DNA from: Diprion similis
Lineage: Eukaryota > Arthropoda > Insecta > Hymenoptera > Diprionidae
Reading direction: 5' to 3'
NCBI RefSeq assembly: GCF_021155765.1
Contig: NC_060109.1
Coordinates: forward strand, 1,017,001 to 1,081,000
Length of the DNA: 64,000 nucleotides
Positions 1 to 64,000 of this stretch are shown here, piece after piece. Positions within the stretch are counted from its first letter, which is position 1; every line of letters begins with the position of its first letter. The translations under genes were made by a program, and so were the position numbers. The notes beneath the pieces were generated by a model. The model had not been told where the DNA came from and made no database searches. It was given only the letters and a program-made list of their open reading frames with translations.

Positions 1-868
1 TATTATCACTATTCAAATCTTACGTCAGTAGTTTGTCATAAACAGTCGTTCGCGTGCTTGAGATACTTGCCTTATCTTATCCTGTATAAAGCGTTTTCTA
101 ATAGTATCACATTAAGACAGAGACACAACTGACAAACAGCCGAAGAATTACTCTGAAATTTTTCGATAATACGAACGTATCTTTTTTCAAACCACTCAGT
201 TTCAGTCTCCGTATAAATACACTGTTTTTATTGATCGCAGGTAGTTTACCTGTCAAACCGGTCCCGGCTTGCTCAATGACTAAGATTGACCTTCGACAGT
301 ATTTAATGCGTGTGTACCAAAGTTAAAGACCTTTTATTATCGACAGTCTCTAGCTAGATAAATTATTCATGGTATAAAAAAGGGTTAAGAAAACATACTT
401 ACTCTGCCAGTTTATTTATTTACTTATTTTTGTTTGATTTTCGCTATTTTTAACTTAAGGTAATCAAAATGAAGCTTAGAATCGAGTTTGAATTCATTAA
501 TAATAACTGTCATCATGACTATAGGATCTGTCCACATATTACAAAACATAATTATTAATTTTCTCTTTATCATTTGACTCTCTGATGAACGGTTGCTTGT
601 TGGTATAGAAATATCTATCCTAATGATTAATGAAATGTCACGTGATTATACGAAAGGCACAGTTTTTTTATTCTCAGATTTTTCCCACCCTTGAAAAACT
701 TGCGTAGATAATTTTTATAAATTATATACTTTATATACTAGAAACAGAGTTGCTCTTCTACGTAGTCTCCATTGTTGTTGTGAAGGTGCTCAAAGAACCC
801 TTCTTCCGTCCTACAGTAACCGAAGTACATAATTCGAATGAAAGAAGAAAACCATTTATGAATAATAA
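1..868. other. AT-rich non-coding sequence at the left edge
   Basis: I see no convincing exon here on either strand. The stretch is AT-rich with scattered stops in all frames. If the fem-1-like exons at 2781-3676 belong to an intact gene, this stretch is intron of that gene. It also forms the 3' flank of the minus-strand secreted-protein gene. Confidence 0.5.
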
Positions 869-874
869 TTTATT
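869..874 (-). terminator. Poly(A) signal AATAAA for the secreted-protein gene
   Basis: TTTATT on + reads AATAAA on -. It lies about 165 bases past the stop codon of the minus-strand secreted-protein gene, a normal distance for a 3' UTR. Assignment is by position only. Confidence 0.5.
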
Positions 875-1037
875 ATAACATACATAGTTCGTTCTTATAC
901 GTCATCACCATACGATTTCTCATCCTTCAAACCGGTTCACGATTCTTACAGACTTGATGAATTCAAGTGAATTCTCGACAAGCTTATCACTCGATATCGA
1001 GTTTAGTCAACCGACACATCATATTCTTCCGTCTTCT

Positions 1038-2318
1038 TCACGGTGTCTTCAATACAACCTTGCCGTTCACGAGTTTGTACATGCTGGCCTTGAGCTCTCC
1101 GACATCATCGATGGTACAGAAGCTACCAGCGCATCTGCAGTACCTAATAGCCATGTGCTCCGGTGTACTGGTGGGTGCGTTCTTGCAGACGATTTCGGGA
1201 TAAGTGAGAGAGTTCTGAGGTTGAACGTATCGCTTAACAATCGAGTACAAGAAGTGGTTGGACATCAACTCTCCGAAAGTCTCTATACACCGTAGCTGAG
1301 GCTGGAAGGAATGCCTGAACCGCCTGAAATCAAGGCACTCCTTGGACTCGCCGTTGGAACAGATCTCGAGTTCCCTGAGCCAGCTGTTGTCGTTGAAGTC
1401 AGTGGTGACCAAATGGAGAGGAGAAACCCTCTCGGCTAATAGAACCGTGATCTCTTCCTCGGCGAAGAACTTCGCCAGAATGGTTGCATACTTGCAGAGA
1501 TGCTCGGTGGTGAATGTGCCAGGTACAAGGTCACCCATAATGGACTTCAGATCCTTAAGGTTCTTCGCTCTGACCGGGAGCCAACGTCTGTACACCGTGA
1601 CCCACGTGCCTGGCTTCAGATCCTTGGCGCCAAAGACAGCATGCGCCACCTGGATCGAAACCGAGCGAAGAACCTGAGCCTTAAACTCCTCAAGCATTTG
1701 GTCCCAGTCCTCCTGACGCTTCTCGAGCTCGGCGAGGTCGCGCCATTCGCAGGCCTGATCGATCAGAAAGGCCTTGTCAGCGCCGCTGTAGTCGCGATCT
1801 ACAAGTTGTTTCACCGTGTTTTGGATCGGTCGAAACTCCGGCATAATCCACATTCGGATTTTACCCTCTGAGAGCACATCGAGTAGTTCCTGGTAGTTGA
1901 GGAAGGCTCGGAATTGGACCGGTAGGGTTTCGTCGAAGAGTGCAGCAGACGAAATGATCGACTCGTTCTCCAGCTCGGTGCTTATAAGGTCCTTCAGGCA
2001 CTTCGCTAACCCTGGATTCTTCAGTCCGATTGTCAGGTTCCCCATGCAGCCTTTCAGCTCACTTGTCGGCATTCGTTCCCTCGCTTCCGGTCCCACCGCA
2101 CCCTTACTCGCTATCACCAAATCATCGTTAAGCTTGTAACGTGAATTCCATTTGTCAGCTAGTGATCTGTCCAGCTGCATGAAGCAGTTCAGCAACTCCT
2201 CCGTTCGTCGTCCCAGGTCACTCGTAAGCAACTCGTTTCTTTCCGGGTCCCAATCGTCATCCAGGCACCAAGATGGCGACGCTGCTATCAAACCGCACAG
2301 TACGAAAATGGCCAGCAT
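1038..2318 (-). CDS. Intronless gene for a secreted, cysteine-rich protein (426 aa), function unknown
   Basis: A single uninterrupted frame of 426 codons. The first 18 residues look like a signal peptide: a short hydrophobic run with Phe-Val-Leu and Leu-Ile-Ala-Ala, ending Ser-Trp-Cys. After it, the protein is hydrophilic and acidic (Asp-Asp-Asp-Trp-Asp right after the leader) and has 12 cysteines. The last four cluster near the C-terminus (I-V-C-K, Y-C-R-C, S-F-C-T), which suggests disulfides in an extracellular protein. No transmembrane segment follows the leader. I do not recognise the family, and there is no motif that points to an enzyme. Base composition is clearly more GC-rich than the flanks, as expected for coding DNA. 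It lacks introns, unlike every other gene in the window, and probably lies within an intron of the + strand fem-1-like gene. A retrocopy origin is possible. The start is the first Met of the frame and directly begins the leader. Confidence 0.75.
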   Translation of the reverse strand: MLAIFVLCGLIAASPSWCLDDDWDPERNELLTSDLGRRTEELLNCFMQLDRSLADKWNSRYKLNDDLVIASKGAVGPEARERMPTSELKGCMGNLTIGLKNPGLAKCLKDLISTELENESIISSAALFDETLPVQFRAFLNYQELLDVLSEGKIRMWIMPEFRPIQNTVKQLVDRDYSGADKAFLIDQACEWRDLAELEKRQEDWDQMLEEFKAQVLRSVSIQVAHAVFGAKDLKPGTWVTVYRRWLPVRAKNLKDLKSIMGDLVPGTFTTEHLCKYATILAKFFAEEEITVLLAERVSPLHLVTTDFNDNSWLRELEICSNGESKECLDFRRFRHSFQPQLRCIETFGELMSNHFLYSIVKRYVQPQNSLTYPEIVCKNAPTSTPEHMAIRYCRCAGSFCTIDDVGELKASMYKLVNGKVVLKTP

Positions 2319-2421
2319 CCTGAGCGTCTGGCACTTCTCTCGTCACGGCGTGACTGCTTTCTGCAAAATTCTGACGCTCAGCCCTGAGATGTACTCCGTC
2401 CTTCTCTCTGCTAACTTCACT

Positions 2422-2429
2422 CTTAAATA
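2422..2429 (-). promoter_or_regulatory. TATA-like box (TATTTAAG) for the secreted-protein gene
   Basis: On the minus strand the bases read TATTTAAG, about 104 bases before the ATG of the intronless gene. A start about 30 bases downstream would leave a 5' UTR of about 75 bases. This is a plausible core promoter, inferred only from sequence and distance. Confidence 0.3.
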
Positions 2430-2495
2430 CCAGTTTTCGAGCGGTTCACATGTGTTCGCGCGTAAGTATCGCGCGCTCAGGCAACACGCTCGAGC

Positions 2496-2506
2496 CAAGA
2501 TGGCCG
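2496..2506 (+). promoter_or_regulatory. YY1/Pho-like motif CAAGATGGCCG
   Basis: The motif CAAGATGGC lies about 180 bases upstream of the ATG of the minus-strand secreted-protein gene. It resembles the YY1/Pleiohomeotic core (AAGATGGCGGC). Similar copies occur at 55,332-55,344 and 59,095-59,105, each 5' of a gene. Confidence 0.3.
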
Positions 2507-2780
2507 TCCGGGTTTTCCTCAGCTGATCTCATACCTACGAGATATCTGCATAACCGGACTGAGATATGCATTGCTTTCAATATTTTGAGCAAACTTCCCG
2601 GCAGTTTCGCGTCTACGCAGCGCATTTAATCATGACTTATGCTGTTACTCTGAGTAGGATCTATGAGGCCAATGTCGATGACTTTAAGCTAAGATCCGCT
2701 TTTTTCATTTTCAACGTTTTTTTTTTTTTTTTTTTTTTTAAGTGGGAAATCTCACGACGTTTGAATTATTCTTGTTTCAG

Positions 2781-3676
2781 ATGATATTCCCACACTTCGA
2801 AGTAATCAGGCTTCTTCTGTTATGCGGAGCCCACGTTAACGTCAGAAACGAATTTCGGTCAACTCCCCTTCACGTTGCTAGTAATGCCTACAACTTTTCA
2901 AACCCGGTGAGTAATTAATTATCAATTCGTTAGTAATACGGTTGTCATAATCAATTATAATGTAATTATTAGTATATTCTCATTACTCAATCGGTAAGTA
3001 CACTAATTATGAGAATAGATTTCATCAGTTTCTCAACATTTTACCATACTCGAAGTAGGTATGTGAAATTTCGCAACTTAGCAGAGGTTTTCAACTAATT
3101 TCGTCCGAATGAAAATATTCTGCTGACTCATTGATATTAGTTAAGAAGATAAACAAAATTTACATAAAAAAAAAATATTCGTACCTGGATTTGTATCTTT
3201 TCTTTTTAATCCGAACATTCCAATCACAGAAAATCGGGGTATGAGGAAAAAACAGATGAATACTAATTTTTTATACTCCAAAGTAAGATAATTGCAGATT
3301 ATATGGAATTTCCGAAGGTAATCATGATTTGTTTTGTTTTTGCTTTTTCTTTATTCTTCGAGTCTAAAGTCAAATGCTTTTCGATTCGGGAATTACGTCG
3401 AGCGTCAATTGGTTGTAACGGCGATATCATAATGGTTTAATTTTCTCCTTCCAGCTGATCAAACTCCTCCTCGACTACGGAGCGCATTTGGACATGCCCA
3501 ACAAGTCTGGCGACACTCCAGCCCGTCTGATATCCCTAAATCCTCACAACAGTGTGAACTTGGTTAATTACATAACTCTGAAGTGCCTCGCTGCACAAAT
3601 TGTTTGCAAGTATGCGATACATTGCACCGAGGTGCCGAGGACACTTCACAGATTTTTGGAATTCCATAAGGAATAG
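2781..3676 (+). CDS. fem-1: fem-1-like ankyrin-repeat protein, last two exons (5' part not in window or not found)
   Basis: Exons 2781-2907 and 3455-3676, joined in phase 0, with a GTGAGT donor and a CAG acceptor after a pyrimidine tract. The first exon encodes an ankyrin repeat (E-V-I-R-L-L-L-L-C-G-A-H-V-N, then T-P-L-H-V-A-S). The second opens with another (L-I-K-L-L-L-D-Y-G-A-H-L-D) and ends in the Fem-1 type C-terminus: S-L-K/T-L-K-C-L-A-A, a Tyr/Ile segment, then P-R-T-L-H-R-F-L-E-F-H before the stop. FEM1 proteins are substrate receptors of a CUL2 ubiquitin ligase that read C-terminal degrons; the ankyrin repeats bind substrate. An open acceptor (TTTCAG) precedes the first exon, so more exons must lie upstream, across at least 2.8 kb. 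I found none between 1 and 2780. The alternative is a 5'-truncated duplicate. Confidence 0.78.
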
Positions 3677-3820
3677 AAATCTTAACGTTTCTAGTCGCGT
3701 TTTAATTAATGAACTGATGTGAGCCTGAAGTAAGACGCTGAAAATGAATTCAACCATGCGGTTATGAAGGAACAAGCAACATACCTCAAGAATATACTGA
3801 GCGTGACATTAGGCACTCTA

Positions 3821-3826
3821 AATAAA
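3821..3826 (+). terminator. Poly(A) signal AATAAA of the fem-1-like gene
   Basis: AATAAA lies 145 bases after the fem-1 stop codon; a second overlapping candidate follows at 3836-3841. The distance is normal for an insect 3' UTR. Confidence 0.55.
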
Positions 3827-3841
3827 TTATCTTGAAATAAA

Positions 3842-6190
3842 AATATAACAATATTATAAAAATTCAGGCATGATTTCGATTTCATCCAAAGAACTCATCG
3901 CTTTTTACACGATGAAAGGATTAGAATCGCTTTATTGAAAAATAAGGATAATCTCGATTTAGTTGCATGTACATATGTATTCATTGAAAATATTCGAATA
4001 TATTGGAAGAGAAGAAATACGAAGTAGAAACCAGGCATTTTGTGTCTTCTGTTTTTGATTTTTTTTTTTTTAGTTACAACTCAAAAAAAAAAAAAAAACA
4101 GGTTCTCAAGCTGGAATAAATAAAATAATTCGACAACTGGTTTTGATTCTTATTACTCTTTGTCTTTTTCCTTTTCGTTGACTTTTTCAACGGTACACGC
4201 ATATTGACGACATTTTTTTTTCTCTGTATTTATGTATATTATATGAAAAAAAAAAAAAAAAAATAAAAAAAAATTATCCCTGAGTACAAAAGTATATTGA
4301 CGAACGTGATATGTGTAGGTAATAATTCTTATTTTAAAATCACTCACGCTGAATTCGATCTTGAATTTATTCGATTGAAACGATGATAAAATATACATAA
4401 TGGCTGCAGCTATGATATATAATTGCAAAGTTGAAACTGATAACAAATACGTGTAGATTTTAGGCGTGGAGGTACATAAAAAAGATTCTTGCCAATTCTT
4501 TCCTCGTATGTAGATAGATGTGATGTATTTATTTGGTTAATAAACGATCAATCAATATACAATTTATATTGTGTAATAATTTGGTCGTCATTGATCGAGG
4601 AGAACGTCTCACTCATTGAAGTGAAAATTTTCTATCTCATAAAATCTTTCTTTACAAAGAAATAAACAATTGCAGAGTTAACGTATTTGAAGAAATTCAG
4701 TTTTTTTGTTAGTTTTTCTACTAATAAAGCCGTTCAATTAATTTGCTTATATGCGGTAAAAATATCGGTAAATCCTGAGAAAAAGTTAAAAATATACAGA
4801 TATTCTGATATCTAATGAATATTTGAATTTTTGTGAATTTTAACTACGCTAATTCTTCAACAAAAAATAGTCGTCAAGAGTTTTAACGCTAATGTTACTC
4901 ATATTATATTGTATAAACACAAATTCGATTGAATCAATCATTGCATGTAATACCAATACGCTAAGACGAAAAGTGAATGAAAAAGAACGTGTATATATAT
5001 ATTTATTAAATTAAATTGTTAGTTTTAAAAAATTTGGAGCGACCTCTTAAAAATTTTTTTTTGAACTGTTCTTTGGAGTGGGCTCTTAAAACATCAAAAA
5101 CTAACATTTTGTCACACGAGACTCAAAAAAAATAGTCGTTTTTTTTTTGCGCCACCCTAATATACATCATAATAGTAATAAAAATTCCTATAGATTTATT
5201 CCATGATCGGTGTTTATACTGTGAGATAATTAAAAGTTTTTATCGTTTTACGTTTACAATAATGCATACGAAATATAATTAACACACAATCAAACGAGCA
5301 TGCTAATTGATAATGAAAAAAGAAACATATATGTATAAAATAACAATACGTCTATAATAATGACGGAGTATGGTAGCTGATAGTAATTAGTGGTAAATTT
5401 ATATCTACACACGAATTTTTATGTGCGGGAAATAAAGTGATATTAAACATCTTATAAATATATTATTTATATAAAATATTTCGTTTCTTAAAAGAATTTT
5501 TATTCGCATATTAACACCAGGATACAAATATAATACAACGTAACATACAACGGCACATTATCTTTAATAACATGTTTTAAAAATTTCCCAACCAAATAAT
5601 CGACGAGCACGAGAACAAAGAATGAGAAATAAAAGAGTATAAAAAAAATTCTACACAGTCTGTGACGTAGGGACGCCTTTCTTCTAATTTCTACTGCTCA
5701 TCCGAGTTTATTTTTCTCTTATCAATGTTTTTTTCCACCAATTTTCATGACAATTCATCCATAATAAAAATTTAATTTACGTATATTGGCGGTTTAGAAA
5801 TCGTAATTGAAAAAAGCGATAAACAATAATTTAGGTATAATTTCATCACAAGCGATATGTATATAATATTTTTTTTTCCTTAAACACATTTGCGGATTAA
5901 AATTTACTCGATTTTTGTTTCATAATTCGTATTTACAAACAATCTTATAATAAAATCTAGATTCTAAATGCTAGTATTAAGAAATAAAAAAAAAAAGCTT
6001 AATTAATATTTCAATATTCACAACTGCTTGATGGCAGTTTCTCAAAATAGTTTCTGTGCAACGAGTGCAACAGAATTTAGTTAAATCAAGATCAAACGGT
6101 CTAATATCCTGAGTGTATGTTTGCCATTTTTCTTAACGAATTCTGACATAACTGAACGCGTTTAGAACCCTAACTATTTTGAATCTCAGT
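3842..6190. other. AT-rich intergenic region between fem-1 and knk
   Basis: No coding exon is visible. The stretch holds long A/T homopolymers (for example around 4084-4100 and 4244-4271), a TA microsatellite near 4991-5001, and a probable dispersed-repeat fragment at 5033-5165. The rest is unremarkable AT-rich sequence that includes the 3' UTR of knk. Confidence 0.6.
5033..5165. repeat. Probable dispersed-repeat or MITE-like fragment with a TTAGGGTGGCGC-type end
   Basis: On the minus strand the end of this stretch reads TTAGGGTGGCGC followed by a long A run and CGAC, a pattern I associate with short non-autonomous insect repeats. Inside are two 20-base direct repeats, 5033-5052 and 5072-5091, differing at 3 positions (both TTTGGAG...CTCTTAAAA). 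No coding capacity and no clear second terminus, so the element class is uncertain. Confidence 0.3.
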
Positions 6191-9100
6191 TTATACGAGA
6201 CGAAAACAAACAACCAAAATCCCGCAGAGCCAGCTTAGCCTCATTACAATCGCCTCGCTCGTCGAGTAAGAGTCAACCACGTGAATTTTCCATCCCATAT
6301 TTGCGTGAGTGAAGGAATTGTAGTAGACGGTATCGGGCCACGTTGAATTCGGTGTTATTTCTAGCAGTCCGGGGTCACCTGTATCGTTTTTTGGAAGTTT
6401 CACATTAGAAAAGAGAAAAGAAACCTAAGGAATCTATAATAACAAAGTGTACATATGACGGATTTCATCTGTAAAGTACAAGATGCAAATATTTCAATTT
6501 CGTGAATCAATCTAATTGTATGATGTTTAAAACGGTGCTTTCCAATTATTTATTCCATGGTTTGATATCGACTTGCGTAATTTTTAATTAAAAAAACCGC
6601 GAAAGTGTGCAAAAATCGTTTCAAAAAAATTGGAGAAAATAAATTGCAGAAAGACTTCACCTGGTTCGCAAACTTGAATCAACGATCTGTTGAATTTTCT
6701 GAAAGTAGAAAAATCGTCGTCCAGTCTCCTGTCTCTGCCGTTGTGTTTGCTCAGGCAAAGTGGTCCGACTGAAAGGTAAAATTTTGATAAAAATAGAAAA
6801 TAAAGTCGAATCGAAATGCGAAAAATCGATCATTGAAATTTACGCACCTGCAGTTGGCCGCGGTCTGCCTCGCCTTGTGAATTCAACGCCCGCTAAAACG
6901 CGAATCTTTGTCTGAGATATGTCAGTCAGTCTGTCGTAACCGCCGTGAGATTCGTCGGTGATTATCAAAGGGTGATAAAAGTTTGCACTGTGTGGATTAT
7001 TTCCACCATAGATCCTGAATATGTAGGTCAAACCCCGTCGAAGGTAGATTTCCGGAATTAAATACCCGTTTATGTACCAAGCGAGTCCCGTCGATGTCTG
7101 ACCTGTAATTTTTTGACAACGTCCTCATAATCCAATTCAAAATCGAATAAAGAATGAGGCAATTTTATAGTTTCTTCACTTTTTTCCTTACCGGTCAATC
7201 CTTGGTAGCCCTTTTTGCCACCGGATGGACCGAGCGTTGCCACGAATGTTCTGATCGATCTGTCGAATATCTCTGTCTTATCCCATGGTTTTCTGAAATG
7301 GATTTGTCAAATTTATGATTGCATGAACCGTGTATTTGCGTTTTTGATTCTTTGTCCCGATTATAAAATTTTTTTTTGTTTTTTTTTTGCAAGGTCCAAC
7401 TTCAACTTCCGGCAAACTGTAACACCTACGTAGTATTCAAACATTCTTTATCACAATTTTAGCACTTTGCATAATTGTGCAAAGTTTCTCGCAAACTTAT
7501 GCAAAGACTAATATAACCAGGATAATGTTTAATCTCTAAAAAAAAAACCTCACTGAAGCGAATTATCGTTCTGTGTAAAGTCCAAGCAAGAATTCTCCGG
7601 CTGCGCACGACCTAAGTCGAGTTTCAAATTCCCTTTTGGATAAACGTCGTGGAAATTCGGTTCCTTATTTTCGTCCAGACGACCCAGCGCCCAGACCACG
7701 TAAACTGGACGGTCAGTTAAGTATTCCTTATCGATTGGATCAGCTGAAATGATCAAATTGTTTTAACGTTTTCCTCGTACCCCTTCAATCATAAACTTTC
7801 CCATTCTCCACTCACGTGAGTGCAGAGTACGTCTGTAAGTGATGATGCTGATCCCGTCCTGTCTGGACCCGATTAAAATCTGGTTGCTGTCTTGCCCTCC
7901 AACCAGACTGTCCTTGCAGACACCCTTGTACTGTCCAAGGACCTTCCCGCACTGAAAAGGGGGCTTTTATTATCTCCTATTTCCAACTACTGTTTTCCTC
8001 CGTTCTCTAATCAATTTTTTTCACTGTTATCGGCATCAGTAGAGACGAAATACTCACCGGTGCGTACGCAGAAATACTGTAATCCGTTGCGAATCCTAGA
8101 GTGCCGTCCAAGTAAGCAATTGTGACATCGGAGCCTTCCATTTGGCTCTTTTCGTCGGACCCCGAGAGCCCGAAAGCCATGTACTCGTCATCAGCTGAAG
8201 GAATTAAGGAGAAAGTGTTTTGAAAGTGTAGATAGAGAACACGAGAAACGTTGACGATTTATCGTAAAGTTGAGAAGATAACGATTTAACGATTACTCAC
8301 CGACTTGACCGGTCAACTGTATTGATATCTGCGAACCAAAGATCTCCCAGCTCATTTGGTAGTTTTTGTGTAATTGAACACAGTTGGGTAGTGATTCGGC
8401 ATGCTTTGTCACCTAAGAAGGAAATGAGTGAGAAACGAAGTGTCATTTCCATGATTACTACTAGATTTTCATTGAGATAGTGGGAAAGAGGAATGAATTG
8501 CAATTCCCGATGGTTTCACCTTGACTAGAGAAGGGGGCACGTTCAGACCCTCCGGAATGATGACAGATCCGAATTTCGACTTTTCCTCAAGGTCGTAAAC
8601 GCTCAGCCAGTTTATACGGAAGACTGTCATCTCTCCGGGTAGCTGGATGATGATGTCCTCGTTCTGGTAAGCTCGCAGTGGATCCAGGCTACAAGAGACC
8701 TAATTTAAAACCATCCACCTATCATAAGAAAGCTAAAACATCCGGAATAATCACTAACTATCCGTATTCGTCAGGGACTTTAGTGCCCTTGCTCGAGGGC
8801 TGCGGACCGATGCCGACCCAGAAGTACGCGGTGCCCTGTCCGTCGTAATTGAACTGCGGAATCCTGATAGTTTTTGCATCCAGGACCTCGATAGCGCCCG
8901 AAGATACACCGTGAGAATTTGTGGAGAATTGGGCGATCCGCTGAAGTCTCGGAGGATCAAATTGATCAGGTATGCCAATGTCTCCGAAAGTGTTCTGCAT
9001 GGTGAAAGAAACGATTAGAAGAATGTTTTTCAACTTGACAGGGAATCGCCAATTCTTATTGAGAGTAGAATATCACCTGGTTTGAGAGATCGTAGATCGC

Positions 9101-10197
9101 GATCCATTTGATTTCGGTGATTTTTTTTCCATCGGGAAGCGTCAGGGTGAAGTCTTTGTTAAAGTATCTTTCCAGCACGTTCGTCCTGCAAGAATTGAAA
9201 AATAATTGTGTTCATTACACATGTTTCTTTACTGGACGATGCGGTTTACTAATTCATTCGAGACTCTAAAGTCTCTATTCTGCCGGAACCATGATTATGG
9301 TAAAGTGAGAATGCTCATTAGCGTCCGCTTCCAATCAAAATTGCATTTCGACCAGTACATTGAAGAGTTCGAAAAATACGAATAACGTGGTCTAAGACTA
9401 AGACTCGACGAAAATTTTATTGTTCTTATTTTCCAATCAACTAACTTTCCCCATTCGTCAGGAACTATGAAACCCTGGGGTCCAGGGCGGTTGGATGCGC
9501 CTGCCCAAAAGAAGGTGTCAGCGCCGTTACCGTCGTAGCTGAACGACGTGAAGAGCAAAGTGTATTCGTCAACGGCGTAGACATCACCGGCAACTTGGTG
9601 ATGGTAGTTGTTCAACCGTCCGAGGTACTTGCCTTTGTACTCCCCGTCATCTTCCGCTTGAGCGTGTGCTGTTGGGAGACAAAATTTTACAGTTTGTTTT
9701 TACTGTCGGTTAGAGTTCTACGGACGCGTGAACGGCATAACCCCACCCTTCCACTGCAAAACACCTTATTAAAGTATGAAGTTGATAAAGATCGCGAGCT
9801 AAAATGCAGCATAAAGTAATCATTAAGAGTCAATCCTTTCTCAAGAATCTATACGACACGTGACTTCCTAAAAGGGAACTCAACGCTGTCACCGATCTTC
9901 TAGGAACCGATCAAACCGGAAGTGGCGACCAAACATTCAAAGAATGTTCCCGATGACATTGAAGTTCTACAGAACAGTTAACTGTCAGCTAATGATGAAA
10001 TAGTCAATATGCGAAGTTTTTGGAGCAAATAAAACTTTCTTCGATAAACTATACGTAGCTCTACCTTTCTCTTGTATATATTATAGTAATTTCTTGTATA
10101 TGGATATTTAGAACATATGTATCAATAAAATCAACTCACCCTGATAAAAACAGCCAATTGCAACGATTATGAAACATTTGGTAACACTTGTCCACAT
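6191..10197 (-). CDS. knk: Knickkopf, GPI-anchored cuticular chitin-protecting protein (673 aa, 13 coding exons)
   Basis: Coding exons (- strand order): 10197-10140, 9668-9446, 9185-9077, 8994-8759, 8688-8520, 8412-8301, 8194-8058, 7951-7816, 7743-7554, 7292-7192, 7102-6848, 6768-6661, 6378-6191. All joins keep frame with GT/AG sites; total 2022 nt. Residues 1-19 are a signal peptide. DM13 domain 1 is about 30-128 (S-Y-D-G-N-G-A-D-T-F-F-W, then P-D-E-W-G) and DM13 domain 2 about 150-250 (N-Y-D-G-Q-G..Y-F-W-V-G). A DOMON domain spans about 275-430 (M-S-W-E-I-F-G, M-A-F-G-L-S-G-S) and a plastocyanin-like domain about 465-640 (G-L-A-W-Y-I-N-G, Y-G-G-N-N-P-H-S-A-N-F-Y-H-P). A hydrophobic C-terminal tail after S-Y-S-T-S-E-A fits a GPI-attachment signal. 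Known role in flies and beetles: extracellular protein that organises nascent cuticular and tracheal chitin and protects it from chitinases. Length and domain order match Knickkopf itself rather than its shorter paralogs. The gene looks intact. Confidence 0.95.
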
Positions 10198-10205
10198 GTT
10201 CAAAC

Positions 10206-10400
10206 GCTAGAGAATGCAAGTCGCGTTCTCTGTTAGTAAAAAAACAATAAAAAAAAAAATTCTTCAAAGTAGCATATGCTCACACATCGTTGGGGCTAAT
10301 TAATTGACGAAGACAGCAGTTATTATTCGTGTGTTCGTAAGAAAATCAACACTCCATTTTATCGAAAAACTGCCAACCTTTCAACGAAGTTTGACTCACT
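10206..10400 (-). promoter_or_regulatory. knk: Probable split 5' UTR of knk
   Basis: On the minus strand a strong donor (AAA then GTGAGT) ends at 10,400, and a strong acceptor (long T tract, CTAACAG) lies at 10,230, only 32 bases before the knk ATG. This suggests a non-coding first exon ending at 10,400 and starting somewhere in the GC-richer 10,400-10,620, spliced to an exon starting at 10,229 that carries the ATG. Inferred from splice signals only. Confidence 0.4.
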
Positions 10401-11929
10401 TTATGGACTGCGATTTCACGGAGGTGACGAGCTAGTCTCGCGGCTTGATCGCGGTCTTTAGGCGCTTCTGTTGGAAAGCGGACTGAGGTTTTTGAAAGGA
10501 TAGTAGCGACTTTGCCTTGGAGGAGGTTAGCGGCTTGTGCGGCCCGTCACCTGGGCCTACCTCGAGACTTGGGCCTCTGGAGGTATGGCACATACGTCAC
10601 GAAGAGAAAGCATTCTAGACTCCGGTTCTCATTGACGCGTCGATCTCAGGATGAAGCAGAGTACTTATTATTGATCGTAGACTATCGCATCTCACCGTCA
10701 ACATGTGTTCGTCTCATAACTGATTCCGTTTCCAAGAATTCGTGATTTTACTGCCCTGTGATCGAAAAAGTACGTTAATCGGTTGATTGGAACGCGTTTT
10801 TTTAGTGAATCCGTTTCATATTTTTATTGTGGTACTAAATTTGAAATGGTCTTATGCGAGGCTTTATGCGAAATTACCTCCGATGAATCATTGGAATAAC
10901 AATTGATGTGATTTTTGTTGCAGATACCTCTACAAATGAAGCATTCAGGAATGGATTATTATAAGACAATTCACTTCGTGTGATAAATCCCATAATTTCT
11001 ATTAACTCTAGTTCAGTAAATATAATCACCTCGATGATATTTTTGTATCCCAATGAATTGTAGACTAGATATTTGAACCATGTGGCTAAAATGTATGTCG
11101 ATTAGTTGTGTACTTGCAATTTCCATTTGATGAGGTTCAAGTGACCGTTGTAGTTATGGATGTTAATTGTAGACAGGCATAAGTTTGATTTCTGTATGTG
11201 TATACCTGTATTAGGCATATTTGCTTGCTTTTCGGCGATTAAATGAGGTATGAGTTTGTTGAACAAGTCGAAGAGTGAGAATGATGAATGTATGTAACAA
11301 AAATAAAAGAAAGAGAATTGTTCCCGATAATCTGAAAAATCGTGGTTTACGTCCTTCCGGTTTTAACCATTCAATATCGATTTCTAGAGATAATTCACCT
11401 TTTTAGCGTAACGCTTGAAGCGTTTCATTTGTAATTCTGACCGTCGTTTGCAGCGACTTTGCACTACGCATCATTGATCCCTCCGGAAGAATCACGATAA
11501 TGCAGGGTCTTCATAAATTCTTTCCATTCTTATTTTAAATCAGTCTAATTGCCATTGAGGAAAAAAAGGAGTGATTTAACTTGGTTTTTCTGAGATTTTT
11601 GGAGCAGAAGATTTTCTGCTCGTAAGATCGACTTGACGGACCATCTTCGACTGATTGGACTCTGAGAGAGATAGAGATTTAAGAAGAGACATCAAGGACA
11701 TCGTTGAATTAAGAGCTGATGAGATACGTAGAATTTCATTGTTTTCTTGCTGCAACTCGTCACCCACCGCTGACAGAGACTCTGGACGGCTGGCATTGAA
11801 TTTATCTCGCCAAATGACAACATAATGCATCGATAGATTGTGCGGGCATTATTTTAAGTCACTGGAGTTCGTTCACCAAGGATCCAGAGAGCTTGACCTG
11901 CAGTTTGTGTTGCACGGAAAAATCGTTGG
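10401..11929. other. Non-coding stretch between knk 5' end and the satellite
   Basis: The first 220 bases are relatively GC-rich and may be the knk promoter and first exon. Beyond that I see no supported gene. A minus-strand frame of 84 codons at 11,576-11,830 is serine-rich, has no flanking splice context I trust and no recognisable domain, so I do not call it. From about 11,930 decayed satellite sequence begins. Confidence 0.5.
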
Positions 11930-12600
11930 TCTCAGGATTGTTCTGTATAAACTCTTTTTGACTGATTAGCACTGTGAAATGGTAAGAACCAAAAACAAAG
12001 GCTGAGGGCACAGAACAAATAATTTACGTAGGCTAAACCAGCAGAAAAGGTGTTACAAGAGAAAGGCATTCGTTTATCAGCTGAAACTCTTGATGCGATA
12101 CTCGCAGCGTATGGGGACTGCATTCGATCGATTTCTCTTGCAAAATTACTCTAGAATAGTGCCTCATTAAATAAGTTTCTGCGCTTTCCCGAATCTTTTG
12201 TTTGGGAATCAATTGGTATAACCCTGTCTTGGCTAATCAAACCCTCAGGAACTCGGAAACCACACGGAAATAAGCAAAGGACCACTTGCATGGAAAATAC
12301 GCAGTAAAGACCAGCAGCAGCAGAACTAAGGGAACATATCTATCGTTTTCCGGCTATAACTTTTGATACGATGCTCGCGGCGTGTCAAGAGTGCGTTCCA
12401 TCGATTCCTCTCGCAGAATCACATCGAAATGGTGCATAGAAGATTGTTTCCGGCACTTTTCCTAATCAACAAAATTTTCACCGGACATGCGAACAGGTTA
12501 GCCTAGGAATTTTTTTCAACTAAAATCTTTTGTCTGGCTAACGATTCAAATGAAGCTTTTTGTACTAATTGGACGCCCAGGAACTCAGAAAACACATCAA
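11930..12600 (+). repeat. Left edge of the satellite: decayed monomers
   Basis: Recognisable but diverged copies of the 304-bp monomer. The landmark corresponding to CTCGCAGCG occurs at about 12,100, 12,373 and 12,675, giving spacings of about 273 and 302 rather than 304. Motifs such as GGACTGC, ATCGATT, GGAACTC and CAGCAGCAG are kept, but there are many substitutions and small indels. Similarity fades out leftward near 11,930. Confidence 0.8.
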
Positions 12601-13050
12601 AAATAGCGTAGGACCAGCAGCAGAGAAATGACGACGAAAATCATGAGTTTTTCGGCTGTAACTTTACAGGTGTTGCTCGCAGCGTATTGGGACTGCGTTT
12701 AATCGATTTCTCTCGCAAAATTACGTCGGAATAGTGCCCTACAGAATTAATTGCAGCACTTTTCAAAGTCGTCGAAATTTTCACCAAAAATGCAAAGGGG
12801 TTAGCCTTGGATTTTTTTTGGCCGAAAAATCTTTTGTCTGGGAATCGATTCGTATGACGTTTTCTAGACTAATTCGACGCCCAGGAACTCAGAAAACACA
12901 TCAAAAATAGCGTAGGACCAGCAGCAGAGAAATGACGACGAAAATCATGAGTTTTTCGGCTGTAACTTTACAGGTGTTGCTCGCAGCGTATTGGGACTGC
13001 GTTTAATCGATTTCTCTCGCAAAATTACGTCGGAATAGTGCCCTACAGAA

Positions 13051-14160
13051 TTATTTGCAGCGCTTTTCAAAGTCGTCGAAATTTTCACCAAAAATGCAAA
13101 GGGGTTAGCCTTGGATTTTTTTTGGCCGAAAAATCTTTTGTCTGGGAATCGATTCGTATGACGTTTTCTCGACTAATTCGACCTCCAGGAACTCAGAAAA
13201 CACATCAAAAATAGCGTAGGACCAGCAGCAGAGAAATGACGACGAAAATCATGAGTTTTTCGGCTGTAACTTTACAGGTGTTGCTCGCAGCGTATTGGGA
13301 CTACGTTTAATCGATTTCTCTCGCAAAATTACGTCGGAATAGTGCCCTACAGAATTAATTGCAGCACTTTTCAAAGTCGTCGAAATTTTCACCAAAAATG
13401 CAAAGGGGTTAGCCTTGGATTTTTTTTGGCCGAAAAATCTTTTGTCTGGGAATCGATTCGTGTGACGTTTTCTAGACTAATTCGACGCCCAGGAACTCAG
13501 AAAACACATCAGAAATAGCGTAGGACCAGCAGCAGAGAAATGACGACGAAAATCATGAGTTTTTCGGCTGTAACTTTACAGGTGTTGCTCGCAGCGTATT
13601 GGGACTGCGTTTAATCGATTTCTCTCGCAAAATTACGTCGGAATAGTGCCCTACAGAATTATTTGCAGCGCTTTTCAAAGTCGTCGAAATTTTCACCAAA
13701 AATGCAAAGGGGTTAGCCTTGGATTTTTTTTGGCCGAAAAATCTTTTGTCTGGGAATCGATTCGTATGACGTTTTCTCGACTAATTCGACCTCCAGGAAC
13801 TCAGAAAACACATCAAAAATAGCGTAGGACCAGCAGCAGAGAAATGACGACGAAAATCATGAGTTTTTCGGCTGTAACTTTACAGGTGTTGCTCGCAGCG
13901 TATTGGGACTGCGTTTAATCGATTTCTCTCGCAAAATTACGTCGGAATAGTGCCCTACAGAATTAATTGCAGCACTTTTCAAAGTCGTCGAAATTTTCAC
14001 CAAAAATGCAAAGGGGTTAGCCTTGGATTTTTTTTGGCCGAAAAATCTTTTGTCTGGGAATCGATTCGTGTGACGTTTTCTAGACTAATTCGACGCCCAG
14101 GAACTCAGAAAACACATCAGAAATAGCGTAGGACCAGCAGCAGAGAAATGACGACGAAAA
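13051..14160 (+). repeat. Dimeric higher-order repeat (608 bp) at the left of the array
   Basis: Two alternating monomer types repeat at 608 bases. One has TTATTTGCAGCG and ACCTCCAGG (13,051 and 13,659). The next carries TTCGTGTGACG (near 13,458 and 14,066). The shared variants in the same order point to duplication of a two-monomer unit. Confidence 0.75.
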
Positions 14161-14999
14161 TCATGAGTTTTTCGGCTGTAACTTTACAGGTGTTGCTCGC
14201 AGCGTATTGGGACTGCGTTTAATCGATTTCTCTCGCAAAATTACGTCGGAATAGTGCCCTACAGAATTAATTGCAGCACTTTTCAAAGTCGTCGAAATTT
14301 TCACCAAAAATGCAAAGGGGTTAGCCTTGGATTTTTTTTGGCCGAAAAATCTTTTGTCTGGGAATCGATTCGTATGACGTTTTCTAGACTAATTCGACGC
14401 CCAGGAACTCAGAAAACACATCAAAAATAGCGTAGGACCAGCAGCAGAGAAATGACGACGAAAATCATGAGTTTTTCGGCTGTAACTTTACAGGTGTTGC
14501 TCGCAGCGTATTGGGACTGCGTTTAATCGATTTCTCTCGCAAAATTACGTCGGAATAGTGCCCTACAGAATTAATTGCAGCACTTTTCAAAGTCGTCGAA
14601 ATTTTCACCAAAAATGCAAAGGGGTTAGCCTTGGATTTTTTTTGGCCGAAAAATCTTTTGTCTGGGAATCGATTCGTATGACGTTTTCTAGACTGATTCG
14701 ACGCCCAGGAACTCAGAAAACACATCAGAAATAGCGTAGGACCAGCAGCAGAGAAATGACGACGAAAATCATAAGTTTTTCGGCTGTAACTTTACAGGTG
14801 TTGCTCGCAGCGTATTGGGACTGCGTTTAATCGATTTCTCTCGCAAAATTACGTCGGAATAGTGCCCTACAGAATTAATTGCAGCACTTTTCAAAGTCGT
14901 CGAAATTTTCACCAAAAATGCAAAGGGGTTAGCCTTGGATTTTTTTTGGCCGAAAAATCTTTTGTCTGGGAATCGATTCGTATGACGTTTTCTAGACTA

Positions 15000-17900
15000 A
15001 TTCGACGCCCAGGAACTCAGAAAACACATCAAAAATAGCGTAGGACCAGCAGCAGAGAAATGACGACGAAAATCATGAGTTTTTCGGCTGTAACTTTACA
15101 GGTGTTGCTCGCAGCGTATTGGGACTGCGTTTAATCGATTTCTCTCGCAAAATTACGTCGGAATAGTGCCCTACAGAATTAATTGCAGCACTTTTCAAAG
15201 TCGTCGAAATTTTCACCAAAAATGCAAAGGGGTTAGCCTTGGATTTTTTTTGGCCGAAAAATCTTTTGTCTGGGAATCGATTCGTATGACGTTTTCTCGA
15301 CTAATTCGACGCCCAGGAACTCAGAAAACACATCAAAAATAGCGTAGGACCAGCAGCAGAGAAATGACGACGAAAATCATGAGTTTTTCGGCTGTAACTT
15401 TACAGGTGTTGCTCGCAGCGTATTGGGACTGCGTTTAATCGATTTCTCTCGCAAAATTACGTCGGAATAGTGCCCTACAGAATTAATTGCAGCACTTTTC
15501 AAAGTCGTCGAAATTTTCACCAAAAATGCAAAGGGGTTAGCCTTGGATTTTTTTTGGCCGAAAAATCTTTTGTCTGGGAATCGATTCGTATGACGTTTTC
15601 TAGACGAATTCGACGCCCAGGAACTCAGAAAACACATCAAAAATAGCGTAGGACCAGCAGCAGAGAAATGACGACGAAAATCATGAGTTTTTCGGCTGTA
15701 ACTTTACAGGTGTTGCTCGCAGCGTATTGGGACTGCGTTTAATCGATTTCTCTCGCAAAATTACGTCGGAATAGTGCCCTACAGAATTGATTGCAGCACT
15801 TTTCAAAGTCGTCGAAATTTTCACCAAAAATGCAAAGGGGTTAGCCTTGGATTTTTTTTGGCCGAAAAATCTTTTGTCTGGTAATCGATTCGTATGACGT
15901 TTTCTGGACTAATTCGACGCCCAGGAACTCAGAAAACACATCAAAAATAGCGTAGGACCAGCAGCAGAGAAATGACGACGAAAATCATGAGTTTTTCGGC
16001 TGTAACTTTACAGGTGTTGCTCGCAGCGTATTGGGACTGCGTTTAATCGATTTCTCTCGCAAAATTACGTCGGAATAGTGCCCTACAGAATTATTTGCAG
16101 CGCTTTTCAAAGTCGTCGAAATTTTCACCAAAAATGCAAAGGGGTTAGCCTTGGATTTTTTTTGGCCGAAAAATCTTTTGTCTGGGAATCGATTCGTATG
16201 ACGTTTTCTCGTCTAATTCGACCTCCAGGAACTCAGAAAACACATCAAAAATAGCGTAGGACCAGCAGCAGAGAAATGACGACGAAAATCATGAGTTTTT
16301 CGGCTGTAACTTTACAGGTGTTGCTCGCAGCGTATTGGGACTGCGTTTAATCGATTTCTCTCGCAAAATTACGTCGGAATAGTGCCCTACAGAATTAATT
16401 GCAGCACTTTTCAAAGTCGTCGAAATTTTCACCAAAAATGCAAAGGGGTTAGCCTTGGATTTTTTTTGGCCGAAAAATCTTTTGTCTGGGAATCGATTCG
16501 TATGACGTTTTCTCGACTAATTCGACGCCCAGGAACTCAGAAAACACATCAAAAATAGCGTAGGACCAGCAGCAGAGAAATGACGACGAAAATCATGAGT
16601 TTTTCGGCTGTAACTTTACAGGTGTTGCTCGCAGCGTATTGGGACTGCGTTTAATCGATTTCTCTCGCAAAATTACGTCGGAATAGTGCCCTACAGAATT
16701 AATTGCAGCACTTTTCAAAGTCGTCGAAATTTTCACCAAAAATGCAAAGGGGTTAGCCTTGGATTTTTTTTGGCCGAAAAATCTTTTGTCTGGGAATCGA
16801 TTCGTATGACGTTTTCTAGACTGATTCGACGCCCAGGAACTCAGAAAACACATCAAAAATAGCGTAGGACCAGCAGCAGAGAAATGACGACGAAAATCAT
16901 GAGTTTTTCGGCTGTAACTTTACAGGTGTTGCTCGCAGCGTATTGGGACTGCGTTTAATCGATTTCTCTCGCAAAATTACGTCGGAATAGTGCCCTACAG
17001 AATTAATTGCAGCACTTTTCAAAGTCGTCGAAATTTTCACCAAAAATGCAAACGGGTTAGCCTTGGATTTTTTTTGGTCGAAAAATCTTTTGTCTGGGAA
17101 TCGATTCGTATGACGTTTTCTAGACTAATTCGACGCCCAGGAACTCAGAAAACACATCAGAAATAGCGTAGGACCAGCAGCAGAGAAATGACGACGGAAA
17201 TCATGAGTTTTTCGGCTGTAACTTTACAGGTGTTGCTCGCAGCGTATTGGGACTGCGTTTAATCGATTTCTCTCGCAAAATTACGTCGGAATAGTGCCCT
17301 ACAGAATTAATTGCAGCACTTTTCGAAGTCGTCGAAATTTTCACCAAAAATGCAAAGGGGTTAGCCTTGGATTTTTTTTGGCCGAAAAATCTTTTGTCTG
17401 GGAATCGATTCGTATGACGTTTTCTAGACTAATTCGACGCCCAGGAACTCAGAAAACACATCAAAAATAGCGTAGGACCAGCAGCAGAGAAATGACGACG
17501 AAAATCATGAGTTTTTCGGCTGTAACTTTACAGGTGTTGCTCGCAGCGTATTGGGACTGCGTTTAATCGATTTCTCTCGCAAAATTACGTCGGAATAGTG
17601 CCCTACAGAATTGATTGCAGCACTTTTCAAAGTCGTCGAAATTTTCACCAAAAATGCAAAGGGGTTAGCCTTGGATTTTTTTTGGCCGAAAAATCTTTTG
17701 TCTGGGAATCGATTCGTATGACGTTTTCTAGACTAATTCGACGCCCAGGAACTCAGAAAACACATCAAAAATAGCGTAGGACCAGCAGCAGAGAAATGAC
17801 GACGAAAATCATGAGTTTTTCGGCTGTAACTTTACAGGTGTTGCTCGCAGCGTATTGGGACTGCGTTTAATCGATTTCTCTCGCAAAATTACGTCGGAAT

Positions 17901-20900
17901 AGTGCCCTACAGAATTATTTGCAGCGCTTTTCAAAGTCGTCGAAATTTTCACCAAAAATGCAAAGGGGTTAGCCTTGGATTTTTTTTGGCCGAAAAATCT
18001 TGCGTCTGGGAATCGATTCGTATGACGTTTTCTCGACTAATTCGACCTCCAGGAACTCAGAAAACACATCAAAAATAGCGTAGGACCAGCAGCAGAGAAA
18101 TGACGACGAAAATCATGAGTTTTTCGGCTGTAACTTTACAGGTGTTGCTCGCAGCGTATTGGGACTGCGTTTAATCGATTTCTCTCGCAAAATTACGTCG
18201 GAATAGTGCCCTACAGAATTAATTGCAGCACTTTTCAAAGTCGTCGAAATTTTCACCAAAAATGCAAAGGGGTTAGCCTTGGATTTTTTTTGGCCGAAAA
18301 ATCTTCTGTCTGGGAATCGATTCGTATGACGTTTTCTCGACTAATTCGACGCCCAGGAACTCAGAAAACACATCAAAAATAGCGTAGGACCAGCAGCAGA
18401 GAAATGACGACGAAAATCATGAGTTTTTCGGCTGTAACTTTACAGGTGTTGCTCGCAGCGTATTGGGACTGCGTTTAATCGATTTCTCTCGCAAAATTAC
18501 GTCGGAATAGTGCCCTACAGAATTAATTGCAGCACTTTTCAAAGTCGTCGAAATTTTCACCAAAAATGCAAAGGGGTTAGCCTTGGATTTTTTTTGGCCG
18601 AAAAATCTTTTGTCTGGGAATCGATTCGTATGACGTTTTCTAGACGAATTCGACGCCCAGGAACTCAGAAAACACATCAAAAATAGCGTAGGACCAGCAG
18701 CAGAGAAATGACGACGAAAATCATGAGGTTTTCGGCTGTAACTTTACAGGTGTTGCTCGCAGCGTATTGGGACTGCGTTTAATCGATTTCTCTCGCAAAA
18801 TTACGTCGGATTAGTGCCCTACAGAATTAATTGCAGCACTTTTCAAAGTCGTCGAAATTTTCACCAAAAATGCAAAGGGGTTAGCCTTGGATTTTTTTTG
18901 GCCGAAAAATCTTTTGTCTGGGAATCGATTCGTATGACGTTTTCTAGACTAATTCGACGCCCAGGAACTCAGAAAACACATCAAAAATAGCGTAGGACCA
19001 GCAGCAGAGAAATGACGACGAAAATCATGAGTTTTTCGGCTGTAACTTTACAGGTGTTGGTCGCAGCGTATTGGGACTGCGTTTAATCGATTTCTCTCGC
19101 AAAATTACGTCGGAATAGTGCCCTACAGAATTAATTGCAGCACTTTTCAAAGTCGTCGAAATTTTCACCAAAAATGCAAAGGGGTTAGCCTTGGATTTTT
19201 TTTGGCCGAAAAATCTTTTGTCTGGGAATCGATTCGTATGACGTTTTCTCGACTAATTCGACGCCCAGGAACTCAGAAAACACATCAAAAATAGCGTAGG
19301 ACCAGCAGCAGAGAAATGACGACGAAAATCATGAGTTTTTCGGCTGTAACTTTACAGGTGTTGCTCGCAGCGTATTGGGACTGCGTTTAATCGATTTCTC
19401 TAGCAAAATTACGTCGGAATAGTGCCCTACAGAATTAATTGCAGCACTTTTCAAAGTCGTCGGAATTTTCACCAAAAATGCAAAGGGGTTAGCCTTGGAT
19501 TTTTTTTGGCCGAAAAATCTTTTGTCCGGGGATCGATTCGTATGACGTTTTCTAGACTAATTCGACGCCCAGGAACTCAGAAAACACATCAAAAATAGCG
19601 TAGGACCAGCAGCAGAGAAATGACGACGAAAATCATGAGTTTTTCGGCTGTAACTTTACAGGTGTTGCTCGCAGCGTATTGGGACTGCGTTTAATCGATT
19701 TCTCTCGCAAAATTACGTCGGAATAGTGCCCTACAGAATTGATTGCAGCACTTTTCAAAGTCGTCGAAATTTTCACCAAAAATGCAAAGGGGTTAGCCTT
19801 GGATTTTTTTTGGCCGAAAAATCTTTTGTCTGGGAATCGATTCGTATGACGTTTTCTAGACTAATTCGACGCCCAGGAACTCAGAAAACACATCAAAAAT
19901 AGCGTAGGACCAGCAGCAGAGAAATGACGACGAAAATCATGAGTTTTTCGGCTGTAACTTTACAGGTGTTGCTCGCAGCGTATTGGGACTGCGTTTAATC
20001 GATTTCTCTCGCAAAATTACGTCGGAATAGTGCCCTACAGAATTATTTGCAGCGCTTTTCAAAGTCGTCGAAATTTTCACCAAAAATGCAAAGGGGTTAG
20101 CCTTGGATTTTTTTTGGCCGAAAAATCTTTTGTCTGGGAATCGATTCGTATGACGTTTTCTCGACTAATTCGACCTCCAGGAACTCAGAAAACACATCAA
20201 AAATAGCGTAGGACCAGCAGCAGAGAAATGACGACGAAAATCATGAGTTTTTCGGCTGTAACTTTACAGGTGTTGCTCGCAGCGTATTGGGACTGCGTTT
20301 AATCGATTTCTCTCGCAAAATTACGTCGGAATAGTGCCCTACAGAATTAATTGCAGCACTTTTCAAAGTCGTCGAAATTTTCACCAAAAATGCAAAGGGG
20401 TTAGCCTTGGATTTTTTTTGGCCGAAAAATCTTTTGTCTGGGAATCGATTCGTATGACGTTTTCTCGACTAATTCGACGCCCAGGAACTCAGAAAACACA
20501 TCAAAAATAGCGTAGGACCAGCAGCAGAGAAATGACGACGAAAATCATGAGTTTTTCGGCTGTAACTTTACAGGTGTTGCTCGCAGCGTATTGGGACTGC
20601 GTTTAATAGATTTCTCTCGCAAAATTACGTCGGAATAGTGCCCTACAGAATTAATTGCAGCACTTTTCAAAGTCGTCGAAATTTTCACCAAAAATGCAAA
20701 GGGGTTAGCCTTGGATTTTTTTTGGCCGAAAAATCTTTTGTCTGGGAATCGATTCGTATGACGTTTTCTAGACTGATTCGACGCCCAGGAACTCAGAAAA
20801 CACATCAAAAATAGCGTAGGACCAGCAGCAGAGAAATGACGACGAAAATCATGAGTTTTTCGGCTGTAACTTTACAGGTGTTGCTCGCAGCGTATTGGGA

Positions 20901-21420
20901 CTGCGTTTAATCGATTTCTCTCGCAAAATTACGTCGGAATAGTGCCCTACAGAATTAATTGCAGCACTTTTCAAAGTCGTCGAAATTTTCACCAAAAATG
21001 CAAACGGGTTAGCCTTGGATTTTTTTTGGCCGAAAAATCTTTTGTCTGGGAATCGATTCGTATGACGTTTTCTAGACTAATTCGACGCCCAGGAACTCAG
21101 AAAACACATCAGAAATAGCGTAGGACCAGCAGCAGAGAAATGACGACGGAAATCATGAGTTTTTCGGCTGTAACTTTACAGGTGTTGCTCGCAGCGTATT
21201 GGGACTGCGTTTAATCGATTTCTCTCGCAAAATTACGTCGGAATAGTGCCCTACAGAATTAATTGCAGCACTTTTCGAAGTCGTCGAAATTTTCACCAAA
21301 AATGCAAAGGGGTTAGCCTTGGATTTTTTTTGGCCGAAAAATCTTTTGTCTGGGAATCGATTCGTATGACGTTTTCTAGACTAATTCGACGCCCAGGAAC
21401 TCAGAAAACACATCAAAAAT
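15000..21420 (+). repeat. Nested higher-order repeats with 6-, 7-, 10- and 13-monomer offsets
   Basis: The variant pair TTGATTGCAG followed one monomer later by TTATTTGCAGCG occurs at 15,787/16,091, 17,611/17,915 and 19,739/20,043, giving offsets of 1824 (6 monomers) and 2128 (7 monomers). The variant AACGGGTT occurs at 17,051 and 21,003, offset 3952 (13 monomers). The variant TAGACGAATTCG occurs at about 15,601 and 18,641, offset 3040 (10 monomers). The offsets are mutually consistent with successive duplications followed by loss or gain of one monomer. Confidence 0.8.
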
Positions 21421-22679
21421 AGCGTAGGACCAGCAGCAGAGAAATGACGACGAAAATCATGAGTTTTTCGGCTGTAACTTTACAGGTGTTGCTCGCAGCG
21501 TATTGGGACTGCGTTTAATCGATTTCTCTCGCAAAATTACGTCGGAATAGTGCCCTACAGAATTAATTGCAGCACTTTTCAAAGTCGTCGAAATTTTCAC
21601 CAAAAATGCAAAGGGGTTAGCCTTGGATTTTTTTTGGCCGAAAAATCTTTCGTCTGGGAATCGATTCGTATGACGTTTTCTAGACTAATTCGACGCCCAG
21701 GAACTCAGAAAACACATCAAAAATAGCGTAGGACCAGCAGCAGAGAAATGACGACGAAAATCATGAGTTTTTCGGCTGTAACTTTACAGGTGTTGCTCGC
21801 AGCGTATTGGGACTGCGTTTAATCGATTTCTCTCGCAAAATTACGTCGGAATAGTGCCCTACAGAATTAATTGCAGCACTTTTCAAAGTCGTCGAAATTT
21901 TCACCAAAAATGCAAAGGGGTTAGCCTTGGATTTTTTTTGGCCGAAAAATCTTTTGTCCGGGAATCAATTCGTATGACGTTTTCTAGACTAATTCGACGC
22001 CCAGGAACTCAGAAAACACATCAAAAATAGCGTAGGACCAGCAGCAGAGAAATGACGACGAAAATCATGAGTTTTTCGGCTGTAACTTTACAGGTGTTGC
22101 TCGCAGCGTATTGGGACTGCGTTTAATCGATTTCTCTCGCAAAATTACGTCGGAATAGTGCCCTACAGAATTAATTGCAGCACTTTTCAAAGTCGTCGAA
22201 ATTTTCACCAAAAATGCAAAGGGGTTAGCCTTGGATTTTTTTTGGCCGAAAAATCTTTTGTCTGGGAATCGATTCGTATGACGTTTTCTAGACTAATTCG
22301 ACGCCCAGGAACTCAGAAAACACATCAAAAATAGCGTAGGACCAGCAGCAGAGAAATGACGACGAAAATCATGAGTTTTTCGGCTGTAACTTTACAGGTG
22401 TTGCTCGCAGCGTATTGGGACTGCGTTTAATCGATTTCTCTCGCAAAATTACGTCGGAATAGTGCCCTACAGAATTAATTGCAGCACTTTTCAAAGTCGT
22501 CGAAATTTTCACCAAAAATGCAAAGGGGTTAGCCTTGGATTTTTTTTGGCCGAAAAATCTTTTGTCTGGGAATCGATTCGTATGACGTTTTCTAGACTAA
22601 TTCGACGCCCAGGAACTCAGAAAACACATCAGAAATAGCGTAGGACCAGCAGCAGAGAAATGACGACAAAAATCATGAG

Positions 22680-25600
22680 TTTTTCCGCTGTAACTTTACA
22701 GGTGTTGCTCGCAGCGTATTGGGACTGCGTTCAATCGATTTCTCTCGCAAAATTACGTCGGAATAGTGCCCTACAGAATTAATTGCAGCACTTTTCAAAG
22801 TCGTCGAAATTTTCACCAAAAATGCAAAGGGGTTAGCCTTGGATTTTTTTCGGCCGAAAAATCTTTTGTCTGGGAATCGATTCGTATGACGTTTACTAGA
22901 CTAATTCGACGCCCAGGAACTCAGAAAACACATCAAAAATAGCGTAGGACCAGCAGCAGAGAAATGACGACGAAAATCATGAGTTTTTCGGCTGTAACTT
23001 TACAGGTGTTGCTCGCAGCGTATTGGGACTGCGTTTAATCGATTTCTCTCGCAAAATTACGTCGGAATAGTGCCCTACAGAATTAATTGCAGCACTTTTC
23101 AAAGTCGTCGAAATTTTCACCAAAAATGCAAAGGGGTTAGCCTTGGATTTTTTTTGGCTGAAAAATCTTTTGTCTGGGAATCGATTCGTATGACGTTTTC
23201 TAGACTAATTCGACGCCCAGGAACTCAGAAAACACATCAAAAATAGCGTAGGACCAGCAGCAGAGAAATGACGACGAAAATCATGAGTTTTTCGGCTGTA
23301 ACTTCACAGGTGTTGCTCGCAGCGTATTGGGACTGCGTTTAATCGATTTCTCTCGCAAAATTACGTCGGAATAGTGCCCTACAGAATTAATTGCAGCACT
23401 TTTCGAAGTCGTCGAAATTTTCACCAAAAATGCAAAGGGGTTAGCCTTGGATTTTTTTTGGCCGAAAAATCTTTTGTCTGGGAATCGATTCGTATGACGT
23501 TTTCTAGACTAATTCGACGCCCAGGAACTCAGAAAACACATCAAAAATAGCGTAGGACCAGCAGCAGAGAAATGACGACGAAAATCATGAGTTTTTCGGC
23601 TGTAACTTTACAGGTGTTGCTCGCAGCGTATTGGGACTGCGTTTAATCGATTTCTCTCGCAAAATTACGTCGGCATAGTGCCCTATAGAATTAATTGCAG
23701 CACTTTTCAAAGTCGTCGAAATTTTCACCAAAAATGCAAAGGGGTTAGCCTTGGATTTTTTTTGGCCGAAAAATCTTTTGTCTGGGAATCGATTCGTATG
23801 ACGTTTTCTCGACTAATTCGACGCCCAGGAACTCAGAAAACACATCAAAAATAGCGTAGGACCAGCAGCAGAGAAATGACGACGAAAATCATGAGTTTTT
23901 CGGCTGTAACTCTACAGGTGTTGCTCGCAGCGTATTGGGACTGCGTTTTATCGATTTCTCTCGCAAAATTACGTCGGAATAGTGCCCTACAGAATTAATT
24001 GCAGCACTTTTCAAAGTCGTCGAAATTTTCACCAAAAATGCAAAGGGGTTAGCCTTGGATTTTTTTTGGCCGAAAAATCTTTTGTCTGGGAATCGATTCG
24101 TATGACGTTTTCTAGACTAATTCGACGCTCAGGAACTCAGAAAACACATCAAAAATAGCGTAGGACCAGCAGCAGAGAAATGACGACGAAAATCATGAGT
24201 TTTTCGGCTGTAACTTTACAGGTGTTGCTCGCAGCGTATTGGGACTGCGTTTAATCGATTTCTCTCGCAAAATTACGTCGGAATAGTGCCCTACAGAATT
24301 AATTGCAGCGCTTTTCAAAGTCGTCGAAATTTTCACCAAAAATGCAAAGGGGTTAGCCTTGGATTTTTTTTGGCCGAAAAATCTTTTGTCTGGGAATCGA
24401 TTCGTATGACGTTTTCTAGACTAATTCGACGCCCAGGAACTCAGAAAACACATCAAAAATAGCGTAGGACCAGCAGCAGAGAAATGACGACGAAAATCAT
24501 GAGTTTTTCGGCTGTCACTTTACAGGTGTTGCTCGCAGCGTATTGGGACTGCGTTTAATCGATTTCTCTCGCAAAATTACGTCGGAATAGTGCCCTACAG
24601 AATTAATTGCAGCACTTTTCAAAGTCGTCGAAATTTTCACCAAAAATGCAAAGGGGTTAGCCTTGGATTTTTTTTGGCCGAAAAATCTTTTGTCTGGGAA
24701 TCGATTCGTATGACGTTTTCTAGACTAATTCGACGCCCAGGAACTCAGAAAACACATCAAAAATAGCGTAGGACCAGCAGCAGAGAAATGACGACGAAAA
24801 TCATGAGTTTTTCGGCTGTAACTTTACAGGTGTTGCTCGCAGCGTATTGGGACTGCGTTTAATCGATTTCTCTCGCAAAATTACGTCGGAATAGTGCCCT
24901 ACAGAATTAATTGCAGCACTTTTCAAAGTCGTCGAAATTTTCACCAAAAATGCAAAGGGGTTAGCCTTGGATTTTTTTTGGCCGAAAAATCTTTTGTCTG
25001 GGAATCGATTTGTATGACGTTTTCTAGACTAATTCGACGCCCAGAAACTCAGAAAACACAAAAAAAATAGCGTAGGACCAGCAGCAGAGAAATGACGACG
25101 AAAATCATGAGTTTTTCGGCTGTAACTTTACAGGTGTTGCTCGCAGCGTATTGAGACTGCGTTTAATCGATTTCTCTCGCAAAATTACGTCGGAATAGTG
25201 CCCTACAGAATTAATTGCAGCACTTTTCAAAGTCGTCGAAATTTTCACCAAAAATGCAAAGGGGTTAGCCTTGGATTTTTTTTGGCCGAAAAATCTTTTG
25301 TCTGGGAATCGATTCGTATGACGTTTTCTAGACTAATTCGACGCCCAGGAACTCAGAAAACACATCAAAAATAGCGTAGGACCAGCAGCAGAGAAATGAC
25401 GACGAAAATCATGAGTTTTTCGGCTGTAACTTTACAGGTGTTGCTCGCAGCGTATTGGGACTGCGTTTAATCGATTTCTCTCGCAAAATTACGTCGGAAT
25501 AGTGCCCTACAGAATTAATTGCAGCACTTTTCAAAGTCGTCGAAATTTTCACCAAAAATGCAAAGGGGTTAGCCTTGGATTTTTTTTGGCCGAAAAATCT

Positions 25601-28600
25601 TTTGTCTGGGAATCGATTCGTATGACGTTTTCTCGACTAATTCGACGCCCAGGAACTCAGAAAACACATCAAAAATAGCGTAGGACCAGCAGCAGAGAAA
25701 TGACGACGAAAATCATGAGTTTTTCGGCTGTCACTTTACAGGTGTTGCTCGCAGCGTATTGGGACTGCGTTCAATCGATTTCTCTCGCAAAATTACGTCG
25801 GAATAGTGCCCTACAGAATTAATTGCAGCACTTTTCAAAGTCGTCGAAATTTTCACCAAAAATGCAAAGGGGTTAGCCTTGGATTTTTTTCGGCCGAAAA
25901 ATCTTTTGTCTGGGAATCGATTCGTATGACGTTTACTAGACTAATTCGACGCCCAGGAACTCAGAAAACACATCAAAAATAGCGTAGGACCAGCAGCAGA
26001 GAAATGACGACGAAAATCATGAGTTTTTCGGCTGTAACTTTACAGGTGTTGCTCGCAGCGTATTGGGACTGCGTTTAATCGATTTCTCTCGCAAAATTAC
26101 GTCGGAATAGTGCCCTACAGAATTAATTGCAGCACTTTTCAAAGTCGTCGAAATTTTCACCAAAAATGCAAAGGGGTTAGCCTTGGATTTTTTTTGGCTG
26201 AAAAATCTTTTGTCTGGGAATCGATTCGTATGACGTTTTCTAGACTAATTCGACGCCCAGGAACTCAGAAAACACATCAAAAATAGCGTAGGACCAGCAG
26301 CAGAGAAATGACGACGAAAATCATGAGTTTTTCGGCTGTAACTTCACAGGTGTTGCTCGCAGCGTATTGGGACTGCGTTTAATCGATTTCTCTCGCAAAA
26401 TTACGTCGGAATAGTGCCCTACAGAATTAATTGCAGCACTTTTCGAAGTCGTCGAAATTTTCACCAAAAATGCAAAGGGGTTAGCCTTGGATTTTTTTTG
26501 GCCGAAAAATCTTTTGTCTGGGAATCGATTCGTATGACGTTTTCTAGACTAATTCGACGCCCAGGAACTCAGAAAACACATCAAAAATAGCGTAGGACCA
26601 GCAGCAGAGAAATGACGACGAAAATCATGAGTTTTTCGGCTGTAACTTTACAGGTGTTGCTCGCAGCGTATTGGGACTGCGTTTAATCGATTTCTCTCGC
26701 AAAATTACGTCGGCATAGTGCCCTATAGAATTAATTGCAGCACTTTTCAAAGTCGTCGAAATTTTCACCAAAAATGCAAAGGGGTTAGCCTTGGATTTTT
26801 TTTGGCCGAAAAATCTTTTGTCTGGGAATCGATTCGTATGACGTTTTCTCGACTAATTCGACGCCCAGGAACTCAGAAAACACATCAAAAATAGCGTAGG
26901 ACCAGCAGCAGAGAAATGACGACGAAAATCATGAGTTTTTCGGCTGTAACTCTACAGGTGTTGCTCGCAGCGTATTGGGACTGCGTTTTATCGATTTCTC
27001 TCGCAAAATTACGTCGGAATAGTGCCCTACAGAATTAATTGCAGCACTTTTCAAAGTCGTCGAAATTTTCACCAAAAATGCAAAGGGGTTAGCCTTGGAT
27101 TTTTTTTGGCCGAAAAATCTTTTGTCTGGGAATCGATTCGTATGACGTTTTCTAGACTAATTCGACGCTCAGGAACTCAGAAAACACATCAAAAATAGCG
27201 TAGGACCAGCAGCAGAGAAATGACGACGAAAATCATGAGTTTTTCGGCTGTAACTTTACAGGTGTTGCTCGCAGCGTATTGGGACTGCGTTTAATCGATT
27301 TCTCTCGCAAAATTACGTCGGAATAGTGCCCTACAGAATTAATTGCAGCGCTTTTCAAAGTCGTCGAAATTTTCACCAAAAATGCAAAGGGGTTAGCCTT
27401 GGATTTTTTTTGGCCGAAAAATCTTTTGTCTGGGAATCGATTCGTATGACGTTTTCTAGACTAATTCGACGCCCAGGAACTCAGAAAACACATCAAAAAT
27501 AGCGTAGGACCAGCAGCAGAGAAATGACGACGAAAATCATGAGTTTTTCGGCTGTCACTTTACAGGTGTTGCTCGCAGCGTATTGGGACTGCGTTTAATC
27601 GATTTCTCTCGCAAAATTACGTCGGAATAGTGCCCTACAGAATTAATTGCAGCACTTTTCAAAGTCGTCGAAATTTTCACCAAAAATGCAAAGGGGTTAG
27701 CCTTGGATTTTTTTTGGCCGAAAAATCTTTTGTCTGGGAATCGATTCGTATGACGTTTTCTAGACTAATTCGACGCCCAGGAACTCAGAAAACACATCAA
27801 AAATAGCGTAGGACCAGCAGCAGAGAAATGACGACGAAAATCATGAGTTTTTCGGCTGTAACTTTACAGGTGTTGCTCGCAGCGTATTGGGACTGCGTTT
27901 AATCGATTTCTCTCGCAAAATTACGTCGGAATAGTGCCCTACAGAATTAATTGCAGCACTTTTCAAAGTCGTCGAAATTTTCACCAAAAATGCAAAGGGG
28001 TTAGCCTTGGATTTTTTTTGGCCGAAAAATCTTTTGTCTGGGAATCGATTTGTATGACGTTTTCTAGACTAATTCGACGCCCAGAAACTCAGAAAACACA
28101 AAAAAAATAGCGTAGGACCAGCAGCAGAGAAATGACGACGAAAATCATGAGTTTTTCGGCTGTAACTTTACAGGTGTTGCTCGCAGCGTATTGAGACTGC
28201 GTTTAATCGATTTCTCTCGCAAAATTACGTCGGAATAGTGCCCTACAGAATTAATTGCAGCACTTTTCAAAGTCGTCGAAATTTTCACCAAAAATGCAAA
28301 GGGGTTAGCCTTGGATTTTTTTTGGCCGAAAAATCTTTTGTCTGGGAATCGATTCGTATGACGTTTTCTAGACTAATTCGACGCCCAGGAACTCAGAAAA
28401 CACATCAAAAATAGCGTAGGACCAGCAGCAGAGAAATGACGACGAAAATCATGAGTTTTTCGGCTGTAACTTTACAGGTGTTGCTCGCAGCGTATTGGGA
28501 CTGCGTTTAATCGATTTCTCTCGCAAAATTACGTCGGAATAGTGCCCTACAGAATTAATTGCAGCACTTTTCAAAGTCGTCGAAATTTTCACCAAAAATG

Positions 28601-31600
28601 CAAAGGGGTTAGCCTTGGATTTTTTTTGGCCGAAAAATCTTTTGTCTGGGAATCGATTCGTATGACGTTTTCTCGACTAATTCGACGCCCAGGAACTCAG
28701 AAAACACATCAAAAATAGCGTAGGACCAGCAGCAGAGAAATGACGACGAAAATCATGAGTTTTTCGGCTGTCACTTTACAGGTGTTGCTCGCAGCGTATT
28801 GGGACTGCGTTTAATCGATTTCTCTCGCAAAATTACGTCGGAATAGTGCCCTACAGAATTAATTGCAGCACTTTTCAAAGTCGTCGAAATTTTCACCAAA
28901 AATGCAAAGGGGTTAGCCTTGGATTTTTTTTGGCCGAAAAATCTTTTGTCTGGGAATCGATTCGTATGACGTTTTCTAGACTAATTCGACGCCCAGGAAC
29001 TCAGAAAACACATCAAAAATAGCGTAGGACCAGCAGCAGAGAAATGACGACGAAAATCATGAGTTTTTCGGCTGTAACTTTACAGGTGTTGCTCGCAGCG
29101 TATTGGGACTGCGTTTAATCGATTTCTCTCGCAAAATTACGTCGGAATAGTGCCCTACAGAATTAATTGCAGCACTTTTCAAAGTCGTCGAAATTTTCAC
29201 CAAAAATGCAAAGGGGTTAGCCTTGGATTTTTTTTGGCTGAAAAATCTTTTGTCTGGGAATCGATTCGTATGACGTTTTCTAGACTAATTCGACGCCCAG
29301 GAACTCAGAAAACACATCAAAAATAGCGTAGGACCAGCAGCAGAGAAATGACGACGAAAATCATGAGTTTTTCGGCTGTAACTTCACAGGTGTTGCTCGC
29401 AGCGTATTGGGACTGCGTTTAATCGATTTCTCTCGCAAAATTACGTCGGAATAGTGCCCTGCAGAATTAATTGCAGCACTTTTCGAAGTCGTCGAAATTT
29501 TCACCAAAAATGCAAAGGGGTTAGCCTTGGATTTTTTTTGGCCGAAAAATCTTTTGTCTGGGAATCGATTCGTATGACGTTTTCTAGACTAATTCGACGC
29601 CCAGGAACTCAGAAAACACATCAAAAATAGCGTAGGACCAGCAGCAGAGAAATGACGACGAAAATCATGAGTTTTTCGGCTGTAACTTTACAGGTGTTGC
29701 TCGCAGCGTATTGGGACTGCGTTTAATCGATTTCTCTCGCAAAATTACGTCGGCATAGTGCCCTATAGAATTAATTGCAGCACTTTTCAAAGTCGTCGAA
29801 ATTTTCACCAAAAATGCAAAGGGGTTAGCCTTGGATTTTTTTTGGCCGAAAAATCTTTTGTCTGGGAATCGATTCGTATGACGTTTTCTCGACTAATTCG
29901 ACGCCCAGGAACTCAGAAAACACATCAAAAATAGCGTAGGACCAGCAGCAGAGAAATGACGACGAAAATCATGAGTTTTTCGGCTGTAACTCTACAGGTG
30001 TTGCTCGCAGCGTATTGGGACTGCGTTTTATCGATTTCTCTCGCAAAATTACGTCGGAATAGTGCCCTACAGAATTAATTGCAGCACTTTTCAAAGTCGT
30101 CGAAATTTTCACCAAAAATGCAAAGGGGTTAGCCTTGGATTTTTTTTGGCCGAAAAATCTTTTGTCTCGGAATCGATTCGTATGACGTTTTCTAGACTAA
30201 TTCGACGCTCAGGAACTCAGAAAACACATCAAAAATAGCGTAGGACCAGCAGCAGAGAAATGACGACGAAAATCATGAGTTTTTCGGCTGTAACTTTACA
30301 GGTGTTGCTCGCAGCGTATTGGGACTGCGTTTAATCGATTTCTCTCGCAAAATTACGTCGGAATAGTGCCCTACAGAATTAATTGCAGCGCTTTTCAAAG
30401 TCGTCGAAATTTTCACCAAAAATGCAAAGGGGTTAGCCTTGGATTTTTTTTGGCCGAAAAATCTTTTGTCTGGGAATCGATTCGTATGACGTTTTCTAGA
30501 CTAATTCGACGCCCAGGAACTCAGAAAACACATCAAAAATAGCGTAGGACCAGCAGCAGAGAAATGACGACGAAAATCATGAGTTTTTCGGCTGTCACTT
30601 TACAGGTGTTGCTCGCAGCGTATTGGGACTGCGTTTAATCGATTTCTCTCGCAAAATTACGTCGGAATAGTGCCCTACAGAATTAATTGCAGCACTTTTC
30701 AAAGTCGTCGAAATTTTCACCAAAAATGCAAAGGGGTTAGCCTTGGATTTTTTTTGGCCGAAAAATCTTTTGTCTGGGAATCGATTCGTATGACGTTTTC
30801 TAGACTAATTCGACGCCCAGGAACTCAGAAAACACATCAAAAATAGCGTAGGACCAGCAGCAGAGAAATGACGACGAAAATCATGAGTTTTTCGGCTGTA
30901 ACTTTACAGGTGTTGCTCGCAGCGTATTGGGACTGCGTTTAATCGATTTCTCTCGCAAAATTACGTCGGAATAGTGCCCTACAGAATTAATTGCAGCACT
31001 TTTCAAAGTCGTCGAAATTTTCACCAAAAATGCAAAGGGGTTAGCCTTGGATTTTTTTTGGCCGAAAAATCTTTTGTCTGGGAATCGATTTGTATGACGT
31101 TTTCTAGACTAATTCGACGCCCAGAAACTCAGAAAACACAAAAAAAATAGCGTAGGACCAGCAGCAGAGAAATGACGACGAAAATCATGAGTTTTTCGGC
31201 TGTCACTTTACAGGTGTTGCTCGCAGCGTATTGGGACTGCGTTTAATCGATTTCTCTCGCAAAATTACGTCGGAATAGTGCCCTACAGAATTAATTGCAG
31301 CACTTTTCAAAGTCGTCGAAATTTTCACCAAAAATGCAAAGGGGTTAGCCTTGGATTTTTTTTGGCCGAAAAATCTTTTGTCTGGGAATCGATTCGTATG
31401 ACGTTTTCTAGACTAATTCGACGCCCAGGAACTCAGAAAACACATCAAAAATAGCGTAGGACCAGCAGCAGAGAAATGACGACGAAAATCATGAGTTTTT
31501 CGGCTGTAACTTTACAGGTGTTGCTCGCAGCGTATTGGGACTGCGTTTAATCGATTTCTCTCGCAAAATTACGTCGGAATAGTGCCCTACAGAATTAATT

Positions 31601-31800
31601 GCAGCACTTTTCAAAGTCGTCGAAATTTTCACCAAAAATGCAAAGGGGTTAGCCTTGGATTTTTTTTGGCCGAAAAATCTTTTGTCTGGGAATCGATTCG
31701 TATGACGTTTTCTCGACTAATTCGACGCCCAGGAACTCAGAAAACACATCAAAAATAGCGTAGGACCAGCAGCAGAGAAATGACGACGAAAATCATGAGT
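22680..31800 (+). repeat. Three tandem copies of a 3,040-bp (10-monomer) higher-order repeat
   Basis: At least eight private variants recur at exactly 3,040 bases. TTTTTGGCTG ends at 23,160, 26,200 and 29,240. CTTTTCGAAG, CGGCATAGTGCCCTATAG, AACTCTACAGG, ACGCTCAGG, CGATTTGTATG, CCCAGAAACTC and CACAAAAAAAATAG follow in the same order in each copy. The copies differ from each other at only a few sites. For example, TCAATCGATT and CGGCCG-preceded-by-C occur in copies 1 and 2 only, TTGAGACTGC in copies 1 and 2 only, and GTCTCGG at about 30,167 in copy 3 only. They are therefore much closer to each other than neighbouring monomers are. Confidence 0.92.
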
Positions 31801-34800
31801 TTTTCGGCTGTCACTTTACAGGTGTTGCTCGCAGCGTATTGGGACTGCGTTTAATCGATTTCTCTCGCAAAATTACGTCGGAATAGTGCCCTACAGAATT
31901 AATTGCAGCACTTTTCAAAGTCGTCGAAATTTTCACCAAAAATGCAAAGGGGTTAGCCTTGGATTTTTTTTGGCCGAAAAATCTTTTGTCTGGGAATCGA
32001 TTCGTATGACGTTTTCTAGACTAATTCGACGCCCAGGAACTCAGAAAACACATCAAAAATAGCGTAGGACCAGCAGCAGAGAAATGACGACGAAAATCAT
32101 GAGTTTTTCGGCTGTAACTTTACAGGTGTTGCTCGCAGCGTATTGGGACTGCGTTTAATCGATTTCTCTCGCAAAATTACGTCGGAATAGTGCCCTACAG
32201 AATTAATTGCAGCACTTTTCAAAGTCGTCGAAATTTTCACCAAAAATGCAAAGGGGTTAGCCTTGGATTTTTTTTGGCCGAAAAATCTTTTGTCTGGGAA
32301 TCGATTCGTATGACGTTTTCTAGACTAATTCGACGCCCAGGAACTCAGAAAACACATCAAAAATAGCGTAGGACCAGCAGCAGAGAAATGACGACGAAAA
32401 TCATGAGTTTTTCGGCTGTAACTTTACAGGTGTTGCTCGCAGCGTATTGGGACTGCGTTTAATCGATTTCTCTCGCAAAATTACGTCGGAATAGTGCCCT
32501 ACAGAATTAATTGCAGCACTTTTCAAAGTCGTCGAAATTTTCACCAAAAATGCAAAGGGGTTAGCCTTGGATTTTTTTTGGCCGAAAAATCTTTTGTCTG
32601 GGAATCGATTCGCATGACGTTTTCTCGACTAATTCGACGCCCAGGAACTCAGAAAACACATCAAAAATAGCGTAGGACCAGCAGCAGAGGAATGACGACG
32701 AAAATCATGAGTTTTTCGGCTGTCACTTTACAGGTGTTGCTCGCAGCGTATTGGGACTGCGTTTAATCGATTTCTCTCGCAAAATTACGTCGGAATAGTG
32801 CCCTACAGAATTAATTGCAGCACTTTTCAAAGTCGTCGAAATTTTCACCAAAAATGCAAAGGGGTTAGCCTTGGATTTTTTTTGGCCGAAAAATCTTTTG
32901 TCTGGGAATCGATTCGTATGACGTTTTCTAGACTAATTTGACGCCTGGGAACTCAGAAAACACATCAAAAATAGCGTAGGACCAGCAGCAGAGAAATGAC
33001 GACGAAAATCATGAGTTTTTCGGCTGTCACTTTACAGGTGTTGCTCGCAGCGTATTGGGACTGCGTTTAATCGATTTCTCTCGCGAAATTACGTCGGAAT
33101 AGTGCCCTACAGAATTAATTGCAGCACTTTTCAAAGTCGTCGAAATTTTCACCAAAAATGCAAAGAGGTTAGCCTTGGATTTTTTTTGGCCGAAAAATCT
33201 TTTTTCTGGGAATCAATTCGTATGACGTTTTCTAGACTAATTCGACGCCCAGGAACTCAGAAAACACATCAGAAATAGCGTAGGACCAGCAGCAGAGAAA
33301 TGACGACGAAAATCATGAGTTTTTCGGCTGTAACTTTACAGGTGTTGCTCGCAGCGTATTGGGACTGCGTTCAATCGATTTCTCTCGCAAAATCACGTCG
33401 GAATAGTGCCCTACAGAATTAATTGCAGCACTTTTCAAAGTCGTCGAAATTTTCACCAAAAATGCAAAGGGGTTAGCCTTGGATTTTTTTTGGCCGAAAA
33501 ATCTTTTGTCTGGGAATCGATTCGTATGACGTTTTCTAGACTAATTCGACGCCCAGGAACTCAGAAAACACATCAAAAATAGCGTAGGACCAGCAGCAGA
33601 GAAATGACGACGAAAATCATGAGTTTTTCGGCTGTAACTTTACAGGTGTTGCTCGCAGCGTATTGGGACTGCGTTTAATCGATTTCTCTCGCAAAATTAC
33701 GTCGGAATGGTGCCCTACAGAATTAATTGCAGCACTTTTCAAAGTCGTCGAAATTTTCACCAAAAATGCAAAGGGGTTAGCCTTGGATTTTTTTTGGCCG
33801 AAAAATCTTTTGTCTGGGAATCGATTCGTATGACGTTTTCTAGACTAATTCGACGCCCAGGAACTCAGAAAACACATCAAAAATAGCGTAGGACCAGCAG
33901 CAGAGAAATGACGACGAAAATCATAAGTTTTTCGGCTGTAACTTTACAGGTGTTGCTCGCAGCGTATTGAGACTGCGTTTAATCGATTTCTCTCGCAAAA
34001 TTACGTCGGAATAGTGCCCTACAGAATTGATTGCAGCACTTTTCAAAGTCGTCGAAATTTTCACCAAAAATGCAAAGGGGTTAGCCTTGGATTTTTTTTG
34101 GCCGAAAAATCTTTTGTCTGGGAATCGATTCGTATGACGTTTCCTAGACTGATTCGACGCCCAGGAACTCAGAAAACACATCAGAAATAGCGTAGGACCA
34201 GCAGCAGAGAAATGACGACGAAAATCATAAGTTTTTCGGCTGTAACTTTACAGGTGTTGCTCGCAGCGTATTGGGACTGCGTTTAATCGATTTCTCTCGC
34301 AAAATTACGTCGGAATAGTGCCCTACAGAATTAATTGCAGCACTTTTCAAAGTCGTCGAAATTTTCACCAAAAATGCAAAGGGGTTAGCCTTGGATTTTT
34401 TTTGGCCGAAAAATCTTTTGTCTGGGAATCGATTCGTATGACGTTTTCTAGACTAATTCGACGCCCAGGAACTCAGAAAACACATCAAAAATAGCGTAGG
34501 ACCAGCAGCAGAGAAATGACGACGAAAATCATGAGTTTTTCGGGTGTAACTTTACAGGTGTTGCTCGCAGCGTATTGGGACTGCGTTTGATCGATTTCTC
34601 TCGCAAAATTACGTCGGAATAGTGCCCTACAGAATTAATTGCAGCACTTTTCAAAGTCGTCGAAATTTTCACCAAAAATGCAAAGGGGTTAGCCTTGGAT
34701 TTTTTTTGGCCGAAAAATCTTTTGTCTGGGAATCGATTCGTATGACTTTTTCTAGACTAATTCGACGCCCAGGAACTCACAAAACACATCAAAAATAGCG

Positions 34801-37800
34801 TAGGACCAGCAGCAGAGAAATGACGACGAAAATCATGAGTTTTTCGGCTGTAACTTTACAGGTGTTGCTCGCAGCGTATTGGGACTGCGTTTAATCGATT
34901 TCTCTCGCAAAATTACGTCGGAATAGTGCCCTACAGAATTAATTGCAGCACTTTTCAAAGTCGTCGAAATTTTCACCAAAAATGCAAAGGGGTTAGCCTT
35001 GGATTTTTTTTGGCCGAAAAATCTTTTTTCTGGGAATCGATTCGTATGACGTTTTCTAGACCAATTCGACGCCCAGGAACTCAGAAAACACATCAAAAAT
35101 AGCGTAGGACCAGCAGCAGAGAAATGACGACGAAAATCATGAGTTTTCCGGCTGTAACTTTACAGGTGTTGCTCGCAGCGTATTGGGACTGCGTTTAATC
35201 GATTTCTCTCGCAAAATTACGTCGGAATAGTGCCCTACAGAATTAATTGCAGCACTTTTCAAAGTCGTCGAAATTTTCACCAAAAATGCAAAGGGGTTAG
35301 CCTTGGATTTTTTTTGGCCGAAAAATCTTTTGTCTGGGAATCGATTCGTATGACGTTTCCTAGACTAATTCGACGCCCAGGAACTCAGAAAACACATCAA
35401 AAATAGCGTAGGACCAGCAGCAGAGAAATGACGACGAAAATCATGAGTTTTTCGGCTGTAACTTTACAGGTGTTGCTCGCAGCGTATTGGGACTGCGTTG
35501 AATCGATTTCTCTCGCAAAATTACGTCGGAATAGTGCCCTACAGAATTAATTGCAGCACTTTTCAAAGTCGTCGAAATTTTCACCAAAAATGCGAAGGGG
35601 TTAGCCTTGGATTTTTTTTGGCCGAAAAATCTTTTGTCTGGGAATCGATTCGTATGACGTTTTCTAGACTAATTCGACGCCCAGGAACTCAGAAAACACA
35701 TCAAAAATAGCGTAGGACCAGCAGCAGAGAAATGACGACGAAAATCATGAGTTTTTCGGCTGTAACTTTACAGGTGTTGCTCGCAGCGTATTGGGACTGC
35801 GTTTAATCGATTTCTCTCGCAAAATTACGTCGGAATAGTGCCCTACAGAATTAATTGCAGCACTTTTCAAAGTCGTCGAAATTTTCACCAAAAATGCAAA
35901 GGGGTTAGCCTTGGATTTTTTTTGGCCGAAAAATCTTTTGTCTGGGAATCGATTCGTATGACGTTTTCTAGACTAATTCGACGCCCAGGAACTCAGAAAA
36001 CACATCAAAAATAGCGTAGGACCAGCAGCAGAGAAATGACGACGAAAATCATGAGTTTTTCGGCTGTAACTTTACAGGTGTTGCTCGCAGCGTATTGGGA
36101 CTGCGTTTAATCGATTTCTCTCGCAAAATTACGTCGGAATAGTGCCCTACAGAATTAATTGCAGCACTTTTCGAAGTCGTCGAAATTTTCACCGAAAATG
36201 CAAAGGGGTTAGCCTTGGATTTTTTTTGGCCGAAAAATCTTTTGTCTGGGAATCGATTCGTATGACGTTTTCTAGACTAATCCGACGCCCAGGAACTCAG
36301 AAAACACATCAAAAATAGCGTAGGACCAGCAGCAGAGAAATGACGACGAAAATCATGAGTTTTTCGGCTGTAACTTTACAGGTGTTGCTCGCAGCGTATT
36401 GGGACTGCGTTTAATCGATTTCTCTCGCAAAATTACGTCGGAATAGTGCCCTACAGAATTAATTGCAGCACTTTTCGAAGTCGTCGAAATTTTTACCGAA
36501 AATGCAAAGGGGTTAGCCTTGGATTTTTTTTGGCCGAAAAATCTTTTGTCTGGGAATCGATTCGTATGACGTCTTCTAGACTAATTCGACGCCCAGGAAC
36601 TCAGAAAACACATCAAAAATAGCGTAGGACCAGCAGCAGAGAAATGACGACGAAAATCATGAGTTTTTCGGCTGTAACTTTACAGGTGTTGCTCGCAGCG
36701 TATTGGGACTGCGTTTAATCGATTTCTCTCGCAAAATTACGTCGGAATAGTGCCCTACAGAATTAATTGCAGCACTTTTCAAAGTCGTCGAAATTTTCAC
36801 CAAAAATGCAAAGGGGTTAGCCTTGGATTTTTTTTGGCCGAAAAATCTTTTGTCTGGGAATCGATTCGTATGACGTTTTCTAGACTAATTCGACGCCCAG
36901 GAACTCAGAAAACACATCAAAAATAGCGTAGGACCAGCAGCAGAGAAATGACGACGAAAATCATGGGTTTTTCGGCTGTAACTTTACAGGTGTTGCTCGC
37001 AGCGTATTGGGACTGCGTTTAATCGATTTCTCTCGCAAAATTACGTCGGAATATTGCCCTACAGAATTAATTGCAGCACTTTTCAAAGTCGTCGAAATTT
37101 TCACCAAAAATGCAAAGGGGTTAGCCTTGGATTTTTTTTGGCCGAAAAATCTTTTGTCTGGGAATCGATTCGTATGACGTTTTCTAGACTAATTCGACGC
37201 CCAGGAACTCAGAAAACACATCAGAAATAGCGTAGGACCAGCAGCAGAGAAATGACGACGAAAATCATGAGTTTTTCGGCTGTAACTTTACAGGTGTTGC
37301 TCGCAGCGTATTGGGACTGCGTTTAATCGATTTCTCTCGCAAAATTACGTCGGAATAGTGCCCTACAGAATTAATTGCAGCACTTTTCAAAGTCGTCGAA
37401 ATTTTCACCAAAAATGCAAAGGGGTTAGCCTTGGATTTTTTTTGGCTGAAAAATCTTTTGTCTGGGAATCGATTCGTATGACGTTTTCTAGACTAATTCG
37501 ACGCCCAGGAACTCAGAAAACACATCAGAAATAGCGTAGGACCAGCAGCAGAGAAATGACGACGAAAATCATGAGTTTTTCGGCTGTAACTTTACAGGTG
37601 TTGCTCGCAGCGTATTGGGACTGCGTTTAATCGATTTCTCTCGCAAAATTACGTCGGAATAGTGCCCTACAGAATTACTTGCAGCACTTTTCAAAGTCGT
37701 CGAAATTTTCACCAAAAATGCAAAGGGGTTAGCCTTGGATTTTTTTAGCCGAAAAATCTTTTGTCTGGGAATCGATTCGTATGACGTTTTCTCGACTAAT

Positions 37801-40800
37801 TCGACGCCCAGGAACTCAGAAAACACATCAAAAATAGCGTAGGACCAGCAGCAGAGAAATGACGACGAAAATCATGAGTTTTTCGGCTGTAACTTTACAG
37901 GTGTTGCTCGCAGCGTATTGGGACTGCGTTTAATCGATTTCTCTCGCAAAATTACGTCGGAATAGTGCCCTACAGAATTAATTGCAGCACTTTTCAAAGT
38001 CGTCGAAATTTTCACCAAAAATGCAAAGGGGTTAGCCTTGGATTTTTTTTGGCCGAAAAATCTTTTGTCTGGGAATCGATTCGTATGACGTTTTCTAGAC
38101 TAATTCGACGCCCAGGAACTCAGAAAACACATCAAAAATAGCGTAGGACCAGCAGCAGAGAAATGACGACGAAAATCATGAGTTTTTCGGCTGTAACTTT
38201 ACAGGTGTTGCTCGCAGCGTATTGGGACTGCGTTTAATCGATTTCTCTCGCAAAATTACGTCGGAATAGTGCCCTACAGAATTAATTGCAGCACTTTTCA
38301 AAGTCGTCGAAATTTTCACCAAAAATGCAAAGGGGTTAGCCTTGGATTTTTTTTGGCCGAAAAATCTTTTGTCTGGGATTCGATTCGTATGACGTTTTCT
38401 AGACTAATTCGACGCCCAGGAACTCAGAAAACACATCAAAAATAGCGTAGGACCAGCAGCAGAGAAATGACGACGAAAATCATGAGTTTTTCGGCTGTAA
38501 CTTTACAGGTGTTGCTCGCAGCGTATTGGGACTGCGTTTAATCGATTTCTCTCGCAAAATTACGTTGGAACAGTGCCCTACAGAATTAATTGCAGCACTT
38601 TTCAAAGTCGTCGAAATTTTCACCAAAAATGCAAAGGGGTTAGCCTTGGATTTTTTTTGGCCGAAAAATCTTTTGTCTGGGAATCGATTCGTATGACGTT
38701 TTCTAGACTAATTCGACGCCCAGGAACTCAGAAAACACATCAAAAATAGCGTAGGACCAGCAGCGGAGAAATGACGACGAAAATCATGAGTTTTTCGGCT
38801 GTAACTTTACAGGTGTTGCTCGCAGCGTATTGGGACTGCGTTTAATCGATTTCTCTCGCAAAATTACGTCGGAATAGTGCCCTACAGAATTAATTGCAGC
38901 ACTTTTCAAAGTCGTCGAAATTTTCACCAAAAATGCAAAGGGGTTAGCCTTGGATTTTTTTTGGCCGAAAAATCTTTTGTCTGGGAATCGATTCGTATGA
39001 CGTTTTCTAGACTAATTCGACGCCCAGGAACTCAGAAAACACATCAGAAATAGCGTAGGACCAGCAGCAGAGAAATGACGACGAAAATCATGAGTTTTTC
39101 GGCTGTAACTTTACAGGTGTTGCTCGCAGCGTATTGGGACTGCGTTTAATCGATTTCTCTCGCAAAATTACGTCGGAATAGTGCCCTACAGAATTAATTG
39201 CAGCACTTTTCAAAGTCGTCGAAATTTTCACCAAAAATGCAAAGGGGTTAGCCTTGGATTTTTTTTGGCCGAAAAATCTTTTGTCTGGGAATCGATTCGT
39301 ATGACGTTTTCTTGACTAATTCGACGCCCAGGAACTCAGAAAACACATCAAAAATAGCGTAGGACCAGCAGCAGAGAAATGACGACGAAAATCATGAGTT
39401 TTTCGGCTGTAACTTTACAGGTGTTGCTCGCAGCGTATTGGGACTGCGTTTCATCGATTTCTCTCGCAAAATTACGTCGGAATAGTGCCCTACAGAATTA
39501 ATTGCAGCACTTTTCAAAGTCGTCGAAATTTTCACCAAAAATGCAAAGGGGTTAGCCTTGGATTTTTTTTGGCCGAAAAATCTTCTGTCTGGGAATCGAT
39601 TCGTATGACGTTTTCTAGACTAATTCGACGCCCAGGAACTCAGAAAACACATCAAAAATAGCGTAGGACCAGCAGCAGAGAAATGACGACGAAAATCATG
39701 AGTTTTTCGGCTGTAACTTTACAGGTGTTGCTCGCAGCGTATTGGGACTGCGTTTAATCGATTTCTCTCGCAAAATTACGTCGGAATAGTGCCCTACAGA
39801 ATTAATTGCAGCACTTTTCAAAGTCGTCGAAATTTTCACCAAAAATGCAAAGGGGTTAGCCTTGGATTTTTTTTGGCCGAAAAATCTTTTGTCTGGGAAT
39901 CGATTCGTATGACGTCTTCTAGACTAATTCGACGCCCAGGAACTCAGAAAACACATCAAAAATAGCGTAGGACCAGCAGCAGAGAAATGACGACGAAAAT
40001 CATGAGTTTTTCGGCTGTAACTTTACAGGTGTTGCTCGCAGCGTATTGGGACTGCGTTTAATCGATTTCTCTCGCAAAATTACGTCGGAATAGTGCCCTA
40101 CAGAATTAATTGCAGCACTTTTCGAAGTCGTCGAAATTTTCACCGAAAATGCAAAGGGGTTAGCCTTGGATTTTTTTTGGCCGAAAAATCTTTTGTCTGG
40201 GAATCGATTCGTATGACGTTTTCTAGACTAATTCGACGCCCAGGAACTCAGAAAACACATCAAAAATAGCGTAGGACCAGCAGCAGAGAAATGACGACGA
40301 AAATCATGAGTTTTTCGGCTGTAACTTTACAGGTGTTGCTCGCAGCGTATTGGGACTGCGTTTAATCGATTACTCTCGCGAAATTACGTCGGAATAGTGC
40401 CCTACAGAATTAATTGCAGCACTTTTCAAAGTCGTCGAAATTTTCACCAAAAATGCAAAGAGGTTAGCCTTGGATTTTTTTTGGCCGAAAAATCTTTTGC
40501 CTGGGAATCGATTCGTATGACGTTTTCTAGACTAATTTGACGCCCAGGAACTCAGAAAACACATCAGAAATAGCGTAGGACCAGCAGCAGAGAAATGACG
40601 ACGAAAATCATGAGTTTTTCGGCTGTAACTTTACAGGTGTTGCTCGCAGCGTATTGGGACTGCGTTTAATCGATTTCTCTCGCAAAATCACGTCGGAATA
40701 GTGCCCTACAGAATTAATTGCAGCACTTTTCAAAGTCGTCGAAATTTTCACCAAAAATGCAAAGGGGTTAGCCTTGGATTTTTTTTGGCCGAAAAATCTT

Positions 40801-41199
40801 TTGTCTGGGAATCGATTCGTATGACGTTTTCTAGACTAATTCGACGCCCAGGAACTCAGAAAACACATCAAAAATAGCGTAGGACCAGCAGCAGAGAAAT
40901 GACGACGAAAATCATGAGTTTTTCGGCTGTAACTTTACAGGTGTTGCTCGCAGCGTATTGGGACTGCGTTTAATCGATTTCTCTCGCAAAATTACGTCGG
41001 AATAGTGCCCTACAGAATTAATTGCAGCACTTTTCAAAGTCGTCGAAATTTTCACCAAAAATGCAAAGGGGTTAGCCTTGGATTTTTTTTGGCTGAAAAA
41101 TCTTTTGTCTGGGAATCGATTCGTATGACGTTTTCTAGACTAATTCGACGCCCAGGAACTCAGAAAACACATCAAAAATAGCGTAGGACCAGCAGCAGA

Positions 41200-44100
41200 G
41201 AAATGACGACGAAAATCATGAGTTTTTCGGCTGTAACTTTACAGGTGTTGCTCGCAGCGTATTGGGACTGCGTTTAATCGATTTCTCTCGCAAAATTACG
41301 TCGGAATAGTGCCCTACAGAATTAATTGCAGCACTTTTCAAAGTCGTCGAAATTTTCACCAAAAATGCAAAGGGGTTAGCCTTGGATTTTTTTTGGCCGA
41401 AAAATCTTTTGTCTGGGAATCGATTCGTATGACGTTTTCTAGACTAATTCGACGCCCAGGAACTCAGAAAACACATCAAAAATAGCGTAGGACCAGCAGC
41501 AGAGAAATGACGACGAAAATCATGAGTTTTTCGGCTGTAACTTCACAGGTGTTGCTCGCAGCGTATTGGGACTGCGTTTAATCGATTTCTCTCGCGAAAT
41601 TACGTCGGAATAGTGCCCTACAGAATTAATTGCAGCACTTTTCAAAGTCGTCGAAATTTTCACCAAAAATGCAAAGGGGTTAGCCTTGGATTTTTTTTGG
41701 CCGAAAAATCTTTTGTCTGGGAATCGATTCGTATGACGTTTTCTAGACTAATTCGACGCCCAGGAACTCAGAAAACACATCAGAAATAGCGTAGGACCAG
41801 CAGCAGAGAAATGACGACGAAAATCATGAGTTTTTCGGCTGTAACTTTACAGGTGTTGCTCGCAGCGTATTGGGACTGCGTTTAATCGATTTCTCTAGCA
41901 AAATTACGTCGGAATAGTGCCTTACAGAATTAATTGCAGCACTTTTCAAAGTCGTCGAAATTTTCACCAAAAATGCAAAGGGGTTAGCCTTGGATTTTTT
42001 TTGGCCGAAAAATCTTTTGTCTGGGAATCGATTCGTATGACGTTTTCTAGACTAATTCGACGCCCAGGAACTCAGAAAACACATCAAAAATAGCGTAGGA
42101 CCAGCAGCAGAGAAATGACGACGAAAATCATGAGTTTTTCGGCTGTAACTTTACAGGTGTTGCTCGCAGCGTATTGGGACTGCGTTTAATCGATTTCTCT
42201 CGCAAAATTACGTCGGAATAGTGCCCTACAGAATTAATTGCAGCACTTTTCAAAGTCGTCGAAATTCTCACAAAAAATGCAAAGGGGTTAGCCTTGGATT
42301 TTTTTTGGCCGAAAAATCTTTTGTCTGGGAATCGATTCGTATGACGTTTTCTAGACTAATTCGACGCCCAGGAACTCAGAAAACACATCAAAAATAGCGT
42401 AGGACCAGCAGCAGAGAAATGACGACGGAAATCATGAGTTTTTCGGCTGTAACTTTACAGGTGTTGCTCGCAGCGTATTGGGACTGCGTTTAATCGATTT
42501 CTCTCGCAAAATTACGTCGGAATAGTGCCCTACAGAATTAATTGCAGCACTTTTCAAAGTCGTCGAAATTTTCACCAAAAATGCAAAGGGGTTAGCCTTG
42601 GATTTTTTTTGGCCGAAAAATCTTTTGTCTGGGAATCGATTCGTATGACGTTTTCTAGACTAATTCGACGCCCAGGAACTCAGAAAACACATCAGAAATA
42701 GCGTAGGACCAGCAGCAGAGAAATGACGACGAAAATCATGAGTTTTTCGGCTGTAACTTTACAGGTGTTGCTCGCAGCGTATTGGGACTGCGTTTAATCG
42801 ATTTCTCTCGCAAAATTACGTCGGAATAGTGCCCTACAGAATTAATTGCAGCACTTTTCAAAGTCGTCGAAATTTTCACCAAAAATGCAAAGGGGTTAGC
42901 CTTGGATTTTTTTTGGCCGAAAAATCTTTTGTCTGGGAATCGATTCGTATGACGTTTTCTAGACTAATTCGACGCCCAGGAACTCAGAAAACACATCAAA
43001 AATAGCGTAGGACCAGCAGCAGAGAAATGACGACGAAAATCATGAGTTTTTCGGCTGTAACTTCACAGGTGTTGCTCGCAGCGTATTGGGACTGCGTTTA
43101 ATCGATTTCTCTCGCGAAATTACGTCGGAATAGTGCCCTACAGAATTAATTGCAGCACTTTTCAAAGTCGTCGAAATTTTCACCAAAAATGCAAAGGGGT
43201 TAGCCTTGGATTTTTTTTGGCCGAAAAATCTTTTGTCTGGGAATCGATTCGTATGACGTTTTCTAGACTAATTCGACGCCCAGGAACTCAGAAAACACAT
43301 CAGAAATAGCGTAGGACCAGCAGCAGAGAAATGACGACGAAAATCATGAGTTTTTCGGCTGTAACTTTACAGGTGTTGCTCGCAGCGTATTGGGACTGCG
43401 TTTAATCGATTTCTCTAGCAAAATTACGTCGGAATAGTGCCCTACAGAATTAATTGCAGCACTTTTCAAAGTCGTCGAAATTTTCACCAAAAATGCAAAG
43501 GGGTTAGCCTTGGATTTTTTTTGGCCGAAAAATCTTTTGTCTGGGAATCGATTCGTATGACGTTTTCTAGACTAATTCGACGCCCAGGAACTCAGAAAAC
43601 ACATCAAAAATAGCGTAGGACCAGCAGCAGAGAAATGACGACGAAAATCATGAGTTTTTCGGCTGTAACTTTACAGGTGTTGCTCGCAGCGTATTGGGAC
43701 TGCGTTTAATCGATTTCTCTCGCAAAATTACGTCGGAATAGTGCCCTACAGAATTAATTGCAGCACTTTTCAAAGTCGTCGAAATTTTCACCAAAAATGT
43801 AAAGGGGTTAGCCTTGGATTTTTTTTGGCCGAAAAATCTTTTGTCTGGGAATCGATTCGTATGACGTTTTCTAGACTAATTCGACGCCCAGGAACTCAGA
43901 AAACACATCAAAAATAGCGTAGGACCAGCAGCAGAGAAATGACGACGAAAATCATGAGTTTTTCGGCTGTAACTTTACAGGTGTTGCTCGCAGCGTATTG
44001 GGACTGCGTTTAATCGATTTCTCTCGCAAAATTACGTCGGAATAGTGCCCTACAGAATTAATTGCAGCACTTTTCAAAGTCGTCGAAATTTTCACCAAAA

Positions 44101-45100
44101 ATGCAAAGGGGTTAGCCTTGGATTTTTTTTGGCCGAAAAATCTTTTGTCTGGGAATCGATTCGTATGACGTTTTCTAGACTAATTCGACGCCCAGGAACT
44201 CAGAAAACACATCAGAAATAGCGTAGGACCAGCAGCAGAGAAATGACGACGAAAATCATGAGTTTTTCGGCTGTAACTTTACAGGTGTTGCTCGCAGCGT
44301 ATTGGGACTGCGTTTAATCGATTTCTCTCGCAAAATTACGTCGGAATAGTGCCCTACAGAATTAATTGCAGCACTTTTCAAAGTCGTCGAAATTTTCACC
44401 AAAAATGCAAAGGGGTTAGCCTTGGATTTTTTTTGGCCGAAAAATCTTTTGTCTGGGAATCGATTCGTATGACGTTTTCTAGACTAATTCGACGCCCAGG
44501 AACTCAGAAAACACATCAAAAATAGCGTAGGACCAGCAGCAGAGAAATGACGACGAAAATCATGAGTTTTTCGGCTGTAACTTCACAGGTGTTGCTCGCA
44601 GCGTATTGGGACTGCGTTTAATCGATTTCTCTCGCGAAATTACGTCGGAATAGTGCCCTACAGAATTAATTGCAGCACTTTTCAAAGTCGTCGAAATTTT
44701 CACCAAAAATGCAAAGGGGTTAGCCTTGGATTTTTTTTGGCCGAAAAATCTTTTGTCTGGGAATCGATTCGTATGACGTTTTCTAGACTAATTCGACGCC
44801 CAGGAACTCAGAAAACACATCAGAAATAGCGTAGGACCAGCAGCAGAGAAATGACGACGAAAATCATGAGTTTTTCGGCTGTAACTTTACAGGTGTTGCT
44901 CGCAGCGTATTGGGACTGCGTTTAATCGATTTCTCTAGCAAAATTACGTCGGAATAGTGCCCTACAGAATTAATTGCAGCACTTTTCAAAGTCGTCGAAA
45001 TTTTCACCAAAAATGCAAAGGGGTTAGCCTTGGATTTTTTTTGGCCGAAAAATCTTTTGTCTGGGAATCGATTCGTATGACGTTTTCTAGACTAATTTGA
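41200..45100 (+). repeat. Tandem copies of a 1,520-bp (5-monomer) higher-order repeat
   Basis: An ordered set of private variants repeats at exactly 1,520 bases. AACTTCACAGG occurs near 41,540, 43,060 and 44,580, CTCGCGAAAT near 41,594, 43,114 and 44,634, and TCTCTAGCAAAA near 41,893, 43,413 and 44,933. CATCAGAAATAG variants fall in matching monomers. Three copies are clear. Confidence 0.88.
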
Positions 45101-46239
45101 CGCCCAGGAACTCAGAAAACACATCAAAAATAGCGTAGGACCAGCAGCAGAGAAATGACGACGAAAATCATGAGTTTTTCGGCTGTAACTTTACAGGTGT
45201 TGCTCGCAGCGTATTGGGACTGCGTTTAATCGATTTCTCTCGCAAAATTACGTCGGAATAGTGCCCTACAGAATTAATTGCAGCACTTTTCAAAGTCGTC
45301 GAAATTTTCACCAAAAATGCAAAGGGGTTAGCCTTGGATTTTTTTTGGCCGAAAAATCTTTTGTCTAGGAATCGATTCGTATGACGTTTTCTAGACTAAT
45401 TCGACGCCCAGGAACTCAGAAAACACATCAAAAATAGCGTAGGACCAGCAGCAGAGAAATGACGACGAAAATCATGAGTTTTTCGGCTGTAACTTTACAG
45501 GTGTTGCTCGCAGCGTATTGGGACTGCGTTTAATCGATTTCTCTCGCAAAATTACTTCGGAATAGTGCCCTACAGAATTAATTGCAGCACTTTTCAAAGT
45601 CGTCGAAATTTTCACCAAAAATGCAAAGGGGTTAGCCTTGGATTTTTTTTGGCCGAAAAATCTTTTGTCTGGGAATCGATTCGTATGACGTTTTCTAGTC
45701 TAATTCGACGCCCAGGAACTCAGAAAACACATCAAAAATAGCGTAGGACCAGCAGCAGAGAAATGACGACGAAAATCATGAGTTTTTCGGCTGTAACTTT
45801 ACAGGTGTTGCTCGCAGCGTCTTGGGACTGCGTTCAATCGATTTCTCTCGCAAAATTACGTTGGAATAGTGCCCTACAGAATTAATTGCAGCACTTTTCA
45901 AAGTCGTCGAAATTTTCACCAAAAATGCAAAGGGGTTAGCCTTGGATTTTTTTTGGCCGAAAAATCTTTTGTCTGGGAATCGATTCGTATGACGTTTTCT
46001 AGACTAATTCGACGCCCAGGAACTCAGAAAACACATCAAAAATAGCGTAGGACCAGCAGCAGAGAAATGACGACGAAAATCATGAGTTTTTCGGCTGTAA
46101 CTTTACAGGTGTTGCTCGCAGCGTATTGGGACTGCGTTTAATCGATTTCTCTCGCAAAATTACGTCGGAATAGTGCCCTACAGAATTAATTGCAGCACTT
46201 TTCAAAGTCGTCGAAATTTTCACCAAAAATGCAAAGGGG

Positions 46240-47180
46240 TTAGCCTTGGATTTTTTTGGGCCGAAAAATCTTTTGTCTGGGAATCGATTCGTATGACGTT
46301 TTCTAGACTAATTCGACGCCCAGGAACTCAGAAAACACATCAAAAATAGCGTAGGACCAGCAGCAGAGAAATGACGACGAAAATCATGAGTTTTTCGGCT
46401 GTAACTTTACAGGTGTTGCTCGCAGCGTATTGGGACTGCGTTTAATCGATTTCTCTCGCAAAATTACGTCGGAATAGTGCCCTACAGAATTAATTGCAGC
46501 ACTTTTCAAAGTCGTCGAAATTTTCACCAAAAATGCAAAGGGGTTAGCCTTGGATTTTTTTTGGCCGAAAAATCTTTTGTCTGGGAATCGATTCGTATGA
46601 CGTTTTCTAGACTAATTCGACGCCCAGGAACTCAGAAAACACATCAAAAATAGCGTAGGACCAGCAGCAGAGAAATGACGACGAAAATCATGAGTTTTTC
46701 GGCTGTAACTTTACAGGTGTTGCTCGCAGCGTATTGGGACTGCGTTTAATCGATTTCTCTCGCAAAATTACGTCGGAATAGTGCCCTACAGAATTAATTG
46801 CAGCACTTTTCAAAGTCGTCGAAATTTTCACCAAAAATGCAAAGGGGTTAGCCTTGGATTTTTTTGGGCCGAAAAATCTTTTGTCTGGGAATCGATTCGT
46901 ATGACGTTTTCTAGACTAATTCGACGCCCAGGAACTCAGAAAACACATCAAAAATAGCGTAGGACCAGCAGCAGAGAAATGACGACGAAAATCATGAGTT
47001 TTTCGGCTGTAACTTTACAGGTGTTGCTCGCAGCGTATTGGGACTGCGTTTAATCGATTTCTCTCGCAAAATTACGTCGGAATAGTGCCCTACAGAATTA
47101 ATTGCAGCACTTTTCAAAGTCGTCGAAATTTTCACCAAAAATGCAAAGGGGTTAGCCTTGGATTTTTTTGGGCCGAAAAA
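46240..47180 (+). repeat. Local spread of a GGG-variant monomer
   Basis: Three monomers carry the variant with seven T then GGGCCG instead of eight T then GGCCG, near 46,249, 46,857 and 47,161, at offsets of 608 and 304. This indicates a small recent one- or two-monomer duplication. Confidence 0.6.
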
Positions 47181-49558
47181 TCTTTTGTCTGGGAATCGAT
47201 TCGTATGACGTTTTCTAGACTAATTCGACGCCCAGGAACTCAGAAAACACATCAAAAATAGCGTAGGACCAGCAGCAGAGAAATGACGACGAAAATCATG
47301 AGTTTTTCGGCTGTAACTTTACAGGTGTTGCTCGCAGCGTATTGGGACTGCGTTTAATCGATTTCTCTCGCAAAATTACGTCGGAATAGTGCCCTACAGA
47401 ATTAATTGCAGCACTTTTCAAAGTCGTCGAAATTTTCACCAAAAATGCAAAGGGGTTAGCCTTGGATTTTTTTTGGCCGAAAAATCTTTTGTCTGGGAAT
47501 CGATTCGTATGACGTCTTCTAGACTAATTCGACGCCCAGGAACTCAGAAAACACATCAAAAATAGCGTAGGACCAGCAGCAGAGAAATGACGACGAAAAT
47601 CATGAGTTTTTCGGCTGTAACTTTACAGGTGTTGCTCGCAGCGTATTGGGACTGCGTTTAATCGATTTCTCTCGCAAAATTACGTCGGAATAGTGCCCTA
47701 CAGAATTAATTGCAGCACTTTTCAAAGTCGTCGAAATTTTCACCAAAAATGCAAAGGGGTTAGCCTTGGATTTTTTTTGGCCGAAAAATCTTTTGTCTGG
47801 GAATCGATTCGTATGACGTTTTCTAGACTAATTCGACGCCCAGGAACTCAGAAAACACATCAAAAATAGCGTAGGACCAGCAGCAGAGAAATGACGACGA
47901 AAATCATGAGTTTTTCGGCTGTAACTTTACAGGTGTTGCTCGCAGCGTATTGGGACTGCGTTTAATCGATTTCTCTCGCAAAATTACGTCGGAATAGTGC
48001 CCTACAGAATTAATTGCAGCACTTTTCAAAGTCGTCGAAATTTTCACCAAAAATGCAAAGGGGTTAGCCTTGGATTTTTTTTGGCCGAAAAATCTTTTGT
48101 CTAGGAATCGATTCGTATGACGTTTTCTAGACTAATTCGACGCCCAGGAACTCAGAAAACACATCAAAAATAGCGTAGGACCAGCAGCAGAGAAATGACG
48201 ACGAAAATCATGAGTTTTTCGGCTGTAACTTTACAGGTGTTGCTCGCAGCGTATTGGGACTGCGTTTAATCGATTTCTCTCGCAAAATTACGTCGGAATA
48301 GTGCCCTACAGAATTATCTGCAGCACTTTTCAAAGTCGTCGAAATTTTCACCAAAAATGCAAAGGGGTTAGCCTTGGATTTTTTTTGGCCGAAAAATCTT
48401 TTGTCTGGGAATCGATTCGTATGACGTTTTCTAGACTAATTCGACGCCCAGGAACTCAGAAAACACATTAAAAATAGCGTAGGACCAGCAGCAGAGAAAT
48501 GACGACGAAAATCATGAGTTTTTCGGCTGTAACTTTACAGGTGTTGCTCGCAGCGTATTGGGACTGCGTTTAATCGATTTCTCTCGCAAAATCACGTCGG
48601 AATAGTGCCCTACAGAATTAATTGCAGCACTTTTCAAAGTCGTCGAAATTTTCACCAAAAATGCAAAGGGGTTAGCCTTGGATTTTTTTTGGCCGAAAAA
48701 TCTTTTGTCTGGGAATCGATTGGTATGACGTTTTCTAGACTAATTCGACGCCCAGGAACTCAGAAAACACATCAAAAATAGCGTAGGACCAGCAGCAGAG
48801 AAATGACGACGAAAATCATGAGTTTTTCGGCTGTAACTTTACAGGTGTTGCTCGCAGCGTATTGGGACTGCGTTTAATCGATTTCTCTCGCAAAATTACG
48901 TCGGAATAGTGCCCTACAGAATTAATTGCAGCACTTTTCAAAGTCGTCGAAATTTTCACCAAAAATGCAAAGGGGTTAGCCTTGGATTTTTTTTGGCCGA
49001 AAAATCTTTTGTCTGGGAATCGATTTGTATGACGTTTTCTAGACTAATTCGACGCCCAGGAACTCAGAAAACACATCAAAAATAGCGTAGGACCAGCAGC
49101 AGAGAAATGACGACGAAAATCATGAGTTTTTCGGCTGTAACTTCACAGGTGTTGCTCGCAGCGTATTGGGACTGCGTTTAATCGATTTCTCTCGCAAAAT
49201 TACGTCGGAATAGTGCCCTACAGAATTAATTGCAGCACTTTTCAAAGTCGTCGAAATTTTCACCAAAAATGCAAAGGGGTTAGCCTTGGATTTTTTTTGG
49301 CCGAAAAATCTTTTGTCTGGGAATCGATTCGTATGACGTTTTCTAGACTAATTCGACGCCCAGGAACTCAGAAAACACATCAAAAATAGCGTAGGACCAG
49401 CAGCAGAGAAATGACGACGAAAATCATGAGTTTTTCGGCTGTAACTTTACAGGTGTTGCTCGCAGCGTATTGGGACTGCGTTTAATCGATTTCTCTCGCA
49501 AAATTACGTCGGAATAGTGCCCTACAGAATGAATTGCAGCACTTTTCAAAGTCGTCGA

Positions 49559-50275
49559 AATTTTTGCTAAAAATCCAACGGCTTAGCCCTACTTCGTTTT
49601 CATTCCTTGAGCTGAGAATTTTTCGTCTTTGAATCGATTGGTATTACCCTTTCCAGACTACTCGGACGCCCACGAACTCAGAAAACACAACGAAACAAGC
49701 GTAGGATCATCAGCAGAGAAATTAGGACGCAAATACCAGCAGAAAAATTGAGAAAATACGTGTTTCGTTTTTTGGCTGTTTTTTGCGATTCGTAGCTCGC
49801 AGCGCATTTGGACTGCCGTCAATCGATTTCTTCCACAAAATCACGTCGGAATAGTGCCCGAAAGACTTCATCGCAACACTTTTCAGATTCGTCGAAATTT
49901 TCGCAAAATATCCAACAGGGTTAGCCTTACTTTTTTGGTCATTTTTGGAGCCGAGAAGTTTTTGTCTCGGATCCAAACAACTTATTCATCCGTCATTCAG
50001 TTCCAATCAAATTACGACTGAAACGAAGCGAAGAGCTAATTACTCAGCCTCATACTTTTGGCGATTCATAGACTGAAAAATTTCTCTTTCCCAATCGACT
50101 TTCACGAATTCACTTGGAGAAACCGGAATCCCGTGAATGCAGAAAAGATAACTTTAACAGTTGAGAAAATACGAAGAAAACTGCAAGAAAATGCGAGAAA
50201 ATCTCTTTTTCCTTGCCCGTTTTTCATGACTCGCAAAACAGCAAGAATCTCGTATATTCCAGAGTTGCCATTTTT
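49559..50275 (+). repeat. Right edge of the satellite: decayed and longer monomers
   Basis: Identity collapses at about 49,559. The next copy is recognisable but heavily substituted. The GCTCGC landmark goes from 49,458 to 49,795, a spacing of 337, because about 33 extra bases lie near 49,725-49,770. A further copy fades out around 49,980-50,275, with only short matches such as AATCGACTT, GAGAAAATACG and CGAATTC. No terminal repeats of a transposon are seen at the junction. Confidence 0.75.
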
Positions 50276-50364
50276 CCAATGATCGCATACATACATCTTG
50301 TATCTTGAGACTTTAAAAGCCTCAGTGTCAATTCCTTATTCGGTAACATTTAAATCCTACGTGT

Positions 50365-50374
50365 GATAGATAAG
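50365..50374 (+). promoter_or_regulatory. Double GATA motif upstream of the sulfotransferase
   Basis: GATAGATAAG contains two overlapping GATA cores about 155 bases before the ATG. GATA factors drive many insect midgut and fat-body genes, which would suit a detoxification enzyme, but motif frequency by chance is high. Confidence 0.2.
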
Positions 50375-50526
50375 AAAAGCAGTACGAAGTGCTGCAATCT
50401 ACTCATTGATAAAAAGATCAACTGCGCCACTTGTCTCTCCGAACTCGTAGAGGTTTACTCCTCCAGTTTTTACCGGGTTATACCAAGAATCGATTCGGGC
50501 CGTAGTGTTCTTAGCATTATATAAAA

Positions 50527-52050
50527 ATGCAACACGAAATCACCCTGTTCGACGACGAAGTAGAAAATCTCATCAAGAAACATCAGACTAGACCCGAGCA
50601 TCAAGGTTACATAAAACTGGATGGAATTACTTTACCGGAGGAATTCAGACAATTCGTTAATACCATAGACAACTTTGAAGTTCGCGATGACGATATTTGG
50701 GTCTGCAGCTTTCCACGGACCGGTAAGGATGTGTAATCTATTAACCAGCCGAGATGGTCAGCAGTTTTTTCAAATCATTGTAACGTCATTGCTCAGGCTA
50801 GGTGGTACCTGATTAAGAACATTCTACATTGGAATATTCATATCGAAGTATAACGCCTACGACTATGTGACAGTCCAATCGATCAGTGTCGTCTGTATTC
50901 TTTCAGGTACTACTTGGACGCAGGAAATGGTTTGGTGCATCGCCAATGACTTGGATTTCGAGAGAGCCAAAGTTCTTCTCAATGACAGATTTCCATACTT
51001 GGAGTAAGTTGGAAGCCATGAATAATGATCGATTTCGTAATTAGAATCGACCCGTTTCGGCGAGCTTCTCTTGAATTTAATGTAACATTTGTTCTTTCCG
51101 CAGCACATGTAAATAAATTTCTTTCGCCTCTCCAAACAGGATCACTGCTATGATGGGCACTCCGAAACCATCGGATCATCGTCATATTCCTGACATCAAA
51201 ATGCCAGAGCACGTGATCGACAGTATTGGATTTTGTGAAAAATTGCCCAGCCCTAGATTCATCAAGACACACCTTCCGTTCAGTTTACTTCCTCGACAGC
51301 TGAAAAGAGGAGAGAAAAGTGCCAAGATTGTATACGTAGCCCGAAACCCTAAAGACGTGTGTATTTCTTATTTCCATCACGGTAAGGTACCCCACGGTTT
51401 TAAAGGGAGCTTCGAGGATTGGTGTGATCTCTTCATCAAAGACGCAGGTTTTTATATAATTACTTCCTATGTTCCTTCAGCTCGCACAGCCTTTAATTTG
51501 AAACCCGATTTTAGTTATGTACGCACCTTTCTGGAAACACGTGCTTGGTTACTGGAAGCAGAGAATCAACAACAACTTCCTATTCATAAAATATGAGGAC
51601 ATGAAAAGGGTGAATTCACTGTTTCTGTGAGGCTTATCTTGCCACGGACAAGAATCAATTATGCATTTCATACTGTTCAGATTTTCAGGACTTGCACTTT
51701 CCACGTCCAGCCTACATCGCATAGTATCATTAAGGCCTAATTTTTTTTTTACATAGGACTTGCCGTCGGTAATAAAGAGAACTGCAAAATTTCTCGGAAA
51801 GAACTTGACGACCGATCAGTTGTCGATTTTGACCGAGCACCTGAGTTTCGATAGCATGAAAGTGAACCCAGCTGTGAACAACGAGGAACTGACAGCCGCC
51901 TTGCAGAAGTTTAATCCGTCCGAAGAACGAGAAGAGTTCATACGGCGCGGAACGACTGAACAGTGGAAAACAGAAATGTCACCTGAAATCATCAAGCGGT
52001 TTGACGATTGGACTCAGGAAAATTTGAGGGGTACTTATTTCCACTTCTGA
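50527..52050 (+). CDS. Cytosolic-type sulfotransferase (SULT family, 329 aa, 5 exons)
   Basis: Exons 50527-50722, 50907-51003, 51140-51447, 51515-51609, 51757-52050, all GT/AG and in frame (990 nt). The enzyme moves a sulfonate from PAPS to a hydroxyl or amine of small molecules in the cytosol. Visible motifs are the 5'-phosphosulfate loop F-P-R-T-G-T-T-W (62-69), split by intron 1, and the catalytic base His142 in K-T-H-L-P. The 3'-phosphate site is A-R-N-P-K-D-V-C-I-S (165-174, with Arg166 and Ser174). Lys-Tyr-Glu-Asp-Met follows in exon 4, and the C-terminal R-R-G-T-T-E-Q-W-K begins at 295. The usual C-terminal signature is R-K-G-x-x-G-x-W, so the second glycine is glutamate here (Glu300). 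The canonical K-T-V dimer motif is not evident. No signal peptide or membrane segment, so cytosolic. Substrate cannot be told. Intron 3 is only 67 bases. It lies alone, about 250 bases past the satellite edge. Confidence 0.93.
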
Positions 52051-52225
52051 ATAACAAGTCTCAGCTAGTTTATTCGATGATGCGATAACGGATATTAAAA
52101 AGTGTAAGACAAACCTATAACTGTTTGGGATATCAATTCCTCGACGCTTGAAGCGAAAGCTTAAAAAAGGGGCCAACGAGGACGTGTATGATTGATGTAA
52201 TGATGTAAAAATTTTCGAAGCAATT

Positions 52226-52231
52226 AATAAA
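52226..52231 (+). terminator. Poly(A) signal AATAAA of the sulfotransferase gene
   Basis: AATAAA lies 176 bases after the stop codon; another occurs near 52,286. It marks the end of a short 3' UTR, tail-to-tail with the next gene on -. Confidence 0.55.
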
Positions 52232-52560
52232 ATCAAACGCAATTCGTAGTGTTCTCAATTAGAATCCAATCATCTTGAATTACTTAAATAAAGAATCATA
52301 AGTGACTTAAAAAAAAACACCATTCAGGTCATAGTAAGTATCGTCGTTAGATGATTTTCTTGGTAATTGCTGTCACAAAATTTAAAATCTATTACTATGA
52401 ATAGTAAATACATTTATAGAAAACAATGTGAAGTTAATTGTCATTGCAAACGTTAACTGGAAAGATCACAATGGAGTTCATAAAGTTGAGTTCATTCTCT
52501 ATAATCTATTGATATATATCTATTGCTGCCACAAGATCCTGTATGTTTGTGGATGAACAG
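52232..52560. other. Short intergenic stretch between convergent genes
   Basis: AT-rich sequence holding the 3' ends of the + sulfotransferase gene and the - strand unknown gene. No further feature seen. Confidence 0.6.
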
Positions 52561-54825
52561 TTAATCAGTAGTTCGACCATTTTTGTTGCGATAATGGAAT
52601 TCTGAGATGCCCCTTCCGTTGACGGTGCCGTTGACTCGGTAGCGAACGAATCGTTCGACCATCCTTGCCTCCCAGTTTTTACCGACAAAGTGTATGGATT
52701 CGTACTCGACGTTGACCTGAACGTTGTACACCTTTTCACCTGCAATTTCGCAACATATTAATGATGTACATCGACTGTTTCAAGTTCGCAATATTCGGCA
52801 CTAACCCGCTTTAAAGGTGAATGCATGATCCTTCGGCGCAGTTCCGTTCTCTCCGTGCTGATATAACTTCAGGTCGCACCATTCCAACGGGTGTAGAGAC
52901 CCATCTGGTTCGTATACGTAACCAGCCTCCAGCCTTCGGAAAATAACCGTTTAAAATCGTTGAAAATCGTTAAATCTAGTCGAGGATGTATTACTCGCTT
53001 CAGAATTTACTCACGTGGAACAGGTGCAAGGTTGGCAAATCACGCCAATCGATGCCATGGTCCCATCTTCCAGGAAGAGCATGTGAAATATGTACCGATG
53101 CATCAGGGTCCAATCTCTCTTGAATCCTACGGAAAATCAATCAATTCGAATCCAAGTTAAAGTGCGTTAATTAAAAAAGATCCACGACTGATCGCCGGAG
53201 AAAACAAAGATGGCTTATTAACACTTTACCGTAACTATGATCCCTGAAGGCTTGACCTTCGAATTCGTACACCTTTCCTTCAATATTAATATTAGCTTTC
53301 AAACTTCCCATCTGCTCATAGTGTGTCTGGTGTGCCCTGGAAAATTAATATTAGTAAGAAAAATGTAGGTACTGTAGCTTGTGTTATGCTTTAATTTTTG
53401 TAATGGCCTCCTCGATCACTAGTTCGGATTCAATATTATTTAAAGTTTCAATAGACTCACGCCTTCAGGCTGTCGAAGTATTCCTTGCTCCAGTCTTCTC
53501 GCGCAATCGCCCTGCATGTTGGAGCTATCGCTAAATCGGTATCAAAATCAAAATACGGAAGGCTACTGCGCCAGTCAGCTTGAATTTCTACGTTGCTGGA
53601 GTTGCCCGGTTCATTTTGGAACCTGAAATTTCGTGATTGGATTTTTTTTTAATAGATAATTTAGAAATTAGGTTCGCTTACTCGCTAAAATGGTTCTTTT
53701 TTTTAAAAAAAAAAATCTTCCATTTCGATTCACGTGATGCGAAATGTCAAGCTAAGAAATAATGATTACAAGATATTATGAATCAGCACAAAAATACAAT
53801 TACCACATCGAACCGTTGTACTCGATACGCCAATGTTTCATTGGCACCATTGGAGTAAAACGAATACCCTCAGCGCCAAATTCATTTGGTTTTGCACCGT
53901 GCAGTAGAGTACTAGGAATTCTTTTACTACAGAGAAGCCCCTTTCCTGGAATCTGAAATGAAAGTTTGAGAAACCTGATGAAACGTTCTGCTTTTTGTAA
54001 ATCCGTCTTGATTAAAATAAAAACTTTACCATTTGTATTGTGGATCACGGAGAGATTACAGAACCAACACCATAATCATAACCCATTTGGGGAAAATTAA
54101 TCATATTAATTATAAAACCATATATACTCACCACAAGGTAAAATAATCCATTGACAATGCCATCGTGTCGACGCTCTGAGCCCCCAACTAAGTAGTATCC
54201 CTCCTTGTTTGTTGCCATGAAGAAGACCGCGTCAAATGCCTAAGGATTTGAACAAATAATTCATCGCTGTATTAATTGTCCCAATAAACTACTTATAGGA
54301 TTACTTGTGGAAACAGAAGACAGCTGTTCGGATACCTCTGTGTGAGGGGACAGTTCCTGAGCCTTGTCCATTTCTTCTGGGGTTGCACGTGATTTCATGC
54401 CATAGCCACTTTGCCGGAGTCGTGAGCCAAGACGTCCGAACACCTGTGATTTAATTGGTTATAAATATACTTACAAATCAGCAAATCTCATGATTCGTTC
54501 ACTATACATGTATCATAGTAAAAATAAAAGTAACAATATAGCGCCAGGTGCATCCAATTTTCGTAATATTTCAACTATTTCAAAAATTTTGACAGTGCCG
54601 TGAATCAAATTGAATGAGTGGTATAATATATTAACTACTGATAGCATCGATGGTACGTAAACTTACCCTCCGAGAATTTAAAATGCACCAAAACGCAAGG
54701 TACTTGAGGTAATACCATCTTCCGGGTTGCTTGTACACTCCAAAAATCGGTTCAACGTTTTCTAGCTTGAGATATTTGAATACCGCGAACAGCAAAGCTG
54801 CTAGTAAGAGAGAACAAAGTACCAT
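52561..54825 (-). CDS. Membrane-anchored protein of unknown function with a D-H-S-Y-G-x-x-R-D-W motif (403 aa, 9 exons)
   Basis: Exons (- strand order): 54825-54667, 54443-54336, 54239-54132, 53952-53804, 53622-53461, 53336-53230, 53126-53015, 52933-52806, 52739-52561. All joins are GT/AG and in phase (1212 nt). Residues 2-18 form one hydrophobic segment (uncleaved anchor or signal peptide), followed by a Lys/Arg/Tyr-rich stretch. The body is globular with H-D-G (114-116), R-I-P-S-T-L-L-H-G in exon 4, and a striking D-H-S-Y-G-F-K-R-D-W (261-270). The latter resembles the D-H-x-W-G-x-R-D-W signature of AttH/CrtC-like (hydratase, calycin-fold) proteins. I know similar uncharacterised proteins from insects, but no function. 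An ER-membrane enzyme acting on lipid- or terpenoid-like compounds is a guess. The gene looks intact, with no frameshift. The start is the only Met giving the hydrophobic leader. Confidence 0.85.
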
Positions 54826-56602
54826 CGTTGGACGAACTAAGCGGGAATGAAACAGACGCTACTAACTAAACGTTATCTTCGGGTACGTATAATTAATACC
54901 GCTTATCTCATACTTCTGACAGTACTTGGGCAAAAATGAGATACAATTCAGCCGATAACGGACTGATATTACATTTGGATAATTCGTATATTCTATTCAC
55001 TGTATTTCACGTGTGCCATAAGATAAACACGTGTTCAATAGATGTGGTTTAGTTTTTCGGCGTTAGAGAATATCATGAGATTACACATTATCGTGATTAG
55101 ATTGAATTCATGATTGAAAATTACGCGCCAAGCGCAAACTTCAGACATGTAACGTCTCACGCACTCGAGTAAATTTCACGAGCTAAACTTTCATATTTTA
55201 GGACATGGACGAAAGTAGAACCATGCTCAAGGTGTTCTTGCCGTCATTTTATTTCACATGTAATAACGTCTGATAACTGGAGATTCTCGGAAATAAACGT
55301 ACATCCGAAATAAAATCCCAAGCGTATAGAGGGCGGCCATCTTGCGATTGCATACAATTTAGAAAACGAATCTATAAAAGCCTCAGCTTTTGTTTACCGG
55401 TACACGTAAGATGAGACGCAACAAATTTCGAAAATACGACAAAAAGGGTTGCGTGAAGTATTTGACAAAAAATGTGTTACTTGAATATAATTACATATGT
55501 AATCGTTGTAAATGTTGATACCAAAAGTGTAATCATTTTAATACAGTACAATACTGATTTAATACTTTATTTACACAAAATAAATTTTATATCAAAAAGT
55601 TTCGTTCAAATTCAAGATAAGTATTAGCAATCTAAACATGAAAATGATGTCAACCGTTTTACGTATCAATTATATGATTGTACACGCGGTATAACAAACA
55701 GTCAATGTAAAGAACGTATCCATAATTCTGAATGAATGATTCGTGATTTTTCTTTAGTTAGCAATTCGTATCGATGCACGCAATTTATTATTATAATCCT
55801 ATGCTCACATACACTTCAATTTTCTTAAACACTAAACATGTATACCTAAGAAAAACACGATCCTTATCTATAAATTATGATTGCATGGTGCAAAAACTTA
55901 TTTAGTACTAGTAGATCGTAATTAAAATGAACTTTAACCAACTGTTTATTAATATTGAAGTGTCAGTTACCCATCCATTCGCTTTCTACTTACACATAGT
56001 TTTCTTTCTATAAATATGAAGTACGACCATTGCGATAGAATAAAACTTACAATTCTATGCAGGGGAAAGAAATAATGTAACGAATTTATCAAAAAATTAT
56101 TATATTTTCGCATCTTACTCATCATTGACTGCAATTCCGTTAATCTTGGAACGATTCGTGGTGATGCGGGCTGTTATGATACTCTATTCGAGATAATTCA
56201 ATAGCTGTTTTGCAGCTAGGTAGATGAATAACTAATACCCAATTTGCAATTGAAATGCATTTACTCGCGTGATAATTTTGATGATAGTTTTTTTTTTTCG
56301 TCGCAATGGTCAATATCATAACTGCCCGTTATGTTTATCTGATAACAACATGCAGCATTTTAATATCTACGACGCGCAAAGTTTATTATTTGTTCGTCGA
56401 GGTATGAAAATCAAGATGTGGTTTTCACTGAGTCTATCCAAATCGGCTTTTGTACCGGTGGTGAAATCGATTTTCATAAATAAACATCAAGTAACCTAGT
56501 CATTTCTTTTTTTCACTATAAAAAATTTACAATGAATCTAGTTTTTTTTTCCCCTCGCTTCAAACTTCAAGCGTCGATACACTTTATATTAAAAAATCGT
56601 TT
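54826..56602. other. AT-rich intergenic region
   Basis: This is the 5' flank of the unknown minus-strand gene and the 3' flank of SSR1. Apart from a YY1-like motif at 55,332-55,344 I see no gene, RNA gene or repeat. A 76-codon + frame at 56,269 is Lys/Phe/Ser-rich and looks like chance. Confidence 0.6.
55332..55344 (-). promoter_or_regulatory. YY1/Pho-like motif CAAGATGGCCGCC
   Basis: On the minus strand the sequence reads CAAGATGGCCGCC, close to the YY1/Pleiohomeotic consensus AAGATGGCGGC. It lies about 510 bases before the ATG of the unknown membrane-anchored protein gene, in a local GC-rich patch. It could mark the transcription start region, with a 5' UTR intron in between. Confidence 0.35.
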
Positions 56603-56608
56603 TTTATT
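56603..56608 (-). terminator. Poly(A) signal AATAAA of SSR1
   Basis: TTTATT on + reads AATAAA on -, 172 bases past the SSR1 stop codon. Confidence 0.5.
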
Positions 56609-56779
56609 GTGAAAAAAGCAAGAGAGAAAAAAAAACAATAATTCAAACATAAATAAATTTTCTCGAGTTTAGACACAGTATTTTTGCAAAATTTCTTCTT
56701 TTTCAAATTGTAGTAAATCTACAATTTTACTTCAGCAATTTGAAAATCATATCTGGTATATAAATTACGTAAATATAAA

Positions 56780-58832
56780 TCAGTCATCAGACCCTGCGGA
56801 CCGCTTGGCCTTTCTCTGTCTCGGACTCTGTTTTGGAGTTCTTGGAGATTTACCTGAAATAAAAAAGTATCGAATGAGCACAAATGACATTAAAAATTCA
56901 GCAAAGTAGTCAACCTTAATACTGAATTAAGAAGTTAATATTTTTAATAATCCCCGAAAATCGAGTGAACATACAAAATTTCACTTTCTCAAATACTTAC
57001 TTAGCCTGTTGAGAGTGTCTTTTGGTAGCCAGTCGTAGTCAACGTTGTTGGGGTTGGATGTGCCCATTTCAACAGGCGCTTTACGACCGGAAGAGAACCG
57101 CGATTTACGGCCAAAGGAAGACAACAACTGTTGACCGCCAACGAGTGTCAATATGACACAAGCTGCCAGGAACACGTAAAGGAACATTGTTTCACCGTCA
57201 AGTCCTTCGTCCAATTCGATAATTTGTATCGTTTCATTGTAGACCGCATCAGTGAAACCGATTCCGTTCTGAAAATTGACGAAATCATTCGTACAGAAAC
57301 CAAAACAAAACAATTCAAGCAAGAAACTTCTTGTACTAGTTCTGTCCGGTGAATACTTACAGCATCTCTGTAATTGAGATTAATGTTGAGTCCGAAGGGT
57401 CTGCCAGCAAATACTTCCGACGGTATGAAAGAATAAGCTACAGTAGCTTCATGGTTTGGCTTTACGACTTTGTTATATGTAATTGTGGAGAAATTTTGGA
57501 TGTAGAAGTTAAAGTCCATTGGATAACGGAAAGAAGCATCGACAGTGTCTATGGTGAAATCAACTTCACCCTTGTTTGTAAAGCCAACAAGGAATTCAAC
57601 CAAAACACCGGCTGGCAGTTCTGAAATATGGAAAAAATAGAACAAACATTATAATAATGATAATAATATAATAAGAATAATAATAAAAGTAACAATAATC
57701 ACGGTAGAATAGAAAATAGTATCGAAAACTTTTTGAAATTTATACCAAACAGTTTTACTAATTGTACAAATCATCGAACAACGTATTCTGGATTAACTTA
57801 CCCATCGTCGCAGCGGAAGAGACAACTGGTTTTGTGAAAAGAATAACAGTTTCAGCATCGGCTGATGCTTTCGTTGTTTCTCCCTCTATCTCATCGTCAG
57901 TAATAACGGTTCCATCGTCTGCTTCAATGTCAATTGCGTCGTCGACGATCTCATCTTCTTCACCATTCACAAATAACGGTCCTGAAATATTTGAAAATTT
58001 GAAACTCCTGCTCATTAACGTTTGTAAAAAAATTATACGTTTGGAAGTTCTGTGCTTAAAACTTTTTTTTACCTCGATACAATTTTTTTTAAATTAAAAA
58101 AATAAGCCTACGAAATTGTAATTGATTTTTATTAATAAATGTGCCATTCTTCTGTTAAGAATGTTTCAAAGTTAAAGAGAAAAATTGAAAAATGTTTAGT
58201 AGGTCACAAGGTGGGTCTTTCAGGATGGCATCAGAATTCTTATTTGCAAGACTGATTAGATGATAACTTTAGACACACGTTACAGTTCAAAATGGTAGAG
58301 ATAGAGTTATAAGTTGACTTTTGTTACGGCGAAACTGAATATTGCATAAATGTTGTAACATATGGATTTGAAGTGATTGGCTGCATTCGGCAATAAGCAG
58401 AAGCATTTGAAATGTGATAATTGAAAAGAGAATTTTTAGAGCTGTAACTGTATGGGTGGAATAGCAGGAACCTAGAATTCTATATCGGTATAAAAATTGG
58501 CAACTGGTTATGTGATGAAATGTGGAAAATCCAACGACGATTACAAACCCGCTCCGTATTGCAGGAAGAAATAATATCCATCCAATTGAAACCAATTTAA
58601 GGAGTTCCAAGTTGACTGATGTTTATTAATTTAGCTACGATTGACTCTCGTACGTAATTAAAAATGCCTCGTTTACGCAATCGTGAAAGGAAATACGAAA
58701 TATGGAAGTGTGAAGAGAATAAGTGAAAGCAAAATTTTTACAAGAGAGAAGTATAATTATTTCATTACCGTTATTGACTGTGAGAAGTGTGGCTGGAAAC
58801 GCCAGCAGTATCAGTAATAAGAAATGTTTCAT
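56780..58832 (-). CDS. SSR1: Translocon-associated protein subunit alpha (TRAP-alpha / SSR1), 281 aa, 5 exons
   Basis: Exons (- strand order): 58832-58769, 57981-57802, 57620-57361, 57268-57001, 56853-56780, all GT/AG and in phase (846 nt). TRAP-alpha is a single-pass ER membrane protein that binds the Sec61 translocon and ribosome and helps insertion of some secretory proteins. Seen: a signal peptide (about 1-19) and an acidic luminal segment (about 28-60, many Asp/Glu), which is the reported calcium-binding region. The conserved luminal domain follows, with P-A-G-V-L-V-E-F-L-V-G-F-T-N-K-G near 84-99. N-glycosylation sequons are N124-F-S and N179-E-T. One membrane span lies at about 196-216 (M-F-L-Y-V-F-L-A-A-C-V-I-L). 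The basic cytosolic tail carries D-W-L-P and the family ending K-R-S-A-G-S-D-D. Length matches the family (about 280-290). Intron 1 (about 790 bases) is the longest. It is head-to-head with Tgs1. Confidence 0.96.
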
Positions 58833-59745
58833 TTTTAATGTATTTTGTTAAGATATTTCACCCTCAACACGTAATTCGAATCGACACGATTTTAATATAC
58901 AACTACTCTCCGGTGTTCCGGAATGGTAACTGAACACAATCTCACGTTCCGGTAACGCGTCCCCACAACAAAATCAGCTACGTGGAAGGTCAACACTTCA
59001 TTCGTGAACCGACAACGTGGAACAGAAACTGTCACGCGGCATTACGACTGAAATATAAACTCGGTGGGGTTACTCGACTCTTCCGATGACACGTCAAGAT
59101 GGCGCTGAAGTATCCGAACGGATCGCAAATCCTAAAATACTTCGAGACACACAACTTGATTGAAAAATTGGTCTCTATGCACCGATGCCTCTCTAGATCG
59201 TAGGAAATTTTTTTTCTCTATATGTTTAATGGATCAGCCGTCAAACGTCTGATGAACGTTCGAAAAAAATCAATGAACAAACCCGACTGAACTCGGTCGG
59301 TAACAAAGTACTTTTGGAACGAAACGCATGCACAAGGATGAAAAAGAGTATATGACCATGAAAAAAATCAGGAAACGAAGCCTGGAATGCTGTGGTAAAA
59401 AAGTAGAAGGAAAAAGTAATACCGTTCTAGGTGTTTTTATATTCTATGATTTAAAAAGTCGGCGATGCTAGCGCCATTACCGCACCTTCGGGTCAGCGGT
59501 CTGTTTAAGAAGCTTCCGTAACCAGTTGCACAGAAGTTCTTTCGTCATGTGTGTGCAGTAGAATCACACACACACTCGTACCGTGCCGAGGTTATCGGCG
59601 GTGGTGTGGAACCGAATGGTTTGGTTTGGATTTTGAGATGGAAAATAAAAGCTAGATTATTATTCCTATAGAAAATATGTGTGTTTTGTGACAGTATATT
59701 AACAACGTACGGCTGAATAACGCTACAGAAAAGTATTTTATAATA
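58833..59745. promoter_or_regulatory. Bidirectional promoter region between SSR1 (-) and Tgs1 (+)
   Basis: The two ATGs are 913 bases apart and point away from each other. The stretch is less AT-rich than its surroundings. It contains ACGT-core elements near the SSR1 side (58,980-58,985, 59,015-59,020, 59,090-59,096), a CAAGATGGCGC motif at 59,095-59,105, a GC-richer patch at 59,460-59,520 and a short CA run near 59,566-59,576. No gene is seen. Both genes are broadly expressed housekeeping genes elsewhere, so a shared promoter is plausible. Confidence 0.6.
59090..59105 (-). promoter_or_regulatory. Overlapping UPRE-like (TGACGTG) and YY1-like (CAAGATGGCGC) motifs
   Basis: CACGTCA on + is TGACGTG on -, the core of the XBP1/ATF6 unfolded-protein-response element. 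It overlaps a CAAGATGGCGC on +. The site is 258 bases before the SSR1 ATG. Two further ACGTGG cores lie at 58,980 and 59,015. Induction of TRAP subunits by ER stress is known in other animals; control here is inferred. Confidence 0.35.
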
Positions 59746-62700
59746 ATGTGTGATCATTTCTGGGAGCCTCTAGCCGAGGTTTACATCGCTGAGCAAAATC
59801 AGTTTTCTGACCCTGATGCTTACATCTATTGTTTGTGCAGCAGAGTCTTCATAAAGTAAATAAATAAAAATCAGGCAATATCTGTTAGCGACAATGTGAC
59901 GAGTCCGGATTATAGCGTCTAGATTATATTATTTTCTAATTTTTCTCTTCCTATCTGTACATGATATGTGCATTATAGAGAAAAAAAAAAAAACGAGTAT
60001 ATATTCTCTCACCATTATTGATTGGCACATTGACAGGTGACCTAACCTAACCTCACCCTGCCTCACCTAACTCCTCTAATTTAGCCTAACCTCACCTTAA
60101 CTCACGTTACTCTTTTCTTCGCAATCACTAAATTGAGCATGACTTGTATTGTTGATTTTTTGAGAAGGAGTCCGGAGCATTTTACGGTATTCACCACGGA
60201 AGATGCTAGCGAAGATGAAGATGTCGAGGGGGATCGTGTTGGCGAAATGTTGGACAACCAGAAACGAGACTTAGTCGATACTCAACCGATAGGCAAACAT
60301 GACGTAAGCATAGAATATTACCTTTCGTATTTCATATCACATTATTGACTCACAATAAACATTTACGACCCTTATCTCGTCTCCGCAATCAAGTTTCTCA
60401 TTGCTCAAAGACCAGCAAGTAACTTTCGTCACTTTCAGGCAGCTTTTGTTTCATGAAACTTACTCGATTGACTTGTTTTGCTGCAATTGTAAGTCTATTT
60501 TGAACAGATCTAAAGTTTCGTTCTAGTTTTGTACAGTATCATCCTTACTTCTATCCTTCAATGATGTTAATGGAATTATTTCGGTCATGAGAAATGTTTG
60601 TTAGTATTTTTTTTAACATAAGTCCTAAAATTATTCACATACTATTGAACCATTTCAATGTAAGAGATGTTGCTTGTTACCAGCCCTGTTTTAATAAAAT
60701 TTTGAAGACAAATACCTTTTATAAGAATCATGGGGGTGAGGAGATTAATTTAGCAGCTTTACCATAAATCTTAAAGGATTTTCAAAACGATCTGACCAAT
60801 TTCAGAATTGTTATTTTAATCAAAACCATTGATGTTGGCCTAATAAATTTCTGTTCAGCTAATGATCACTTTTATCATTGATTTGTTTTATATCTTTGAA
60901 GTTGGTAGAAACAAAAAAATATTCCAAGCAAATTCATCTAGAAGAAATACATTCAACTTTAATATTTGTTATTCTATAATGGGTTCAGAGTTTCTTGAAC
61001 AAACTACAGAAGCTCTATATATTCAGTCAGGTGAAGAAATGATTACCTAATCATAAAATCTCAAACCTTGAATAAAGAATCTATAATGAAGGAAATGTAT
61101 TATTCGCAACATGCAAACATTAACTCAGAAGAATTATGACCGGAGTAAAAAATCAAAGAAATTTTTTGTTAAATAGGAAGAACCATTGAGTTGTTATTGC
61201 AGTGCTTCGCACACGGACAATAATTACTCAACAGACGAGCATGATTCTGTCCGCGACTCGTCTCACCGACTACCGGCATCGTCTTTTCCCCAGAAGTTTG
61301 GTTTGCATCAGTCTGATTCGGGCGCGGATTTATCGGAATATCACGATTATCACGAAGCAAAAAGTATTCAAAACCTATTCGCAAATTACGGTAAAACCTT
61401 CAGCAGCGAAGATGCGGATGACATCAAAGAGGATGAGAATACATATGAGAGAATGGAGCGCAAAAGTAGAACCTTCAGAATGTACAGAGAAAGTGACGAT
61501 GAAAACATAAGTCTAGGGGCTTTGCAATCCGATCTGCATAATGGGTACCAAATTTCATCATCAAATACCAATATTTACTGCCATTCAGAGATGAGGAATA
61601 GCCAATCGTTAAAAATGGAGGATGGATCCGATCTCGATAAATGTCAAACCGCTAGACTGAGCGATGATTGTTCAAGATCAAAAAAGGATTTTAGCTCCGA
61701 TCCACAAAGCAAGTGTTCCAAAATATTCAATGTAAGCAGTCAAGAGACTGCCTTAACTGTGATAAAACGCGATAGCTCAAATTATAGAAGCGAAGTAGAG
61801 GCATTGTGGGGAAGATTCTGGGCGGAAAATGGGGAGCAGATAATTTGGTCATCTTGGATAGAGAAATACGCTGATTACATAAATCCGGATTACATGCAGC
61901 AAAACCAGATGCTGATAAAGGGCAGTTGTGCCAATGGACAAAAGCAAAAAACCGCCTCAGAAGCCTTTCCGGAGCAAAATACCTGCTTTCCAAATCAGGC
62001 TCACAAGAATTGTGAAATAAACCGTTCCAACTTTGAAGGGATATTCAGTAAAACCATAAACGACCCGAGCATAATGGACGTTAAATGTGTAGCAGATGAT
62101 AGCACCAATTTTCCATTTCAAGATACAAACAAAATCAGTATAAACCACAACGACGCCGCTGAGAACAGAAAGAAATTGATAAACCGTGAGTTATCCCCTG
62201 ACATCGAAGAAGGCTGGAATCCTCTGAGCCCATTCAGCATGGAGGAAAGTTACAACCAACCGTCTAACATGGAAGACGAACGACTGATAACAACGTCCCG
62301 ATGCAGTTCCATCAGCGAATCAATCGCCAACACAAACGCAACGACGGACTCGATGACCGACGTGACTAAAATGACCATAACCAGTTCCAGCTGTGATTCA
62401 AATTCCATTCAATCTTCCAGCTTGTTTAGCTCAACTACCAGTTCAATAGAAAGTAACATCACAAGCGGCAGTTCAGAGCTTGAAAATGAGCCTGGAATGG
62501 AAGATGCCGACAGGTATTGGCAGCAGTTGTGGAAGGAGCATTTTGAAGAACAGTACTGGCAGCAGTGCAAACTGTTTGTCGAAAGGTACGACCAGCAATT
62601 GGCAATGCAAATCGAGAGAAGTGTTCAAGCGGAGGGAAATCATGGATCGCAAGACACAACCAATATCAGTAACCGTTACGCGAATACCGGCGAAATCAAA

Positions 62701-64000
62701 GACTTGGGAAATGAAAGAGAGGAGGCGCAGAGCTGTGACGGGAAAAGAAAGGAGGAATTCTTTAACGCCAAAGAATCGAAGGATATTAATGAGAAGTTGT
62801 ATCCAAATGCAATAGAAAATAGAGTGAATTCCAGAAAGAAGAAAATGATCATGGAATCCGTTGGAACGCTTATGCAAAATTTAACCATGCATTGCGACGA
62901 GGCTCAACTTGCTAACGATGGTGACGCACAAGATAATTCCACAACCAAAGGCAGTGATAACAGTCACAGCACACCGGTCAATAGTGACGTTTCATCAAGT
63001 ACGCTTCAGAGTACGTCACCTGCCAACACTTTGAGAGAGTCATCATGCGCGGGAGACGGAGACCGGCCACACGACGAAAAACCAACGACGTTGAAAAGAT
63101 GGTGCGTTTAAATATCAGCGACAAATAGATAGTTATTTAGAAGAGGGGAAGCAAGAATGATTTTCATTATTTTAACATTCTTTGGTAATGTTTCAGTCAC
63201 GAAGCTGATAACGACGAATACAGTGAGGGCTTAGAGACGGTTAAAAAAGCCTTTTCCCTAATGGGCTACACGTTCAATAACGATCATCGACAGACAAAAT
63301 TACAGGGCGAAGTCGTGTACAGGAAACGCAACATTAGATTACAGAACAGACAACTCAAAATTAAATTTAATAGACCTAAGCCAGCCAACAAGCATACATA
63401 CTTTGATGATAATGGGGAGGAGGTTACAAATACTTTGGACAAGGTAAGTTCATTCTTTGCGAATTAATTGGCACATGCTGAATAATTTTTTGGTTCTTTT
63501 TTTTTTTTTTTCCTTTTGCATTGTTATTACAAACAGCTGATTCTCAATGGTATTTTGCAGACATCGCTAAATTTGGCATATCTTCCAACAAAGACTATCG
63601 CAGAGCCGGTCCTCAAGACAAATGACAGAGGGTCTTACACGACGCTATTTACCTCAAGTTCAGACGAAGAGTGCGATCAAAAGTTTGCGTCGAAATTGCC
63701 TGTTAAACGTCTCCTGTTTAATAAACCAAGCACAAGCTCTATAGATTCAAAAATCGATATAGATGACCAAATTGTAGGTACAATCGACCAACAAACCATA
63801 GAAAGTCATGATAAAATTTTACACAATAGCGAAACGGTTGAACTTGTTAAGGGATGCGATGTCAATGAATTGGCAAATGCCGATAAATGTCAACAGTCGA
63901 AGTACGAGGGCAATGATTCAATCGTAGAGACTGATAATGTTGTAGATGCTAAAGCAACTAAAGATTACGACGAAGATAAAAATCTGAGGAAGAATGTTTC
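59746..64000 (+). CDS. Tgs1: Trimethylguanosine synthase, N-terminal part (exons 1-5; runs off the window)
   Basis: Exons 59746-59855, 60165-60303, 61177-63101, 63197-63443, 63561-64000 (open at the edge), all in phase; 953 residues are visible. TGS1 hypermethylates the m7G cap of snRNAs, snoRNAs and telomerase RNA to m2,2,7G in the nucleus and Cajal bodies. Evidence is the family's N-terminus: W-E-P-L-A-E-V-Y then C-L-C-S-R-V-F-I. Exon 3 begins with S-C-Y-C-S-A-S-H-T-D and has W-rich segments (L-W-G-R-F-W-A-E-N-G-E-Q-I-I-W-S-S-W near 292-309, and Y-W-Q-Q-L-W-K-E-H-F-E-E-Q-Y-W). Exon 4 holds the L-M-G-Y-T-F segment upstream of the catalytic domain. The SAM-binding methyltransferase domain is not yet reached at the edge. 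Exon 3 (1,925 nt) is Ser/Asn/Asp/Glu-rich and looks disordered. The exon 2 acceptor at 60,165 is chosen because it continues C-S-R-V-F-I-K in frame after a T-rich tract; an alternative at 60,138 is also in phase. Confidence 0.9.
60041..60110 (+). repeat. Degenerate CCTAA/CCTCAC short tandem repeat in Tgs1 intron 1
   Basis: A run of imperfect CCTAACC, CCTCACC and CCTAACT units, ending shortly before exon 2. It resembles the insect telomere repeat TTAGG on the opposite strand but is too degenerate for a telomere. Such runs are common in hymenopteran introns and intergenic DNA. Confidence 0.55.

Follow-up and report, generated by a model that had tools for sequence, protein, structure and literature searches.

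The question raised by this locus is why a satellite array should hold its period almost to the base over its whole length, and what such a regular series of sites may offer to a mobile element. In the window (the whole stretch of 64,000 nucleotides of Diprion similis DNA that was analyzed), TRF identified a single array at 12472-49734 with a period of 304, 122.6 copies, 98% matches and 0% indels. The anchor AAATAGCGTA occurred 122 times in the window, always on the + strand (shuffle mean 0.10), and 120 of its 121 spacings were of 304 bp, the remaining one being of 303 bp. The first anchor (12601) and the last (49384) are 120 x 304 + 303 bases apart, positions that mark anchors and not the limits of the satellite family, which spans ~12061 to ~49971 in the window once decayed monomers (75-88% identity) are included. 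Both TRF and the spacings agree with the sequence-only reading, in which this was a 304-bp satellite of 121 periods with a net deviation of one base. The features of the array are as follows:

12061..12600, + strand: decayed upstream-edge monomers, 75-78% identity, with indels (consensus blastn and alignment)
12601..49564, + strand: homogenised 304-bp satellite core of ~121.6 head-to-tail monomers in one orientation (TRF, anchors and anchored alignment; the end is the last matching base as judged by eye, the anchored alignment covering 12601-49540)
12794..12808, + strand: first core copy of the 15-bp retrotransposon target site AAAGGGGTTAGCCTT, of which the window has 116 exact copies, 0 of them occupied
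22937..32056, + strand: three 10-monomer blocks in succession (3,040 bp apiece) that carry corresponding variants, a tandem duplication of several monomers
37529..37831, + strand: the only 303-bp monomer, in which the T8 run immediately downstream of the site targeted by the retrotransposon has lost one T
49565..49971, + strand: decayed downstream-edge monomers, with indels (consensus blastn and alignment)

This array is one of an abundant satellite family, which has 34,559 exact marker words genome-wide and makes up ~4% of the 269-Mb genome. The unit is non-coding and forms long head-to-tail arrays at several loci, with a homogenised core (~99% to consensus) set against edge pieces of 75-88%, and no stop-to-stop frame of at least 110 aa was present inside the window array. 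Twelve flank segments of arrays shared no match at E 1e-6, which speaks against dispersal of the arrays within a common flanking sequence, and a literature text search by short monomer words found no named satellite family with such a monomer. A two-fold origin of the monomer (304 = 2 x 152) was rejected on the grounds that its halves do not align. Nor was there support for the monomer encoding a ribozyme or other structured RNA: Rfam gave no match over 12400-14200, and on neither strand did the first monomer fold better than its shuffles (z 0.34 and -0.45).

Core monomers were ~99% alike, and the anchored alignment of ~121.5 of them, in which stretches without net length change were treated as ungapped, contained 97 distinct substitutions versus 1 indel. 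It had been claimed that most monomers carry substitutions while indels are almost absent from the core, and both halves of that statement hold: 108 of the 120 full 304-bp units deviate from the consensus (12 match it exactly), and the alignment of all monomers, proposed as a check for many compensating indels, left room for a hidden compensated pair in one 27-bp stretch with 4 mismatches (at 16198). The 122 window units represent 76 distinct sequences. Among monomers 34-53, 16 of the 20 are non-consensus and identical to the monomer ten further on, 6 of them also at lag 20, and the mean monomer difference in the array is 3.06 at lag 10 versus 3.81 overall. Monomers of low identity are located at both array edges.

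Since divergence is low, the units reduce to 76 sequences, a 10-monomer block is repeated in tandem and the low-identity monomers lie at the edges, homogenisation or recent amplification fits the data, and the fixed length is mostly what is expected of a recently copied, well homogenised satellite. We infer amplification to be the cause of the regularity: the 304-bp monomer would have spread by recent block amplification with exchange between copies, and each array would therefore simply keep the unit length of its founder, with no policing of that length; other arrays settled at 312 or 341-342 bp. The earlier suggestion of either fast homogenisation or a constraint on length thus survives in its first half, and the second half does not fit the evidence of the family. 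Elsewhere in the genome there are arrays of 312 bp and of 341-342 bp, and one array has mixed units of 309, 311, 312 and 313 bp, such that unit length is not constant across the family. In addition, length variants are shared as often as substitutions (5 single and 5 shared indels versus 273 single and 302 shared substitutions in array cores; Fisher p = 1.0).

There is an appreciable, if smaller, chance that youth alone explains the constancy, such that an array of low divergence with few slippage-prone runs would show few indels and no homogenising process would be needed for its length. Consistent with this, the sole indel event sits in the T8 run, monomers far apart in the array are no less similar than close ones, as would follow a burst, and 1 indel to 97 substitutions gives p = 0.42 if the indel ratio is 2% and p = 0.046 if it is 5%. 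However, p falls to 7e-4 at a ratio of 10%, all three ratios being assumed and not this genome's own neutral ratio, for which the element copies L040 and L041 described below (1 gap, 21 mismatches) provide too few differences. Also against youth as the whole answer, many variants are common to several monomers and the 10-monomer block is duplicated, which indicates that exchange continues.

Selection on monomer length, for example for two phased nucleosomes per unit with indel-bearing monomers purged, is in our judgment unlikely. What could be said for it begins with the scarcity of indels, not only in the window (1:97) but in eight array segments, where there were 10 distinct indels versus 575 distinct substitutions (excluding 24 fixed within single segments: 19, 1, 1 and 3; coverage of the arrays on C2 and C3 and of the second one on C11 was partial). 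Several equal-length subfamily consensuses are 18-54 substitutions apart with zero gaps, and a 9.5-11 bp periodicity of A/T dinucleotides is present to some degree, equalled by 3 of 500 base shuffles. Array cores are also poorer in indels than decayed copies (p = 8e-5), which have 65 gap events to 1108 substitutions, many of the 65 being one subfamily difference repeated (26 of 32 rows; L007 was excluded as overlapping L006). This last comparison is compatible with weak selection or with biased repair. Yet the monomer halves do not align, the family has the other unit lengths given above, and length variants gain copies, with those in sister 304-bp arrays present in 9, 6, 4, 3 and 3 copies. 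The caution to be drawn is that length selection need not lie behind a satellite of regular period.

Elsewhere in the genome the satellite is host to a non-LTR retrotransposon of ~7 kb with an endonuclease and a reverse transcriptase (protein matches of 4.3e-21 and 5.7e-35, respectively), found inserted at AAAGGGGTTAGCCTT. The exact 3' end of the element is present in 13 copies genome-wide, on nine contigs, and 12 of these lie at this one 15-bp satellite site with 1 elsewhere, a count to which copies with diverged 3' ends do not belong. Both orientations were observed: 8 copies are sense, with the junction poly(A)-AAGGGGTTAGCC (7 by pattern search and 1 read directly), and 4 are antisense, with the junction poly(A)-AAGGCTAACC, a difference that is not significant (p = 0.39). 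Reversed-pattern controls for the 3' end and both junctions returned 0. The four antisense hosts comprise 304-bp units (~97, 94 and 90% identity) and 312-bp units (~82%). In all three copies read on both sides, L041, L040 (5'-truncated, antisense) and C11 (sense), the target is duplicated, over 12-15 bp, so that the element has both most of its copies at one target and a target duplication, as a site-specific element should. Two of six places that fitted a poly(A)-site pattern (L037 and L042) were A-runs inside satellite monomers, with no element. Because the window array is without an insertion at any of its 116 intact sites, the retrotransposon says nothing direct about that array.

No special conservation of the target site is claimed: no other invariant run shared by the eight subfamily consensuses is longer, but most of the consensus loci were found by searching its letters, and in the 26 decayed copies found without it the site window ranks only 85 of 304.

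At least 11 of the 12 satellite-site insertions are likely to be independent. That the copies were merely carried along as satellite arrays amplified or moved, with no targeting, is largely refuted and seems to us extremely improbable, although two C2 copies, separated by 5,050 bp and equal in their poly(A) tails, look like such a duplicate and may be a single duplicated insertion. The 13 copies are spread over nine contigs, and those examined have poly(A) tails of various lengths (16 to 26, one over 40), differ in orientation and occupy different satellite subfamilies; the 5' truncation point differs between L040 and L041, and three copies carry target duplications.

In the targeting that we favor instead, satellite arrays would be a safe landing place, offering a SART/TRAS-like non-LTR retrotransposon a target site every ~304 bp. 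We infer that the encoded endonuclease nicks the site at its CCTT ends, upon which the freed end would serve as primer for reverse transcription, starting at the poly(A) tail, with duplication of the site as the result. As the site begins with AAGG and finishes with CCTT, either strand could be nicked first, which would yield insertions in both orientations. The palindromy is weak (8 of 14 positions, 4 of 7 pairs, chance ~0.07), and this explanation of the two orientations is therefore tentative.

The origin of this specificity is suggested by diverged relatives of the element. Three were read, all chosen for their position close to contig ends, and each lies within telomeric (TTAGG)n with the junction poly(A)-GGTTAGGTTAGG; five further relatives, inside contigs and with 3' ends 87-94% similar, may have other targets. 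Both contig ends read (the C1 start and the C10 end) are (TTAGG)n, which, like an AT-rich contig that bears COX1, is in keeping with an insect genome. The satellite site itself has a telomere-like GGTTAG core, and the TRAS1 endonuclease is described in one report as requiring GTTAG (PMC7265360). On the simplest view, a telomere-targeting lineage moved to a satellite site with this core. Given the relatives in TTAGG repeats and the GGTTAG inside the satellite site, a change from telomere to satellite is the most likely direction. Both this direction and the probable kinship to SART/TRAS depend on a single endonuclease comparison, taken with the 3' end and the insertion targets.

Taken jointly, an amplified satellite array, SART/TRAS-like targeting and a telomere-to-satellite switch form an explanation that we consider probable. 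Site-specific retrotransposons are known from microsatellites and telomere repeats as well as from genes for rRNA and small RNAs, but to our knowledge a lineage is rarely observed while its target changes. One genome here appears to hold both states, with copies in telomere and satellite that have recognisably related 3' ends and a shared GGTTAG core, so that the switch could be put to the test with a single endonuclease and a handful of oligonucleotides.

We also speculate, with considerable doubt, that endonuclease breaks at the 15-bp site might set off unequal exchange and so keep the arrays expanding and homogenised, the rare length variants being repair scars there. R2 breaks act likewise on Drosophila rDNA, leading to expansion and homogenisation. 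Consistent with this, array cores have 7 distinct types of indel, and 6 of these fall within positions 193-226 of the monomer, where the target, the nick and the T8 run are located (2 of the 6 being plain T8 length changes), and one C11 array ends exactly at the target site, the adjoining DNA matching no known part of the element. Against this proposal, the T run alone could create a hot spot and the counts are small; the C11 end is one of several, other array edges seen lying elsewhere; and the window array is without an insertion.

With insect satellite families in general, those located between genes among them, the satellite shares long head-to-tail arrays, subfamilies, decayed edges and homogenised cores. 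Among elements, R1 is endonuclease-bearing and specific to one site of a tandem repeat (the insect 28S rRNA genes), with a target duplication of ~14 bp, and the element resembles it in occupying one tandem-repeat site with a similar duplication; the target here is a satellite rather than rDNA, and among solved endonuclease structures R1Bm is a weaker match (0.044) than TRAS1, the closest (1.7e-7). YURE elements of Ciona, also non-LTR retrotransposons found within a satellite repeat, are reported to insert occasionally in U2-derived satellite repeats, but as described there they are of the restriction-like-endonuclease group, with relatively weak specificity and a gene-derived satellite (PMC4640811). 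The closest likeness in structure is to SART1 and TRAS1, the telomere-repeat-specific non-LTR retrotransposons of Bombyx mori (PMC7265360, PMC4700185), which by these accounts have two open reading frames, an endonuclease and reverse transcriptase, a poly(A) tail and strict site specificity. The element likewise has two open reading frames and strict site specificity, the ORF2 endonuclease and reverse transcriptase and the poly(A) 3' end are all present in it, and the poly(A)-GGTTAGG junction of the three relatives in (TTAGG)n fits the T/A cut reported there. In contrast, the main lineage targets a site in 304-312 bp satellite units, in both orientations and with a 12-15 bp target duplication. 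Insertion into (TTAGG)n was found for the diverged relatives (3 of 3 read) and not for the satellite lineage, which we therefore class as SART/TRAS-like and not as a member of that group.

The 304-bp satellite of the window forms a single array in the TRF analysis (12472–49734, 122.6 copies), and its anchor word, AAATAGCGTA, occurs 122 times on the plus strand compared with a mean of 0.10 in shuffled sequence. The regularity over 121 periods that had been proposed in the sequence-only reading was confirmed, as 120 of the 121 anchor spacings were 304 bp and the other was 303 bp. The same reading described substitutions in most monomers and very few indels, and this description held: 108 of 120 full 304-bp units departed from the consensus, the mean pairwise difference between monomers was 3.8 of 304, and the anchored alignment contained 241 substitution cells, representing 97 distinct substitutions, versus one indel, in which a run of eight Ts is one T short. 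Decayed monomers (75–88% identity) prolong the family past both array edges. No stop-to-stop frame of at least 110 aa was present in the array. The following domain exons lie in the window:

9295–9699, minus strand, DM13 domain exon
51117–51596, sulfotransferase-domain exon, 1.1 kb past the downstream array edge
57148–57648, minus strand, TRAP-alpha domain exon

Given the proximity of the sulfotransferase-domain exon, the array adjoins a gene, which apparently begins within ~0.6 kb of the satellite edge (50527–51596, start codon assigned by eye).

Two explanations had been put forward for the uniform monomer length, homogenisation and length constraint, and our results favored the former. A block of ten monomers is present three times within the array (22937–32056), with 16 of 20 monomers there being both non-consensus and identical to the monomer ten further on; lag 10 excepted, monomer similarity showed no clear drop with distance along the array. 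Across about 671 monomers, drawn from eight array segments, the tally was 10 distinct indels versus 575 distinct non-fixed substitutions. Variants common to several monomers comprised 5 of the 10 indels and 302 of the 575 substitutions (Fisher p = 1.0), and two length variants had attained 9 and 6 copies. Since indels were shared as often as substitutions, nothing was seen that blocks the spread of length variants, which argues against constraint. Decayed copies had 65 gap events per 1108 substitutions, above the level in array cores (p = 8e-5), but 41 of the 65 were at positions 193–226 and are largely one 304/312 difference repeated, so this contrast is overstated. The single indel of the window was as expected under an assumed neutral ratio of 2% (p = 0.42), borderline at 5% (p = 0.046) and too few at 10% (p = 7e-4). 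We infer that the regularity of the array results from recent block amplification and exchange, each array having kept the unit length of its founder.

The window corresponds to C5:1017001–1081000, and other 304-bp arrays were identified on contigs C2, C3, C5, C10 and C11, among others. A 15-bp monomer word had 34,559 occurrences genome-wide (16,286 + 18,273; reversed control, 2), and, assuming one such word per monomer of 304–312 bp, the family totals ~10.5–10.8 Mb, near 4% of the 269-Mb genome. Subfamily units are 304, 312 or 341–342 bp long; six of seven subfamily consensuses differ from the 304-bp consensus by 28–54 substitutions and 0–2 gaps, and the seventh by 18 substitutions, gap-free. 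At C1:117–151 kb, the 99 spacings between the first 100 places listed included 69 of 312 bp, 11 of 309 bp, 6 of 313 bp, 1 of 311 bp and 12 double units. This 312-bp array (L047, C1:116922–151541) lies ~117 kb inward of a contig end that carries (TTAGG)n, and its 309, 312 and 313 bp units recur in a higher-order-repeat-like pattern. In C11:7694348–7756974 (L023–L025, L031 and L032), two 304-bp subfamilies ~6–7% apart occupy one array region, which is split by a retrotransposon copy, and no indel was found in the pieces analysed. A search of openly licensed papers with four monomer words found no named satellite with this monomer; three papers had at least one of the words, and none has a title on satellite DNA.

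Mitochondrial-type sequences were also observed. The AT-rich contig C45 (25,279 bp; L035) carries COX1; it exceeds the usual insect mitochondrial genome of ~16 kb and may hold a duplicated or wrapped part. A second COX1 match (L036, C7:8182164–8182700), on an 11-Mb contig, reads with 5 TGA codons and probably represents mitochondrial DNA copied into the nucleus.

Two sister arrays give way to foreign DNA at one shared position of the monomer, right after GGGGTTAGCCTT. On C5 the foreign DNA is a non-LTR retrotransposon whose reading frame spans at least 1024 aa, with endonuclease (PF14529, 4.3e-21) and reverse transcriptase (PF00078, 5.7e-35) domains, then a 3' end and a poly(A) tail abutting AAGGCTAACCCC. 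The C11 junction leads into the 5' end of a related copy; its frame stays open for at least 681 aa and runs past the locus, and its 3' end, ~7.05 kb further on, abuts GGGGTTAGCCTT. The exact element 3' end was found at 13 places in the genome, 12 of them at the same 15-bp satellite site, a count that takes in exact 3' ends and leaves out copies with diverged ones. Eight are in satellite sense (seven running into the site and one likewise after a longer tail) and four in antisense. The remaining one (L045, C7:9863076) is in non-satellite DNA that by eye resembles, in one frame, the endonuclease of another retroelement. Two 3' ends (C2:13743777 and C2:13748827) are 5,050 bp apart with poly(A) tails of equal length and may be one duplicated block of element and satellite, so site insertions number at least 11. 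The antisense, 5'-truncated copies L041 and L040 have AAGGCTAACCCCTTT on either flank, and the sense C11 copy likewise has GGGGTTAGCCTT or, allowing for the tail, as much as AAAGGGGTTAGCCTT; a target duplication of 12–15 bp was therefore present at all three copies read on both sides, at the same site in both orientations. The chance of an insertion hitting such a position is ~1e-4. The window array has 116 exact target sites and no element insertions.

The sequences show directly that the element uses this site, duplicates it, inserts in both orientations, ends in poly(A) and can be truncated at its 5' end. Since the site starts with AAGG and ends with CCTT, the encoded endonuclease would cut after 5'-CCTT on either strand, and the freed T-rich end would prime reverse transcription, starting at the poly(A) tail. 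The satellite arrays, with their 34,559 exact sites, would give the element a harmless niche.

Among solved structures, residues 1–231 of the C5 frame matched the TRAS1 endonuclease best (1.7e-7), followed by R1Bm (0.044). Diverged 3' ends (81–85%) were found near contig ends, and in three relatives picked for that nearness (C2:15874, C4:10724 and C3:18982147) all poly(A) tails abut GGTTAGGTTAGG repeats; two end in GCGATAACAAA, as do the satellite copies, and the third in GCGATATCAAA. Five more relatives have 3' ends that are 87–94% similar (C1:16025116, C2:2315249, C3:18788850, C11:4856207 and C8:15570348). Both contig ends read carry (TTAGG)n, which, with the AT-rich COX1 contig, indicates that the genome is probably that of an insect. 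The telomeric and satellite junctions suggest that the element lineage switched its target from telomere to satellite; the opposite switch, from satellite to telomere, is possible.

Regarding known systems, the TRAS1 endonuclease reportedly requires GTTAG (PMC7265360), and the satellite site here includes GGTTAG; SART and TRAS reportedly cleave TTAGG between T and A (PMC4700185). For satellite-specific non-LTR elements, openly licensed papers gave one precedent among the matches listed, YURE, whose elements occur occasionally in U2-derived satellites according to PMC4640811. As a model for a bolder reading, in which endonuclease breaks at the site would drive satellite expansion and homogenisation, there is the gain of rDNA copies driven by R2 breaks, as described in PMC10266012.
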